From assembly GCF_900115365.1 (NCBI RefSeq), contig NZ_FOWD01000009.1:1-64000 (forward strand): 64,000 bases of DNA, given 5' to 3'. Every line of letters begins with the position of its first letter. Within the stretch, counting starts at the first letter, position 1. The stretch is from Anaerocolumna aminovalerica (GTDB taxonomy: Bacteria > Bacillota > Clostridia > Lachnospirales > Lachnospiraceae). The notes beneath the pieces were generated by a model, which searched no databases, was not told the DNA's origin, and worked only from the letters and a program-made list of their open reading frames with translations. The position numbers and the translations under genes are program-made. Positions 1 through 64,000 of the stretch are shown here, piece after piece.

Positions 1-16
1 TTGGGAACAGCGTAAG
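1..16 (+). repeat. hsdS recombination repeat, copy A (forward)
   Basis: TTGGGAACAGCGTAAG, encoding W-E-Q-R-K at the start of an HsdS target-recognition domain. The 15-bp core TGGGAACAGCGTAAG occurs five times: forward at 2 and 563; reverse at 2665, 3268 and 32042. The window starts exactly at this repeat. Confidence 0.85.
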
Positions 17-1144
17 GTTAAAGATGTATGTTCTATATCTACTGGCAAAAGCAACACTCAAGACCGAATTGATGGTGGAATATACCCACTTTATGTGAGA
101 TCTCCAATCATTGAGCATAGTAACAAGTACCTCTATGATGAAGAGGCAGTTTTAACAGTTGGAGATGGTGTCGGAACAGGTAAAGTATTTCATTATGTAA
201 ATGGAAAATATGACTTACATCAGCGTGTTTACAGGATGTTTGACTTTACAAAAGATATTACTGGTAAATACTTTTACTATTATTTTTCTAATCATTTTTA
301 TAACCGAGTTATGTCAATGACTGCAAAAACTTCCGTAGATTCTGTTAGATTTGAGATGATATCTGGAATGGATATTTTATTGCCTAGTAAAAAAGAGCAA
401 ATGGTAATAACAAGCTTTTTCGATAGCTTAAACAACCTTATCACCCTTCACCAGCGAAAATTGGATAGGTTAAAACAGCTGAAGCAAGGTTATTTGCAGC
501 AAATGTTTCCGAGAGATGGGGAAAGTGTGCCTAGATTGCGTTTCGCTAATTTTCATGGTAAATGGGAACAGCGTAAGTTGGGGGAATTGGTTGATACCGT
601 AAAATCATATCCACTTTCCCGTGAAGCAGAAGTAGGTGAACCGACTGGGTATCGATATATTCATTATGGAGATATTCATAAGAAAGTTGCGGATTTGATA
701 GAGTCTGACAAACAACTTCCCATTATTCAAGGTGGATATTATGAATTTCTTCAACAAGGCGATATAGTGGTAGCAGATGCTTCAGAAGATTATGTTGGGA
801 TTGCCGAACCAAGCATTCTACTAAAACAACCAACAGATAAAGTAGTAGCTGGTCTCCATACAATAGCAATGAGGCCCCAAGAAATTTGCTCTTTATTTTT
901 GTATTATCTACTTCATACAGTAGAATTTAAGCAATTTGGAAGCAGAATAGGAACAGGTATGAAAGTGTTTGGGATTACAACTAAAAATCTATATAAATTC
1001 CCAACTTTTTTTCCCAAAAAAGAGGAGCAAGTTAAAATTGGTAACTTTTTTAAACAGCTTGACAATACTATTGTTCTTCATCAATCAAAGTTAGATAGAC
1101 TAAAATCACTCAAAAAGGGCTATTTACAGAAAATGTTTATATAA
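2..1144 (+). CDS. hsdS: Type I restriction specificity subunit HsdS (5' end outside window)
   Basis: HsdS gives a type I restriction-modification complex its DNA target. The reading frame is open to the window edge, beginning W-E-Q-R-K at base 2. The first ATG (95) lies inside the first target-recognition domain, so the true start is upstream of the window. Domain order is TRD1 (about bases 2-420), a central conserved helical spacer ending LDRLKQLKQGYLQQMF, a second VPRLRF..WEQRK entry, TRD2 (about 585-1020), and a distal spacer LDRLKSLKKGYLQKMF. The central spacer lies in a 153-bp perfect inverted repeat shared with the silent hsdS at 2191-3282. A recombinase gene lies between them, so this is the expressed or expressible arm of an invertible specificity locus. 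In frame, the hsdS N-terminal stub after hsdM (32027-32107) would complete this gene. The assignment is firm; which gene supplies the start is unknown. Confidence 0.93.
   Translation, partial: WEQRKVKDVCSISTGKSNTQDRIDGGIYPLYVRSPIIEHSNKYLYDEEAVLTVGDGVGTGKVFHYVNGKYDLHQRVYRMFDFTKDITGKYFYYYFSNHFYNRVMSMTAKTSVDSVRFEMISGMDILLPSKKEQMVITSFFDSLNNLITLHQRKLDRLKQLKQGYLQQMFPRDGESVPRLRFANFHGKWEQRKLGELVDTVKSYPLSREAEVGEPTGYRYIHYGDIHKKVADLIESDKQLPIIQGGYYEFLQQGDIVVADASEDYVGIAEPSILLKQPTDKVVAGLHTIAMRPQEICSLFLYYLLHTVEFKQFGSRIGTGMKVFGITTKNLYKFPTFFPKKEEQVKIGNFFKQLDNTIVLHQSKLDRLKSLKKGYLQKMFI
432..584 (+). repeat. 153-bp perfect inverted repeat, left arm (hsdS central region)
   Basis: Identical in reverse complement to 2658-2810. 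It codes for the HsdS central spacer and the start of TRD2, and includes the 15-bp core at 563-577. It allows TRD2 exchange between the two hsdS copies by inversion. Confidence 0.93.
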
Positions 1145-1147
1145 TAC

Positions 1148-1176
1148 GAAAAAGGCACAAACTAAGTGCCTTTTTT
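1148..1176. terminator. Bidirectional terminator between hsdS and recombinase gene
   Basis: An A-run, stem GGCAC, 7-base loop, stem GTGCC and T-run form a rho-independent hairpin readable on both strands. It sits 4 bases after the hsdS stop and 8 bases from the end of the convergent recombinase gene. Confidence 0.8.
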
Positions 1177-1183
1177 GTATAAA

Positions 1184-2110
1184 CTACATTAACGCAGACA
1201 AATGTCGCATAATCTTATCATTATCTTGATTTTCAAGTTCACGAATAATATGTAAATACGTTTCTTGTGTTGTGGACATACTGGAATGTCCTAATCTTCT
1301 AGCAACACTGGCAATGGAAACACCTGCAAAAAGAAGTAGAGAAGCGTGGGTATGACGTAAACCATGAATTGTAATATTTGAAATACCTGCTTTACTACAA
1401 AGGGATTGCAAACGGTTGTTTACTGTTGAGTTAAAAACTCGTCCTTTTACAAAAATCGGTTTTTCATTTGGTAAGTGTTTTATAAGCCCTGAGAAATGCA
1501 TCGCCGTCTGCCAATCTAACTGAACTTTTCTTTCTGATGATTTATTTTTAGTTGGTTGAAATCCTCCTTTGGAAGATTTATAATCCCATGTTTTTTCAAT
1601 TGTTATCTTTTGATTTGTAAAATCAAAATCATCAGGAGTAAGAGCCAAAGCCTCTGAAAAGCGCATACCGGTTTTTACTATTAAAAAAATGAACCAATCC
1701 CAATTAATCTCGTCAGTTAAATTCAATTGTTTGAGCAAAGCTTGCACTTCAAACTGATTTAAAAATTTTGGCTTTTTCTCTTTAGGCATTTTACCTTTAA
1801 TAATCACTTTTCGAGTTGGATCTTGTTCAATCATTCCCTCCTCGATTGCATCAAGGATTGCTCCTTTTAACTGATGATGAAAATCCATAGTGGTCTGCTT
1901 TTCATGAGTGAGTGCATAGTCGTTTAGTAACTTTTGATATGTTTTCCGGGTTAAATCATGAACTTGTAAGTCAGGTGCTAACTCCATGATTCGTTGCTTG
2001 CTCATATAATATTTTTTTAAGGTAACAGATCGGATTGCGCCAACCTTATAAAGTTCAATCCATTCTCCAAAATATTCATGAAATAATTGTGATGTTTTTT
2101 TTCTTGCCAT
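1184..2110 (-). CDS. Tyrosine recombinase of the hsdS locus
   Basis: A site-specific recombinase/integrase of 308 residues, the usual length for the phage-integrase family. The C-terminal catalytic domain shows the box I arginine in TGMRFSEALAL, HGLRHTHAS (H-x-x-R) and GHSSMSTTQETYLH (second H and the tyrosine nucleophile). The N-terminal 150 residues look like a SAM-like DNA-binding domain. The start is supported by AGGAGG upstream. It lies between two oppositely oriented hsdS copies, the arrangement of known phase-variable type I systems, so its likely job is inversion at the hsdS repeats. It converges on hsdS across a shared terminator. It could instead be the integrase that brought the island, or do both. 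Family assignment is firm; substrate is inferred. Confidence 0.9.
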   Translation of the reverse strand: MARKKTSQLFHEYFGEWIELYKVGAIRSVTLKKYYMSKQRIMELAPDLQVHDLTRKTYQKLLNDYALTHEKQTTMDFHHQLKGAILDAIEEGMIEQDPTRKVIIKGKMPKEKKPKFLNQFEVQALLKQLNLTDEINWDWFIFLIVKTGMRFSEALALTPDDFDFTNQKITIEKTWDYKSSKGGFQPTKNKSSERKVQLDWQTAMHFSGLIKHLPNEKPIFVKGRVFNSTVNNRLQSLCSKAGISNITIHGLRHTHASLLLFAGVSIASVARRLGHSSMSTTQETYLHIIRELENQDNDKIMRHLSALM

Positions 2111-2190
2111 ATAAAAAACCTCCTAATAATATTTAGCGAATATATCACGATTATCTATTATTAAGAATTTTTTATGATTTGAAAAGAGGT

Positions 2191-3282
2191 TTAGGTAAAC
2201 ATTTTTTGCAAATAAGACTTTTTGAGTAATTTTAACTTATCCAACTGTGTTTGTTGAAAGGTGATTATTTCATCCATTTGTTCGAAGAAAGATCCTATTT
2301 TTTGTTGTTCCTCAAAGCATGGGAATGAACAAGCAATCTTTTCAATGGAAGTCTTGGATAAGCTTGGAACACCAGTTGACTCGTCCATCCTTTTCCACCT
2401 TATATTTTGGGATAATGAAAATAAAAACTTTAAGTCGTTATTAGGTAGAGATGTCATATAAAATAAAGTATCAACAGTCCAAAATGGAGCTTTCAAATAT
2501 TGGGGTTTATCTATTGTTCCTTTTCGACCAATTCCAATACCATCAACATCTGATAATTTATCATCTACAGATAACATATAGCCACCTGTTCCATAAACAG
2601 GAATATTTCCTTCATTTAGATGTTTATAATCTCTTCCTGAGTTGACTTTACAAATTGCCCCCAACTTACGCTGTTCCCATTTACCATGAAAATTAGCGAA
2701 ACGCAATCTAGGCACACTTTCCCCATCTCTCGGAAACATTTGCTGCAAATAACCTTGCTTCAGCTGTTTTAACCTATCCAATTTTCGCTGGTGAAGGGTG
2801 ATAAGGTTGTCGAGATGGTCTAAGTAAGCACCAATCTTTCTCTGCTCGTCAACACTTGGCAGTGATATTGAACACATGCATAATTTATCATAATAAAAAT
2901 ACAATCTCACCCCACCTTCCTGATATTGTTCTATAAGTTTTTGAAACGTATCAGACTTAAACCAGTACCAAAGAAATCTGTCATTAACTTCATCAGTAGT
3001 CTTAAAAACTTCGTAAAGTGAGCTAACAATCACGTTTTTAGCTAGATTTTGATAACCTATTGAACCAATATTTATTCTTGCAGGATTGTATGCAAAGGAT
3101 TGTGGTGAAACAATATAGTACATACTTTTGTCTGCATCTCTCATAGTTCCACCATTTTCAAATTGCTCATTTTGAGGGATAAATCCATTTTCATTGGAAA
3201 TAGAATAACTCTCATATGGCAGATTTTCTTTATTTTTTTCTCCCGCTAAATATGTTATATCTATAAACTTACGCTGTTCCCA
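2191..3282 (-). CDS. hsdS: Silent, start-less second HsdS cassette
   Basis: A second specificity gene in inverted orientation. The frame begins at the 15-bp core (W-E-Q-R-K-F) and reads two TRDs different from those at 2-1144, joined by an identical central spacer and ending LKLLKKSYLQKMF. Upstream of the repeat the frame meets TGA at 3328-3330 with no ATG, GTG or TTG between. The first internal ATG (3144) lies inside TRD1, so no full HsdS can be made from here. This fits a silent donor cassette activated by inversion. Outer inversion (copies at 1 and 3268) swaps both TRDs and inner inversion (432-584 with 2658-2810) swaps TRD2 only, giving up to four specificities. Nothing suggests decay within the frame. 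Confidence 0.85.
   Translation of the reverse strand, partial: WEQRKFIDITYLAGEKNKENLPYESYSISNENGFIPQNEQFENGGTMRDADKSMYYIVSPQSFAYNPARINIGSIGYQNLAKNVIVSSLYEVFKTTDEVNDRFLWYWFKSDTFQKLIEQYQEGGVRLYFYYDKLCMCSISLPSVDEQRKIGAYLDHLDNLITLHQRKLDRLKQLKQGYLQQMFPRDGESVPRLRFANFHGKWEQRKLGAICKVNSGRDYKHLNEGNIPVYGTGGYMLSVDDKLSDVDGIGIGRKGTIDKPQYLKAPFWTVDTLFYMTSLPNNDLKFLFSLSQNIRWKRMDESTGVPSLSKTSIEKIACSFPCFEEQQKIGSFFEQMDEIITFQQTQLDKLKLLKKSYLQKMFT
2658..2810 (-). repeat. 153-bp perfect inverted repeat, right arm
   Basis: Exact reverse complement of 432-584, including a 15-bp core copy at 2665-2679. Confidence 0.93.
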
Positions 3283-3283
3283 A
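3268..3283 (-). repeat. hsdS recombination repeat, copy D (reverse)
   Basis: Reverse complement of TTGGGAACAGCGTAAG at the head of the silent hsdS. It is inverted relative to copy A (1-16) and in the same orientation as copy B (32042-32057). Confidence 0.85.
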
Positions 3284-3371
3284 GTAATAATTTCTAAAAT
3301 ACATAATTTAACAGTTATCCTATTCCATCAAAGGAAATTTTGATACCTCATAAGTAATATACCTAAATCCG

Positions 3372-3400
3372 ATTGAGGAAAAGGTGTGATTATGATAAAA
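3372..3400 (+). promoter_or_regulatory. Candidate sigma-A promoter for hsdR
   Basis: TTGAGG, a 17-base spacer, then TAAAAT. It lies about 175 bases upstream of the hsdR start in the 280-base gap after the silent hsdS, so hsdR could be transcribed independently of hsdM and hsdS. I see nothing else in this gap. Confidence 0.5.
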
Positions 3401-3576
3401 TACAGACAGAAGTTGTAGATAGTGTAAGAACCATTTTCAAAAATAGTCTTACTTCAAGTTATCTGATGGGGAAGCTCAGATTGTAAATGCGAAATATGGT
3501 ATGTAAATTACCTAACAACTATAGCTGAAAATCATATACGGAGTTTGGATAAAAATAATAAGTGGGAGGCATTACA

Positions 3577-6500
3577 TTGGCACGAATGAATTTTGAACAA
3601 GAGTCGGAAATGGAAAGGTTATTAATTAATCAGCTTACTACTGGAAATAGCGCATCAGGATATGCACAATGGGAATATAGAAAAGATTTAAATAGCGAAA
3701 ATAAATTATGGGATAATTTTCGTGAGATTCTTACGGATAAAAACTTGAGTGTTTTAGATGGTAATCCGATTACGGATCAAGAATTTGAACAAATTAAAAA
3801 TTTTATTTCGGGATTTAATACACCTTATGATGCTGGAAAGTGGCTTGCAGGTGAAAATGGTATATATAAAATTATCCTTACTAGAGAGGATGCTAGTCTT
3901 GGCAGAATTCCTTTGATTGTTGGAAGACGTGATGCAGTTGCAGGTGGTGATACGGTATATCAAGTAGTACATCAGGTGAAGCGGGATAAGGCAATATTTG
4001 AAGAACAAGATCGGAGGTTTGATGTAACTTTACTAATAAATGGATTGCCCATGATTCAAATTGAATTAAAGAGTCGAAGGCATGGCTATATGAAAGCATT
4101 TTACCAAATTGACAAATATATGAGAGAGGGCAAATACAGAGGAATATTCTCCACACTACAGATGTTTGTTATTAGTAATGGGAGTGAGTCCCGGTATATT
4201 GCTTCAAGTCATAAAATGAATTCTAAATTTTTGATAAAATGGGTGGACGAAAATAATAAGCCAGTAACGGAATACTTAGAGTTTGCTGAGGATGTATTAT
4301 CTATTCCTGCTGCCCACAATATGGTACTTCAATATTCTGTGTTAGATAGTGATAAAAAGAGTGTGATTTTGCTTCGCCCATATCAAATCCATGCTATAGA
4401 AGCGGTGAGAGAAGCCAGTAAAAGGCAAGAATCCGGATATATATGGCATACAACAGGTTCGGGAAAGACGTTAACGTCTTATAAGGTTGCCAGGAATTTA
4501 CTTCAAATCCCTGCAATTGAAAAAACTATATTTGTAGTGGACAGAACAGATTTAGATCAGCAGACAACAGAAGCATTTACGTCATATGCAGAAAATGATA
4601 TTATTGATGTTGATGAAACAAATAATACAAATAACTTGATTGATAGGCTTTATTCACAGGATCAAACTATGATAGTGACTACAAAGCAAAAAATAAATAC
4701 CATGTTAAATCGGTTTGAAACATGGAGAAAAGCAGATAGGAATATAAAGAAAATTGAACGCATAAGAAAGTTGAAAATAGCTTTTGTTGTTGATGAATGC
4801 CATCGTGCAGTATCGCCTCAACAAAAGAGAAAAATTGAGACTTTCTTTAAATCTTCTCTGTGGTATGGTTTTACAGGAACACCAATTTTCGGAGAAAACA
4901 AGAAAAAGACATTGGGAGATTTACCAGCTACTACTAAGGGACAATATGGAAAGGAACTACATAATTATACTGTGAAGGAAGCTATTGATGACAAGGCTGT
5001 TTTAGGCTTTCAAGTCGAATATAAGCACACATTAAGTGATGAAACGATAGATGATATTGTAAAGCAAGCCACAGGTAAGAATCCATGTGACTTAGAATCT
5101 GATGAAAAAGAAAAATTAATTCCTTCAAGTGTGTACGAAAATCAGGAACACATGATAGAGGTAATAAAATCAATTGTAAATAACTCTCGTAAAAAGTTGG
5201 GATTTGACAATGGAGTAGGACAAACCTATAATGCTATCCTTACTACATCTTCTATTAAACAAGCTCAAAAATACTATGAATTATTTAAAATGTTAAAGAA
5301 TGGTGAACTTGTTGATAAGGATAGAGAGATCGTTCAAATTGATGAAAAAACTAAAAGGGTATTGCCAGATTTCCCTAAAGTAGCGGTAACATACACTGTT
5401 TCTGAAAATGAGGAAGATAGTTCGCTAAATCAAGATAAAATGAAAGAATCAATCAAAGATTATAATGCAGAATTCGGCACTAAATGGTCTATAGAGAATA
5501 TTAAGGCATACAATGCAGATATTACTAAAAGAATGGCAAGAAAAGAGGATTACTATCAACTCCGCTCAAATCAGTTAGATATTGTTATTGTTAGAGATCG
5601 TATGCTTACCGGGTTTGACGCACCATGTTTATCTACAGTATTTATTGATAGACCACCGCAGCAGCTATATGATATTATTCAAACTTTTTCAAGAACTAAT
5701 CGACTTTATGATAGGAAAAAGACCTATGGACAGATTGTAACATTCAGAACACCATCAATTTATAAAAAGGAAGTTGATGCTGCATTATTGCTATATTCAA
5801 ATGGTGGAGAAGATTTCGTTTTAGCACCAACTTTTGAAGAAGCTAAGGAAGAATTTAAGAAGAGTATTGATAAATTAAGAAACCTTGCAGCAGAACCTAA
5901 AGATGCATTAAGCTTAAAAACAAAAGAAGAAAAGAAGAGCTTTGCAAAAGCGTTTCAAGAACTTGATAAATGGTTTTCTTCGATACAGGTTTATTCAGAA
6001 TATAATAGTGAAATCCTGTCTGTAGAGTATCAAATTACCGAAAAAGAAATAGTAGAATATTACGGTCATTATATTAATATCCTTGAAGATTTAAAGGGTA
6101 ATGGAGATGATGAGGATAATAGTGTCTTGGATATTGAATACGAATTAACATCAATTCGTACTGATGATGTGAATTATGAATACATTATATCTTTGATGCA
6201 ATCCTTTATACCTCTTGCTAGTGAAGATATTTCGGTTAATAATGTATATAGCTTGCTATCAAAAGATGACACTATTATGTCAAAAGTTGCTGAAGAAGAG
6301 GTTTTTAATTATGTTGCACAACCGATAAAAGAAAAAAGTCGTGAGGAAATTGATAAATACATTAATGATTTAAGTGTTCGTAATCCTAAATTAGGCAGCG
6401 TCATGATGCAGTTGTGGTTTGAGATTCAAATGAATGCATCAAGGTTTGAGAATAAGAGTGTTCTAAGTGTTTTAAATGATATGATAGAGCAAACTATTGA

Positions 6501-6756
6501 TGATACTATTAGAAAAGTGTCCGATAAATGGTTTGTGGGATATGAAGAGTTAAAGTTTTATCTGGAAAACTATAGGGAAAAACGCGATAAGCAGGTAGGA
6601 GAGACTCAGCTTACAAATTCTCAGAGTTACGAGGCATATAAAAGGAATTCGTCAAATCCTTTACCAAATAAAATAAAGTATAACAAAAAACTTCGCGAAG
6701 AAATCTATCCACAGATTTTACGTGATGTGATTTTGCCGCTGAGGAATCGCCGATAA
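3577..6756 (+). CDS. hsdR: Type I restriction endonuclease subunit HsdR
   Basis: The ATP-dependent translocase and nuclease subunit of a type I system, about 1060 residues, full length for the family. The N-terminal PD-(D/E)xK nuclease is visible as FDVTLLINGLPMIQIELKSR. The SF2 helicase motor has Walker A (HTTGSGKTLTS), a DECH box (VVDECHRAV), GFTGTPIF (motif III) and QTFSRTNR (motif VI). The helical C-terminal domain follows. The long frame opens at GTG 3562, but GGGAGG at 3564-3569 places the start at TTG 3577. It has its own candidate promoter. It normally acts with HsdM2HsdS1; the only hsdM in the window is 26 kb away on the other strand. It is followed immediately by an ecfT fragment. 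Confidence 0.95.
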   Translation: MARMNFEQESEMERLLINQLTTGNSASGYAQWEYRKDLNSENKLWDNFREILTDKNLSVLDGNPITDQEFEQIKNFISGFNTPYDAGKWLAGENGIYKIILTREDASLGRIPLIVGRRDAVAGGDTVYQVVHQVKRDKAIFEEQDRRFDVTLLINGLPMIQIELKSRRHGYMKAFYQIDKYMREGKYRGIFSTLQMFVISNGSESRYIASSHKMNSKFLIKWVDENNKPVTEYLEFAEDVLSIPAAHNMVLQYSVLDSDKKSVILLRPYQIHAIEAVREASKRQESGYIWHTTGSGKTLTSYKVARNLLQIPAIEKTIFVVDRTDLDQQTTEAFTSYAENDIIDVDETNNTNNLIDRLYSQDQTMIVTTKQKINTMLNRFETWRKADRNIKKIERIRKLKIAFVVDECHRAVSPQQKRKIETFFKSSLWYGFTGTPIFGENKKKTLGDLPATTKGQYGKELHNYTVKEAIDDKAVLGFQVEYKHTLSDETIDDIVKQATGKNPCDLESDEKEKLIPSSVYENQEHMIEVIKSIVNNSRKKLGFDNGVGQTYNAILTTSSIKQAQKYYELFKMLKNGELVDKDREIVQIDEKTKRVLPDFPKVAVTYTVSENEEDSSLNQDKMKESIKDYNAEFGTKWSIENIKAYNADITKRMARKEDYYQLRSNQLDIVIVRDRMLTGFDAPCLSTVFIDRPPQQLYDIIQTFSRTNRLYDRKKTYGQIVTFRTPSIYKKEVDAALLLYSNGGEDFVLAPTFEEAKEEFKKSIDKLRNLAAEPKDALSLKTKEEKKSFAKAFQELDKWFSSIQVYSEYNSEILSVEYQITEKEIVEYYGHYINILEDLKGNGDDEDNSVLDIEYELTSIRTDDVNYEYIISLMQSFIPLASEDISVNNVYSLLSKDDTIMSKVAEEEVFNYVAQPIKEKSREEIDKYINDLSVRNPKLGSVMMQLWFEIQMNASRFENKSVLSVLNDMIEQTIDDTIRKVSDKWFVGYEELKFYLENYREKRDKQVGETQLTNSQSYEAYKRNSSNPLPNKIKYNKKLREEIYPQILRDVILPLRNRR

Positions 6757-6757
6757 T

Positions 6758-6952
6758 ATGGAAAGAATTGATGTAATCAGTTATGCAATGGAATTAAGAA
6801 GATTTGGTAAGAATAAAAAGAGAACTTGATATACTGCAAGACCTTTTACTGGGAGAGATTACATCGTTATTGCATTTACTGTATTTTTTTCAGTCATATC
6901 TTTAATTTTTACATTTTATGATGGAAGTAGATTTTATAATCCATTTATTTAG
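6758..6952 (+). pseudogene. Decayed copy of the ecfT 3' end
   Basis: Beginning one base after the hsdR stop, 65 codons read MERIDVISYAMELRRFG...GSRFYNPFI. This aligns without gaps to the last 64 residues of the intact EcfT at 36433-37260 (MERIDVISNAMELRGFG...GSRFYNPFM). A tryptophan codon is now TGA, and nucleotide identity is roughly 85 percent by eye. Both copies end at the same stop position and are followed by GTTGGT-rich repeats. It has no separate function. It is best read as one flank of the restriction island: a 3'-end duplication in direct orientation before the proposed large inversion. Confidence 0.9.
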
Positions 6953-7024
6953 GTTGTTGGTACCCGTTGTTGGTACCCGTTGTTGGTACCAGGCACCATT
7001 TTTACCGGTGCCTGGCACCAACAA
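6953..7024 (+). repeat. GTTGTTGGTACC / GGTGCCTGGCACC repeat cluster
   Basis: Three tandem 14-base units (GTTGTTGGTACCCG), then GGTACCAGGCACC, a short AT stretch, and GGTGCCTGGCACCAACAAC, giving a strong hairpin. Relatives occur at 36385-36431 beside the intact ecfT, and a weaker one at 13127-13170. Confidence 0.75.
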
Positions 7025-7047
7025 CCGGCATTTTTAAGGAGGACAGT

Positions 7048-8793
7048 ATGGACATACAATTTTTAGGTGGTGCATTAGAGATTGGCGGAAGTGCCATCCT
7101 ATTGCACATAGATGGTAAGAATATGTTACTGGATGCTGGTATCAGGCAAGGCATGAGTAAAGATACTTTACCGAATTACAGGGTGATTCAAGAGAGTGGA
7201 GGATTGGATGCTATTATTATTAGCCATGCCCATCTAGATCATATCGGAAGCCTGCCTATCATTAGTTAGGAATATCCTAGTGCCAGAATCTAAATGAATC
7301 ATATGACTATGGATTTAGTACGTGTGCAGCTTTATGATAGTTTAAAGATTATGAACAATCGGGAAGCGGAGATACCTTTGTATGCAGAGCAGGATGTTGT
7401 TAGTACTTTAAATCGAATATTTCCAATCGGGTATGAGGTTAAATTTCCCATATTCGAAGATATGTTCCTTACATTATATAATGCTGGACATATTGCAGGG
7501 GCCAGCTTTTGTTATATTCAGGGAAAAGAGGGTGCCTTGTTTTACTCTGGAGATTTTTCTGCATTTTCACAAAAAAGTATTGAAGGGGCTAAGTTACCGA
7601 AGCTAAGGCCGGACGTAGCTATTGTTGAGAGTACTTATGGAGACCGATTACATTCCAATCTTGAGATAGAAGAGAAAGCGTTAGTGGACTTTGTAAATGA
7701 AGCCATGGAGAATAACGGAAAGGTTCTTATCCCTGCATTTGCACTAGGAAGAGCACAAGAAGTTATATTGATTTTAAAAAGTGCTTTGAATAAGGGACAA
7801 TTAAAGAATGTTAAAGTTTATGTAGATGGCTTGGTTCGTGATGTGAACCGGGTTTATAATAGAAATCCCATTTACCTAAAGAAATCTTTAGGTAAAAAAG
7901 TTTTAAAAGGATTGGAACCTTTCTACGATGATAATATTGTGGAAGTAAAACCAAATGACAACCGTGAAGAACTGTTAAAGGAGCAGCAGGTAGTATTTGT
8001 TGCAAGTTCAGGTATGCTCACCGGAGGACCTAGTGCTTATTATGCGGAAAAGATAGCACCCATGGAAAACGGCTATATTGCAATAACCGGTTATCAGGAT
8101 GAGGAATCGCCGGGAAGGCAATTGTTGGACCTTCTGGAGGCGAAAGAAGACCGATATCTAAAGTTAAATGGAGTTGGTTTTCCTGTCAAGGGCCAGATAA
8201 AGAAGATTGGGCTTTCTGCCCATTCCGATAAAAGTGAAATCAAAGGATTAATTGATCGGTTATCTGCAAGAAATGTAATTCTGGTACATGGTAATAATGA
8301 AGTGGTTAGGAATCTTGGACAAGAGATGGCAGCCGATTATAAGGGAAGAATATTTACACCGGAATGTGGGGAACAAATTCATATAGAGATTCGCAATCCT
8401 AGAAAGCAGCTAAAGAAACACATTCCATATGTAATGAATCATAGTGAGGAACTATCTGAGAAGCTCATGTCTCATTTCTATGAATATATGACAGAACACT
8501 ATGGTAATAGATTATTTACTCTGGAAGAACTTTACTATATCTGGCATGGGGTAAATTGCTATGAAGATGAGCAAATGAAAGGGTTTAAAGCACTCATCAT
8601 GGAAAGTGTTTATTTTGAAAGCGATGCCAGAAGGCTGTTCTTGTGGAAAGCAAGGGATAAGCAAGACGTAGAAGAAGATTTAAAGGAAAAAGAGTTAAAC
8701 CAACAGCAGTTAACGTTAATTATTGAGGAATTATTTAAAGAATTCCCTATAAGAAGATTAGTTTTAATATGGAACAAAAGAAAGTTCAATTAG
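7048..8793 (+). pseudogene. Beta-CASP metallo-beta-lactamase (CPSF/Ysh1-like nuclease), broken by two stop codons
   Basis: RBS AAGGAGG and ATG 7048 start an MBL-fold protein with the metal motif SHAHLDHIG. The same frame then meets TAG (7267) and TAA (7291), eight codons apart, and reopens at ATG 7294. The second part has the remaining family landmarks: GHIAGASF, FYSGDFS, PAFALGRAQEV, the beta-CASP region, GYQDEESPGRQ, LSAHSDKSE and VHGNNE. Intact relatives process RNA. Because both stops are in the original frame and the catalytic HxHxDH lies before them, the downstream piece (499 residues) cannot be active alone. A frameshift probably follows at about 8770-8790, where the frame switches into the next entry. 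This is decay, unless readthrough occurs. Confidence 0.85.
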
Positions 8794-9539
8794 TCTTTGA
8801 TTTTCCTCATGCAATTGACTCTTCTATAGATGCAGTCATAAGCAGATTTTATGAGCAAACCGGTTGGAGCATAGGCATCAATGAAGCTATGAATAACAAT
8901 GCAGCAGAATCTCTAATTATGAGTTATTTTAGTATGAATAATGTTTTAAAGATATCTTTCCACTCTATTATGAGACAGGCTCATGTTGTGCTAAATCAAG
9001 TGCCAGCATCTATTCATGATATTATAAAGGAATTTCATGAAAAAACCGGATGGGAGTTAATTGTTCCATCTCTAAACCTGGACGATGGGAAGATTGGTGT
9101 GAAAAATCAAGATTATTATAAGACTGTAGACCCATCTGAAGCCGTGGAACAAAATGATGCACTATATCTAATTGATTATGCATTCGAAGAGGAAATGCAT
9201 AAACCATACAAGAAAAGTATTAAACAGATAGAAGGCAGGAAGTATATTGAACTTGTATTTATTAGCCCTTACGTTGGAAGAATGTATTCCGGGCAGATAC
9301 AGGATCTAACCCGTCAGACTGGGTGGGATATGTCCATTTCAGATAAAGTGAATCAGAATGAACTTATTAACATAGTAAGAGCTTTGTGTCGTAAATATCA
9401 GATTGTGATTAAGAAGAATCCGTCCTATCATCCGGAGAGTATGAGTATCAGCATAGACATTGTAAGTGGGCTGGAAGGACTTATGGATGCCAGGGAGGAA
9501 TTTAAGGTTATGACAGGATGTGAATTAAATGAAGTTTAG
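8769..9539 (+). pseudogene. Probable frameshifted C-terminal part of the MBL protein
   Basis: A 256-residue frame overlapping the end of the previous one by 25 bases in another frame, with no RBS before its first ATG. It contains repeated units of the kind F-(Y/H)-E-(Q/K)-T-G-W at about residues 28, 88 and 188 (FYEQTGW, FHEKTGW, LTRQTGW), each about 100 residues apart. I do not recognise the domain. The missing RBS, tight overlap and continuous coding character suggest it was the C-terminal extension of the beta-CASP protein before a frameshift near 8775. It could instead be a translationally coupled separate gene. Confidence 0.55.
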
Positions 9540-9544
9540 TATTC

Positions 9545-9772
9545 ATGATTGCTGTAAGGTGCTTTAATTTAATTTCGGAATACCAAAAGCCAGGAAAGGA
9601 TAAGGTAGATATTGAGTTTTTTTCCTTGTATAAAGATTTGGAAACAAAAAAGATTTTATGTGAATCTGCAAAAGATATTGTTAAATCAATAGATTGGAAT
9701 AACTCAGCTCTGTTGCACAAAGGTTTATCCTGGATTACACAAAATTATTTGAGACTTAATTGCATAATATAA
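9545..9772 (+). CDS. Small unrecognised ORF, possibly a gene remnant
   Basis: A 75-residue frame with no clear RBS. The stretch from about residue 12 (SEYQKPGKDKVDIEFFSLYKD) through CESAKDIVKSIDWNNSALLHKG has protein-like composition. Just upstream a different frame starts MKFSIHDCCKVL and stops, so this may be a frameshifted small gene. It lies directly before a terminator, so transcription from the MBL unit probably ends here. No function is proposed. Confidence 0.35.
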   Translation: MIAVRCFNLISEYQKPGKDKVDIEFFSLYKDLETKKILCESAKDIVKSIDWNNSALLHKGLSWITQNYLRLNCII

Positions 9773-9816
9773 ATTTAAGGACTACTTCATTTTGGAGTGG
9801 TCCTTTCTTAAATTTA
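9770..9816 (+). terminator. Rho-independent terminator-like hairpin
   Basis: AAATTTAAGGACTACT pairs with AGTGGTCCTTTCTTAAATTT around a short loop. It separates the decayed MBL region from the deoR operon. Confidence 0.65.
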
Positions 9817-9863
9817 TGCTTTATAGGGCGATTAGGGATAGACAGTTACGTTTTGTTTACATT

Positions 9864-9971
9864 TGTTCGATTCTATTTTACCATCTAAAACAGCCTCTAC
9901 AAAACGAACAATTATACCAGCTTTATTGACAATTTTCCATGATATTTATATAATATGAACGTAAACGAACA
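9864..9971 (+). promoter_or_regulatory. deoR-dtnK operon promoter with candidate operators
   Basis: TTGACA (9926-9931), a 17-base spacer and TATAAT (9949-9954) form a consensus sigma-A promoter 74 bases before the deoR start. AAACGAACA occurs as a direct repeat at 9902-9910 and 9963-9971, flanking the promoter, with TGTTCG inverted at 9864-9869. Repeats bracketing the promoter suit a DeoR repressor and looping. Promoter is well supported; operator role is inferred. Confidence 0.75.
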
Positions 9972-10027
9972 TAATAGATAAATAGATAATGAAATTCTAT
10001 TTTATTTACAATCAGAGGAGTGAAACA

Positions 10028-10771
10028 ATGTTTGCAGAAGAGAGGCGAACCCAGATTATTAACATCATACGTGAGACAGGAACGGTCCAGGTGGAGCAGC
10101 TGGCAAAGAAATTGGATGTAAGTCTTATGACCATTCGGAGAGATTTGGAAAAACTCCGGCAGGAGGGTATCATTGAGAGATGTCATGGAGGTGCTATCTT
10201 AAAAAGAGAAGTAGCTTATACGAAGAAACGGACATTGCAGATGGAGGAAAAAGAAAAAATAGCGGATAAGTGCGCCCAGTATGTTAAGAGAGGCAACACA
10301 GTTTTTTTGGATGCAGGTACAACCACTTATGAGATTGCCAAGCGAATTCGTGATATCCCCTCTATTACGGTTATTACCAATGACTTAGAGATTGCCATGC
10401 TCCTTATGGAATCGGATGTGAATCTATTGGTGTGCGGGGGAAATGTTCAGAAATCTACAGGAAGTATGCTTGGAGACTTTGCCAATCAGATGGTAGAAGA
10501 ATTAAGGACAGAGATTGCATTTATTGGCGCTGCCTCCATAGACGATGAGTATAATGTTTTAACTCCCACATCTAAAAAGGCTGTATTAAAACGCCTAATA
10601 TGCAAATATGCCAACCGTTCCTATCTGGCAGTGGATCATACTAAGTTTGGAAAACAGGCACTAATTAAAGTCAATCATTTAGCAGATTACTCCGGAGTTA
10701 TAACCAATAAAGTTTTTGGTGAAGAGGATGATATATTAAAGCAAAGAAAAATCAACATTATTCAGGTGTAA
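10028..10771 (+). CDS. DeoR-family transcriptional regulator
   Basis: A repressor of 247 residues. The N-terminal winged helix-turn-helix reads ERRTQIINIIRETG...VSLMTIRRDLEKL, followed by ERCHGGAIL. The C-terminal DeoRC sugar-phosphate sensor domain (ISOCOT fold) has DAGTTTYEIAK, VITNDLEIA and LAVDHTKFG. The frame opens at ATG 9989, but GAGGAGTG before ATG 10028 and the family start (MFAEERR) fix the start there. It heads an operon with an acid-sugar kinase 13 bases downstream, a PdxA2-like dehydrogenase and a GntP permease. It probably represses its own operon and responds to a phosphorylated four-carbon intermediate. The ligand is not visible from sequence. Confidence 0.92.
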   Translation: MFAEERRTQIINIIRETGTVQVEQLAKKLDVSLMTIRRDLEKLRQEGIIERCHGGAILKREVAYTKKRTLQMEEKEKIADKCAQYVKRGNTVFLDAGTTTYEIAKRIRDIPSITVITNDLEIAMLLMESDVNLLVCGGNVQKSTGSMLGDFANQMVEELRTEIAFIGAASIDDEYNVLTPTSKKAVLKRLICKYANRSYLAVDHTKFGKQALIKVNHLADYSGVITNKVFGEEDDILKQRKINIIQV

Positions 10772-10784
10772 AGGAGGAGTTCCT

Positions 10785-12083
10785 ATGGCACAATGTGTAG
10801 TTATAGCAGATGATTTAACCGGAGCCAATGCCACGGGTGTATTACTAAAAAAACTTAGATTTACAGCATATACCGTAATGAATGCAGAAAGGCTTGACTT
10901 GAAATTGCTGTCAGACACCGATTGTATTGTATATCCTACAGATAGCAGGGCAGTGGATGCAGAGATAGCTTATAACCGTGTTTATAATGTAGTCAAATTA
11001 TTGAAGGATAATAATATAAAACTATATACCAAGCGTATTGACAGTACTTTAAGAGGAAACTTGGGAAGTGAAACAGATGCTTTTTTAGATGCATTATCCA
11101 ATCAGTCCATGGCGATAGTTGTACCTTGTTTTCCACAAGCCAGTCGTATTGTGGCAGGCGGGTATATGCTTGTAAATACAGTTCCGCTGCACAAAACAGA
11201 AGTTGCCCTGGATCCCAAAACTCCTATTCACACCTCTTATGTACAAGATTTATTTAAAGAACAGTCCAAATATCCGGTTGCCTCTTTGCAGATTAATGAC
11301 ATTATGTTAGGAAAAGAACACATAGCAGAAAAGATTAAAGAATATAAACATTTGGGTGTTAGAATCCTAATCTTTGACTGCATATCAAATGAGGATTTAG
11401 ATACTATTGCAGATGGAGTAATAAAAAGCAAAGTTCCATTTATAGCAGTTGATCCGGGCACCTTTACAGCAGCACTTTCAAGGAAGCTGATGAAACAAAA
11501 AGAGGGTAACAGTAAAGTACTAATTACCATAGGAAGTGTAAATGGAGTAGCCAAAATGCAGGTTGATGAATTGTTGCTTGCACAAAAAGTACTTCCAGTA
11601 TTTGTGAATGTGAAAGAACTGGTGGAAGGAGAAGAGAGAAGAACAGCTGAAATGAACCGTGTAGTAGAAGAGGTTCTAAATAGCGGCAGGAATCAGGAAG
11701 TTTGTGCTGTGATAGGCAATGGTATTCTTCCGGAAAACCGTATTGACTTAACCGTATATGCCAGACGTTTTTATGTGGAAAAAGAAGATATCAGCAATTT
11801 GATTAATGATTCCTTTGCTGAAATCACCTATCAGATTCTCCTTAGGAATCAGGAATTTAAAGGTTTGTATTCCAGTGGTGGAGATATTACGGTTGCAATT
11901 AGCAAGAAATTTAATTCAGCCGGTATTCGTTTGCTGGGAGAGGTAGTACCTTTGGCAGCTTATGGGGAATTTATCGGCGGAGTATTTGAGGGATTAAAAG
12001 TGGTCACCAAAGGAGGAATGGCAGGAGATAAAAATGCATTGAATCAGTGTATTCATTATTTAAAAGAACAATTATATATGTAA
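10785..12083 (+). CDS. dtnK: Four-carbon acid-sugar kinase, probable D-threonate kinase (DUF1537)
   Basis: 432 residues with DUF1537 N-terminal landmarks (VVIADDLTGANATG, TKRIDSTLRGN) and C-terminal nucleotide-binding landmarks (YSSGGDITVAI, TKGGMAGD). The family phosphorylates C4 acid sugars at O4. The immediate partner is a PdxA2-type dehydrogenase with no separate sugar-acid dehydrogenase. That combination is the published D-threonate pathway: D-threonate to D-threonate 4-phosphate, then to dihydroxyacetone phosphate and CO2. RBS AAGGAGGAG precedes the ATG. D-erythronate is the main alternative substrate. Family firm, substrate inferred from context. Confidence 0.88.
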   Translation: MAQCVVIADDLTGANATGVLLKKLRFTAYTVMNAERLDLKLLSDTDCIVYPTDSRAVDAEIAYNRVYNVVKLLKDNNIKLYTKRIDSTLRGNLGSETDAFLDALSNQSMAIVVPCFPQASRIVAGGYMLVNTVPLHKTEVALDPKTPIHTSYVQDLFKEQSKYPVASLQINDIMLGKEHIAEKIKEYKHLGVRILIFDCISNEDLDTIADGVIKSKVPFIAVDPGTFTAALSRKLMKQKEGNSKVLITIGSVNGVAKMQVDELLLAQKVLPVFVNVKELVEGEERRTAEMNRVVEEVLNSGRNQEVCAVIGNGILPENRIDLTVYARRFYVEKEDISNLINDSFAEITYQILLRNQEFKGLYSSGGDITVAISKKFNSAGIRLLGEVVPLAAYGEFIGGVFEGLKVVTKGGMAGDKNALNQCIHYLKEQLYM

Positions 12084-12142
12084 GATTTCAAAAGGAGCGT
12101 ATAAATATATTATTATTACAAGGAAAGGCAGGAAAATAACAG

Positions 12143-13141
12143 ATGAGACCATTAATAGCAATTCCCATAGGAGATCCAGCAGGAATCGGTCCTGAAATTG
12201 TAGTTAAAGCAATTATTAATAAAGAGGTATTACAGGCAGCCCGATGTGTTGTCATCGGAGATAAGAACATAATAGAGGATGCCATTGGGTTTACTAAGGT
12301 ACCATTAAAGGTAAATGTTATTGAACATCCAGAGGATGGCATATATGAAGAAGGTATCTTGAATTTAATTGATTTACACAATGTAGATATGACAGAATTC
12401 AGAATTGGTGAAATAAGGGGTATATGTGGAAAAGCTGCTTATGAGTATATTGCAAAAAGTATTGAACTTGCCAATGCAAGAGAAGTAGATGCAGTTTCCA
12501 CCACACCCATTAATAAAGAATCTCTGAAGGCAGGAGGGATACCCTATATTGGTCATACGGAGATATTCGGAGCACTTACCGGTACAAAAGATCCTCTTAC
12601 TATGTTTGAAGTACATGGAATGAGAGTGTTTTTCCTTAGCAGGCATGTATCATTAAGGCAGGCATGCAATATGGTTAAGAAAGAGAGAATTATAGATTAT
12701 GTAATAAGATGCAAAGAGGTACTGGCTACCTTGGGGCTAAAAGAAGGTACTATGGCAGTGGCAGGTTTAAATCCACATAGTGGAGAACACGGATTGTTCG
12801 GTAATGAAGAAGTGGAAGAAGTTATGCCGGCAGTGGAAGAACTGCAAAGAAGGGGCTATGATGTGGCAGGTCCTATTGGAGCAGACTCGGTTTTCCATTT
12901 GGCATTACAAGGCCGTTATAACAGTGTTTTATCTATGTATCACGATCAGGGACATATTGCTACTAAAACATTGGATTTTGAAAAGACCATAGCTGTTACA
13001 GGGGGAATGCCTATTCTGCGAACATCCGTCGACCACGGCACAGCAATGGACATAGCAGGAAAAGGTATAGCAAGTGAAGTCAGTATGATAGAAGCTATTC
13101 TATTAGGTGCTAAATATTCACCTAATTTTACCGGTGCCTGA
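12143..13141 (+). CDS. pdxA2: PdxA2-type 4-phospho-D-threonate dehydrogenase
   Basis: 332 residues of the PdxA family, which oxidises and decarboxylates 4-phosphohydroxy acids. Visible landmarks are [14 protein letters not shown] at the N-terminus, the metal-binding histidine in [24 protein letters not shown], and [14 protein letters not shown] near the C-terminus. The biosynthetic PdxA of vitamin B6 synthesis is similar, but linkage to a DUF1537 kinase, DeoR regulator and GntP permease points to the catabolic PdxA2. It would convert 4-phospho-D-threonate to DHAP and CO2 using NAD+. A 59-base gap separates it from dtnK. Confidence 0.9.
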
Positions 13142-13170
13142 CCCTGTGCAGCAGGTACCGGGCAGAATAC
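13127..13170 (+). repeat. Diverged GGTGCCTGnnnC repeat at the pdxA2 3' end
   Basis: ACCGGTGCCTGACCCTGTGC followed by GCAGGTACCGGGC overlaps the pdxA2 stop. It matches in part the repeat clusters at 6953-7024 and 36385-36431 (TTTTACCGGTGCCTGGCACC). The similarity is partial. Confidence 0.45.
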
Positions 13171-13201
13171 AATAATTTAATATTATGGAAGGAGAGGTTT
13201 T

Positions 13202-14575
13202 ATGGCAACAACAGTATCAGGTTCTCAGATGCTTATTGGATTAGGTATAGGTCTGCTCCTATTGATCTTCATGATTCTGAAAACTAAAATCCACGTATTC
13301 TTAGCACTCATTATCGCGGCAGTTATTGTTGGATTGGTTGGGGGACTACCGCCATCGGATACCATAAGCGCAATCACTTCAGGATTTGGCGGTACTTTGA
13401 GCAGTATTGGTATTATCATCGGTTTTGGCATTATGATGGGGAAAATGTTTGAAGTATCCGGCGCAGCGGAAAGAATGGCTCTTACCTTTCTAAAGATTTT
13501 TGGTAAAGGAAGAGAGGAATGGGCACTTTCCATTACAGGATTTTTGGTATCCATACCAATATTCTGCGACTCCGGTTTTGTTATTCTGTCACCACTTGCA
13601 AAAGCACTTTCCCGAAGAACGAAAAAATCTATGGTTACTTTATCCATAGCATTGGCAGGCGGTCTGGTTATTACACACTCCCTGATACCCCCAACACCCG
13701 GTCCTCTTGGTGTAGCAGGAACCTTTGGTGTTGATGTGGGTAAATTTATCTTACTTGGAATTGTAATAGCTATTCCTATGGCTTTCGTAGTAACTATTTA
13801 CGGACGGTATCTTGGTAAAAAAATATACCAAATTCCCAGTGAAGACGGTGAGAAGTGGGAAAGACCGGCATATCAGAAGGCTGTTTTAGACAACACTACT
13901 GGTGAAACAAATCAGAATCTTCCCTCTACACTTCTATCCTTTGCACCCTTAATACTGCCTATTATATTAATACTATTTAATACAGTATTATCGGCAATGA
14001 AATTGACAGAAGGTTTCTATGCAGTATTAATATTTATTGGTCAACCTGTTATAGCAGTTGGTATTGGATTATTAATATCCATCTATACACTGACCAGAGG
14101 AAAGGATAGAAAAGACGTTATTCTTGAGCTTGAAGACAGTATGAAATCAGCAGGCATTATCATATTCGTAACCGGTGGCGGTGGAGCATTAGGGCAGGTT
14201 ATTAAATCAGCAGGTGTTGGAGATTATATAGCCAAAGGAATCGCAGCTACTTCCATACCGGTTATATTACTACCTTTCATCATTGCAACTCTGGTTCGAT
14301 TTGTACAAGGCTCTGGAACAGTAGCCATGATTACTGCGGCAGGCATTACGGCTCCTATTGTAGAAGCAGCAGGTGGTGATATGATGTTAGGTGCATTTGC
14401 AGCATGTATTGGTTCTTTATTCTTCTCTTACTTTAATGATAGTTTTTACTGGGTAGTAAACCGGCTCAGTGGAATCGTTGAAACGAAAGAACAGGTCCGC
14501 GTCTGGTCGGTAACTACAACCATTGCCTGGGCGGTAGGGTTTGTTGAATTGATTATATTGAATATATTTATTTAA
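13202..14575 (+). CDS. GntP-family gluconate/acid-sugar:H+ symporter
   Basis: 457 residues, almost entirely hydrophobic, with about 12-14 membrane segments, matching GntP permeases. Family landmarks are GFGGTLSSIGIIIGFGIMMGKM, PIFCDSGFVIL, THSLIPPTPGPLGVAG, FVTGGGGALGQVIK, VRFVQGSGTVAMITAAG and SYFNDSFYWVVNRLSG. RBS GGAAGGAG precedes the ATG. As last gene of the operon it is the probable importer of D-threonate. A decayed copy of its last 50 codons plus terminator recurs at 23262-23466. Confidence 0.92.
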   Translation: MATTVSGSQMLIGLGIGLLLLIFMILKTKIHVFLALIIAAVIVGLVGGLPPSDTISAITSGFGGTLSSIGIIIGFGIMMGKMFEVSGAAERMALTFLKIFGKGREEWALSITGFLVSIPIFCDSGFVILSPLAKALSRRTKKSMVTLSIALAGGLVITHSLIPPTPGPLGVAGTFGVDVGKFILLGIVIAIPMAFVVTIYGRYLGKKIYQIPSEDGEKWERPAYQKAVLDNTTGETNQNLPSTLLSFAPLILPIILILFNTVLSAMKLTEGFYAVLIFIGQPVIAVGIGLLISIYTLTRGKDRKDVILELEDSMKSAGIIIFVTGGGGALGQVIKSAGVGDYIAKGIAATSIPVILLPFIIATLVRFVQGSGTVAMITAAGITAPIVEAAGGDMMLGAFAACIGSLFFSYFNDSFYWVVNRLSGIVETKEQVRVWSVTTTIAWAVGFVELIILNIFI

Positions 14576-14579
14576 CAGA

Positions 14580-14626
14580 GAAGGTGTTATGTATCGAAGG
14601 GTATGGATGCATAACACCTTTCTTGA
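14580..14626 (+). terminator. Terminator of the D-threonate operon
   Basis: AAGGTGTTATG pairs with CATAACACCTT around a 16-base interior, followed by TCTTG. A degenerate sister hairpin follows the gntP fragment at 23421-23466. Confidence 0.85.
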
Positions 14627-14766
14627 TTATTATTAGTGCTTTCACAAAAGTGGTTCTGAATTCATTTTAATCCCCCAGTTTAATAAAAATAGAGCTCATT
14701 TTCGACAATTTTTGCAGAAGCAGTTTCTATGTTAATGTGCTATAAAGTAGCAAAAAAAGTTTTAAT

Positions 14767-14790
14767 TAAAGTAGTAAAATATACCGTTTA
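14767..14790 (+). promoter_or_regulatory. Weak candidate flagellar (SigD-like) promoter
   Basis: TAAA followed after 13 bases by CCGTTTA resembles the TAAA / GCCGATAA elements of flagellar sigma factors, but the spacing is short. The rest of the 290-base gap before the flagellin holds only the gntP terminator and AT-rich sequence. Confidence 0.25.
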
Positions 14791-14867
14791 TGCCTACCAT
14801 TACCAGATTTAATATGTTACAATGATTATATCTAGGTCTAATATACTATACAAAGGATGGGGTTATT

Positions 14868-17800
14868 TTGATTATTCAGCATAATATACAAAGCATGATG
14901 ACCAATAGACAATTGGGGATTACTAATAATATAGGAATGAAATCAACAGAAAAGCTTTCAAGTGGATATAAAATAAATCGTGCAGCAGATAATGCAGCAG
15001 GATTAACCATATCAGAAAAGATGAGAGCGCAGATTAGAGGACTTGAACGTGCTACGGATAATGCTTTGGATGGTGTCAATTTCATCCAGGTTGCAGATGG
15101 AGCAATGGATGAAATTACTATAATGATTCAAAGAATGAGGGAACTTACGATTCAGGCATTAAATGATACCTATTCATTACAGGACAAAGCAATTATTGCA
15201 CAAGAAATAGAAGAATGTCAGTCTATGATAGATAATATTTGTAAGCAGACAGAGTACAATACAATTAATGTATTTGAGAAGCATCAGGATACATATTATA
15301 GTATTGAAGGTAGTAAACAGTGGGACCCTGCACAGATACAGGTGATAGAAGAACCTGACAATGATTTGATTATTTATTTGCCTGACGAGTATGTGCCATC
15401 AACCTATCAAATTCGTGTGCCAAGTGGAGTATACACAACTCAGGAGCTAGTGGATGAAATTGATACTGCGTTTGAGAATATGGTTCCGGGGAATCCGGGA
15501 TTTGTATTAGAGTATACGGAAGATGGATATTGTAACCTTAATTTTGAAGGCGGAAAAGACGTGAAAAGTGTTGAGGGCCATTTATCTGGTCTGATCTATG
15601 GAAGAAATAATGGAAGTGGATATGGAAGGCTGGTTGGAACTACACAGTTTGAAGCAGGATGGCCATTAAGTATCGTAAACGGTAAAAACGATACGATTAC
15701 ATTTTATACAGAAACTGCCCATGGGACAGATAGTAAAAAAGTTTCGTTAACAATTCCATCTGGCTCCTATACGAGAGAAGAATTGATTAATATAATAAAT
15801 AATACACTATCAGCACAGAACCTAGAGGGAATAGTGGCTAAAGAATATGGTGAGAAATCGATTCAACTCTCAGCAGGATCTAATGTTGTAACCGGGCTAA
15901 AAGGCAATATGTTTGCTATTGATGAAGGTAAGCCATATACTTCGGTATTTTATGATAATGTAAAAAGTGGTAATTCAACCATGACACCTGCTTCCATCAG
16001 TGGAAAAGCTTATTATCGTGATTCTTCCAGTACCAGTAAAATAGTGATAGGCAGTGATAATAATACTTTACGATTCTCGGTAAACAACTTAGATTATCAG
16101 CAAATAACAATTGATGATGGTGAATACACAATAAGAGAACTTGCCGATCAGTTAAATGAGAAGCTAGGTGGTACAAGTTTAATTGCTTCTGCGGAAACTA
16201 TTAATACCTATATTCCAGGGACAACCGGCTCAGGGACCTATGATTATTTAAAGTTAACGTCTACATTGGAGGGCAGTGCCAGTACACTTTTATTTGACAG
16301 AAGTAGTGCGCTATTTAGTAAAACCTATGAGGCACTTTTCTGTGATACAACGGTATCTTCGGTAGATGAACCCTATCTCTATAATGGAGTCACAGTAGAC
16401 CCAAGTTTAACAGGTGCAAAATCCTTATCTGGAGGGATTAATCTTGCAAAAGGCGCTACATCTTTGAATTTAACTGTAAATGGAGATAATTATTCCTTAA
16501 ACCTGAGTAAGACTTCCTATTCATCTTTAGATGAACTAATACTAGAAATCAATTCTCAAATTAGTAACGCTGGGATAGGAATTAAGGATAAGATTCAAGT
16601 ACAAAATTATGGAAATCGAATTCAATTTGTTGCAATAGATGATAGCATAAATAGCATTCAATTTAATCCAGTCAATAAGGGTAGTGCCTATCAAGCATTG
16701 TTTCAAAATTCAGCGGATGAAATAAATTATTTCTACAAAACCGATAATGGGGTTGAGGACGGGGTAGAAGGTAGTACAAAACCTACCGTATTGAAACCAG
16801 CGTCTATTAATATGGGGCATACGTTAAGCAGCAGTATAACAATTAATGATAGCAATAATAGATTCAATATTACAGTAAATGATGTGACGAGATCTATACT
16901 TCTCACCAATGGGACTTATTCCCGTTCCCAGTTGGTTGCGGAGATAAATAAACAGTTTACCAATAATAATATTAAGGTGACAGCTTCACTAGAGAGCAAT
17001 GGATCTCTAACCTTTACAACCATAGAAAAGGGGAACAGAGCGAAACTGAATATAAGCAGTGATTTTGGCGGTTCAGCTATGAAGGTTTTTGTTGGTTCCC
17101 ATATACAAACCACCGATGCTACCTCAACGAACAGAAACATAACAGCTTCCTATATACAGGGAAAGAGCGTATCATTTCCACTAGCGTTAGATTCTACAAA
17201 CAAAAATCTTAATTTTGTTTATAAGGTAAATGGAGCATCAATAGATCTAAATATTGAACTGCCGGAAGGAGAATATAGTGCTGCTACTCTAAAAACTGAA
17301 TTACAATCTACTATTGATTCTCAGATTGGTACTAACCAATTAGTCGTCCAGGTAGATGCAAATGGTATTCTAATTAAGGCGGTTAATGCAGGTGACAAAT
17401 ACCGTTTGACTGGATTTACAGGTGGCTTTTATGAATATGTATTAAGCAAAAGAGAAGAAGTTACAAGCACACAAACTCCAGCATTACAACAAGGAACTCA
17501 TTCATTTCATGAAGCTTATGTAGTGGGAAGACAAGATTTAAGGAATCAGGTAACAGAAGTTGTGAAAGATAGAAATGATAAATTCATGATGGACTTTACC
17601 TATGTTGATCCAAGTAATGCATCCAATACATTAGAATTAGAATTAAGCGTAATCATAGAGCCCGGAGTATATCAGGGGGATGAATTGGCGCAATACCTGG
17701 AAGATAAGCTGAATGCAGAACTAATCAATCATGGTATTGACAATGTGAGGATAGAATCAGCAATTGGAGGAATAAATACTGGTGTAGTAGGAGCAGTGGA

Positions 17801-18647
17801 CGATAATGCCATTCATTTTACATTGAAAGAGGTAGAGGGTAAGGAAGCAAATAAAGGTAAGTATACATTAGATGGAATACGAGGAAATTCAGCTTATTCG
17901 ATTTTTTATAAATCCATAGGCACTCCGGAAGCATCCTATATACAGGGATCCAAAAACATAGAAAAAGGAATTACATTTACGGAAGACTCTAATACATTTA
18001 AATTTACTACGGAAGGAATTAATTACAGCTATACTTTCCCTGCTGGTGAATATACAGCAGAAGAATTAATTGATATGTTTAATCAAAAGTTTGCAGATGG
18101 AGATGACAATGGTAATATTGTAAAACTTCATGCAACCCTAGCAGGCGGTAACATCAAGATACAACATGATATATTTGGAGAACGTGGCATTGAGAATATT
18201 CATGGAACTGCCAAAGGAATTATCTTTTATAATGAAGCAGGAAGAGAAGGCTTAGAGGATCTGTTCTTACAAGTATCAGGTAATGCCGGTGATGCTTTCA
18301 AGCTTACAAGATTTCATCTAAGTACTGCTGCTATGAAGATAAATTCCATAACAGTATCACAAAATAAATATGCAGAAAAAGCATTAAAACGTCTGGACTA
18401 TGCGTTAAGCTATCTTTCAAATATTCGAAGTACATATGGTGCAAAACAAAATGCTCTGGGACATATAATCGGAGTGAATTCCACTACGGAAGAGAATACC
18501 CAAAGCGCGGAATCACGAATCAGAGATACAGACATGGCCAAAGAGATAGTCATTCTATCCAAACAAAATATTTTGATGCAATCAGCCCAGGCAATACTTA
18601 CTCAAGCAAATCAATCGGCACAAAGCGTTTTGCGTTTACTCAAATAG
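14868..18647 (+). CDS. Giant flagellin with repeated central modules
   Basis: The filament protein of the flagellum, 1259 residues against about 270-500 for ordinary flagellins. The start is TTG with GGATGG 7 bases upstream, giving M-I-I-Q-H-N, the canonical flagellin start. Residues 1-140 carry the D0/D1 signature (SSGYKINRAADNAAGLTISEKMRAQIRGL, shown here only by its ends SSGYKIN and RAQIRGL). Residues 1165-1259 carry the C-terminal D1/D0 (SAESRIRDTDMAKEIV...QSVLRLLK). Between lie about eight related modules of about 100 residues. Each has a hydrophobic strand, then a G-x-Y-x(4)-L-x(3)-I-N helix, as in SGSYTREELINIIN, DGEYTIRELADQLN, NGTYSRSQLVAEIN, EGEYSAATLKTELQ, PAGEYTAEELIDMFN. Several modules are preceded by ASYIQG-like linkers. 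It should be exported by the flagellar secretion system. No other flagellar gene is nearby. Confidence 0.93.
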   Translation: MIIQHNIQSMMTNRQLGITNNIGMKSTEKLSSGYKINRAADNAAGLTISEKMRAQIRGLERATDNALDGVNFIQVADGAMDEITIMIQRMRELTIQALNDTYSLQDKAIIAQEIEECQSMIDNICKQTEYNTINVFEKHQDTYYSIEGSKQWDPAQIQVIEEPDNDLIIYLPDEYVPSTYQIRVPSGVYTTQELVDEIDTAFENMVPGNPGFVLEYTEDGYCNLNFEGGKDVKSVEGHLSGLIYGRNNGSGYGRLVGTTQFEAGWPLSIVNGKNDTITFYTETAHGTDSKKVSLTIPSGSYTREELINIINNTLSAQNLEGIVAKEYGEKSIQLSAGSNVVTGLKGNMFAIDEGKPYTSVFYDNVKSGNSTMTPASISGKAYYRDSSSTSKIVIGSDNNTLRFSVNNLDYQQITIDDGEYTIRELADQLNEKLGGTSLIASAETINTYIPGTTGSGTYDYLKLTSTLEGSASTLLFDRSSALFSKTYEALFCDTTVSSVDEPYLYNGVTVDPSLTGAKSLSGGINLAKGATSLNLTVNGDNYSLNLSKTSYSSLDELILEINSQISNAGIGIKDKIQVQNYGNRIQFVAIDDSINSIQFNPVNKGSAYQALFQNSADEINYFYKTDNGVEDGVEGSTKPTVLKPASINMGHTLSSSITINDSNNRFNITVNDVTRSILLTNGTYSRSQLVAEINKQFTNNNIKVTASLESNGSLTFTTIEKGNRAKLNISSDFGGSAMKVFVGSHIQTTDATSTNRNITASYIQGKSVSFPLALDSTNKNLNFVYKVNGASIDLNIELPEGEYSAATLKTELQSTIDSQIGTNQLVVQVDANGILIKAVNAGDKYRLTGFTGGFYEYVLSKREEVTSTQTPALQQGTHSFHEAYVVGRQDLRNQVTEVVKDRNDKFMMDFTYVDPSNASNTLELELSVIIEPGVYQGDELAQYLEDKLNAELINHGIDNVRIESAIGGINTGVVGAVDDNAIHFTLKEVEGKEANKGKYTLDGIRGNSAYSIFYKSIGTPEASYIQGSKNIEKGITFTEDSNTFKFTTEGINYSYTFPAGEYTAEELIDMFNQKFADGDDNGNIVKLHATLAGGNIKIQHDIFGERGIENIHGTAKGIIFYNEAGREGLEDLFLQVSGNAGDAFKLTRFHLSTAAMKINSITVSQNKYAEKALKRLDYALSYLSNIRSTYGAKQNALGHIIGVNSTTEENTQSAESRIRDTDMAKEIVILSKQNILMQSAQAILTQANQSAQSVLRLLK

Positions 18648-18679
18648 TTTTTATATCCTGCGTTGATACAAAAACAGTA

Positions 18680-19063
18680 TTGGAACTTACCATTGATGAA
18701 GTAAAAAATAGGAAGTCTGGTTTTATCTGTACCAATGTACAAGAAACAGATTTAGCAGGACATAGTCAGAATTCCAGATGGTATAAAGAATTATTGGAAA
18801 TTGCGGATGAAAAGATTGGAGAAATCATAACACTGTTAAAGGAAGAAGACATATTAGTAGTTATGGCTGACCATGGAAATGACCCCAATATCGGACATAA
18901 CAGGCATACAAGAGAAAATGTTCCATTGCTGATTTATAAAAAAGGAATCACAGGTGTATCACTTGGACTGAGAAGCTCGCTGTCAGATGTTGGAGCAACC
19001 GTATGTGAGTATTTCAACGTAAAGCAGCCACAAAATGGTAGTTCATTTTTGCGGTTTTTATAA
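18680..19063 (+). pseudogene. Phosphopentomutase (DeoB) C-terminal remnant
   Basis: 127 residues matching the last third of the alkaline-phosphatase-superfamily mutase: ETDLAGHSQNSRWY, VVMADHGNDPNIGHNRHTRENVPLLIY and LSDVGATVCEYF. The metal ligands in ADHGND and HTRE are present, but the N-terminal two thirds with the catalytic threonine and cap domain are absent. The start would be an unsupported TTG. The fragment sits 33 bases after the flagellin stop with no RBS, so it is a gene remnant at an insertion boundary. The frame is undamaged, so truncation may be recent. Confidence 0.85.
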
Positions 19064-19073
19064 ATTCTGAAGG

Positions 19074-19112
19074 TAAAGCAGGAAAACTGACAATAAGGTT
19101 TTCCTGCTTTCT
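19074..19112 (+). terminator. Strong rho-independent terminator
   Basis: AAAGCAGGAAAAC pairs with GTTTTCCTGCTTT, followed by CTGCTTCT. It terminates the flagellin/deoB-remnant unit. The following 220 bases before dgt are AT-rich with two TTATG(A/G)TAAAAT boxes that may be promoter -10 regions. Confidence 0.85.
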
Positions 19113-19336
19113 GCTTCTATGGTTAATTTGATTTAGATTATGGAAACCTTATTGAGGAGTATGATTTTTTTTCATATTTTTAAAATTAGTGTCTTACTTT
19201 ATGATAAAATAGCGTTTAACATATAAGGATTTTATGCTTATTTTATGGTAAAATATAAACAGAAAGCAATTGTTATTAATTACGTTTTGATGTAACATAA
19301 TGTTATATTATTCCAAGGGAGAGGGGGAAGGTATAA

Positions 19337-20590
19337 ATGACAGGCTTTATTAATTCGTTGCCGCTGTATAAGGATAAGTTGGATGAAAATTATGCTGCTA
19401 TCTTGGCACCTTTTGCAACTAAAGTACCTAAAGAAAATAGCAGAATCCATACGGAAGTTTATAGAGGTGGTGAAAATAGAACTGATTTTCAGCGCGACAG
19501 AGATCGAATCATTCACTCAAAAGCATTTAGAAGATTAATGTATAAAACCCAGGTTTTTGTAAATCATGAAGGGGATCATTTTAGGACAAGGCTTACTCAT
19601 ACATTAGAAGTTGCACAGCTTGCAAGAGGTATATGCAAATCACTGGCCTTAAATGAAGAACTTGCAGAAGCAATTTCTTTAGGTCATGATTTAGGACACA
19701 CTCCATTTGGTCATGCTGTGGAGAGGTTTTTAGGAGATGAACTAACTAAGAGAGAGATGGGGAACTTTCTACACAATGAACAAAGCGTTCGGATTGTTGA
19801 TTTATTAGAAAAACGATGTGAAGATTATGATGGATTGAATTTAACATATGAGGTTAGAGAAGGAATATTAAAGCACAATAAAGATAAATGTGAAATATAT
19901 TCGAGTTTAAATCCTAATAAAGTTTGCTCTACACTTGAAGGACAAGTCGTAAGTTTAGTTGATACAATAGCCTATATATGTCATGATTTGCAAGATGCTA
20001 TTAAATCAGGTCTGATTGAAAATTCATATTACAAAAATAATGAATTTAAGGATCACATTGATGAGTTAAGAGAAAGTATCGCAAAATTTATGAATATAGA
20101 AACAGACAGGATAGAAATTAACCGGTATAGTGAGACATTCTTTATTGGTGATTTAATACATAGATTAATAATGGATGTAACAGAATGTAGTGTTACTAAT
20201 TTGAAAGAGGAGAAGGTATCCTCTTGCGAAGATGTTAAGAAGAAAGCAAATAATGACATTGTGTTAATAACATTCAAAAAAGAAACTAAAAAGTTTTTTG
20301 ATCAGATAAAGAAGAGTATTTATAAATATGTTTATGGATTAAATACAATTCAGGCAATGGATGTAAAAGCTGTAAATTTAGTAAAAGACTTATTGTATGG
20401 ATTTGAGAACAATCCCAAATTACTGCCCCCAGACTGGTATTTCCGGTATAAGAATATAGAAAAAGAAATTACATATGATGGAGCACCTGCAAATGAGCTG
20501 AGAGTTATTTGTGATTATATAGCAACCATGACGGATCGTTTTGCCTTGGATGAACATGATAAATTGTATAATCCAAGAATTAAAATTTAA
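19337..20590 (+). CDS. dgt: Deoxyguanosinetriphosphate triphosphohydrolase-like HD protein
   Basis: 417 residues of the dGTPase family, which splits dNTPs to nucleoside and tripolyphosphate. The HD metal site is visible in RTRLTHTLEVAQLARGI and SLGHDLGHTPFGHAVE. The N-terminal RDRDRIIHSKAFRRLMYKTQVFV and C-terminal WYFRYK..DYIATMTDRFAL are also typical. RBS is GGGAGAGGGGGAAGG. An unknown 194-residue protein follows 44 bases downstream with a strong RBS and may be a partner. dGTPases serve nucleotide-pool control, and some act against phage; sequence alone does not separate these roles. Confidence 0.92.
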   Translation: MTGFINSLPLYKDKLDENYAAILAPFATKVPKENSRIHTEVYRGGENRTDFQRDRDRIIHSKAFRRLMYKTQVFVNHEGDHFRTRLTHTLEVAQLARGICKSLALNEELAEAISLGHDLGHTPFGHAVERFLGDELTKREMGNFLHNEQSVRIVDLLEKRCEDYDGLNLTYEVREGILKHNKDKCEIYSSLNPNKVCSTLEGQVVSLVDTIAYICHDLQDAIKSGLIENSYYKNNEFKDHIDELRESIAKFMNIETDRIEINRYSETFFIGDLIHRLIMDVTECSVTNLKEEKVSSCEDVKKKANNDIVLITFKKETKKFFDQIKKSIYKYVYGLNTIQAMDVKAVNLVKDLLYGFENNPKLLPPDWYFRYKNIEKEITYDGAPANELRVICDYIATMTDRFALDEHDKLYNPRIKI

Positions 20591-20634
20591 ATCTAATTAA
20601 TAATTAAGAATTCTCCCAAATTAAGGAGGACATT

Positions 20635-21219
20635 ATGAACAAATTACAAGGATTTTATTCTTTAGAAAAATCTAATCTTCCGGCTGTTCCGTGGAGAAAG
20701 TATTCGTCTGACACTATTTTCAGTGATAATATTTTATGGACAGTTCGAAGTGCTGTAAAAGAAGGCGAGGACTTGAACTTACCCCGTAAAGTAGGTGTCA
20801 GAGCTGAGATTGCAAAAGAATTCGCTAAGAATCTTTATTCAAGTCTAAAATCAGAAGACTTGATTATTTACTATCCATATTTTATAGCCCTTAAGAGCGG
20901 GGTTATAGATATATCACAGCACCGTACCGTTATTGAAGCGGTAAAAGATGATTTATGGAACTTAGTAACATATAACAAGAAAGATGTTACGATCATTTTT
21001 AATGATGACATAGAAATTATAGGAAATGAAAAGTTTTTTGAACAAAATGAGCTGTTAGAATTGATTGATTATTGTATAACTATTAGGAAGAAATTTCAGT
21101 CTGAAATTAGTAATCAAAAGTCAGTCTTGCTGGAATGGAGCTTTGCCTGTGAATCCGATCTATATAAAAATCCTATAGGTGATGCAAGGTTAGTTTTTTA
21201 TGAGATTAGAACTGTATAA
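20635..21219 (+). CDS. Unrecognised 194-residue protein linked to dGTPase
   Basis: Strong RBS (AAGGAGG) and clean start support a real gene. No signal peptide or membrane segment is visible. The N-terminal half has LPAVPWRKYSSDTIFSDNILWTVRSAV. The C-terminal part reads LLEWSFACESDLYKNPIGDARLVFYEIRTV, a conserved-looking ending. I do not recognise the family. The distance to dgt suggests co-transcription, so a role as regulator or accessory of the dGTPase is a reasonable guess only. Confidence 0.75.
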   Translation: MNKLQGFYSLEKSNLPAVPWRKYSSDTIFSDNILWTVRSAVKEGEDLNLPRKVGVRAEIAKEFAKNLYSSLKSEDLIIYYPYFIALKSGVIDISQHRTVIEAVKDDLWNLVTYNKKDVTIIFNDDIEIIGNEKFFEQNELLELIDYCITIRKKFQSEISNQKSVLLEWSFACESDLYKNPIGDARLVFYEIRTV

Positions 21220-21252
21220 TGGGCGGCAGCCCATAAAGAAGGGATGTGTTAT

Positions 21253-23199
21253 ATGAAAAAGCTTACAAAGCTATGTATACTCTGGAGTCTGATGACAAGT
21301 GTATTACTCCATACCCTGTATATACCTGCAGTTAATGCAGAAGAATCCTCCCAGACATTAACCATTCTATTCACACATGATCTTCATGATAATTTCCTCC
21401 CCGTAGAATCGGTTCAAAATGGAGATAAACAGTATGCAGGCGGTTATGCAAGATTATATAGTGCCATTCAGACGGTTCGGGCACAGGAGCAGAATGTTTT
21501 ACTGGTGGATGCCGGAGATTACTCCATGGGGACTCCATTTCAGACGATATTTCAGACAGATTCACCAGAACTTCGATTAATGGGGCAGATGGGATATGAT
21601 GTTGTAACTTTGGGCAATCATGAATTTGACTACCGGGCGGAAGGGCTGGCAGATAGCTTACAGACAGCAGTAAACAGCGGGGAACCATTGCCCCAGATGG
21701 TCCAGTCTAACATTACCTTTCCGGTGGACCATGATGGTAATCTTACGGATTCGTTAGAACATTTAAAACAGTCCATGGAAGACTATGGGGTAAAAGAATA
21801 TACCCTTATAGAACGAAATGGAATTAAGGTAGGTATATTCGGAGTAATGGGGGCAGATTCAGCCTCAAAAGCACCAATGTCAGAAGTTCAATTTGAAGAT
21901 GAAGTTATCCATGCCAAAAGGGTAGTAGATATATTAAAGCAAGAGGGTGCAGATATTATCCTTTGTTTATCTCATTCCGGTACATGGCCAGACACATCAA
22001 AATCAGAGGACGAAATACTTGCTAAAAAGGTTCCGGATATGGATGTAATTATCAGCGGACATACCCATTCTACGTTGGAACAGCCAATCATGGCAGGAGA
22101 TACCATCATTGCTTCAGGGGGATGTTACGGAGAAAATTTAGGTAGAATTGATATCAGCAAACAGGATAATGTTTGGACATTATTAAACTATGAACTACAG
22201 CCAATTAATGAGACAATACCGGAGGATAAATACATAAACCAGCAGATTCAGAATTACAAAACGGTTGTAGAAGATAAATACTTTAGCTTATTTTGGAAGA
22301 CTTACGATGAAGTAATTGCTAGATCACCTTTTAGTTTTCCAAGACTGGAAGATATGTATCCTGTTCATAATGAGTCTACCTTAGGGAACCTGATCAGTGA
22401 TGGATTTATTTATACGGTAAAAGAGGCAGAAGGAGAAGCTTACGAACCAATTGCAGTAGCTATCGTTCCTATTGGTACCATTCGTGGCTCCATACCGGAG
22501 GGAGATATTACAACTGCTGAAGCATTTTCCATAAGTTCCTTAGGAATTGGTGCTGACAAACTTCCGGGATACCCACTGATCTCAGCGTATCTGACAGGTA
22601 AGGAGCTTAAAACCTTATGTGAAGTAGACGCATCAGTAGCTCCATTAATGGATGATGCCCAACTGTATATGTCTGGTATGAATTTTACTTTTAACCCTAA
22701 CCGTCTCATTTTTAATAAAGTAACAGATACATCCCTGGTAAATGAACAGGGTGACTTAGAAGAGATTAATGATAAAAAACTTTACCGTATTGTTGCCGGA
22801 TTGTACTCTGCCCAGATGCTATCTGTAGTAGGTGAGAAATCTTTCGGTCTTTTATCCATTGTACCGAAGACAAAAGAGGGAACTCCCATTACTGACTTTG
22901 AGAAGTATATTCTCCATGATGGGGATGGAAATGAAATCAAGGAGTGGTATGCGCTGGATCATTATCTCCAGTCTTTTGAGGAAGTGGATGGTGTATCTGT
23001 TATACCTGAATATTATAACCACACACAAGGGCGGAAAGTAGTAGATGATAATGGGAATCTATTTGCCATATTAAGCAATCCAAACCATATTTCTCTAGTA
23101 GTTTATGGGGTAGTATTAGTAGCTGCTGGGTTTGTAACTTTTATTGTTGTAAAGATTGTAAAGAGAAGACGAAAAAAATCTTTTGATTTTCTTGATTAG
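21253..23199 (+). CDS. Secreted, membrane-anchored 5'-nucleotidase/metallophosphatase
   Basis: About 648 residues. An N-terminal signal peptide (MKKLTKLCILWSLMTSVL...VNA-EE) is followed by a calcineurin-like phosphoesterase with LFTHDLHDNF, VDAGDYSMGTPF, TLGNHEFDYR, CLSHSGT and ISGHTHSTL, which are the dimetal-site blocks. A 5'-nucleotidase C-terminal substrate domain follows (GNLISDGFIYTV, IVPIGTIRGSIPEGDI). Near residue 620 a membrane helix is followed by KRRRKK, anchoring it to the outer face of the membrane. ATG 21253 is preferred over 21244 because GAAGGG lies too close to the latter. It probably salvages extracellular nucleotides or cyclic nucleotides. Confidence 0.92.
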   Translation: MKKLTKLCILWSLMTSVLLHTLYIPAVNAEESSQTLTILFTHDLHDNFLPVESVQNGDKQYAGGYARLYSAIQTVRAQEQNVLLVDAGDYSMGTPFQTIFQTDSPELRLMGQMGYDVVTLGNHEFDYRAEGLADSLQTAVNSGEPLPQMVQSNITFPVDHDGNLTDSLEHLKQSMEDYGVKEYTLIERNGIKVGIFGVMGADSASKAPMSEVQFEDEVIHAKRVVDILKQEGADIILCLSHSGTWPDTSKSEDEILAKKVPDMDVIISGHTHSTLEQPIMAGDTIIASGGCYGENLGRIDISKQDNVWTLLNYELQPINETIPEDKYINQQIQNYKTVVEDKYFSLFWKTYDEVIARSPFSFPRLEDMYPVHNESTLGNLISDGFIYTVKEAEGEAYEPIAVAIVPIGTIRGSIPEGDITTAEAFSISSLGIGADKLPGYPLISAYLTGKELKTLCEVDASVAPLMDDAQLYMSGMNFTFNPNRLIFNKVTDTSLVNEQGDLEEINDKKLYRIVAGLYSAQMLSVVGEKSFGLLSIVPKTKEGTPITDFEKYILHDGDGNEIKEWYALDHYLQSFEEVDGVSVIPEYYNHTQGRKVVDDNGNLFAILSNPNHISLVVYGVVLVAAGFVTFIVVKIVKRRRKKSFDFLD

Positions 23200-23261
23200 T
23201 AGGTTAGTTAAATAAAGTTAAAACCATGCAATAGTTAGAAAGCATTTGTAACGTGTATTAG

Positions 23262-23412
23262 TACATTATTTCTTACTTTAATGATAGCTTTTACTGGATG
23301 GTAACTTGGTTTAACGGATAGTTGAAACGAAACAGTAGGCCCGTGTCTGGTTGGTAACTACGACTATTGTCTGGGCAGTAGGATTTATAGATAGATTATA
23401 TTTATATATTTT
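23262..23412 (+). pseudogene. Decayed 3' end of a second gntP gene
   Basis: YIISYFNDSFYWMVTWFNG then a stop, followed in other frames by remains of V-E-T-K-E-Q-V-R-V-W and TTIAWAVGF, aligns at the DNA level with the last 150 bases of gntP (14420-14575). The copy has several indels and stops. It lies in the same orientation as the intact gntP, so the two bracket the 8.6-kb flagellin-dgt-nucleotidase block. Confidence 0.8.
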
Positions 23413-23420
23413 TGTTAATG

Positions 23421-23466
23421 AAGATAGGTGCTTTGTGTCAATTACTAATGATACATAGCACCTTTA
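23421..23466 (+). terminator. Degenerate copy of the gntP terminator
   Basis: ATAGGTGCTTTGTGT pairs imperfectly with ATACATAGCACCT, then TTTAAT. It follows the gntP fragment at the same relative place as the intact terminator at 14580. Confidence 0.6.
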
Positions 23467-23675
23467 ATATTGCCATAATTCCAATCATTCTACTCTTTAT
23501 ATATTAATTAGCAAAAAAAATGTTAAAGTTCAAACATTTAGTATTGTTTTCATACAAAGCATTAAAATTACACTAATTTCTGCACAGAAATGAGGATATT
23601 GTAACAAATTTACAACATAATGATAAAATATAAACATTTTTTATATTAAAAAATGTTATATTTAGAACAAAAACG

Positions 23676-23704
23676 TTGCATTAATAGTGCATATGTGCTA
23701 TAAT
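23676..23704 (+). promoter_or_regulatory. Near-consensus sigma-A promoter of an intergenic RNA
   Basis: TTGCAT, a 17-base spacer, then TATAAT. No protein-coding frame follows; an array of hairpins ending in a terminator does (next entry). Confidence 0.8.
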
Positions 23705-23710
23705 CAAAAC

Positions 23711-23903
23711 TAAATAATACTTGAATAGTGAGAAACATAACTTAATAAGTAATGTTTCGATGACATTTTTATTGTAAAAGATTTAGTCATTGCATTTATG
23801 ATGCATGATGTAAAGAATTATAATACAGCTGATTGAGCTGATTATCCGAAATAAAAATGTCATCATTCAAAAAGGATGTGACGTTAGAAATCACATCCTT
23901 TTT
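23711..23903 (+). ncRNA. Candidate structured small RNA of about 190 nt
   Basis: Downstream of the promoter, three elements follow in order. A hairpin pairs GAAACAT (23732-23738) with ATGTTTC (23752-23758). A perfect 15-bp helix pairs GATGACATTTTTATT (23759-23773) with AATAAAAATGTCATC (23850-23864). It encloses two small hairpins, TGCAT/ATGCA at 23791-23805 and CAGCT/AGCTG at 23826-23840, making a three- or four-way junction. A strong terminator pairs AAAAAGGATGTG with CACATCCTTTTT (23869-23903). No ORF of note lies inside. I do not recognise a known RNA class. Promoter, closed long helix and terminator together argue for a discrete RNA rather than a leader, as the next gene is 410 bases further on. 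Confidence 0.65.
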
Positions 23904-24094
23904 CTTAGTAATTAATCCTTTTAAATCTAGTCACGTATCAATGTTACATCAAGTGCAGTTTATTCTCCAAATTGGTTGATAAATAACTGCCTAATTCCTA
24001 ACTATTGAAATTATAGTCTGTTAATGCAGATTATAAATATAATTAATTTACATGGGGTGTCTATACGGCATTACTAATAATAAGGAGGAAGTTC

Positions 24095-24262
24095 ATGAAG
24101 AAACAGGAGTTTCATTAACTAAGAAGTCCTGAGCCGAAAAAGCCTTTTTCGGAAGAATAGGATGTTAAGGTTATAAATTTTCCCCGCGTTATGTAAATAC
24201 GTTGTATTGGGGCCAATGCGATTTTACCGCAAGCGGAGAGAAAATTTATAAGCAGTAAAACC
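24095..24262 (+). promoter_or_regulatory. Structured leader upstream of the 2001-residue secreted protein
   Basis: A strong RBS (AAGGAGG) precedes a seven-codon ORF, M-K-K-Q-E-F-H, at 24095-24118. A CCGAAAAA/TTTTTCGG hairpin follows (24132-24152). A perfect 12-bp helix, TTATAAATTTTC with GAAAATTTATAA (about 24172 to 24251), encloses ATTGG/CCAAT and CCGC/GCGG hairpins. The coding start is about 60 bases on. This could be a riboswitch or peptide-dependent attenuator. It does not match the c-di-GMP-I, TPP, SAM or cobalamin consensus that I can recall. Confidence 0.45.
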
Positions 24263-24316
24263 TGTAATATAAATAGGTTCTGCATTAAGTAATTAGATAA
24301 TAAAGGAGGAAAAATT

Positions 24317-27300
24317 ATGAAGAAAATTGCAAAACGGTATTTGGCAATGATTTTAAGTATCATAATGGTATTTTCAGTAAGTCCTGTCAAAAGTTATGCA
24401 GATGAGATTGCTGGCACTTTTGTAAAAATAAATAGTGCGGCAGATCTTATCTCAGGTAAGTATGTAATGGTAGAAAGCTCCGGAAAAGCAGCAGGAGTTT
24501 TTGATGGAACTAACACGTTAACAGTAGCACAGCCTACAGTCGTTGATGACAAGATAACGAATCCGGATAGTGGCTTAGTATGGGATTTTACGGTTTCCGA
24601 AAGTGGTGTTACTTTAATGGATTCCAATGGAACAAAAATTAAGCCAACGGGCACTACAAATGTCATAGCAGTAGGTGATTTCCAGTGGACAGCTGAATTC
24701 ATAGGCGGAACTTTTTCCTTTAGTGGATTGAATTATAGTATAGGGTATAATGCTACTATTAATTCAAATCAAGGTGGATTCAGAACTTATAAAACAGCAG
24801 GTAGTACTATTAAACCTTCTAACTTTACTCTTTATAAACTAGATGATGGTATACCATCTGGACCAGTAAAAGCAGCAAGACCGCAGGCAAGTAAGCCGTC
24901 CGGTTCAACCGTTGTTTCCGGAAGTGCTATTACACTTTCTTGTACAACACCGGGGGCTACTATTGAGTACCGTGTTACCAATGTATCACCTTCTGCAATT
25001 ATGTTTTATTCAGAACCTATCATAATTAGCAGTGATACAACAATTGAAGCAATGGCAACGGCACCTGGTTATTTAGATAGTGATGTTGCAGTATTCAATT
25101 ACATAATTGGAAAAGAACCGGAAACAAACCCGGATTTATTCGATCCAATTCCTGAAATTCCAGCTGGTGCAAAATCTGTATTTGAGGCCAGCCAGTTAGA
25201 GGCCGGTCAGACGATTACCGTGGTGGGACAACTTGTTTATAGGTTTGGAAACTATGATTCGGCAAATTCGGCAATTTTGGAGGATGTTATTAATGGGCAG
25301 ATTTATGCATTGCAGATTTTTGATAGTCTGTCTGGTTTTGAAATTGGTGATGTTTTAAAACTAACCGGAAAAACGGATATATATGGGGCAGTTCCTCAAT
25401 TAAGAGACCTTACAAAAAAGGAAAAGCTAGTATCAGCAGCAGATACACAGCTGATTCCTGCACAGGAATTTACATCATTTAATGATCTAAAGGCTGTTAA
25501 AGAATCTTTAATATCAGAATGGGTAATAATTAAGGATGTAACACTAGGTAATTATAACAATAATGGAAGCACAAAGGTTACGGACAGCAATGGTGGCAGT
25601 ATGGATATATATCGTGCAGCAACCTTTCCATACGGAGTAACTGCAGGCGAAAAAGTTGATTTGTACGCTTGTGTATCAAAATATAATACCACCGACCAGC
25701 TTCGTGTGGGTTCATCCACTGATTATTTGGTAACAAATGATACAAAAGCTCCTACAATAACATTTCCTGTTTTTGATAGTGCAGAGTTAGAAAAAGATTA
25801 TAGGATATCTGTAACTATTAAGGATAATGTAGCCGTTACTGAAGCAGAATTGACCTATACAGTGAATTCAGTATCTACAACGGTACCTTTGATACAGAAT
25901 GCTTCTGATAAAACCCAATGGGAAGTAACTATTCCCGGAAGTACATTTACTTCAGGTGTTTCTAAATTCACAGTTAGTGTTACTGCTAAAGACAAGGCAG
26001 GTAATGAGGGAAAAAGTACTAAAATAGATATTGCTGTTATTGATGAACCTCAGGTTACGAAAGTTACACCTGCCCGCAATGAAAAAACGGGAGATGAAAA
26101 GAGACCGCTTATTAGCATAACTGCAACTAATCTTGGTACTGCTCCTACCGCAAAACTTACCTTAAAGGCAGGAGAGAGGATTGAATTAAATGCGGTTGCC
26201 ATGACCCATGCTAATGGAACTTTTTCTTATAAATTAACCAAGGATTTGGCAGATGCACGTTACACTGCCTCTGTAGTGATTACCCGTGCAGATGGTAAAT
26301 CCACAACCTATGAGTGGCCATTTACCGTAGGTACGCCGGAGTATAGCTTATATTTTGGACAATTACATAGTCACACAACTTATTCCGATGGTTCCGGTTC
26401 TTTAGATGATGCGCTTGATTATATTAATAAAATCAGCAAGAGTGATAATGTTGATTTTGCTGCTTTTACGGATCATTCTAACTATTTTGATACAAAAACA
26501 GAGGTGAATCCGGAAGCTTCACTTTATGATAAGAATTTAATGACGGCAGGAAGCCAAAAGTTATGGAATGAATATAAAGGTAAAATTGCTGATTTTAATG
26601 CTTCTTCAACAAACAGAGGAGTAATTGCTCTCGGGGGTTACGAAATGACTTGGTCAAGCGGACCGGGACATATTAACACCTGGAATACAGAAGGTATTGT
26701 CAGCCGTAATAACGAAACTTTGAACAATAAAACAAATGATGCCGGAATGAAAGCTTATTATGCTTTATTAAGCAAGGAAGAAGGAGCTGATTCCGTCAGC
26801 CAATTTAATCACCCTGGTAAAACATTTGGTACTTTTAGTGATTTTGCTTACTGGGATCCTATCATTGATTCACGTATTACTTTAGTTGAAGTTGGTAATG
26901 GAGAAGGTGCAATCGGTGCTGGGGGCTATTTCCCATCCTATCAGTACTATACTATGGCTTTAGATAAGGGATGGCATGTAGCACCAACCAATAACCAGGA
27001 TAACCATAAAGGTAAATGGGGAAATGCAAACGATGCCCGTGATGTTATTATTACCGACAACTTTACGGAACAGGGTATCTATGATGCATTAAAGGATCGT
27101 AGAGTATATGCAACAGAAGATAAAAATCTGGAGATTACCTATACTGTAAATGATGAATTAATGGGAAGTATCATTGATGAAGTACCTGAAAGTCTGGATT
27201 TAAAGGTAACATTAAGTGATGCAGACGATATAATTCAAAAAGCAGAGGTAATTGTAAACAGCGGACGTGTTGTCCATACATGGGATGTAAACGCTCAGAG

Positions 27301-30300
27301 TAAGGAACTTAACGTTAACCTTAAACCAGACTATAGCTACTATTATATCAGAGTAACAGAGAAGGACGGAGATCTTGCAGTAACAGCGCCAGTATGGGTT
27401 GGAAAAACAAAACTTCTTGGAATTTCAAGTGTGGAAAGCAGTACTGCTACACCGGTTACCGGAGAAGAAATGACAGTTAAAACAATTCTATTTAACAGTG
27501 AGTCAGAAGATGTAGCTATTAAATCTCTGACTTATAAGTTAGATGGCGCTATAATTGAGAGGAAAGCAGATGCAGGTATCGTTGCAAAAGGAACGACTAC
27601 GGAAGTAGCTTTCGAATTTACACCTGAAAAAGCAAAAATGCAAACTATAACCGTTGAGGTAGTTTTAGAATCAGGTGGCCTTGAGTATGAATTTACTAAA
27701 GATATTACTTTGGATGTAAGAGATGCGAATAAACTAGTATACATAGGAATTGACGGAAGCCACTTTAATGAATATGTGGCTGGAAATTATAAAGATTCTA
27801 TGACTAACTTTAGTAAGCTTGCGGCAGAAAGTAATGTAAGATGTGTCATTCTGAATTCCAGTGATGAATTAATAGCTGCAGCTAATAATACAGATGGTAA
27901 GTATAAGATGATTATATTGACAGCACCAAGCCGTCGTGATGGTACTAAGTTAAGAGAACCATATGCTACTTATGCAGATGAAGAAATTGCAGCTATTAAG
28001 GGTTTCTCTGAAGCAGGTGGAAGCTTAGTATTCTGTGGCTGGTCAGACTTATACGAGAATTATAAAAAATTCCCAGCAGAAGATCATATGGCAGCGCAGC
28101 AGAATAAGGTACTTGAAGCACTAGGTGCATCTTTACGTATAAGTGACGATGGTACTTATGATGATGTATTAAATGCAGGTGGAAGTGAAGCAAATAAAGC
28201 TAGACTTTACTTTTCTACTTACAATTGGGATAATCCATTTACAAATGGTATCGTATACGATGAGAAACATCCAAACGATAACATATATTCACAACTTTAT
28301 AGTCAGTATGGTGGTAGCACAATCTATGCAGTAGATATGGCTGGAAATCCTACATCTACATTATCGGACAATGTATCTCCTATTGTGTACGGACATGATA
28401 CTACCTATTCAAAGGATTGCGATAATGACGGTTTTGGCGGAAGTTCCACACCAAAATACGAATATAAAGCAGGTGATAATCGACTTATGGTACTTGCCAG
28501 TGAGACTATTACCCATGCAAGTGGAAATCAGTCGCTGCTAATTGTAGCCGGTGCAGCCTTTTTAAGTAATTTTGAAATTCAGGCTACCATTGCAGATACT
28601 AATGCAGAATTAAATTACTCCAACTATACAATTTTAGAAAACTTAATCCAGTATGTAAATCCGACACAGCTTGATAAGATCGAAGATGTACAAAAAGAAG
28701 CAGAAGAAGGTGTTAAATTCACAGTAGAAGGTATCGTAACCTCCAATGCTTCCGGATATGATAAAGCTACAGCATTCTTCGACTGTATCTATCTGCAGGA
28801 TGAAACGGCCGGTATTAATGCATTCCCAGTGGCTGGTGACTTTAGGATTGGTCAAAAGGTTCGTATTACGGGAACTACTTCTTCTTATCAGGGTGAAAGA
28901 CAGTTAAATGTTATGAGTATATCCCTGGTGGATGATACTATTACAGAAGTAGAGCCAAAAGAAGTAACTGCCAAAGAGATTAATGACAGAACATACCTTG
29001 GAAGTCTTGTAAAGATTTCAGGTAAAGTAACAAAGGTTGAACTTGCAAACGGAGCTGTACAGACGATTCTTGTTCAGGATAAGGCAGGAAACATTGCTCG
29101 AATCTTTATTGACGGTTATATTACAACCGACAAGGAAATTAAGGAATTAGCAGTTGGAAACCTTATTACTGTAGTTGGTTTGTCTTCTTATGATGATACT
29201 TTTGATGGCCTTCATGCACGTATCCGTATTAGAGACCGTGCCGATATTATATGTAAGCGTAATGATTCATCAACACCAAATCCATCGAACCCAACACCGA
29301 ATCCAACGCCGAATCCAACACCTACACCGACTCCCACACCAACACCTGGTGGTAAAGCTGTAATAACTGTTGATAAAGGAACAAGTTCAATTACAGGCGG
29401 AAAGGCAGTTATTAAAGTAAAAATCGGTGAAAAAGTTCTTAAGGAAAATGTGAAAGACGGTAATAATAACATAACTATCACATTAGGTAAGGAAGTATTA
29501 AAGGATATCGTAACAGATAGTAAAGTTAAAAAAGGTATCGTAATCGATCTGTTCATTCCTGCTGTTAAAGATGCAGCGATAGAGAATATTCTATTAAGTA
29601 AAGATGCAATGTTATTAGCACAGAAATCCGGACAGAAGCTTACTATCAATGTAGCAAGCGGTAAGGGTTATACAGTTGATATTTCCGCTTCTGAATTGAA
29701 GAAAGTTACAACAGGTTCAAAAGATCTGAATATAGCAGTTACTTTGAAGAAAGATACGAAAGCAGCTGCAAAATCAGTTGGAATCCTAACTGTAGGAACA
29801 GATGACACCTTAGCAGCAGGTATGATAGTTACAGTACCTGTAAAAGATACACTTTCCTTAGCAGCAGGTAAAAAGGTATATATTTACCATAAAAATGCTA
29901 AGACCGGTGCATTAGAAGAAGTACCAAACAATCCTATAACCGTAGCTGCAGATGGCACTATAAAATTTTCTACCCTAAGGGGAGGAGATTTTGTAATATC
30001 CACGGAGAAGGTTAAAGATGCAGTTAAGTTAATAGATAGGGTAAAAGTATCTGTTAACTCTTCTGTTGCAAAAGGCAAAAAAATCAATGTAAAAGTGACT
30101 CTTCCACAGGAATTAGCGCGGGTTACAGCATTTAAAAATGGTGATCCGGTTGGCCAGGAAGAAGCAAAGGTAATATATAAAGTAAGTAATAAGTCTATTG
30201 CAACCGTATCCAGTAACGGAACCATTACTGCTAAGAAGAAAGGAACCGTAAAGTTAACAGTTACAGTTACTTTAGAGAATGGACAAAAGAAGAACTTTAG

Positions 30301-30322
30301 CAAAACCATCCAAGTAAAATAA
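24317..30322 (+). CDS. Secreted 2001-residue multidomain protein with CehA/McbA-type PHP phosphoesterase domain
   Basis: RBS AAAGGAGG and a signal peptide (MKKIAKRYLAMILSIIMVFS...YADE) mark secretion. Visible order: an N-terminal beta domain to about 170; a chitobiase-C-terminal-like segment at 190-260 (PSGSTVVSGSAITLSC..APGYLDS); an OB-fold-like domain at about 285-470; and two Ig-like segments at 470-670. A PHP metallo-phosphoesterase core at about 675-940 carries the metal-site blocks HSHTTYSDG, FTDHSNYF, QFNHPGK and NNQDNH. A GATase-like region at 1140-1420 has FCGWSD. A second OB-fold domain at 1430-1640 has YLQDETAGINAF, a Pro-Thr linker lies at about 1655-1678, and a C-terminal BIG2-like domain has VSNKSIATVSSNGTITAKKKG. 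No LPXTG or membrane tail is seen. A role in extracellular phosphodiester (nucleic acid or phosphonate/lipid) breakdown is inferred from the PHP and OB domains. Confidence 0.85.
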   Translation: MKKIAKRYLAMILSIIMVFSVSPVKSYADEIAGTFVKINSAADLISGKYVMVESSGKAAGVFDGTNTLTVAQPTVVDDKITNPDSGLVWDFTVSESGVTLMDSNGTKIKPTGTTNVIAVGDFQWTAEFIGGTFSFSGLNYSIGYNATINSNQGGFRTYKTAGSTIKPSNFTLYKLDDGIPSGPVKAARPQASKPSGSTVVSGSAITLSCTTPGATIEYRVTNVSPSAIMFYSEPIIISSDTTIEAMATAPGYLDSDVAVFNYIIGKEPETNPDLFDPIPEIPAGAKSVFEASQLEAGQTITVVGQLVYRFGNYDSANSAILEDVINGQIYALQIFDSLSGFEIGDVLKLTGKTDIYGAVPQLRDLTKKEKLVSAADTQLIPAQEFTSFNDLKAVKESLISEWVIIKDVTLGNYNNNGSTKVTDSNGGSMDIYRAATFPYGVTAGEKVDLYACVSKYNTTDQLRVGSSTDYLVTNDTKAPTITFPVFDSAELEKDYRISVTIKDNVAVTEAELTYTVNSVSTTVPLIQNASDKTQWEVTIPGSTFTSGVSKFTVSVTAKDKAGNEGKSTKIDIAVIDEPQVTKVTPARNEKTGDEKRPLISITATNLGTAPTAKLTLKAGERIELNAVAMTHANGTFSYKLTKDLADARYTASVVITRADGKSTTYEWPFTVGTPEYSLYFGQLHSHTTYSDGSGSLDDALDYINKISKSDNVDFAAFTDHSNYFDTKTEVNPEASLYDKNLMTAGSQKLWNEYKGKIADFNASSTNRGVIALGGYEMTWSSGPGHINTWNTEGIVSRNNETLNNKTNDAGMKAYYALLSKEEGADSVSQFNHPGKTFGTFSDFAYWDPIIDSRITLVEVGNGEGAIGAGGYFPSYQYYTMALDKGWHVAPTNNQDNHKGKWGNANDARDVIITDNFTEQGIYDALKDRRVYATEDKNLEITYTVNDELMGSIIDEVPESLDLKVTLSDADDIIQKAEVIVNSGRVVHTWDVNAQSKELNVNLKPDYSYYYIRVTEKDGDLAVTAPVWVGKTKLLGISSVESSTATPVTGEEMTVKTILFNSESEDVAIKSLTYKLDGAIIERKADAGIVAKGTTTEVAFEFTPEKAKMQTITVEVVLESGGLEYEFTKDITLDVRDANKLVYIGIDGSHFNEYVAGNYKDSMTNFSKLAAESNVRCVILNSSDELIAAANNTDGKYKMIILTAPSRRDGTKLREPYATYADEEIAAIKGFSEAGGSLVFCGWSDLYENYKKFPAEDHMAAQQNKVLEALGASLRISDDGTYDDVLNAGGSEANKARLYFSTYNWDNPFTNGIVYDEKHPNDNIYSQLYSQYGGSTIYAVDMAGNPTSTLSDNVSPIVYGHDTTYSKDCDNDGFGGSSTPKYEYKAGDNRLMVLASETITHASGNQSLLIVAGAAFLSNFEIQATIADTNAELNYSNYTILENLIQYVNPTQLDKIEDVQKEAEEGVKFTVEGIVTSNASGYDKATAFFDCIYLQDETAGINAFPVAGDFRIGQKVRITGTTSSYQGERQLNVMSISLVDDTITEVEPKEVTAKEINDRTYLGSLVKISGKVTKVELANGAVQTILVQDKAGNIARIFIDGYITTDKEIKELAVGNLITVVGLSSYDDTFDGLHARIRIRDRADIICKRNDSSTPNPSNPTPNPTPNPTPTPTPTPTPGGKAVITVDKGTSSITGGKAVIKVKIGEKVLKENVKDGNNNITITLGKEVLKDIVTDSKVKKGIVIDLFIPAVKDAAIENILLSKDAMLLAQKSGQKLTINVASGKGYTVDISASELKKVTTGSKDLNIAVTLKKDTKAAAKSVGILTVGTDDTLAAGMIVTVPVKDTLSLAAGKKVYIYHKNAKTGALEEVPNNPITVAADGTIKFSTLRGGDFVISTEKVKDAVKLIDRVKVSVNSSVAKGKKINVKVTLPQELARVTAFKNGDPVGQEEAKVIYKVSNKSIATVSSNGTITAKKKGTVKLTVTVTLENGQKKNFSKTIQVK

Positions 30323-30361
30323 AATAGCAGGTTGTAAACAGATATAAGGCTTAATTAGAAG

Positions 30362-30393
30362 GGCTGCCACACTAATTTAGTGTGGCATTCCTT
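30362..30393 (+). terminator. Terminator after the 2001-residue protein gene
   Basis: TGCCACACTAA pairs perfectly with TTAGTGTGGCA and is followed by TTCCTTTG. Confidence 0.8.
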
Positions 30394-30432
30394 TGTTAGG
30401 TATTTGCTTTAGTAATCAGAGAGGAATACTGT

Positions 30433-31590
30433 ATGAAAAAGAATCTTAAGGTGAAAATATTAACTGCAGTGATAATGCTGTTAGTATTTATAGGCGCAGC
30501 TATAATTTTAAACCGTCCGGATCCGGATGATGTGCTATCTTCTGCACAAAAGAGGATATTCGCCTTTGCAAAAGTTACAGCTATATTAGGGGATAATGCA
30601 TCACCGGACACTTGGACAGAAGGAAGACGTATTGGAGCACAGGAATTAGAAGTGAGGATTCTTACAGGTAAGCATAAGGGAGCTGTGCTGGAAACAATCA
30701 ACTACTTAAATGCATATTATAATGTGGATGCAAAGTTAGGAACACGGCTTATAGTCCGGCTGGACTATAATGATACAGGAGAACTATATGTAGTGTCCAT
30801 TCCTAATTATGATCGAAGCAGCATATTAGTTATAGCTCTGATTGCCTTTGCTATACTTATGGTGTTGGTAGGTGGAAAGCAGGGAGCAAGAGCATTACTT
30901 GGACTATTGTTTACATTATTGAATCTTTGGTATATTTTAATTCCTTTGGTATTAAAAGGAGTTTCTCCAATATTAGCTACTATTTTAATTGCTGCATATA
31001 CTAGTGCAGGTGCATTACTATTGTTGACCGGTTATACCAAAAAGACATTCTGTGCACTTGTAGGATGTGTTGGAGGGGTTATAGCCGCTGGAATCTTTGC
31101 TTGGATTATTACGATTTTGACACCTATGAACGGATTTAATATGTCAGAGGCAGAGGAACTGGTAATACGGGCTTCGGAATCGCCATTGAAAATCAGTGGT
31201 TTACTGGTAAGTGGTATACTACTTTCAGCACTTGGAGCGTTGATGGACACTTCCATGTCCATTGTATCTGCACTCCATGAGGTTTATGAGCAAAATCCTT
31301 CCATATCCAAAAAGCAAATCTTCCGTTCCGGTATGAATATCGGGCGGGATGCCATGGGAACCATGGCAAATACATTGATACTTGCATTTGTAGGATCGGC
31401 ATTTAACCTATTGATTCTATTTCAGGTATATGAGTATCCCATGATTCAAATACTAAATAGTGATATGATGGCAATTGAAATTTTACAGGGAATTGCAGGA
31501 TCAGTAGGTATTATTGCAACCACACCATTGGTTTCTGCTCTATGTGCCACAATATTTCGATTTAAGGGAAATAAAATATTGACACGGTAA
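30433..31590 (+). CDS. YibE/F-like multi-spanning membrane protein
   Basis: 385 residues. An N-terminal membrane helix (TAVIMLLVFIGAAIIL) is followed by an extracytoplasmic beta domain of about 100 residues (AKVTAILGDN...LNAYYNVDAKLGTRLIV). About seven membrane segments follow, beginning SILVIALIAFAILMVLVGG. The loop GALMDTSMSIVSALHEV and the conserved SGMNIGRDAMGTMANTLILAFVGS block are hallmarks of the YibE/F family. Biochemical role is unknown; some members are linked to small-molecule or metal transport. It has its own unit between two terminator-like hairpins. The RBS GAGAGGAATACTGT is modest. Confidence 0.85.
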   Translation: MKKNLKVKILTAVIMLLVFIGAAIILNRPDPDDVLSSAQKRIFAFAKVTAILGDNASPDTWTEGRRIGAQELEVRILTGKHKGAVLETINYLNAYYNVDAKLGTRLIVRLDYNDTGELYVVSIPNYDRSSILVIALIAFAILMVLVGGKQGARALLGLLFTLLNLWYILIPLVLKGVSPILATILIAAYTSAGALLLLTGYTKKTFCALVGCVGGVIAAGIFAWIITILTPMNGFNMSEAEELVIRASESPLKISGLLVSGILLSALGALMDTSMSIVSALHEVYEQNPSISKKQIFRSGMNIGRDAMGTMANTLILAFVGSAFNLLILFQVYEYPMIQILNSDMMAIEILQGIAGSVGIIATTPLVSALCATIFRFKGNKILTR

Positions 31591-31752
31591 CTATGAAGGA
31601 TGGAAGGTTATATAAATAATTTTACATCTTCCAAGGTTTTAAATGTAATTTCCTATAGATCTGGAATAATATGTATATGAAGCAACCCTTATTAACCAGC
31701 TTATATTAATAAGTAATCAACTTTATGATTTTTGGTTAGTTTGTAAGATAAT

Positions 31753-31838
31753 AAAGAGAAGAATTGAAGCACATCTGCAAATGTTAGTCTATTTTTGCCT
31801 AACATTTAAGATACACTTCAGATATTCTTCTCTTTTTT
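31753..31838 (+). terminator. Long imperfect hairpin with T-run
   Basis: The outer stem AAAGAGAAGAAT pairs with ATTCTTCTCTTT. The middle TGAAG/CTTCA and inner AAATGTTAG/CTAACATTT also pair, spanning 86 bases and ending in TTTTTTT. It ends the yibE/F unit or is a small structured element. Confidence 0.65.
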
Positions 31839-31894
31839 TAATAGATTAAAGTAATAAAATATAAAAGGTATTATATAAAAGTAATAAAAATATA

Positions 31895-31923
31895 TTGACA
31901 ATATAACAACTAAAATATACAAT
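31895..31923 (+). promoter_or_regulatory. Near-consensus promoter facing the hsdS breakpoint
   Basis: TTGACA, a 17-base spacer, then TACAAT. It points at the hsdS repeat copy B (32042) and then runs antisense to hsdM. No sense ORF follows before the repeat. Apart from this and the preceding hairpin I see nothing in 31591-32026. Confidence 0.6.
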
Positions 31924-32026
31924 ATAACAAAGAGTTGATAATATTAATGCAAAAATATAACCAAAATAGTTGTTTAGTAAGAACTATCTTTGCTTTCAGC
32001 TAAATTAAATACATAAAAATATTTTT

Positions 32027-32107
32027 TTAAGGGAAGAGACACTTACGCTGTTCCCAATCGTCAGTAAACCCCTTAAATCTTATCTTTGGCACCCTATCAT
32101 TATTCAC
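32027..32107 (-). pseudogene. hsdS N-terminal stub, truncated at the recombination repeat
   Basis: GTG at 32107 overlaps the hsdM stop, as is usual for translationally coupled hsdM-hsdS. It reads VNNDRVPKIRFKGFTDDWEQRK, then only C-L-F-P and a stop. The HsdS homology ends exactly at TGGGAACAGCGTAAG. The frame is the same as that of hsdS at 2-1144 across the repeat, so joining the two would give a full specificity subunit of about 400 residues. As it stands hsdM has no downstream specificity domain. Confidence 0.9.
32042..32057 (-). repeat. hsdS recombination repeat, copy B (reverse)
   Basis: Reverse complement of TTGGGAACAGCGTAAG. It is inverted relative to copy A (1-16) and direct relative to copy D (3268-3283). 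Confidence 0.85.
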
Positions 32108-33737
32108 TTTTCTCACCATCCTCTTCTATCTTTTCCATATCTTCCTCCATCAAATTGTTAATAGCACTTTTTAGTTCTGCTTTTGATTCATCATCATTCC
32201 CAACTAATTCTTGAAGCATTTCTATTAATGATTCTTGTGAGCTCTTTATCTCTTTTGTAATTTTTGCAATCTCTGCCGTAACTTCACCTAAATCTATTGG
32301 TTCTTCTTCCTCAAAAGTATCCACATAGCGAGGAATATTGAGATTGAAATCATTTTCCTTTATTTCATCAAAGGAAGCCAAATAGGCAAATTTATCAATA
32401 GTTATTCTTTTCATATACGCATCAAGTATCTTATCTAAATGCTCGTCATTCATTGTATTCTGTGCTTTACCCTTTTTAAATTCTTTTGAAGCATCAATAA
32501 ATAGTACATCACGTTTTTCACGTTCTTTCTTCTTAAGGATGATTACAGTGGTAGGAATACTTGTATTGTAGAAGATTCCTGCTGGCATTCCAATAACAGT
32601 ATCGATTGCACCATCTTCTAATAACTTCTGGCGAATCTTTCCTTCAGCATTTCCTCTAAACAATACGCCATGAGGTAAAACAATAGCCATTACACCAGTA
32701 TTCTTAAGGTGGTAGAACCCGTGCAGCAAAAAGGCATAATCCGCTTTAGATTTTGGTGGAAGTGCCCCATACATACTAAATCTTGGGTCTGTCATAAATC
32801 CTTTGTCCGCACTCCAATTCGCTGAGTAGGGAGGATTCATGACAACTGCATCAAAATTTGTAGGTTCATCAACTGGCCAATCCTTGTCAAGAGTATCTCC
32901 ATTATGAAGATTTTGATTTTCAACAGGTACGCCATGAAGTATCATATTCATTCGTGCAAGATTGTATGTTGATGTGTTTAACTCTTGTCCAAAATATATT
33001 ACTGTATTGGCTTCGTTTGAACACTTCTTAGCATTTAACATAAGGGAGCCGGATCCCATAGCAGCATCATATATCGTAAATCCCGATACATCTTTTTTAC
33101 CATTGAATACAATTTGGGTCATTAATTTTGACACTGGTTGTGGTGTATAGAACTCGCCAGCCTTTTTTCCTGTGTCACTTGCAAATTCACCTATCAGATA
33201 TTCATATGCATCACCTAACATATCACCTTCATGAACGGTAATATTAATCTGTGACAACTCTTGCATTACATTAGATATCATTTGATTTCTTTTCGGTGGT
33301 GTATTTCCAAGTTTTGTTGAATAAATATCCAAATCCTGAAATAAGTCTTTAAATGTCTCATCTGATTGTTCAATATCTCTAAATCCTTGAGATAGTTCTT
33401 CTAATTGAAAGGTATTATCATTTATTTTATTAATCAAGGCAGTAAAAGTCAAATCTGGTTTTAAAACAAAGGATATTTGATGTTTCAATTCAGAAACTAA
33501 GTCATTTCTCATACTCTCATCTTCGTAATTTTTCCTATAAATTTCTAATGCTTCATCTAATGTGTTCGCTTTTTCATCTAATAAATCCACTAAGCTATAA
33601 AGTAATTTATCAGACAGATATTTATAAAAGATAAGTCCTAAAAGATAACTTTTATAATCTTCAGCTCCCATTGTTCCCCTCATTACATTTGCACTATTCC
33701 AAAGTGCTGTTTTTAAATCTTTTGTGCTTTCACTCAT
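32100..33737 (-). CDS. hsdM: Type I DNA methyltransferase subunit HsdM
   Basis: 545 residues. An N-terminal HsdM helical domain (MSESTKDLKTALWNSANVMRG, FYKYLSDKLL) is followed by an adenine methyltransferase domain. This has the AdoMet motif YDAAMGSGSLML near residue 225 and the catalytic NPPY in FDAVVMNPPYSANW near 305, so it is an N6-adenine methylase. The frame extends 30 codons upstream, but AAAGGAGAG before ATG 33737 and the family N-terminus fix the start. Downstream, hsdS is only a stub. Upstream lie remains of an ATPase/TOPRIM pair. hsdR and full hsdS cassettes lie 26-32 kb away on the opposite strand. Confidence 0.95.
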   Translation of the reverse strand: MSESTKDLKTALWNSANVMRGTMGAEDYKSYLLGLIFYKYLSDKLLYSLVDLLDEKANTLDEALEIYRKNYEDESMRNDLVSELKHQISFVLKPDLTFTALINKINDNTFQLEELSQGFRDIEQSDETFKDLFQDLDIYSTKLGNTPPKRNQMISNVMQELSQINITVHEGDMLGDAYEYLIGEFASDTGKKAGEFYTPQPVSKLMTQIVFNGKKDVSGFTIYDAAMGSGSLMLNAKKCSNEANTVIYFGQELNTSTYNLARMNMILHGVPVENQNLHNGDTLDKDWPVDEPTNFDAVVMNPPYSANWSADKGFMTDPRFSMYGALPPKSKADYAFLLHGFYHLKNTGVMAIVLPHGVLFRGNAEGKIRQKLLEDGAIDTVIGMPAGIFYNTSIPTTVIILKKKEREKRDVLFIDASKEFKKGKAQNTMNDEHLDKILDAYMKRITIDKFAYLASFDEIKENDFNLNIPRYVDTFEEEEPIDLGEVTAEIAKITKEIKSSQESLIEMLQELVGNDDESKAELKSAINNLMEEDMEKIEEDGEKSE

Positions 33738-33810
33738 TTTAACCTCTCCTTTACATCTAATAACACACGACTTTAACCCGTTAGATTGCGCCCATGCTGG
33801 GTGCACCAAT

Positions 33811-33843
33811 AATAGGGTGGAATTCAAAGAATTCCACCCTATT
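33811..33843. terminator. Perfect 14-bp palindromic hairpin upstream of hsdM
   Basis: AATAGGGTGGAATT, a 5-base loop, then AATTCCACCCTATT. It is followed on the + strand by TTGAATAAG and has no long T-run, so it may be a terminator for upstream genes or a regulatory hairpin in the hsdM leader. Confidence 0.5.
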
Positions 33844-34049
33844 TTGAATAAGAGTCCAAAATTTACATATATAATGCTATTTCTTTAAATACTTATTAAC
33901 ATTTATAGTAAAATAGTGCCTTTAAAAATATTGATTTTCATCTCAGTAAGCATTGAATCTCTACTTTCAGAGACTTTAACGTTAGGCAAAGTCTTTTGCA
34001 AATTCATCCCCATAATTAGAGACTATATTATTTACATATCTTTGTTCAG

Positions 34050-34470
34050 TAAATTGGAATCACAAGCAATCATAATTGCTTTCCTTAATTTCATTAATAT
34101 AATCTGCACCACATTCCAACATCATTTTATCAAATTCTTCAATTGACATTTCTTGAAAAAATTTTTCAATACTTTTTACTTCTTCTACTAAAGCTCTACC
34201 ATTTACAATAATTAACACCCCTGTCTAAAAATTGTTTTATAGGTGTATGGCTAGTCAAACTCCCTCTAAATGTCTCAAAGTCCTTTAACCTCTCACTAAA
34301 TGAACCATAATCAATCTTATCACTATAATCTTCAACTTTTTAATAATGTTTGTAATCCATCCTTTGGTATCTTATCATCCTTTAACCACGTTCTATTTCA
34401 GTTCCATGGTACATACTTAACTTTCCCCTTATGTTTATCTATTTAGTTATACATCATCAGTATATCTTAA
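34050..34470 (-). pseudogene. Unrecognised decayed coding region
   Basis: On the - strand, short stretches of protein-like sequence occur in shifting frames. One reads DYGSFSERLKDFETFRGSLTSHTPI then QFLDRG. Another reads IIVNGRALVEEVKSIEKFFQEM then ECGADYINEIKESNYD and a stop. Stops and frame changes divide them. I do not recognise a family. The rest of 33850-34560 shows no gene. Confidence 0.4.
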
Positions 34471-34564
34471 CAAATTAAATTATGCAATAACTTTCCAAAA
34501 CTTTTCCAAAACTTAACGTATAAGTTAAGTTTTTTATTGTCACATTCTAACCCGATCAACCTGC

Positions 34565-35178
34565 TTACTCTTTTTCTTTTTTACCCCCCTGTACTCCAAG
34601 CTCTTTATACAATAAATGAAGCCCATCAGTCACTTCTCTACTAATTAATTCTATATCTAAAGCTTGTACAAATCCTCTTATCTCTTTTCCTTTAGTATAT
34701 ATTCTATTTGCTTTGCTAAAAAGAGCCTTTAACTTCTCATATCCATTTTTCCCATTGGGTTGTGTACCTGATTTTAATTTTAAAAATCGAATTATCCCTT
34801 CCTCATCAATTAAGAACCAATCTTCTATCGACTTTTCTGCTTTAATGTGTATGACTTTATCCGCTCCATCTTCCAACAGAAGCTTTTCTATCTCTATCCA
34901 ATTTATTTTGGGTTTCTGGGCATAGCCGAATACATCAGTATCATAACATAAAGCAACTGTCACTTGATACCCTGTCAATTTAGGGAGTACCTCTTTCAAA
35001 AAGATTCTATTAACTTCTTTCTTAAATCCCCCGATGCCATTAATGCTTCTACAAATAATTTTATGATCGAGATTTCCCGACAAATGTTTTCCCTGATATG
35101 CCTTATTAATTCCTTATAAAATTCTACTTCTGTCTTTCCTTCGACAAATAGCGCCAAGCATTTACTCAACTCCGTCAC
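34565..35178 (-). pseudogene. Frameshifted TOPRIM/RloB-like nuclease half of a defence pair
   Basis: Two overlapping frames form one protein. The first (from ATG 35178) reads MTELSKCLALFVEGKTEVEFYKELIRHIR and then runs off. The second continues from about 35090 as SGNLDHKIICRSINGIGGFKKEV through VALCYDTDVFGY. FVEGKTEVEFY and the D-x-D are typical of small TOPRIM-type (DUF4276/RloB-like) proteins of about 200 residues, which pair with an ABC-type ATPase. The start overlaps the ATPase stop by 17 bases, as in a coupled operon. A one-base change near 35090 separates the halves, so the gene is inactive unless this is a sequencing error. Confidence 0.75.
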
Positions 35179-36283
35179 TCTCCAGATATGTTTCTATATT
35201 ACTTTCATCATCGGATAACATAGAGAAAATATAATCACCCATTGTCATACCAATTGTATCAGCATCATCCATAAGAAGTTTCTCTTTACTCTTTCTAAAT
35301 CCATAAAATTCTGCAATCCCACCCTCTTTATGGCGTCCCACATAAATACTATCTAATTCCATGAAACTTACAACATAGGGAGAGTGACTTGTTATGATTA
35401 CTTTGCAGTCGTCTAATAACTCTTCTATAATCTGTAAATACGTCCGAAACAAGAATGGATGAATTGAATTCTCAGGTTCTTCAATGGCAATTAATGAAAT
35501 ATTTCTTTCCTCCATGCTTGCCATCATTATCTTAGTCAATATCATAAAAACTCTTTTTGCTCCATCTGACATTGATTCAAAATCAATTAATTTGGACAGG
35601 TTTTTATCACGGACAAACAGTAAATAAATGCTATTAGACACTATAAATGGCATATCTTCAGGTACAACTACATCCCCCTCTTTATTAATCTGTATTTCCT
35701 TAACAATTACACTTTCAATATCCGGAAACAATTGTTTATATGCATCAAGTAGTAATTCAAATTTGCTGGGGTTCACCTGTTTTAACTTTGCTATAACTCT
35801 TGGTAAATTTTCTGAGTCAATGAAATTTTCTACTAAGCCTTTTCTGATGATTGGATTCGGAACATAGAACTGTTTTGCATCAAGATTATTCTCCATATAT
35901 AGCCTTAAATCATTAAGTCTCTTGATTATCTCTATATAATATAATTGATCAAATGCTTTAAGTTTATTTGCTACTAATTCCAAATCTTCTATCTGGGTTG
36001 GAGTTGTACACCTGCCAGATTCTGAACTTTTATAAAAAGCTTCATTCCCTTGGCGGCTAATGAGTTGATTATATTTTTTCCCTATTTCATCAATCTTTAC
36101 TCTTAAATATTCATTAACAACCTTTGCCGCATCACCATCATTTCTTATCCAGCTAAAGGAAAAACCATATACAATACGATACTTAATATCATCAATTGTG
36201 GTTGCCGTCTCAATCTCGAAACTAAAATCTAAAAAGATGCCAACATCCAGAGAAGCAAACAAAAATCTCTGGTCTGTTGGCAA
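35162..36283 (-). pseudogene. N-terminally truncated RloA/OLD-type ABC ATPase
   Basis: 373 codons carry the C-terminal part of an AAA/OLD-like ATPase: the signature MSDGAKRVFMILTKI, Walker B LIAIEEPENSIHPF and the H-loop IITSHSPYVVSF. The N-terminal Walker A loop (GxxGxGKS) that every active member needs is absent. The frame begins at an unsupported TTG, and TGA lies five codons upstream (36296-36298). About 50-100 residues are therefore missing. The neighbours are a TOPRIM protein and hsdM, matching rlo (restriction-linked) gene pairs and ATPase/TOPRIM defence modules such as PARIS or AbiL-like pairs. It sits at the island edge beside ecfT. Confidence 0.8.
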
Positions 36284-36384
36284 CTTTATTTTTAATCAGC
36301 CTTGAATGGTAACAATCTGTTTTAGAAACAGATAATGAGATATATCTATACTGGCACCATTAAGATTTTAACTTTACTATTCTT

Positions 36385-36431
36385 TCGTTGTTGGTGCCCG
36401 TTGTTGGTGCCAGGCACCAACCTAGCACCAG
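36385..36431 (-). repeat. GTTGTTGGTGCC repeat cluster beside ecfT
   Basis: Two CGTTGTTGGTGCC units, then GGTGCCAGGCACCAACC and CTAGCACCAGCC, immediately after the ecfT stop on the - strand. It is the counterpart of the cluster at 6953-7024, which follows the decayed ecfT end. Confidence 0.75.
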
Positions 36432-36432
36432 C

Positions 36433-37260
36433 CTACATAAATGGATTATAAAACCTACTTCCATCATAAAAAGTAAATACTAAAGATATAATAGAAAATA
36501 CTACGGTAAATATAATCACCATGTAGTCCATCCTGGTAAAAGGTCTTGCCGTATACCAGGTTCTCTTTTTGCTCTTGCCAAATCCTCTTAATTCCATTGC
36601 ATTACTGATTACATCAATCCTTTCCATACTGGAAAATATAAGCGGAAATAGGATTGCGCCCATGCTCTTGACTCTAGTGGGCAAAGATACATCTTTCGAC
36701 ATATCGATTCCCCTAGCTTCCTGGGATTGTTTTATCTCGTTAAAGTCTCTTTGAATGTCAGGTATATAGCGAAAAGCAAGAGATATGGAATATCCGATTT
36801 TATAATTCACTCCTAACCGGTTTAAGGAAGCTGCGAATTCACTTGGATTGGTGGTAACGATAAAAAGAAGGGCGGCAGGTATTACTGTAAAATATTTTAA
36901 AGCAACATTGCATTCATAAAAAATCTGTTCCTTGGTAAGGGTATATTTTCCAAATAGATGGAGTAAATCATGTCTGGTTCCATATATCTTCGTTCCTTCA
37001 TAAGGGGAAAAGATAAATATGGCAAGGATATTAATAATTAAGAACAGACAAATTACCTTAAATACCATAGAAACCTGTTTATATTTTATCTTAGACATGT
37101 AAAATGCAATCATACTAATTATGAGCATTGCTAACAGAACTCTTGTATCGTAGGTAATCATACCCAACACAGACCAAAGTATAAAAAAAATCAGCTTAGT
37201 GGCACCGCAAAGTCTGTGTATCCAGGTATCGTCATGAGAATAGGTTAAGAACTTAGCCAC
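36433..37260 (-). CDS. ecfT: Energy-coupling factor transporter transmembrane protein EcfT
   Basis: 275 residues with about five to six membrane helices and the two coupling motifs that touch the ATPases: SQEARGID and MELRGFG. It links the EcfA ATPases to a substrate-binding S component. Start GTG 37260 overlaps the ecfA stop (GTGGCTAA) with AAGGGGG upstream; the longer frame to 37332 overlaps ecfA by 80 bases and is unlikely. It is the last gene of the operon. Its final 65 codons are duplicated in decayed form at 6758-6952, and a restriction island half follows directly. Confidence 0.92.
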   Translation of the reverse strand: MAKFLTYSHDDTWIHRLCGATKLIFFILWSVLGMITYDTRVLLAMLIISMIAFYMSKIKYKQVSMVFKVICLFLIINILAIFIFSPYEGTKIYGTRHDLLHLFGKYTLTKEQIFYECNVALKYFTVIPAALLFIVTTNPSEFAASLNRLGVNYKIGYSISLAFRYIPDIQRDFNEIKQSQEARGIDMSKDVSLPTRVKSMGAILFPLIFSSMERIDVISNAMELRGFGKSKKRTWYTARPFTRMDYMVIIFTVVFSIISLVFTFYDGSRFYNPFM

Positions 37261-38971
37261 GAGTACGCACCCCCTTATCATATTCAATAAAATGCTGTAC
37301 AAATGCGGAACCATCCTGTTTCTCAATTCCACACTTCATGGACAGTTCATAAAGGGAAGTTTCTTTTAAACTGGCTGATTGAATAATGCTGCTATCTGTA
37401 AGAACTTTTGCTCCTGTGCTGTCAGAAATTAATGTTCCATCAGATATAACTACACATCTGGAGGTATATTCTAACATCAGATGCATATCATGAGTAATCA
37501 TAATAATAGTAATTCCTACTTTCTCATTCATTTCTCTTAAGAATTCCATAATTTCTGTATAATGTCTGAAATCCTGTCCTGCCGTTGGTTCATCTAATAT
37601 GATTATTTGCGGATTCAAAACTAATATGGAGGCAATGGTAACCCGCTTCTTCTGTCCAAAACTCAGTGCTGCAATGGGCCAATTTCTAAAAGGAAACAAT
37701 CCACAGATTTTTAAGGTTTCCTCAACCCTTGGCCGAATTTCCTCTTCCGGAACTCCCCTGGCTGCAAGACCTAAGGCAACTTCATCATAAATCATGGGCT
37801 TGGAAATCATTTGATTTGGATTCTGCATAACTAAACCAATTTTCTCTGCCCGTTTTTTAATAGAATATCCAGCCAAATCATTTCCCTGGTATAGTATCTG
37901 TCCTTTATCTGGAGTTTGAAAACCGCATATCAGCTTTGATAAAGTGGACTTTCCGGCACCATTTCTTCCTACGATACTTAGCATATCTCCCTTATATACA
38001 GTGAAAGAAACCTTCTTTAGAACTTCTTCCCCTTTTTGATAAGAGAAGGAAATATCTTTTATCTCCAACAGTGCTTCTCTTTTTTCAGCTGCCAAAGGTT
38101 CTATCCTGGAAGAAAACCACTGGCTAATCTGTTCTTTATAAGGTGCTATATTCATGTTATCCAAATTGGAAGGAGAATCTTCCTCTCTTACGTGGCATCC
38201 TGCATACTTCATTGCTGTTATGTACAAAGGTTCCCTAATGCCCTCCTGCTGCAGCAGGTCCGTCGTCAGAAGCTTATCGGGATTTAAATCCGCTTTTATC
38301 CTGCCATCACAAACCAGTATGATTCGGTCCACGTTCTTATAAAGTACATCCTCTAAACGGTGCTCAATGATAACTATAGTTTTCTTTGTGCTCTTATGAA
38401 TTTCATCAATTAACTCAATGGCATATTTACCAGTTGCAGGATCCAGATTAGCCAGAGGTTCATCAAAAAGCAGTATATTAACATCATTGGTCATAGCACC
38501 TGCCATAGATACTCTTTGCTTTTGCCCACCGGACAAATCCTGAGGGGAGTGAGAAAGCAAAGAATCCACACCTACTATTTTAGCGGCTTCCAGTACCTTT
38601 TCCTTCATCTGATTAAGGGGAACACAAGCATTCTCCAGTGAAAAAGCAATATCTTCACCTACCGTCAAACCTATAAATTGACCATCCGGATCCTGAAGTA
38701 CAGTACCTACATCTTTTGACAACTCAAAGATACTGCTTTTACTGGCATCTTTTCCTCCTACCTTTAAGGTACCTGTGCTTTCACCTGTATACGAAAAAGG
38801 CACTAGCCCATTCATACAATGAGCTAGTGTTGATTTTCCCGAACCGGACGGACCTACAATCAGAACCTTTTCTCCTTCCATAATTGTCAGATTAATATTA
38901 TGCAGCGTAGGCTCCTTTTGTGTCCTATATTTAAATGAATAGTCTGTAAATTCAATGACCGGCTTTTTCAT
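37253..38971 (-). CDS. ecfA: Fused double ABC ATPase EcfA1-EcfA2 of an ECF transporter
   Basis: 572 residues containing two complete ABC ATPase domains. The first has Walker A GPSGSGKST, signature LSGGQKQR and Walker B ILLFDEP. The second has GRNGAGKST, LSFGQKKR and IIILDEP. Fused ATPases of this kind (YkoD type) replace separate EcfA1 and EcfA2. It hydrolyses ATP at the cytoplasmic face to drive uptake through EcfT and the UPF0397 S component encoded just upstream. A 91-base gap with tandem repeats separates it from the S gene. Confidence 0.93.
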   Translation of the reverse strand: MKKPVIEFTDYSFKYRTQKEPTLHNINLTIMEGEKVLIVGPSGSGKSTLAHCMNGLVPFSYTGESTGTLKVGGKDASKSSIFELSKDVGTVLQDPDGQFIGLTVGEDIAFSLENACVPLNQMKEKVLEAAKIVGVDSLLSHSPQDLSGGQKQRVSMAGAMTNDVNILLFDEPLANLDPATGKYAIELIDEIHKSTKKTIVIIEHRLEDVLYKNVDRIILVCDGRIKADLNPDKLLTTDLLQQEGIREPLYITAMKYAGCHVREEDSPSNLDNMNIAPYKEQISQWFSSRIEPLAAEKREALLEIKDISFSYQKGEEVLKKVSFTVYKGDMLSIVGRNGAGKSTLSKLICGFQTPDKGQILYQGNDLAGYSIKKRAEKIGLVMQNPNQMISKPMIYDEVALGLAARGVPEEEIRPRVEETLKICGLFPFRNWPIAALSFGQKKRVTIASILVLNPQIIILDEPTAGQDFRHYTEIMEFLREMNEKVGITIIMITHDMHLMLEYTSRCVVISDGTLISDSTGAKVLTDSSIIQSASLKETSLYELSMKCGIEKQDGSAFVQHFIEYDKGVRTRG

Positions 38972-39011
38972 CTGCTTGTCCTTTCAAAAATTAGTCCTGT
39001 ATTATAATCCA

Positions 39012-39066
39012 TCTCTTTTGAAATGATTAATCTTCTTGAAATGTTTCATCTTCTTAAAATGATTAA
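39012..39066. repeat. Three tandem units of about 18 bp
   Basis: Units resembling TCTTCTTGAAATGATTAA occur at about 39012-39030, 39031-39048 and 39049-39066. The last covers the stop codon of the S-component gene. Confidence 0.7.
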
Positions 39067-39620
39067 TCTTCTTTCGATAAGCTGGAAGACCCTGCTTTTA
39101 CTTTGGAATATGCATATGCCAGTAATGTTCCGATAACACCTACTGTAATTGAATTACTGATAAGGGAAGTGGCTCCCTGAACAAATACTTTATTGGCTGG
39201 TTCTGCATAAATTAATATATCCAGAATTGGTGCAACAACCACCCAAGCAATGGCATTGCTTATAACCTGAATTACATTGAATAAAAGAATTTGTTTCTTC
39301 TTAAATCCCCCTTGTTCAATAAGGAATTTTGAAACAAATAATCCTACAATTATTCCAAAGATAGCATCCGAAACTACCCAACTCCACCAAACACCCCCAT
39401 ACTGAAATGCATCAGCTATAGCATGTCCTAGAAATCCAACAGAACCACCTACAATAGGACCATAAATCGCTGAAAAGAATGCCAGTAAAGCCATTCTTGT
39501 CTGAATGGAAGTATTGGGAATAACCCCAAAGGGAATGGATACATAGGAAAGAACAATAAACAACGCCGTTCCTATACCGATTGCCACAACTTCACGAATA
39601 CCAAACTTCATTTTACTCAT
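39063..39620 (-). CDS. ECF transporter S component, UPF0397 family
   Basis: 185 residues, six predicted membrane helices. Landmarks are REVVAIGIGTALF at the N-terminus, IPFGVIPNTSIQTRMALLAFFSAIYGPIVGG (IQTRMALLAF at the core) and GFLGHAIADAF, typical of UPF0397 S components. S components bind the substrate in the membrane and plug into EcfT/EcfA. The substrate of this family is not settled. Here it stands 13 bases after a SAM hydrolase gene, which suggests an adenosine-, methionine- or SAM-related ligand; this is inference. Confidence 0.88.
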   Translation of the reverse strand: MSKMKFGIREVVAIGIGTALFIVLSYVSIPFGVIPNTSIQTRMALLAFFSAIYGPIVGGSVGFLGHAIADAFQYGGVWWSWVVSDAIFGIIVGLFVSKFLIEQGGFKKKQILLFNVIQVISNAIAWVVVAPILDILIYAEPANKVFVQGATSLISNSITVGVIGTLLAYAYSKVKAGSSSLSKED

Positions 39621-39633
39621 AAAAGTACCCTCC

Positions 39634-40494
39634 TTATTCTGCGTATACCATACGCGGAGCTTTTTTAAATTTAATCTTCCAGCTAAGGCCAGTGCCTATG
39701 TTATAAGCATTGGCAAAAGACCCCTGATTGATTGCTACTGCCATATTCTGTAAGGAATTAATATATACTAGACTCTCTCCAAAACGGACATCAGCAAAGG
39801 ATTTACCATATGTAATAAAGTTTTGATAGACAATTCTGGTATCATTTTGAATCAAGATATCCACTTTTTCTCCACGTTCTATTCCAAGCTTGGAGAAAGT
39901 ATCATAACTTACATTGGTCCATAGACTACCAAAACGAATATCCAATACATCGATGGTTCCTGTAATCACATCATTTTTATATACAGGATTCACAATCGGC
40001 AATTCTATAATACTGTCTACGGGAATTTCTTCTCCAATTTTGCTAAATTCGATATGCTTTGCAGCCATTTTAGCTCCTACATACGCATATACATCTCTAC
40101 CATGGAAGGTATAGGATAATTCAGAATGTGGCAAATGATTGGATGATTCATTGATTAATCTGGCTTCCTCAATACCCAACATTCGTTTTACGTGAGTCAA
40201 TGTACCGTTATCCGGCGTTATAACATAATGCCCTGTTTTTGTTTTAACAGCTATACTTCGCCTGTCTGATCCAACACCCGGATCAACAACAGAAACAAAT
40301 ACCGTCTCCTTAGGCCAATACTCTACGGTTTGTATTAGACGATAGGAGGCTTCCCATATATTATACTGTGGAATATCATGAGTTAAATCAAAAATCTTCA
40401 TATTCTGATCTTCTGAAAATGCCACACCATGCATGGCAGAAACTGCTCCATCTACTAAACCAAAGTCTGATTGAAAAACAATTGCTCTTTCCAT
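39634..40494 (-). CDS. S-adenosyl-L-methionine hydrolase (DUF62, adenosine-forming)
   Basis: 286 residues of the SAM hydroxide adenosyltransferase family (relatives of chlorinase/fluorinase), which splits SAM to adenosine and methionine. Landmarks are FQSDFGLVDGAVSAMHGV, IFDLTHDIPQYN, VVDPGVGSDRRSIAV, TPDNGTLTHV and TFHGRDVYAYVGA. The Asp in QSDFG and the D-R-H side chains of the family site are present. The frame runs to 40644, but AAAGGG before ATG 40494 and the family start (MERAIVFQSDFG) fix it. It is first in an operon with an ECF transporter, driven by a strong promoter. Confidence 0.9.
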   Translation of the reverse strand: MERAIVFQSDFGLVDGAVSAMHGVAFSEDQNMKIFDLTHDIPQYNIWEASYRLIQTVEYWPKETVFVSVVDPGVGSDRRSIAVKTKTGHYVITPDNGTLTHVKRMLGIEEARLINESSNHLPHSELSYTFHGRDVYAYVGAKMAAKHIEFSKIGEEIPVDSIIELPIVNPVYKNDVITGTIDVLDIRFGSLWTNVSYDTFSKLGIERGEKVDILIQNDTRIVYQNFITYGKSFADVRFGESLVYINSLQNMAVAINQGSFANAYNIGTGLSWKIKFKKAPRMVYAE

Positions 40495-40581
40495 AGTTAT
40501 GCCCTTTCTGTGTTTTAGTATTATTTCTTTATTCCCATAGATAGTATCTTCATTACTATTTTCACGTTTATATTGTATAAT

Positions 40582-40610
40582 ATTATAAGCTTTTATTTCA
40601 TGTATTTCAA
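40582..40610 (-). promoter_or_regulatory. Sigma-A promoter of the SAM hydrolase-ECF operon
   Basis: On the - strand, TTGAAA (40610-40605), a 17-base spacer and TATAAT (40587-40582). The leader is about 80 bases; I see no S-box or other SAM riboswitch in it. Confidence 0.8.
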
Positions 40611-40653
40611 CTGTATTAGGGGTAAAATTGGTTATGGGTTCCATTCACAAATA

Positions 40654-40682
40654 AAGACCAGCTATAATTACTAGCCAGTCTT
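40654..40682 (-). terminator. Terminator-like hairpin after the dehydratase gene
   Basis: AAGACTGGCT pairs with AGCTGGTCTT (two wobbles) around a 9-base loop, then TATTTG. It is 8 bases after the stop of the gene at 40691-42583. Confidence 0.6.
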
Positions 40683-40690
40683 ATAAAATT

Positions 40691-42583
40691 CTATCTTTTA
40701 GTATCTTCTTGAATGTCTGTATTTGTTATTACATATGTCGGAACGATTTTCTGTATCAGCTTTCTAATATCATCCGTCTCTTCTTTTGCTGCTTTATCTA
40801 ATTCTTCTACAGCTTTCAAGAAAGCCTCATCATCCATCTCAATGGGTTTACCAATATGAATTAATTTATTCTCTGTATTCTGTAAACCTTCTTCATCCAT
40901 GAGAAGTTCCTCATAAAGCTTTTCCCCAGGTCTAAGACCTGTATATTCTATGTCTATATCTCTTCCTGGTTCATATCCGGATAAACGTATTAGATTCTCT
41001 GCAAGTTCTGTGATTTTAACAGGTTCGCCCATCTCTAATACAAATATCTCTCCGCCTTTTGCATAAGCACCCGCCTGCAATACCAAAGAAACCGCTTCCG
41101 GAATGGTCATAAAATATCTAATAATATCCGGATGAGTAACTGTAACGGGCCCACCCCTAAGAATTTGTTCTTTAAACAGCGGAATAACACTTCCATTGCT
41201 TCCAAGAACATTTCCAAAACGAACCGCAACAAAATCAGTCTTGGAACGTTTGTTAAATTCTTGAATAATCATCTCACAAATTCGTTTAGAAGCTCCCATT
41301 ACATTGGTAGGATTAACTGCTTTATCTGATGAAATAAGTATAAATTTCTCAACACCATAACGATCGGCAGCTTGTGCCATCTTATATGTACCACCCACAT
41401 TATTCTTAATAGCTTCATTAGGGCTGTCCTCCATTAAAGGAACATGTTTGTGTGCAGCCGCATGATATATAATGTTAGGCCTATATCTGTCCATAATGCT
41501 ATTAATACGTTTAGTATTACGAACAGATGCAATTAGAACTACCAAATCAATATCCGGGTAGTCATTCTTAATCTCTTGTTGTATAAAATAAGCATTATTC
41601 TCGTAAATGTCTACAATGATTAATTGATTCGGTTTATGTTTTGCAATCTGTCTACAGAGTTCACTACCTATGGAACCACCGCCACCAGTAACCATAATCA
41701 CTTTGCCACTTACATAATTCATAATGCCTTCCATATCAATCTTAACAGGTTCTCTACCAAGTAAATCCTCTATTTCGACATTTCTAAGTCTTGTTACACT
41801 GACTTCTTCATTAATTAATTGATACATTCCTGGAAGGATTTTAAGGGCACAGCCTGTCTCCTTACAAATCTCAAGGATTTCTTTTATAGCTTGTCTATGT
41901 GCAGATGGTATGGCGATGAAAATGTCTGTGATCTCGTACTTTTCAGCTGCTTCGATTATTTTATTTCTATCGCCAACTACCTTAATGCCTTGTATGTAGT
42001 TTCCAAGCTTGTCTTTATCATCATCTATTGCACAAATTACTGTACCTTTTACATATTCGCTTCTAGTTATTTCTCTAATGATTGTACTAGCAGCATCTCC
42101 TGCTCCAATAATCATAATTCGACTTTGAACCGTTCCGGAAATATTACTTCTAGAGACCTTTCTTACATAACGATAGAAAAACCTACTAACACTAACTGTT
42201 CCCATCATAAATACTGTACTAAGTGGATAATAACTTCTTGGAACATGAATATGGCGAATAAAATGCATTCCGATGAGCTGTAATCCACCAGAAATTACGC
42301 AGGCAAATATGATATTCACTAATTCGTCGATGCCTGCATATTTCCATAAACTGTTGTATAATCGGAAAAGAGCAAATATTATGATAGTTATGGCAGTGTT
42401 CATAAGTGCATAAGACAAAACTGCATCCGCATAATTAGTAGGAACCTGTGCTAATCTAAAATCAAAGCGCACTAAAAGGGCTGTATATGCTGAAATGTTA
42501 ATTAGAATAACATCTAAAATAATCAAAAACAGCCTACGTATAAATAATTTCTTATCTTTAATAAATTTTATCACGATAGTCAC
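40691..42583 (-). CDS. Membrane-bound nucleotide-sugar 4,6-dehydratase (CapD/PglF/WbpM type)
   Basis: 630 residues. Four N-terminal membrane helices (from FLIILDVILINISAYTALLV) are followed by a CoA-binding-like Rossmann domain (IIGAGDAAS near residue 150). The catalytic extended SDR domain has VTGGGGSIGSELCRQI, YHAAAHKHVPLMED and SSDKAVNPTNVMGASKRICE, where the usual YxxxK tyrosine is replaced by M (MxxxK), as in PglF/WbpM. The enzyme makes UDP-4-keto-6-deoxy sugars such as precursors of bacillosamine. It stands alone at the edge of the glycan cluster. Confidence 0.9.
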   Translation of the reverse strand: MTIVIKFIKDKKLFIRRLFLIILDVILINISAYTALLVRFDFRLAQVPTNYADAVLSYALMNTAITIIIFALFRLYNSLWKYAGIDELVNIIFACVISGGLQLIGMHFIRHIHVPRSYYPLSTVFMMGTVSVSRFFYRYVRKVSRSNISGTVQSRIMIIGAGDAASTIIREITRSEYVKGTVICAIDDDKDKLGNYIQGIKVVGDRNKIIEAAEKYEITDIFIAIPSAHRQAIKEILEICKETGCALKILPGMYQLINEEVSVTRLRNVEIEDLLGREPVKIDMEGIMNYVSGKVIMVTGGGGSIGSELCRQIAKHKPNQLIIVDIYENNAYFIQQEIKNDYPDIDLVVLIASVRNTKRINSIMDRYRPNIIYHAAAHKHVPLMEDSPNEAIKNNVGGTYKMAQAADRYGVEKFILISSDKAVNPTNVMGASKRICEMIIQEFNKRSKTDFVAVRFGNVLGSNGSVIPLFKEQILRGGPVTVTHPDIIRYFMTIPEAVSLVLQAGAYAKGGEIFVLEMGEPVKITELAENLIRLSGYEPGRDIDIEYTGLRPGEKLYEELLMDEEGLQNTENKLIHIGKPIEMDDEAFLKAVEELDKAAKEETDDIRKLIQKIVPTYVITNTDIQEDTKR

Positions 42584-42753
42584 CTATATAAATCTTTTTT
42601 AAGATACAATTTCCTTTATAAAAATTCTCTGACATTATTTCTTCAATTTAATAAGTTAAATCAAAAGTATACTAACACAATTTTCAAATAGTTACAAGTA
42701 ATTCCTTCTTAATACTAACAAGTACCATAATTGATTAATCATCTCTAAAAGAA

Positions 42754-43623
42754 TTATAGTAGACTTTGTTTTGCTAACTGAATACACCCCATAATTCCTT
42801 GATTATCTTTTAACTTTGCAGGAACTATATATTCCTCTATATGTTCTATCTGATCTGTTTTTATATAACCGTTAAGTTGTTCCTTAACTTGTTCTCTAAT
42901 TAGTGGAAATAATTGTTTTTGATGAATTACACCACCTCCCAAAACAATACGCTGAGGAGAAAGAGTTAAAATATAGTTCACTATAGCTTGACCAATATAA
43001 TAAGCTTCCAAGTTCCATACTTCGGGAAATTCTCTAAGATCTTCTGCCTTTTTCCCCCATCGTTTTTCAATGGCTGTTCCGGAAGCTAATCCTTCTAAGC
43101 ATGTTGTATGGTAAGGACATACGCCTTTAAAAGTATCTTTATGATGTTTATGTATTAATATATGACCCGCCTCAGGGTGAAGCATTCCATGTAGTAATTC
43201 ACCATTTATATAAACACCAACTCCAATGCCAGTACCGACAGTAATATAAATACTATTACTCAAGCCTTTGGTACTTCCCCATGTTGCTTCTCCTAATGCT
43301 GAACAATTCACATCTGTATCAAAACCGATTGGTATAGATAAGGAATTTTTAATGCTTCCAACAATATTATAATTAGCCCATGCCACCTTAGGTGTTGAGG
43401 TAATATATCCATACATTTTTGATTCTTTATTCAAATCAATTGGACCAAAGGAACCAATTCCTAAAGCTAAAATATTCTTATTCATAAAATAATCAATAAT
43501 TTTCGGAATAGTAATACCAGGTGTTTCAGTTGGTATAGATACCTGTTCTAATATTTCACCATTTTCATTCCCAATCGCTAAAACCATTTTAGTTCCACCA
43601 GCTTCTAATGCACCAAATAGCAT
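42754..43623 (-). CDS. ROK-family fructokinase-like sugar kinase
   Basis: 289 residues. The phosphate-binding N-terminus reads GALEAGGTKMVLAIG. Further landmarks are GIGSFGPIDL, FDTDVNCSALGE with the catalytic aspartate, TVGTGIGVGVY, and the zinc motif H-x(n)-C-P-Y-H-x-x-C-L-E-G. Its size and motifs match the ScrK/GmuE subgroup that phosphorylates fructose. It is divergent from manA, which interconverts fructose-6-P and mannose-6-P, so it could feed GDP-mannose synthesis. Sugar specificity is inferred. Confidence 0.88.
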   Translation of the reverse strand: MLFGALEAGGTKMVLAIGNENGEILEQVSIPTETPGITIPKIIDYFMNKNILALGIGSFGPIDLNKESKMYGYITSTPKVAWANYNIVGSIKNSLSIPIGFDTDVNCSALGEATWGSTKGLSNSIYITVGTGIGVGVYINGELLHGMLHPEAGHILIHKHHKDTFKGVCPYHTTCLEGLASGTAIEKRWGKKAEDLREFPEVWNLEAYYIGQAIVNYILTLSPQRIVLGGGVIHQKQLFPLIREQVKEQLNGYIKTDQIEHIEEYIVPAKLKDNQGIMGCIQLAKQSLL

Positions 43624-43697
43624 TTATTCTACCTCCATAACATTTCCTAATAAGCTTAACATGACAATTATCTTGTTTTACGTAGTATCTATAATTT

Positions 43698-43726
43698 AGT
43701 ATAAGTGCCAAATAGCATTAAGTCAA
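43698..43726 (-). promoter_or_regulatory. Sigma-A promoter of the ROK kinase gene
   Basis: On the - strand TTGACT, a 17-base spacer and TATACT, 75 bases before the start. The rest of the 440-base divergent region (43624-44063) is AT-rich; I see no clear manA promoter or RNA structure in it. Confidence 0.75.
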
Positions 43727-44063
43727 TATTTAGTAAAACAAGTGCTATATCTTTACATCCATATATATAACCCGTTTTACTTCAATTAGTTTTTTCTTTA
43801 ATTTGAAATATTTTACTATGTAATGACTCTCAAAGTTAGTCTTACAAATCTAATGATTCACCTTACTAAAGGTACGAGTTATGACAGTTTTATTCAGGTT
43901 AATATAAGTCTGATAAGAAAAGAGAATTAGGTTTTATATATAATAAAGAGTTACCAAAATTTTTAACCAGTATTATATATCCATTTCTATAAAAATGTGT
44001 TATTATATTAATTAGTAAATTTAAATATAGATTATTCACATCAATATTAAAATGGAGGCAACA

Positions 44064-44996
44064 GTGAAAGTTATACTATTTTTAGAGCCAGTATTTAAGG
44101 AAATGATTTGGGGTGGTGAACGCCTAAGAACTGACTTTGGATATGAGATTCCAAGTAATCATACGGGCGAATGCTGGGCCGTTAGTGCACATGCCAATGG
44201 AGATTGCACTATAAAGAAAGGAAGATATAAGGGAAACAGTTTAAGCTCTCTATGGGATAACCATCGGTATCTATTTGGCAATCTAGACGGAGATGTATTT
44301 CCCTTACTAATAAAAATCATTGATGCTAAAGAGGATTTAAGTATACAAGTACATCCAGATGATACCTATGCCAAAGAAAATGAAAACGGTTCTCTGGGCA
44401 AAACGGAATGTTGGTATATTCTAGACTGCAACACTGATGGACAAATTGCTATCGGTCATAATGCAAAAAGCAAAACGGAATTGAAAGCTATGATAAACAA
44501 TCATAGCTGGAAGGAATTAATTCGTTTACTACCCATTAAAGAAGGTGATTTTTTTCAAATTGAACCTGGAACCGTACATGCTATAAAAGCCGGAACTTTA
44601 ATACTTGAAACACAGCAAAATAGTGATATAACTTATCGATTATATGACTATGACCGTTTATTTAATGGTAAGGCAAGAGAATTACATATTGATAAATGTA
44701 TAGATGTTATCAGTTATCCTCATAAGGATATTAAGAGTAAAAAAGATATCACTACATATGAACAGGGAATTGAAGAAAAGCTAATATCCTGTAGCTATTA
44801 TACAGTAAGTAAAGTTATGGTAATTGGAAAACAAACGTTTTTGCAAAATGAGCCCTTTACTATCTTAAGTGTAATAGACGGTGAAGGTCAAATTGATGGA
44901 ACTCCTATCGCTAAAGGTGATCATTTTATACTACCTGCAGGATATGGTCAATATACATTGTCAGGTAATATGAGTCTAATTAAATCAAACGTTTAA
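44064..44996 (+). CDS. manA: Mannose-6-phosphate isomerase, type I
   Basis: 310 residues interconverting fructose-6-P and mannose-6-P. The zinc site is visible in SIQVHPDDTYA and KTECWYIL, and the conserved EPGTVHAIKAGTLILETQQNSD carries the later histidine and catalytic region. ATG 44052 lies within the RBS itself (ATGGAGG); GTG 44064, seven bases after GGAGG, is the better start, giving VKVILFLEPVFKEMIWGG. It is first of four genes leading to GDP-D-rhamnose. Confidence 0.92.
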   Translation: MKVILFLEPVFKEMIWGGERLRTDFGYEIPSNHTGECWAVSAHANGDCTIKKGRYKGNSLSSLWDNHRYLFGNLDGDVFPLLIKIIDAKEDLSIQVHPDDTYAKENENGSLGKTECWYILDCNTDGQIAIGHNAKSKTELKAMINNHSWKELIRLLPIKEGDFFQIEPGTVHAIKAGTLILETQQNSDITYRLYDYDRLFNGKARELHIDKCIDVISYPHKDIKSKKDITTYEQGIEEKLISCSYYTVSKVMVIGKQTFLQNEPFTILSVIDGEGQIDGTPIAKGDHFILPAGYGQYTLSGNMSLIKSNV

Positions 44997-45086
44997 AGGG
45001 AAAGATTCTTTATTGCAAATACCCCCAAAATATAGTACTATTTAAGGTAATTCAAAAGAAAAAATCAATAAGGGAGATAAATACCT

Positions 45087-47223
<2,137 letters not shown>

Positions 47224-47263
47224 AAATGATTCATAAAGGTTATTACAAAAACGGAGGGATCTC

Positions 47264-48205
47264 ATGAAAGCATTAATAATTGGAGGTGCCGGTTTTGTAG
47301 GAAGTTATCTAATTGACCATCTGCTCAATGATTGCGGATGGTCAGTTGCTGTTACGAAACTAGAGCATGAAACGATTGAAGAAAGAGAAGATATATCCAT
47401 CTTTAATCTTGATATACTAGACAAAAATGCAATAAATAAATTATTGGAATATGTAAGACCTGATTACATATTCCACTTAGCTGCACAAAGTTCCGTCTCT
47501 CTCTCATGGAAAAATCCATCTCTTACTATTGATGTTAACATTAAAGGCAGTGTGAATGTATTAGATGCAATACGAGAATTAGATTATAAACCACGTGTTC
47601 TTTTAATTGGCTCTGGTGAAGAATACGGTCACATTCTTCCTGATGAGACACCAATAGCAGAAACAAATCCAACCCGACCGGGTAATATTTATGCAGCAAC
47701 AAAAGCTTGCCAAAACATGATTGGTAAAATATATGCGGATGCATATCAAATGGATGTTATAATGGTTAGAGCATTCAACCATATTGGTCCGAAACAAGCT
47801 CCAATGTTTGTAGTGGCTGACTTCTGTAAGCAGGTTGCAGAGATTGAAAAAGGATTGCGGGATCCGGTTATTAAAGTTGGTAACTTAAGTGCTAAAAGAG
47901 ATTTTACTGACGTACGAGATGTTGTAAGAGCATATTCCCTTCTAATACAAAAAGGAGAAAAGGGTGAGACCTATAATGTTGGAAGTGGAAAAGCTGTTGC
48001 TATTGAAGATATTTTGAAGATGATATTAGAAATGTCAAAAGTAGAAATTAAAGTTGAAGTTGATCATGATAAATTGAGGCCAGTAGATGTAGCTATTATA
48101 GAAGCAGATGTATCAAAATTTATTTCTTGCACTAATTGGCAACCTGAGATAAACTTACTTAATACAATCCAATCAACTATTAATTACTGGAGATTAGCTT
48201 TATAA
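47264..48205 (+). CDS. rmd: GDP-4-keto-6-deoxy-D-mannose reductase (GDP-D-rhamnose synthesis)
   Basis: 313 residues, extended SDR with NADP motif ALIIGGAGFVGSYLI, FHLAAQSSVSLSW, LLIGSGEEYG and the catalytic Y-x-x-x-K in NIYAATKACQNMI. RAFNHIGPKQAPMFVV matches RMD rather than GDP-fucose synthase. With gmd it would yield GDP-D-rhamnose. RBS is CGGAGGG. It ends the operon before a clear terminator. Confidence 0.88.
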   Translation: MKALIIGGAGFVGSYLIDHLLNDCGWSVAVTKLEHETIEEREDISIFNLDILDKNAINKLLEYVRPDYIFHLAAQSSVSLSWKNPSLTIDVNIKGSVNVLDAIRELDYKPRVLLIGSGEEYGHILPDETPIAETNPTRPGNIYAATKACQNMIGKIYADAYQMDVIMVRAFNHIGPKQAPMFVVADFCKQVAEIEKGLRDPVIKVGNLSAKRDFTDVRDVVRAYSLLIQKGEKGETYNVGSGKAVAIEDILKMILEMSKVEIKVEVDHDKLRPVDVAIIEADVSKFISCTNWQPEINLLNTIQSTINYWRLAL

Positions 48206-48209
48206 GAAG

Positions 48210-48252
48210 AAGTATTCTGGGATCTTATAATAAAGATTCTAGAATACTTTTA
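48210..48252 (+). terminator. Terminator of the manA-manC-gmd-rmd operon
   Basis: AAGTATTCT pairs with AGAATACTT with internal GGATCT/AGATTC pairing, then TTATATAA. The next 210 bases to gtrA hold nothing I recognise. Confidence 0.75.
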
Positions 48253-48466
48253 TATAATAATCTATTAGTTTTAAACTTTTTTTAGAATTATAACCAGTAA
48301 AATAAAAGCTTTTTTATAGTTTTTGAAATCGATACTCATAATAGTTATGTATCCTAAAAAGGAATGATTCCAAGGTATAGATATGACATGTTCTAGGCGG
48401 AATATCAAAGACTAAATGACTCTTTCTCTATTTTCTAATTCTATTGTATTTATTCGTAAAAAGATA

Positions 48467-48919
48467 TTAGCTAATTTTAACCGACTCATTTTCCGTTTTA
48501 AATACAATTAACTTACTAAATACATAATTTAGGACTAACACTACAAATTGAATTAATATCTTTGAAATAAAATCATTAAATTGAAGTAAATTTACAAAAA
48601 TAAAAACTCCAATAACTTCTATTAGCATAGTTGAAATTCTTGCACTAATAAATTTTATAAACTCATAAAATTTCTCTTTTAAATTATTACAATTAGATTC
48701 AAATACAAATTTTGAATTAACTGTATAAGCAAATAAAATAGCTATTATTATAGAAATTATATTAGCTTTATTTACATTCATCTTAACAAAAGTACGAAAT
48801 ACAAAATAACTACAAAGATTTACAAGTGTAGTTAATCCACCAAAAATTATATACCTGATAATTCTATTATTATAAATATGTATTAGAAATTTTTTATTCA
48901 TTCTATTCTTCACTTTCAT
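48467..48919 (-). CDS. gtrA: GtrA-family small membrane protein
   Basis: 150 residues with four membrane helices. The N-terminal RYIIFGGLTTLVNLCSYFVF is the GtrA signature, and FAYTVNSKFVF and NYVFSKLIVF also fit. GtrA proteins are thought to flip undecaprenyl-phosphate-linked glucose (or other sugar) across the membrane. It overlaps the end of the downstream-partner glycosyltransferase gene by 17 bases, so the pair is coupled. Confidence 0.9.
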   Translation of the reverse strand: MKVKNRMNKKFLIHIYNNRIIRYIIFGGLTTLVNLCSYFVFRTFVKMNVNKANIISIIIAILFAYTVNSKFVFESNCNNLKEKFYEFIKFISARISTMLIEVIGVFIFVNLLQFNDFISKILIQFVVLVLNYVFSKLIVFKTENESVKIS

Positions 48920-49853
48920 CTATACTTTTTAAATTCTTTGTTTCTTTAATAATATAAATAGGTCTATTCTTGATTTCTGCAAATATTATCGCAATGTATT
49001 CACCTATAATACCAATTATTATGAACATTAAAGAAAACATAAAACACAGAACAACTATTATTGTTGCGTATCCGCTAGGTGCATTATAGACCAATTTAGT
49101 ATATATAGTATAAATCATTAAAATAAATCCGATGATTGCTACAATTAAACCAGAAAAAATACCCAACTTTAAAGGTAAATCTGAAAAACTAAGTAGTGCA
49201 TTAATTGAGAAATTAACAAGCTTTTTAATACTATATTTACTTTCACCAGCTCTTCTATCATTTGCTTCATATTCAATTACTATTTTATTAAAGCCTATAA
49301 TTTGAACATAGCCTCTTAAAAATCTCATTCTTTCTCTGTATTCTTTTTTTAGTACATTAGCAGCATTACTAGCTATTGCAAAAAAATCAGATGCATTATT
49401 CTCAAATTTAACTGGAGACATCATATTTAGGATTTTATAGAACATTGTTGATGTGATGTTTTTTAATAATCCTGCATCTTGATTCTTTGTTCTAACCATA
49501 CTAATTACTTCATACCCTTCATTGAACTTTTCAATTATTTTTGGTATAAGTTCTGGGGGATGCTGTAAATCTGCATCCATACATACCACTCCGTCACCAG
49601 AACTATAATCTATTCCTGCAATCATAGCTGCTTCATGTCCAAAATTTTTTGAGAAACTAATAACTTTAACTTTATTATCCTTATTAACAATTTCATTTAA
49701 TAAAGCCAAGCTATTATCATGGCTTCCATCATTAACAAATATTATTTCAAAATCCCAACAACATTGTTCTAATACATTTTTTGTTTCTATGTAAAAATCA
49801 TTAAGAACCTTTTCTTCATTGTATACTGAGACAATTACTGAAATTTTCTTCAT
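48903..49853 (-). CDS. gtrB: GtrB-type polyprenyl-phosphate glycosyltransferase (GT2)
   Basis: 316 residues. The GT-A domain has ISVIVSVYNEEKVL, FVNDGSHDNSL, the metal-binding DxD in VVCMDADLQHPPELI, and RAGESKYSIKKLVNF. Two C-terminal membrane helices follow (LGIFSGLIVAIIGFILMIY). It would charge undecaprenyl phosphate with a sugar at the cytoplasmic face for GtrA to flip. RBS is AAAGGATG. A large membrane protein gene upstream completes a gtr-like triad. Confidence 0.92.
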   Translation of the reverse strand: MKKISVIVSVYNEEKVLNDFYIETKNVLEQCCWDFEIIFVNDGSHDNSLALLNEIVNKDNKVKVISFSKNFGHEAAMIAGIDYSSGDGVVCMDADLQHPPELIPKIIEKFNEGYEVISMVRTKNQDAGLLKNITSTMFYKILNMMSPVKFENNASDFFAIASNAANVLKKEYRERMRFLRGYVQIIGFNKIVIEYEANDRRAGESKYSIKKLVNFSINALLSFSDLPLKLGIFSGLIVAIIGFILMIYTIYTKLVYNAPSGYATIIVVLCFMFSLMFIIIGIIGEYIAIIFAEIKNRPIYIIKETKNLKSIDESEE

Positions 49854-49906
49854 GTCAGTATCATCCTTTCATCTAATTTGTTTAAAAATTTTTAAATATT
49901 ACTTTA

Positions 49907-51982
49907 CTATTTATTAGCATTTTTATTTTCTAAAATAATATTATTGATTATTATATCTTCTTCTTGATTATTCATAACTCTTATTTCTAAAGCTATAACA
50001 TCTTGTTCCAAAGTAAATTCATAATTAATTAAATTACTATCTATATATATTTCATTGTGTTGAACAGTATTTTTTCCATTTTCATAACACACATCATAAT
50101 TTGCTTTATCTAAATTTACACCCTTTATAGATACCATATATGTTCCTTTACTTAAAGATATATATGGTCCAAATGAAACTCCATTATTTCTTAATTTTCT
50201 CCCATTTTCTGTATCATCTCCATTTATTAAATATTCATTATCTTTTAATCCAATACTGTATTTACTATTTTTATTTAGTTTTTGAAAATTTTTATATTTA
50301 CCTGTTTCACTAAGTTTATCTTCACACCCAACAATAATGTTATCAATTTTATAGAAGTTTATGTTTTCACTATCTATTAAGCTAAAAGGTACTGATTTGA
50401 ATATATATAAAGCATTATTATTTATATTTCCATTAATTAAATCATTCCATTGCTTATATCTATACTCAGAAATTTTTTTTGAATCTCTTCTACCTATGTA
50501 AAAATCATTCATAACCATATTGTTATCAATTGCATATTCTCCCAAATCAAAAATTGTATCTATATCGAAGTAGGATGATAAAATTTCACTATTACCTTCA
50601 CCTTCGATAGGTATAAAAATTATTTCATTATGATCTTTTGAAAGTTCTTCCCAAGCATCTGAATTTAACTTTGATGTATACTCTATTTTATTTGAAAACC
50701 TAAGATTTAGATTTTTAATCACAGGTGAAATATCAATTAATTGTAATATACAACAAATCACTAATATTACAGGCATATTTTTTGAATGATTATTTATAAC
50801 ATTTACTATTAATAAAATCATAAGAATATACATAATTGGCCACATAAATCTTCCTGAAGCTCTAAATATACTTAATACAGAGTTTATAAAACTAGGTAGT
50901 GGAATATTAACAATTATTTTATCATTAATTGTTATAGTAGGGCTAAGTGCAAAAATAAAAAATACAAACATGATACTTATACATAAAACTAAATCAATAT
51001 TATTTTTTATCCAATTCTTAAAATTGATTTTCATATCAAATTTATCAATTATATCAACAATTGCAATTAATAATAAAATAATTACACCTATTCCTAGATA
51101 TGCATATCCTTCATATTGACCACTTGTAGCTAAAGGTAATTGTAAGAGAAATTTAGAAGTTAATTGTGAATTAAATAAAGTATTAATATTAGCACTATAT
51201 ATACCTAATCCGCCTTGTATAATATCAGAATTTCCATAAAACGCTCCAAGTAGATACATTATTACCAATGCAATTGTAATAGATGATAGCATTACAATGA
51301 TAGATTCTTTTATTCTCTTATTTTCAATATAATCTTTAATATAATAAAAGAACATAATTGCAACAATCATAGGAACAAAATACATATGAATGCTAACCGC
51401 TAAAGATAACAAGATAGACCAACTAATAATATTTTTTTTAAATGAATTAAAGTATTCTTTATATACGTAAATTGCTATTGCACACAATATAATCCAATGT
51501 CCTGCAAGGGCAGAGTGTGCAAACATTCTTTGCAAAACAACAGGAGAATAGATAAAGAATAATGAAGAAATAATTGGAATTATATTACTTTTGGTAAACT
51601 TTTTAATAATGATTGCAGAAATTCCTCCCTGTAACATAAATGAGACAGCTCCCCAAATTCCAAAATACTGGAACGTCTCAGGCAGTATTGGTGACATAAC
51701 TTTAAAAATTACAGCAAATAGAGGTATTGAATCAGTATAGATGATAGAAAATTTGCTTGGATAAGCTAATCCTTCTATCAGTCCTATAGGAAAAGACCAA
51801 TTAGATTCACGGTAATATCTCCACCCTAAATAGTGCTGAGAAATATCTCCTCCTCTCATTAGCCAATCATCGTACTGTACATTCAATACATTATAGCCAT
51901 ATATACCAATAAATGAAATCAATCCAAGAATTGCTCCACACGCAAATATAAATATTAGATTTTTTTTATCTATTTTTTCCAT
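49907..51982 (-). CDS. Large multi-spanning glycosyltransferase-like membrane protein (GtrC role)
   Basis: 691 residues with about 11-13 membrane helices in the first 430 residues and an extracytoplasmic C-terminal domain of about 250 residues. After the first helix the loop VQYDDWLMRGGDISQHYLGWRYYRES has acidic residues, as in GT-C enzymes. RBS is GGAGG. The C-terminal beta-rich part (ISLSKGTYMVSIKGVNL..) may bind carbohydrate. Next to gtrB and gtrA it probably transfers the lipid-linked sugar to a surface glycan or protein. No sequence family is certain. Confidence 0.75.
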   Translation of the reverse strand: MEKIDKKNLIFIFACGAILGLISFIGIYGYNVLNVQYDDWLMRGGDISQHYLGWRYYRESNWSFPIGLIEGLAYPSKFSIIYTDSIPLFAVIFKVMSPILPETFQYFGIWGAVSFMLQGGISAIIIKKFTKSNIIPIISSLFFIYSPVVLQRMFAHSALAGHWIILCAIAIYVYKEYFNSFKKNIISWSILLSLAVSIHMYFVPMIVAIMFFYYIKDYIENKRIKESIIVMLSSITIALVIMYLLGAFYGNSDIIQGGLGIYSANINTLFNSQLTSKFLLQLPLATSGQYEGYAYLGIGVIILLLIAIVDIIDKFDMKINFKNWIKNNIDLVLCISIMFVFFIFALSPTITINDKIIVNIPLPSFINSVLSIFRASGRFMWPIMYILMILLIVNVINNHSKNMPVILVICCILQLIDISPVIKNLNLRFSNKIEYTSKLNSDAWEELSKDHNEIIFIPIEGEGNSEILSSYFDIDTIFDLGEYAIDNNMVMNDFYIGRRDSKKISEYRYKQWNDLINGNINNNALYIFKSVPFSLIDSENINFYKIDNIIVGCEDKLSETGKYKNFQKLNKNSKYSIGLKDNEYLINGDDTENGRKLRNNGVSFGPYISLSKGTYMVSIKGVNLDKANYDVCYENGKNTVQHNEIYIDSNLINYEFTLEQDVIALEIRVMNNQEEDIIINNIILENKNANK

Positions 51983-52704
51983 ATATTTCCTCCACTAACA
52001 TTTTGAACTTTGCTACCTAGCACCCAGTAATATTAAGCTATGGCACTTTGAAACATAATTCCACCTAGCAAATCTTTCTGACGAATTGCTCTGAACAAAA
52101 TTATTAAACCAATATATCTTTTCTAGGGAGCATTCTCATCCCATCCAGTAAAAACACAAGTAATGGAAATTCCACTCAGGTGACATTTTATCACTTACTG
52201 TGCAGTATCATAAAATTAAAATCGTCTGAGTGATAAGTGGAAAATCCCCCTCTAGAGAGGATTCTATTTATATCATTTAATTTTCCGTCGAAAAGGATAA
52301 TGAGTATTTTTATTATTATAGGTGGATCTTTCATCATGCTTAACGCTATGCGAATGGCTAGACTATCATATTAAGCTATCAGCGTTGTAATTAAAAATTT
52401 ATTATTTCTTTTCACTTCATTATAATTACGAGAAAGAATTGCTATAGTATAATTTCTATCAGAAAGTATACTTTTACTGGAATTTGACACCATGTATGGG
52501 TTTCAACTATGATATCCCCTTGTGTTGAACGATTTCCTGACGAAAAACTGAGAAGCGGAGGCTCCAGCAATATATCCCGCTAGATCACTGATTTCATCGT
52601 GAAATTTCTTTATGAATACCTTATCGTCATGAAGATATTCATTTCTCAAAATCCAAATAATTATTTCTTTATACTAGTACCTTCTAATCTATATTTCATA
52701 CTCT
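51983..52704. other. 720-base gap without an intact gene
   Basis: No frame of useful length. A 7-bp inverted repeat (CACTCAG / CTGAGTG at about 52171 and 52229) and TGGAATT/AGTGGAAA-like stretches suggest remains of an inserted element, but I cannot name it. Stops are frequent in all frames. Confidence 0.4.
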
Positions 52705-53859
52705 TCATAATAAAAAATCATAAATAGATTTAGCAACTTTTTCTGGTATACAAAAATCTTTTACATATTTTTTAGCATTATAAACAAGGACATCCAAATT
52801 GCTTTGAATTATTTCATCGAGTTTATCACATAGTTCATCTATTGAGATTTTAACTGGTACCTTAATTACTGAATTATTTGGTATTTCACTAAACCAACCT
52901 ATATTAGTAACCACACACGGTATTCCAATATCCATACACTGAATTAGTGTAGCTGAAGACTCACCATTATAAGGATAACGTAGATTTAATATAATACTAC
53001 ACGAATTTATAGCTTTGAAAAAATCTTTATTATTTATAAATCCTGTTTTATGTATATAATCATCTAATAGATAATCAACGTAATTTCCTTCACCAATCAT
53101 TACATAATGTATTTTTTCATTATGTGTATCGTTATATTTTTTTATAGCCAAACAAGCTAACTCATTTTGCTTTGTTTCAGCAATAAACCCAACTGAACCT
53201 ATTATTTTTTCGTTTTTACCTATTCCTAATTTATTATGTAAGAACAATTTATCATCAAAGTTTTCAGTTTCACATTTAACTAGGTGGATTACCAAAGTAT
53301 TAATTCCTGAATAATTTTTTTTAATTATATTGTTTGTGTACTCAGAATGAACAATCACTCCTTTAGCTTTCTCTATAACTTCTTTATTCATTGGCAATAA
53401 AGATGCTATTTGTTTATGTCGTAGTAAATCATTATTATCATAATTCTTAAGGCTGTTTTTTACAATTTGTATTCCATAGCATCCTTCAATTTCATAAATT
53501 TTTTGAAAAAGCATGTTTTTATTAGCATAATACCCTACAAATAAATAGTATAATATATAGTCATGTAAAATTACATAACCTGGATATTTTTGAATCATAT
53601 CATACATATATCCATGATATTCAGGGTTGTTACCAAAATTATATATAATGTAATTGTATTCATCATATTTTATTTCTTTGTTATACTGTATCACTCTATA
53701 TTTTTTATTTACTTCATTATTCTCAATTTTATAGTTATCAATAACTAAAGTAATTTCAAAATATACCGCTAAACCACTAATAAGAGCTTCACTGTATTCA
53801 CTAATTCCACTTTTTTTAGGCCAAAAAGGACTAACATAAAGTAATGACGGCTTCTCCAT
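52705..53859 (-). CDS. GT4-family glycosyltransferase
   Basis: 384 residues. GT-B fold landmarks are SLLYVSPFWPKKSGISEYSEAL at the N-terminus, IGSVGFIAETKQNELA, HYVMIGEG and the C-terminal nucleotide-sugar region YPYNGESSATLIQCMDIGIPCVV. The frame extends to 53907 inside the upstream gene, but AAGGAGG before ATG 53859 fixes the start. It is last of six genes in the wzm-wzt export operon. Donor and acceptor sugars cannot be read from sequence. Confidence 0.88.
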   Translation of the reverse strand: MEKPSLLYVSPFWPKKSGISEYSEALISGLAVYFEITLVIDNYKIENNEVNKKYRVIQYNKEIKYDEYNYIIYNFGNNPEYHGYMYDMIQKYPGYVILHDYILYYLFVGYYANKNMLFQKIYEIEGCYGIQIVKNSLKNYDNNDLLRHKQIASLLPMNKEVIEKAKGVIVHSEYTNNIIKKNYSGINTLVIHLVKCETENFDDKLFLHNKLGIGKNEKIIGSVGFIAETKQNELACLAIKKYNDTHNEKIHYVMIGEGNYVDYLLDDYIHKTGFINNKDFFKAINSCSIILNLRYPYNGESSATLIQCMDIGIPCVVTNIGWFSEIPNNSVIKVPVKISIDELCDKLDEIIQSNLDVLVYNAKKYVKDFCIPEKVAKSIYDFLL

Positions 53860-53869
53860 TACATCCTCC

Positions 53870-54913
53870 TTATTGAAGTAGTTTGTCAATGACATAATCC
53901 CAATCAATATGCTTATTTTTCAAAGATTCGTACCCTTCTTTACCCATTTTTTTTGCTTTATTACGGTCAAAAAATAGTTCATCAATCTTTTCTGCTAGAA
54001 TTTTGGCATCTTCATCAATTATATAACCATTCTCGCCGTCAATAACAAATTCTAATGGTCCTCCTGCATCTTTGTGAACAATGACTGGCTTTTTTGAAAA
54101 GAAGCTTTCTAATGTTATATATCCATAATCCTCATCATATGCCCCAAAATATACACCTAAACACTTTGCGTAATAATCTATTTTTTCTTCCTCTGAAATA
54201 TAATCAACCATTTTTACTTTATCTTTTAAATTATATTTATTAATAAGATTACTTATATAGTCAAGTTCATTTTTACTTCCTGAACCAGCTATGACAATTT
54301 TAGCATCTGATTTAATATACCTAGCGGACTCCACTAGTAAGCGTTGTCGCTTCATCGGATCAATTCTACTTGCATAAAAAATATAGTTTCCATAAGCATC
54401 GCAATGCATTTTTTCATAATTCAAAGGAGGATGGTATAAAGTCTCACTCTCTATCCCATTATATTTCATTAATCGCTTTGATGTATTATTTGCAATAGTA
54501 TATATCTTTTTTGCCTCTGCAATATATTTATTATCATGTTTAATAATCATATTTTTAACAAACTCACCGTTAGGCATGTTTTGCAGATCTCCATATTTAG
54601 TATTCCATAAATCATAGGCCTGTCTATGTTGGTGCATTAACCATAAAATTTTATTATCATGTTTTACATAATAAGCTGGAAATTTCATTGCAATTACTCG
54701 ATCTATCTTTTCTCCATTTACTTCTGATAAATCCATAGTTCTACCCATGAACATACAATCTAAAAGCGTAGAAGAAGGATACCACTTAAATGGAATTGAT
54801 ATGATATCAGCTTTATGCCCTCTCTTTTTTAATTCCTCACACAACATATTAGTAAGAATTTCTGCTCCGCCTTTAATAAAGGGGACCTGTACTGTAGCAA
54901 TGGCTATTTTCAC
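53870..54913 (-). CDS. GT4-family glycosyltransferase
   Basis: 347 residues with AIATVQVPFIKGGAEILTNML at the N-terminus, IFYASRIDPMKRQRLLVESARYI (donor-binding domain start), IVIAGSGSK and the E-x7-E-like GAYDEDYGYITLESFFSKKPVI. Its ATG overlaps the stop of the upstream GT by 4 bases (ATGA), showing translational coupling. It probably adds a hexose or deoxyhexose during assembly of the exported polysaccharide. Confidence 0.9.
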   Translation of the reverse strand: MKIAIATVQVPFIKGGAEILTNMLCEELKKRGHKADIISIPFKWYPSSTLLDCMFMGRTMDLSEVNGEKIDRVIAMKFPAYYVKHDNKILWLMHQHRQAYDLWNTKYGDLQNMPNGEFVKNMIIKHDNKYIAEAKKIYTIANNTSKRLMKYNGIESETLYHPPLNYEKMHCDAYGNYIFYASRIDPMKRQRLLVESARYIKSDAKIVIAGSGSKNELDYISNLINKYNLKDKVKMVDYISEEEKIDYYAKCLGVYFGAYDEDYGYITLESFFSKKPVIVHKDAGGPLEFVIDGENGYIIDEDAKILAEKIDELFFDRNKAKKMGKEGYESLKNKHIDWDYVIDKLLQ

Positions 54914-56001
54914 ACTTCCACCCCCATACTTTCTCTTAATATATTTTTAAATATTATTAAAATCTCCATATATGTAAACCTATCATTAAAGTTTTTAACA
55001 CCATTATCACGTATGTATTTATTGTACTGTTCATTCTCATATAACACATGAATGGCAGCAGCATATTCCTTTACATTATCCCCTAAAACAATTTGGTTTT
55101 TCCCTATTGTTTCAGGAACTGCACTTGTTCTACGCGCAATGATAGGTAGCTGAAAATACTGTGCCTCAGGTATAGGTACGCAAAATCCTTCATGTTCACT
55201 AGCACAAATGAAAAAATCACTTCCTAGATAATATGATATAAGTGTTGCATCATTAATTTCACCTATAAACTCTACATATTGATTAAGACCATAATTATTA
55301 ATTTTGTTGTTTATTAGCTGATTATATCCAGGCAAACCTTCATCAAATTTACCAATAATCCGAAGTTTAATATTAGTACCATAATTTATACAATAACTGT
55401 GTAATACATCTAGCAAAAATAAATGGCCTTTATTTGGTGCAACCCTACCTACAAATAGCAAATTAATATTTCTATCATATAAGAGTGCTTTTAATACTTC
55501 TTCATCTGGTATACCAGCTGCCCAATTTTCGATTTTATTAAAAGGTGGGCAAATAGCAATTCTGTTTTTATCTACATTTTTTATATCTTCAGCATTATAG
55601 TAGGAATCTACTAACCAAAACGCATTTTTTAGTTCTTCCGCAAATCTGATTGTTTGTTTACGACCCTTATCACATTGCTCATAATGGAATTCATTATATG
55701 GTTTAAAAAACTCTGGTGGAGTAATATTATGGTATCTTATAATAAGTTTACATTTACATTTTCTAAGTAGTTCTTCTCCATATTCCCAATTAACACTGTG
55801 ATGATAGATAACTAAGTTATCTTTATCACATAGTACTTCTTCTAATTCGCTCTCATTTATATATTCTAATTTATCATTAAATCTATTTAGGGCAAAAGCT
55901 TTACAATCATGTTTTTCCCTCAAGATATTAAACATAACTTCTATATCATTACCTATAGCATCATGCTTTGTAATAGTTTGGTGCATTAATACAATTTTCA
56001 T
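54910..56001 (-). CDS. GT4-family glycosyltransferase
   Basis: 363 residues. The N-terminus reads KIVLMHQTITKHDAIGNDIEVMF, and the GT-B C-terminal domain has LLFVGRVAPNKGHLFLLDVL, LRIIGKFDEGLPGY and the E-x7-E region CASEHEGFCVPIPEAQYFQLPII. The start overlaps the methyltransferase stop by one base (TAATG). First of three consecutive GTs in the export operon. Confidence 0.9.
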   Translation of the reverse strand: MKIVLMHQTITKHDAIGNDIEVMFNILREKHDCKAFALNRFNDKLEYINESELEEVLCDKDNLVIYHHSVNWEYGEELLRKCKCKLIIRYHNITPPEFFKPYNEFHYEQCDKGRKQTIRFAEELKNAFWLVDSYYNAEDIKNVDKNRIAICPPFNKIENWAAGIPDEEVLKALLYDRNINLLFVGRVAPNKGHLFLLDVLHSYCINYGTNIKLRIIGKFDEGLPGYNQLINNKINNYGLNQYVEFIGEINDATLISYYLGSDFFICASEHEGFCVPIPEAQYFQLPIIARRTSAVPETIGKNQIVLGDNVKEYAAAIHVLYENEQYNKYIRDNGVKNFNDRFTYMEILIIFKNILRESMGVEV

Positions 56002-57542
56002 TATCTCTTCACCGCCAATACTGAATATGCTTGTTCCATATTAAATCTAAATATAATATCCTTTATAGGATCATCCTCACTGTATTCGTAAGGAATAAAT
56101 TCTAATGGATATAATAATATCTTTTCCTCTACAGTTAATCCACTTTCATTAACTAGAAATGCTAAAAGTTCAGGTGGTATAGGCTTTTTATGGGTGGGAT
56201 CCATGTTAAAATAATAGGTTGAAGTTAATATATTTTGAGGATTAGGAGTTTCAACAATAAGCACACCACCACTTTTCAGGACTCTCTTACATTCACTTAA
56301 CAGTTCAATTAACTCGATCATATCTAAATGCTCTACCATGTGTAATGATGATAATATGTCCACTGAATTATCATCTAATCTTTTTAAATATGAAAATGCA
56401 TCTATTTCCTCAATATTAATATTAGGTAAAATTTCTTTTACCTTTTTTACAACAGAAGAATTACTATCTACACCTTTAGCATGAAATCCATTATCATTTA
56501 GAAGTTCAACCCATTCACATTCTCCACATCCTAAATCAATTACAATTAACTCTTTCTTATTTCGATTTCTAAACCAATTATTTAACTTATCAATATAAAT
56601 AATTGATCGTTTTTTAACTTCTTCGCGAGAATCTGGCATAACAACTTCATTATATCGGAGATAAAACCTATCAATAATATCTTTTTCATATTTTAATTTA
56701 CTATTCTGCTTTTCTTCGAATATGACGCTTTCAAGTTTGAAATGCTCAATCTCTTTAGTCCTATCATTAATACTTTCTATATCTTGCTTAATAGAGTTAG
56801 TACTATTCCTAAATTGATTTAAATCTTTTTCAATATTCAAAGAACGAGTATTTAATAGTCTAATTTGATTATATATATCATCGAATCCTAGCTGGAAGTT
56901 TCTTAATCTCTTAGTTAATAAACAAATATTAACCAAGAATTGGATAATGAATCCTAATATAGGGATTTTGTAAATCCCTCTTTTTGCATATATAAATGCT
57001 TTCTTTTTCCAAATACCAACTACTTTAATATTTTTTGATTTTCCTTCATCTGATTTTATAAAAAAATTTATTAAATCTATTTTATCTGTACCTGATTTTC
57101 TTAAGAATTGAAGTGCATTATTTTTTCCTTCAATATCAGCTTCTCTGAATAAAACACTCCGATAAAGTGCATCAATAAATTCTTCATCTTCAAATTTGAG
57201 CAACTCGTTACCATCAATAATTTTTTTATTATAAAAACTATCTAGCTTTATTCTAAGCCTTGGTCTAATGTTTTTATCGTATATTGATAATTTTCTAAGC
57301 CTGTTATCTATTTTTTTTAGTAATTTTATTTTCTTTGATTCACTATTAGAAATTACTTGAACATAGTTCTTTTTTTCAATAAACTTATCACCAGTCACCA
57401 TATTCTCAGCTTGTTCTGTAATATCATTTATAATTTTACTTATTGATATTTCTTCAAACTTATCTTCGATATCAAGATCAGACAGGACTTTAATAGATTT
57501 TCGAATCTCATCAATAACTTTATCTAAATCAATATTTTCCAT
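56001..57542 (-). CDS. Class I SAM methyltransferase with DUF4214-like and coiled-coil regions
   Basis: 513 residues. A DUF4214-like segment lies at about 115-170 (FEDEEFIDALYRSVLFREADIEG). A hydrophobic helix at about 195-215 (IPILGFIIQFLVNICLL) and a coiled coil to about 275 follow. The methyltransferase domain has VIDLGCGECEWVELL, DAFSYL, SLHMVEHLD and ECKRVLKSGGVLIVETPNP. ATG 57542 follows GGGAG; the longer frame overlaps wzt. Its place between wzt and the GT genes, and its coiled-coil build, recall WbdD-type enzymes that methylate the glycan end to stop growth and signal export. That role is inferred. Confidence 0.85.
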   Translation of the reverse strand: MENIDLDKVIDEIRKSIKVLSDLDIEDKFEEISISKIINDITEQAENMVTGDKFIEKKNYVQVISNSESKKIKLLKKIDNRLRKLSIYDKNIRPRLRIKLDSFYNKKIIDGNELLKFEDEEFIDALYRSVLFREADIEGKNNALQFLRKSGTDKIDLINFFIKSDEGKSKNIKVVGIWKKKAFIYAKRGIYKIPILGFIIQFLVNICLLTKRLRNFQLGFDDIYNQIRLLNTRSLNIEKDLNQFRNSTNSIKQDIESINDRTKEIEHFKLESVIFEEKQNSKLKYEKDIIDRFYLRYNEVVMPDSREEVKKRSIIYIDKLNNWFRNRNKKELIVIDLGCGECEWVELLNDNGFHAKGVDSNSSVVKKVKEILPNINIEEIDAFSYLKRLDDNSVDILSSLHMVEHLDMIELIELLSECKRVLKSGGVLIVETPNPQNILTSTYYFNMDPTHKKPIPPELLAFLVNESGLTVEEKILLYPLEFIPYEYSEDDPIKDIIFRFNMEQAYSVLAVKR

Positions 57543-57553
57543 AATAATCTCCC

Positions 57554-58822
57554 TTAATTGATATCCCATTCATGATCTAATCTAGTAACACCTATATCTG
57601 ATTGTACTGAATAGACCCTAAAACTTTTTACGTCTTTTAGATAATCATAAGCAAAACCTTCTTTTGTATGAATTGCAACATCTAATAGGTATTCCCCTTC
57701 TAATAAGTTATTTTTTGAGATACTAAATCTAATACTTCCTTCTTCCTTTAAAGTAACATTATCTATACTATCTGTACTTGTATTAGTACCATAGCAGTGT
57801 ATACCATCATTTCTAAAAATACCTATTCCGATAACAGGGTTAACAGTTTCATTATTCATTTTATATTTAATAATAATATCCATTAAATCACCAGTTCTAT
57901 ATACGTATTTTTCATTTCCTAAATTATCGCATATCTTAACCTCATTAATTTCAATATCTTTATTACCCCATCTGTTTATACTTGTTATCTCTAATGGAGT
58001 ATTTCCTTCATTTGTATCTTCTGCTTGTTCTTCAATTATCTGATCATTATTTTTTGATTCTATTTTCTTTGAACTTTCTATCACCTGATGCCTTTTTTCA
58101 CCCATAAATTCCATATAAATTGGATGTACTTCTCTTGGCTTTCCTACTTCTCTTATAACTCCTTGATCTATCCATATAGATTTATCACATATTTGCTCAA
58201 TTTGCCCCAATGAGTGTGATACTATTACAATGGTTGTCCCATTTTTCTTTATTTCCCTTAATTTATCAAAACACTTGCTCTGGAAACTTGCATCACCAAC
58301 AGCTAATATTTCATCTATTAGAAGTACATCAGCGTCTACATTAATTGCTACTGAAAAAGCTAGTCGCATATACATACCGGATGAATAAGTTCTGACAGGA
58401 TTATCAATAAATTCTTCAAGTTCAGAAAAAGAAATTATATCGTTTAATCTTCTGTCTATTTCTTTTTTAGTTAATCCAAAGATAGATGCATTTGTGTAAA
58501 TGTTTTCTTTACCACTCATGTCAGGATGAAATCCTGCTCCTAATTCAATTAAACTTGAGACCCTGCCTTTAATATTAATATTACCTTTATCTGGATACAT
58601 GATTTTAGTCATCAATTTTAGCAAAGTACTTTTACCAGAACCATTTTCTCCAATAAGACCTAGTGCTTCCCCTTTATCAACTTCAAAAGAAATTCCTTTC
58701 AGTACCTTTCTTATTTCATAGTGATTTCTATTTTTAAACAGTAATCTTTCTTTAAGACTTTGTCCTTTATCAAAATATACTTTAAAGTTTTTTTCAACAT
58801 TCTTTACACTAATAACACTCAC
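57554..58822 (-). CDS. wzt: Polysaccharide ABC exporter ATPase with Wzt C-terminal domain
   Basis: 422 residues. The ATPase domain has Walker A GLIGENGSGKSTLLKLM, YSSGMYMRLAFS (signature), VLLIDEILAVGD (Walker B) and IVSHS (H-loop). The segment SLIELGAGFHPDMSGKENIY is diagnostic of teichoic acid/O-antigen exporters. From about 285 a beta-sandwich Wzt-C domain follows (EITSINRWGNKDIEINEVKI), which in Gram-negative O-antigen systems reads the chain-end modification. It pairs with wzm. Confidence 0.93.
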   Translation of the reverse strand: MSVISVKNVEKNFKVYFDKGQSLKERLLFKNRNHYEIRKVLKGISFEVDKGEALGLIGENGSGKSTLLKLMTKIMYPDKGNINIKGRVSSLIELGAGFHPDMSGKENIYTNASIFGLTKKEIDRRLNDIISFSELEEFIDNPVRTYSSGMYMRLAFSVAINVDADVLLIDEILAVGDASFQSKCFDKLREIKKNGTTIVIVSHSLGQIEQICDKSIWIDQGVIREVGKPREVHPIYMEFMGEKRHQVIESSKKIESKNNDQIIEEQAEDTNEGNTPLEITSINRWGNKDIEINEVKICDNLGNEKYVYRTGDLMDIIIKYKMNNETVNPVIGIGIFRNDGIHCYGTNTSTDSIDNVTLKEEGSIRFSISKNNLLEGEYLLDVAIHTKEGFAYDYLKDVKSFRVYSVQSDIGVTRLDHEWDIN

Positions 58823-59598
58823 TATAATTCCTCCGCAAAATGTCTCTTTAATTTTCCAAAAACAGCAAATCCAATAACAAGAGTAACAACCCCGAGTAAG
58901 AATCCATTCAATAAAGTATTTATGTGAGATATTGTACCATAATATAAAATGTCTCTGTAAGCTGTTATTATAGGTGTCATAGGATTTAACATAAATATTT
59001 TTCTTAAATTTTCAGGTACCATCTCTATGGGATACATGATGGGAGTTAAGTACATCCAAGCCATTGTAACAATTCCTAATATGTGTTCCAAATCTCTAAA
59101 GTACACTGTTACGGCAGAAGCAATCATTGCAAAACCTAATGCTAATATGTATTCAACAAACATTATAATTGGTAGGCATAAAAGCCCTAACAATTTTATA
59201 TGAACGCCTGAAAACGCAACCACAATAAATATGATAACAAAACTAAAAAGCATATTAACAAAACAACTAGTTACATATGAAATTGGAATCACTTCTCTGG
59301 GAAAATATATCTTTTTTATTAAATCCTGTTGAGAATGGATCGATGCCGAACCTCCAGTGATAGATGTTTGAAAAAATATCCAAGGAACTAAAGCAACAAA
59401 TAAATATAAATAAAATTTATCTATTCCTGCTCTTAATATTATTGAAAAAACAATTGTATAAATAACAAGTTGTAATAAGGGATTTATAAAAGTCCATAAG
59501 AATCCCAAGACAGATCCTTTATATCTACCACGCAAGTCTTTTCTTACCAGGCTATATATCATTTGTCTATAATCATATAATTCTTTTAATATTTGCAT
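58822..59598 (-). CDS. wzm: Polysaccharide ABC exporter permease
   Basis: About 258 residues with six membrane helices. Landmarks are SLVRKDLRGRYKGSVLGFLWTFINPLLQL, IFFQTSITGGSASIHSQQDLIKKIYFPREVIPIS (core ISGGSASI-like) and YLTPIMYPIEMVPENLRKI, typical of ABC-2 polysaccharide permeases. Two starts are possible: TTG 59622 or ATG 59598. GAGG about 10 bases before the ATG favours 59598. It exports the finished glycan across the membrane with Wzt. Confidence 0.92.
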   Translation of the reverse strand: MQILKELYDYRQMIYSLVRKDLRGRYKGSVLGFLWTFINPLLQLVIYTIVFSIILRAGIDKFYLYLFVALVPWIFFQTSITGGSASIHSQQDLIKKIYFPREVIPISYVTSCFVNMLFSFVIIFIVVAFSGVHIKLLGLLCLPIIMFVEYILALGFAMIASAVTVYFRDLEHILGIVTMAWMYLTPIMYPIEMVPENLRKIFMLNPMTPIITAYRDILYYGTISHINTLLNGFLLGVVTLVIGFAVFGKLKRHFAEEL

Positions 59599-59651
59599 TG
59601 CATATTTTACCTCAATTTTCAATATGTTTAATAAAAACTAAAAATATAATA

Positions 59652-60800
59652 CTATTTTAACCCATTAAAAACGTTTCTTAATATTTCTGCTGAAACATCC
59701 CAAGTGAATGCTTTTGATTTTTGTATTCCTCTTAGTGATAATTCTAACCTTTTTTCCTTATTATTAATTAGATACTCCATACCATTTTTTATGCTTTCTA
59801 TAGAAAATGGATTCACTTGAATTCCTGCATCACCTACTACCTCCGGCAAAGATGATACATTTGAAACTAATACAGGTGTACCACATGCCATTGCTTCTAA
59901 TGGAGGCATTCCAAATCCTTCATAAATTGATGGAAATAAGAAAATTTCTGCTCCTTTCATTAAAATAGGAGCATCTTTTTCGTCTACATAGCCTGTAAAT
60001 ACAATTTTTTCTTCCAAATTTAAAGTTTTTACAGTTTTAAAGATACTTTCATACATCCAACCTTTTCTTCCTGCTAAAACTAGTTTAGGCAAGTTTTTTT
60101 TCTCCTCAGAAAGCTTTCCGTAAGCTCGAATTAATCTTTCAATATTCTTTCTTGGCTCTAAAGTACCAAGATATAAAATATAAGGGCTATCTATATTATA
60201 TTTTTCAACTACCTTATTAACTGCATCTACACTATAATTGGGGTGATATATAGAGAAATCCACTCCACAAGGCATAACTGTTATTTTATCCTTAGGTATA
60301 CCTAAATATTTTATAATCTCCTTTTTACTAAATTCTGAAATTGTTATTATATGATCTGCCCTTTGGCATGACTTTTCCAGTGCCAGATTTAGCAGATGTC
60401 TTGTTCTATTTCTTACTGTCTCAGGATAAGTTTTATATGTCATGTCATATATAATTGCTATTTTTTTTCCTCTTACTCCTGGAGGAATTAAGTAATTAAA
60501 AAACATTGTAATATCTGTATTCTTACCAAAGAACAATGAATATGGTACAGGAAAGAAGCTCCACATCATTCTATAGAATACATCGTGGAACCATGTACAT
60601 TTCTTAATTTTAAACCCTAAACTCATATATTTTTCTACGTTTTGTAATTGTTCTGAATTGTATCCAAGAGTAAAACAATTGAGCTGATATACGAAACCAT
60701 CATATTGAGCTATATTCTTTAATAAGTTTTCTGTACACCAACCAATCCCTGTTTTTTCTCCTTTCATTAACAATTGAACATCAAATGCTATCTTCAACAT
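59652..60800 (-). CDS. GT4-family glycosyltransferase (mannosyltransferase-like)
   Basis: 382 residues with [25 protein letters not shown] at the N-terminus, [55 protein letters not shown] and [25 protein letters not shown] with the E-x7-E motif. This sub-group often uses GDP-mannose or related donors, which would fit the GDP-sugar genes 13 kb away. It is the first gene of the run leading to wzm and wzt. Confidence 0.9.
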
Positions 60801-60944
60801 AATATCCTATCTTTTCATTTATGATTAATAATTCGACAAATTATATTATACCTTACCTAAAATATATTAACAATATAATTTTGTTATATTTGGTTTTTTA
60901 CCAAATAATAATCTTAATTAGCAACAATAATAGTAATCTCATAG

Positions 60945-61319
60945 TTACTGGACAATCAAAAGTTCAATCACTTTAAGAATGGGTTTCTGCTTCTCATGAA
61001 TAAATCGTGTTATGCATAAATAAGACTTTTTAGCCATAATGCGAAAAATATTTTACCTTAAATACTTAGCAACTGTTGCTTCTGATACAATTTCTTTCGA
61101 CGGTGTCCTCAAATAGCGAAATATTCCCACCTGCATTTCTTCTGAAAAATTCAATGATATAAGTTATATGATACCCATTGCTATGCAGCTAACTTGGACA
61201 TAACCTTCAATCGTCTTCACTGTTAACTCTATATGTTTCTGTTCTTTTTGGTCTGTTACCGTATCAATTGGTGTGATTTCTCCTTTTTGAGATAACGTTT
61301 CAGCTTAGCATGGATTTAC
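60945..61319 (-). pseudogene. Transposase C-terminal remnant
   Basis: In one - strand frame about 120 codons read ETLSQKGEITPIDTVTDQKE, IELTVKTIEGYVQVSCIAMGI, (stop), NFSEEMQVGIFRYLRTPSKE, IVSEATVAKYLR, (stop), NIFRIMAKKSYLCITRF. This resembles the end of a DDE transposase of an insertion sequence. Two internal stops and no N-terminal part show decay. It fills most of the 560-base gap 60801-61360; the remainder holds nothing I recognise. Confidence 0.6.
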
Positions 61320-61360
61320 TCTAAAAATAGTAACAAAATCCACCAATTACCTGCTTGAGC

Positions 61361-62413
61361 TTACGAAAGGTTAACTAAAATAGTTTGTTTTAATTTTGTT
61401 TTAATTTTATTATAAAACAATATAACTAAAGATGATAATAATACCATTGAAATAAATAGAGTTGATATTTTATTAAACCTAGTAAGAGGAAGCTTAATCT
61501 TGCTAATTAATTGAACCATTATTGTACCCATTTGTGTATGTACATAATATATACCTAAGCTTTCTTTATCAATAAAACTTATAAATTTACTTCTTTTAAA
61601 CCATTTTTCTATATAATCATTACAACAAACTGATAAAACGTATAAAAAAATTACAGTTACAGTTGATACAACAAGATATGACCAAATATGACTCGTTATG
61701 AACCAAGCACCAACATACGTATCATACTTAAAAATTATATACACTTGACCATTTAGTACAAAGTATATTGCTATAAACATAACAATTACTTTATTTTTTC
61801 GTATAAACGAATCAATAGCAACATGATATTTTCCAAATACAGCTCCAAGATAAAAATAAAATATATATTTTGAAGCTTGTGATATTGAATAAAAGTTAGG
61901 CATATTATAAAGGCTAGTTTTTAAATAAATAAATATCAATGTCATTCCAACTATTGGAATTAATATATTGGAATAACGTGTTTTAAAAAGTTTACTTATT
62001 GGGTAAAACATTATTATTACCCAATAAAGCATTAATAGGAACCATAAATATTCAACATTTCCTAATAATAAATCTTTACCCTTCTCAAAAATCGTAGAAA
62101 TTGAAAGCTTCATATCTTGACTAATAAATATATGTGCAGGAAGTATCCAAAATAATGATACAATAAAAGTTGGAATTATTAATCGTTTAAATTTATTTGT
62201 AACAACTGTTAAGAATTTGCAATTATTTCGAATTTGTGAATCCATAAAAAGAAATCCCGAAATAAAAACAAACAATGGCATATTATATGAATAAACAACT
62301 TTATATACATTAAGCATTATATGGCTTTCATACATTAATGTATGTCCTAAAACTACGCTTATTGTGGCAAAAACTCTTAAAAATGCAATATTATAATACT
62401 TAGGCTTATTCAT
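61361..62413 (-). CDS. Acyltransferase 3 family membrane protein
   Basis: 350 residues with about 10 membrane helices. The N-terminal YYNIAFLRVFATISVVLGHTLM carries the R-x(n)-H pair of the family, and NMPLFVFISGFLFM follows. Such enzymes O-acetylate or otherwise acylate surface polysaccharides. It lies between GT genes, with spacing wide enough to be its own unit. The acyl group and target are not visible. Confidence 0.88.
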   Translation of the reverse strand: MNKPKYYNIAFLRVFATISVVLGHTLMYESHIMLNVYKVVYSYNMPLFVFISGFLFMDSQIRNNCKFLTVVTNKFKRLIIPTFIVSLFWILPAHIFISQDMKLSISTIFEKGKDLLLGNVEYLWFLLMLYWVIIMFYPISKLFKTRYSNILIPIVGMTLIFIYLKTSLYNMPNFYSISQASKYIFYFYLGAVFGKYHVAIDSFIRKNKVIVMFIAIYFVLNGQVYIIFKYDTYVGAWFITSHIWSYLVVSTVTVIFLYVLSVCCNDYIEKWFKRSKFISFIDKESLGIYYVHTQMGTIMVQLISKIKLPLTRFNKISTLFISMVLLSSLVILFYNKIKTKLKQTILVNLS

Positions 62414-62480
62414 TTTCTACCTCTTTCATTGATTTTATATTAAAAACTTTTAACTATCCAGATAGTTATTACATGTAATT

Positions 62481-63590
62481 TTAACTTTGATAAACATCTA
62501 GAACTTTTTGTAACATATCATCCATACGATAATGTTCCTTCACTCTTATTCTAGCCTTTCTTCCCATTTCTAGCCTTTCTTCTTCGTGCTCAACCATCCA
62601 TGTCATAGCATCTGCCAGAGCTTGTACATTATTTGGAGGTACTGTTAACCCAGTTTCATGATCTAAACTTACATAAGGTACTCCACTAGGAAGATTGGTA
62701 TTAATCACTGGCTTCCCGTATGCCATTGCTTCTATCTGAACTAGTCCAAATGCTTCACTTTTCATAATCGAAGGAAGTATAAAAACATCACACTCTTTAA
62801 AAGCATGATTAAGTTTTTCCTTATCAACATTACTTAAAAAGTGAACTTTATTAGAAATTCTAGCTTTCTTAGCTTGCAACTTTAACTCTTCTTCTAGTTC
62901 GCCACTGCCTATAATAGTTAATTCAGCACCTTTTACTTTACTAAATGCTTCTATTAAAACATTACAACCTTTATAATATACTAGTCTACCTACAAACAAC
63001 ATATTTATATTAGCTTTAAGAGTTGGCTGAGAATTCTTTAAATAATAATCACCTTTTTCTTCGATTTCTTTATCAACTCCATAAGGTATAATAATACATT
63101 TACCTATATACTTCAGCAAATAATCTGAACCATCTATATGCCCTTTAGTTGCAACAATAATAACATCTGCCCTTTTTAAAAACTTGTCCATTATAGGCTG
63201 GTATAGTTTCATAAGCCTTTTCTGTCTTACAATATCACTGTGCCACCATACTACTACCTTTCCCTTATATCCTGATAATAAACAAGCTAAATCACCTAAT
63301 GGAAAAGGCATATGGAAGTGTATTACATCTCTATCCCTTGATAGTTTTCTCAATTGCCAAAAAAGAGAGATTGATATCGGCATTGAAAATAAAACTCCGA
63401 AGCTACCTGCCCTTTGTATAGTAACACCATTAATATTTTCAATTACTGTTTTTCCTTTTTTCTGGCAGACAAGGACTTTCATATCCGTTTTTTCATTTAA
63501 TCCCTCTGCAATCTGTTGCACTACTCTTTCTATTCCACCAGTAACTGGATAATATAACTTATTCACTTGCAATACTTTTACTTTTTGCAT
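62481..63590 (-). CDS. GT4-family glycosyltransferase
   Basis: 369 residues. QKVKVLQVNKLYYPVTGGIERVVQQIAEGL (with VTGGIE) opens the acceptor domain, HFHMPFPLGDLA follows, and NMLFVGRLVYYKGCNVLIEAF, LTIIGSGELEEEL and LPSIMKSEAFGLVQIEAMAYGKPVI form the donor domain with E-x7-E. The frame begins at 63653, overlapping the upstream epimerase, but GGAG before ATG 63590 fixes the start. RfaG/WbnK-like. Specificity unknown. Confidence 0.9.
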   Translation of the reverse strand: MQKVKVLQVNKLYYPVTGGIERVVQQIAEGLNEKTDMKVLVCQKKGKTVIENINGVTIQRAGSFGVLFSMPISISLFWQLRKLSRDRDVIHFHMPFPLGDLACLLSGYKGKVVVWWHSDIVRQKRLMKLYQPIMDKFLKRADVIIVATKGHIDGSDYLLKYIGKCIIIPYGVDKEIEEKGDYYLKNSQPTLKANINMLFVGRLVYYKGCNVLIEAFSKVKGAELTIIGSGELEEELKLQAKKARISNKVHFLSNVDKEKLNHAFKECDVFILPSIMKSEAFGLVQIEAMAYGKPVINTNLPSGVPYVSLDHETGLTVPPNNVQALADAMTWMVEHEEERLEMGRKARIRVKEHYRMDDMLQKVLDVYQS

Positions 63591-63633
63591 AATTTCTCCA
63601 TAAAATCTTTTGTCTATAGTTATACTTTTTATA

Positions 63634-64000
63634 TTATTCAAGATCTTTGTCATAATAATAATCGCTAAACATCTTGTTTAAACTTTTAATATATCTGCTA
63701 AGTAAATATATCACTTGGTTAAAAGCTCCTGTAACCCAAGTATTTTTCCCCATACCTTTTCGTATGTTAATTACAAGGTCACAGGTATCTACATAATCTT
63801 TGTCCTGCGGGTGAAATACTCCACCTTTTTCATTCTGAATTAACATAGCAAGATATTTATTTAATTCATCGATATGTATCATACTTCTTTTATTATGTAT
63901 CTCAGGAAATACTGGAACCATTCTAGCTAATTTTACGAGTCTTGGATAATTACCCTTACATCCTTCACCATAAACCATGGGTGGTCTTACAACTGTAATT
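63634..64000 (-). CDS. NAD-dependent sugar epimerase, C-terminal part (cut by window edge)
   Basis: The frame is open to the window end and reads ITVVRPPMVYGEGCKGNYPRLVKLA, then KRSMIHIDELNKYLAMLI. RPPMVYGxGxKGNYxRL is typical of extended SDR epimerases such as UDP-GlcNAc/UDP-glucose 4-epimerases used in glycan synthesis. The Rossmann and YxxxK parts lie outside the window. The C-terminus (CDLVINIRKGMGKNTWVTGAF...) is shared by the WbpP/WbgU-like clade. It precedes the GT gene with 44 bases from its stop to that gene's start codon. Confidence 0.85.
   Translation of the reverse strand, partial: ITVVRPPMVYGEGCKGNYPRLVKLARMVPVFPEIHNKRSMIHIDELNKYLAMLIQNEKGGVFHPQDKDYVDTCDLVINIRKGMGKNTWVTGAFNQVIYLLSRYIKSLNKMFSDYYYDKDLE

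What the first reader, a model, noticed from the sequence alone, without database searches (positions are those of the whole stretch)
1..33737. Type I restriction locus apparently split by a ~32-kb inversion at hsdS repeats
Seen: hsdM (-) is followed by 22 hsdS codons that stop exactly at TGGGAACAGCGTAAG (copy B, 32042). A full hsdS frame begins at the same repeat at position 1 (copy A), in the opposite orientation and in the matching codon phase. Inverting 1-32057 on paper gives hsdM-hsdS-recombinase-hsdS'-hsdR all in canonical order. Known: recombinases shuffle hsdS in many bacteria, but over 1-3 kb. Inference: the same recombinase (or repeat) has flipped a 32-kb block carrying flagellin, nucleotide and transport genes. 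The block would then be an ON/OFF switch for restriction, with hsdM left without a specificity subunit in this phase.
Basis: partly seen in the sequence, partly recalled or inferred. Interest (0 to 1): 0.85.

Follow-up and report, generated by a model that had tools for sequence, protein, structure and literature searches.

The report
Restriction locus apparently split by inversion
In this bacterial genome a DNA-shuffling site that normally swaps a restriction system's target-recognition gene appears to have flipped a 32,000-base block instead, cutting the methylase gene off from its partner; it is a long-range variant of a known switch, and sequencing reads are needed to prove it is not an assembly slip.

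Summary
hsdM (32100-33737, -) runs into 22 hsdS codons ending exactly at TTGGGAACAGCGTAAG (32042-32057); the rest of hsdS starts at the same 16 bp at position 1, inverted and in phase. Joined on paper they give a 397-aa frame; the present junction gives 26 aa. Position 1 is a contig end. The 15-mer occurs 5 times in the readable genome, all in this contig, and marks the hsdS switching point of many related loci, some with the same recombinase. GC skew and gene strand flip at the junction, without such a flip in complete relatives.

Best reading: recombination at the hsdS site inverted 32 kb, leaving the system without HsdS in this phase. Not shown: that it switches back, or which enzyme did it. 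Weak points: the sequence left of position 1 was not found; no relative shows the parental order; a lone outward site 32 kb away is needed (the next largest opposite-orientation span among 61 genomes is 6.3 kb). Assembly misjoin remains possible (about 20%). New variant of a known kind.

The parts
1..16 (+). recombination site copy 1 (T + TGGGAACAGCGTAAG), first bases of contig C63
2..1144 (+). hsdS body without start codon (380 aa, opens WEQRK)
   Evidence: Methylase_S
432..584 (+). left arm of the 153-bp perfect inverted repeat in the middle of hsdS
563..577 (+). site copy 2 (inside the 153-bp arm)
1184..2110 (-). tyrosine recombinase, 308 aa
   Evidence: Phage_integrase; integrase/Xer structures; 57-73% identical recombinases in 12 of 80 related hsd loci
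2191..3282 (-). silent hsdS' cassette (363 aa, no start codon)
2658..2810 (-). right arm of the 153-bp inverted repeat
2665..2679 (-). site copy 3
3268..3283 (-). site copy 4 at the outer end of the silent cassette (16-bp match to copy 1)
3562..6756 (+). hsdR, 1064 aa
6967..31590 (+). cargo of the inverted block: beta-CASP nuclease, sugar-acid kinase-like and PdxA-like proteins, giant flagellin, YibE/F transporter (Pfam); DeoR-like, dGTPase-like and 5'-nucleotidase-like by eye only
31895..31923 (+). near-consensus promoter TTGACA-17-TACAAT reading into the junction (now antisense to hsdM)
   Evidence: 11 of 12 letters; the region as a whole has fewer such matches than shuffles
32027..32107 (-). 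truncated hsdS: 22 codons + CLFP + stop (26 aa)
32042..32057 (-). site copy 5, junction of the hsdM-hsdS start with non-hsdS sequence
32100..33737 (-). hsdM, 545 aa, one match in the readable genome

Best explanation
This is a specificity-shuffling Type I restriction-modification locus with its own tyrosine recombinase. Its ordinary work would be small inversions between hsdS and the silent hsdS' (at the 15/16-bp site and at the 153-bp repeat that contains it), giving four possible HsdS proteins. In the sequenced DNA the same site has recombined with a copy 32 kb away in opposite orientation, turning bases 17-32041 around. hsdM now reads into a 26-aa stump, hsdS has neither start nor methylase partner, and restriction-modification should be off in this state; a promoter at 31895-31923 now points into hsdM antisense. 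Shown: site identity, phase, truncated product, strand/skew reversal, canonical order elsewhere. Inferred: inversion as the event, the locus recombinase as its agent, the OFF phenotype, and reversibility (least certain).
For: 16-bp perfect inverted match with the hsdS phase kept across it. 15-mer 5 times in the readable genome, all in this contig, 0.003 expected. The same 15-mer marks hsdS in relatives: 31 of 80 fetched hsdM loci hold it (the best 80 of 584 or more); 44 of 397 family genomes hold it against 1 of 397 (my count) for the reversed pattern; 19 of 391 class genomes. Recombinases 57-73% identical occur in 12 of the 80 loci, and 10 of these 12 hold the exact site. L061 has the un-split order with sites +, +, -. 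In G253 the same sequence follows hsdM's hsdS start in one contig and a non-coding flank in another, an indirect sign of switching at this site. Skew: 8 of 8 4-kb bins of 1-32 kb positive, 22 of 24 bins of 32-126 kb negative; ORFs of 150 aa or more: 12 of 12 in the block on +, 59 of 68 beyond 34.5 kb on -. In four complete relatives syntenic to the right part, skew keeps one sign in 39 of 40 10-kb bins, in G010 and G009 also past the place that matches the junction, so no origin or terminus is seen there. The transporter next to the junction lies on the strand that agrees with local skew in 4 of 4 relatives examined (of 6 with orthologues of 81% identity or more).
Against: No sequence left of position 1, so one of the two new junctions is unseen; of 164 ends of the other 82 contigs 94 were readable and tested, and no partner was recognised. 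The parental order needs a site 32 kb downstream facing outward with no hsdS body behind it; none of 60 other genomes with the site shows an opposite-orientation span above 6.3 kb. 21 of the 31 site-bearing loci show no recombinase of 57% or more in the stretch fetched (many stretches are cut by contig ends). In no relative examined are the block and the right part neighbours; in G010 the transporter is at 4.58 Mb and the right part at 5.4 Mb, so other rearrangements occurred and 'block inverted' rests on skew and strand, not on a sister genome. If the small inversion were frequent, a contig break at 3268 would also be expected and is absent. For the pneumococcal locus one paper reports switching without any known recombinase (PMC6620402, abstract), so the agent is uncertain. 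No reads, no methylome.
Confidence: 0.62

Rival explanations
1. Assembly artefact: the hsdM side and the block's right end were wrongly joined at the switching site, and the chromosome really reads hsdM-hsdS-int-hsdS'-hsdR. Assemblies do break at this site, as a mixed population would cause.
For: The contig itself starts with the site, as do contigs in G232, G044 and G518 (4 of 61 genomes, own included, have a contig whose first site is at base 1-2); hsdM contigs end on the last base of the site in L095 and L096 (L096 and G232 are probably the same record). So this is a place where assemblers fail.
Against: A 16-bp overlap is shorter than what assemblers normally join on (own knowledge, no call); contig C63 has no N; and a misjoin would still need the site to sit at the end of the intergenic sequence at 32041. 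The failures seen elsewhere here are breaks, not false joins.
Confidence: 0.2
2. A real but fixed rearrangement: the locus was broken once and is now a relic, not a switch.
For: No sister genome shows the other state; the genus shows repeated rearrangement around these genes; the lone site at 32042 has no hsdS body behind it.
Against: hsdM, hsdR, int and both hsdS bodies are open frames and the block has kept a skew opposite to its surroundings, which argues for a recent event; the 153-bp arms are 100% identical, which fits ongoing recombination.
Confidence: 0.14
3. The 32-kb junction is the replication terminus and the opposite gene strands are natural; hsdM was simply inserted or moved there.
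For: Genes on both sides point at the junction, as at a terminus.
Confidence: 0.04

Closest known systems
Streptococcus pneumoniae SpnIII / cod locus with PsrA (PMC4948785 and PMC7096588, passages read)
   Same: Type I hsdM/hsdS with further hsdS copies, a locus tyrosine recombinase, a 15-bp inverted repeat (IR1) plus longer repeats that contain IR1-like sequence. HsdM here is 65-66% identical to HsdM of fetched S. mitis-group loci (whether those are the SpnIII locus was not tested).
   Different: TGGGAACAGCGTAAG is absent from the fetched S. mitis-group loci L057-L060 and L075, where no recombinase match was seen either; pneumococcal inversions described in the passages stay within the locus; here one arm is 32 kb away and hsdM is cut off.
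Enterococcus sp. MJM12 locus L061 and Jeotgalicoccus nanhaiensis L106
   Same: Same 15-bp site in + and - orientation, recombinase 65% and 73% identical, hsdS with an inverted second copy; L061 also has the gene order of the re-inverted window.
   Different: hsdM is directly upstream of hsdS; outer opposite sites 2.6 and 3.4 kb apart.
Acetitomaculum ruminis L096 / G232
   Same: Same site; hsdM lies between two opposite sites and its contig ends exactly at the site, so hsdM itself could be flipped away from an hsdS.
   Different: Spans 1.9 and 4.3 kb; the known flank is a non-coding stretch followed by hsdS, the other lies beyond the contig end.
Staphylococcus aureus hsdMS chromosomal inversion (PMC6778178; abstract and passages read)
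   Same: Large inversion through Type I RM genes, reversible, not affected by recA loss.
   Different: 1.42 Mb, between two hsdMS copies sharing 1,748 bp; here one hsdM and 16 bp.

Membership tests
Recombination-driven phase-variable Type I RM (SpnIII/cod type) | hsdR, hsdM, hsdS of Type I | tested here: met
   Pfam; PADLOC
Recombination-driven phase-variable Type I RM (SpnIII/cod type) | at least two hsdS with inverted repeats | tested here: met
   153-bp and 15-17-bp inverted repeats between 2-1144 and 2191-3282
Recombination-driven phase-variable Type I RM (SpnIII/cod type) | locus-encoded tyrosine recombinase | tested here: met
   Phage_integrase E 1.1e-23; relatives of 57% or more in 12 of 80 hsd loci
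Recombination-driven phase-variable Type I RM (SpnIII/cod type) | hsdM adjacent to an expressible hsdS (a feature of the ON state) | tested here: not met
   In the assembled phase hsdM is followed by a 26-aa stump; met only after re-inversion on paper. So the locus works like the family and has its parts, but is not filed as an intact member in this phase
Recombination-driven phase-variable Type I RM (SpnIII/cod type) | switching observed in a population | not testable with these tools
   no reads; seen indirectly in another genome, G253
S. aureus-type hsdMS chromosomal inversion | two hsdMS copies with kilobase inverted homology | tested here: not met
   one hsdM match in the genome; homology 16 bp

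The most novel reading that the evidence does not exclude
A reversible 32-kb switch: recombination at the hsdS site flips a whole chromosomal block that carries restriction, recombinase, flagellin, nucleotide and transport genes, turning the restriction-modification system fully off (not just re-aimed) and at the same time moving a promoter (31895-31923) from the gene beyond the block onto the antisense strand of hsdM.
Probability: 0.28. Interest if true: 0.75.

Novelty: new variant of a known kind. Interest (0 to 1): 0.47.

Why it matters
The REBASE survey of inverting Type I systems used repeats of at least 20 bp within 30 kb of hsdS and says that it misses shorter or farther ones; it also argues that hsdS genes more than 30 kb apart would not make up a single inverting locus (PMC7394358: abstract, passages and the whole Discussion read). 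A 16-bp site 32 kb away falls outside both limits. If real, hsdS recombination can act over tens of kilobases with 16 bp, can produce a null state rather than a new specificity, and can invert unrelated genes. It also suggests a practical marker: contigs that start or end exactly on TGGGAACAGCGTAAG point to switching hsd loci in draft genomes.

Tried and rejected
Looked for the sequence left of position 1. (a) Gene order in relatives: what follows the transporter is different in G009, in G004 and in G011/G012 (G010 and G014 not looked at for this); in the own genome the G004 neighbour genes sit inside contig C55 behind unrelated genes. (b) Contig ends: the left ends of all 82 other contigs were fetched, eight of them masked; right ends only for contigs under 20 kb. 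94 readable ends of 164 were tested for 9 or more bases of the site within 60 bp: three hits, C18 end (10 bases) and C72 and C73 starts (9 bases), which I take for chance or transposon sequence (C61-C81 were at first only printed). (c) Second copy of the junction DNA: no second copy of the hsdM/hsdS-start part was listed. (d) The promoter's likely gene: similar DNA (80% over 93 bp) lies upstream of a gene in C28 that by its sequence looks like a sugar-binding protein; none of its 16 matches in the genome lies at a contig end that I could recognise. (e) Block and right-hand genes as neighbours in relatives: not in the stretches fetched. (f) Terminus or origin: not supported. (g) A published case of the same size and mechanism: searches gave the S. 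aureus case; other listed papers on large inversions (PMC5065196, listing; PMC3055811, passages) concern other repeats. The library holds open-licence papers only.

L094 looked like a second hsdM joined to a stop, but hsdS homology resumes in another frame and the sequence has a run of N: set aside.

One search was a failed filing (wrong field format).
Full report
WHAT IS THERE. The window is the first 64,000 bases of contig C63 (126,382 bp) of a 4.62-Mb, 83-contig draft. From position 1: an hsdS body lacking its start (2-1144, +), a tyrosine recombinase (1184-2110, -), a silent hsdS' (2191-3282, -), hsdR (3562-6756, +), then about 25 kb of unrelated genes on the + strand, an intergenic stretch (31591-32041), and hsdM on the - strand (32100-33737). 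hsdM is followed by hsdS from GTG 32107 for 22 codons, ending on the last base of TTGGGAACAGCGTAAG; the next codons are TGT CTC TTC CCT TAA, so the present product is 26 aa.

THE REPEAT. The 16 bp at 1-16 and 32042-32057 are perfect inverted copies. TGGGAACAGCGTAAG occurs five times in the readable assembly, all here, at 2 and 563 (+) and 2665, 3268 and 32042 (-); 0.003 would be expected by base composition and the reversed pattern occurs 0 times. It encodes WEQRK, an hsdS motif seen in most related loci printed for which a site was found, so protein conservation explains part of its recurrence. Two copies lie inside a 153-bp perfect inverted repeat. Joined on paper, 22 codons + body give 397 aa and 22 codons + silent body give 380 aa, both open.

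THE SITE IS A SWITCHING SITE. Of 80 hsdM loci fetched (the best 80 of 584 or more), 31 hold the exact 15-mer. In 24 of them a script printed the exact site right after hsdM: 2 contigs end on its last base (L095, L096), 1 (L094) runs into a stop by frameshift, 21 read on without a stop in what was printed. Recombinases 57-73% identical to the window's occur in 12 loci; 10 of these hold the site, while 21 of the 31 site loci show none in the stretch fetched. In 397 genomes of the family 44 hold the site (reversed pattern: 1, my count of the table), in 391 of the class 19; own genome is in both; 61 distinct genomes together. In the 18 loci the upstream side is either an hsdS start (PKIRFKGFTDD-like) or a flank that does not look like one. 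In G253 one contig has hsdM, hsdS start, site, CTATCGG... and another has a non-hsdS flank, site, CTATCGG...; the 40 bases printed after the site are identical and both contigs end 61 bp after it, as a mixed population would give. Contigs whose first site is at base 1-2 occur in 4 of 61 genomes, the window's among them; right ends were not checked systematically. So a contig start at position 1 is itself a sign of a switching junction, and the first base of C63 is exactly where the hsdM context (...GACGA|TTGGG) and the silent context at 3268 (...TTAC|TTGGG) begin to agree. That reading uses my own knowledge of how assembly graphs break.

THE 32-KB BLOCK IS THE WRONG WAY ROUND FOR ITS SURROUNDINGS. 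GC skew is positive in 8 of 8 4-kb bins up to 32 kb (0.046 in the first) and negative in 22 of 24 beyond (exceptions 44-48 kb and 80-84 kb); ORFs of 150 aa or more are + in 12 of 12 between 6.8 and 31.7 kb and - in 59 of 68 beyond 34.5 kb. The right part is collinear with complete relatives (45-117 kb in G010; roughly 64-115 kb in G009, G008 and G014, with 90-108 kb unmatched); there the skew keeps one sign in 39 of 40 10-kb bins (G014 has one bin at -0.016), including, in G010, about 32 kb past the last collinear gene on the side of the junction and, in G009, about 58 kb. A natural origin or terminus at the junction is therefore unlikely. The YibE/F transporter next to the junction has orthologues of 81-87% identity in six relatives; in the four examined (G009, G010, G012, G014) it lies on the strand that agrees with local skew. 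In C63 it agrees with the skew of the block but not with that of the neighbouring 94 kb. Against this: in no stretch fetched from relatives are block and right part neighbours, so the comparison shows orientation, not ancestral adjacency.

A STRANDED PROMOTER. At 31895-31923 (+) lies TTGACA-17-TACAAT, 11 of 12 consensus letters, the best of 9 promoter-like matches in a region where shuffles give 14.1, so the match alone proves nothing. But 93 bp around it are 80% identical to DNA in contig C28 (75578-75670) about 200 bp upstream of a gene that looks like a sugar-binding protein. In C63 it points into the antisense of hsdS and hsdM; before an inversion it would have pointed at whatever gene followed. 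This is inference and that gene was not found.

HOW IT MOST LIKELY WORKS. Shown: the parts, phase, truncated product, site and strand reversal. From published work on PsrA (PMC7096588, PMC4948785; passages read): a locus tyrosine recombinase inverts DNA between 15-bp repeats in hsdS genes and acts at longer repeats that contain such a sequence. A contrary report (PMC6620402, abstract) finds pneumococcal switching without any known recombinase, and the 2016 paper found two of three inversions intact without psrA. The window has the same architecture. Inferred: the same reaction joined site 1 to a copy 32 kb away. The result is a null state: hsdM without HsdS, hsdS without start, hsdR apart. How the outer site came to be there is open: it has no hsdS body behind it, and the five other genomes with opposite sites on one contig have spans of only 4.2-6.3 kb.

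ALTERNATIVES. Assembly error is the main rival (about 20%): the place is error-prone, yet the failures seen elsewhere are breaks, and a join on 16 bp with no N would be unusual. A fixed relic is possible (14%): all frames are open and the 153-bp arms identical, which argues for recency. Terminus: 4%.

KNOWN OR NEW. hsdS shuffling by inversion is well known. A megabase inversion through duplicated hsdMS genes is published for S. aureus (PMC6778178; abstract and passages). The REBASE survey searched repeats of at least 20 bp within 30 kb (PMC7394358). I found no paper describing an hsdS-site inversion of tens of kilobases that detaches hsdM (searches; open-licence library only). I rate it a new variant of a known kind.

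Noticed in passing
14868-18647 (+): Giant flagellin: Flagellin_N at residues 3-139 and Flagellin_C at 1174-1258 with about 1,000 residues between that match no Pfam family at E <= 0.001.
   Followed up: no
18680-19063 (+): Fragment of a metalloenzyme-superfamily protein (127 aa, profile positions 136-251 of 252), apparently a truncated gene behind the flagellin.
   Followed up: no
6967-7269 and 7294-8793 (+): Beta-CASP/RMMBL nuclease whose metallo-beta-lactamase N-terminal part is a separate ORF, so the gene looks interrupted; only 25-29% identical matches in 14 other genomes searched.
   Followed up: no
34565-36283 (-): AAA ATPase (best PADLOC hits HEC-01A, AriA, PtuA, AbiLi, GajA) beside a 172-aa protein without Pfam or PADLOC match, directly beyond hsdM: a possible second defence module.
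   Followed up: partly
L096 (Acetitomaculum ruminis DSM 5522), 9753-11659: hsdM lies between two opposite copies of the same 15-bp site with its contig ending on the site, so here hsdM itself may be the flipping segment.
   Followed up: partly
L274/L275 (G253 contigs C28 and C13): Two contig ends carry the same sequence after the site, one fused to hsdM and the hsdS start, one to a flank that is not an hsdS start: apparently a switching population preserved in a draft assembly.
   Followed up: yes
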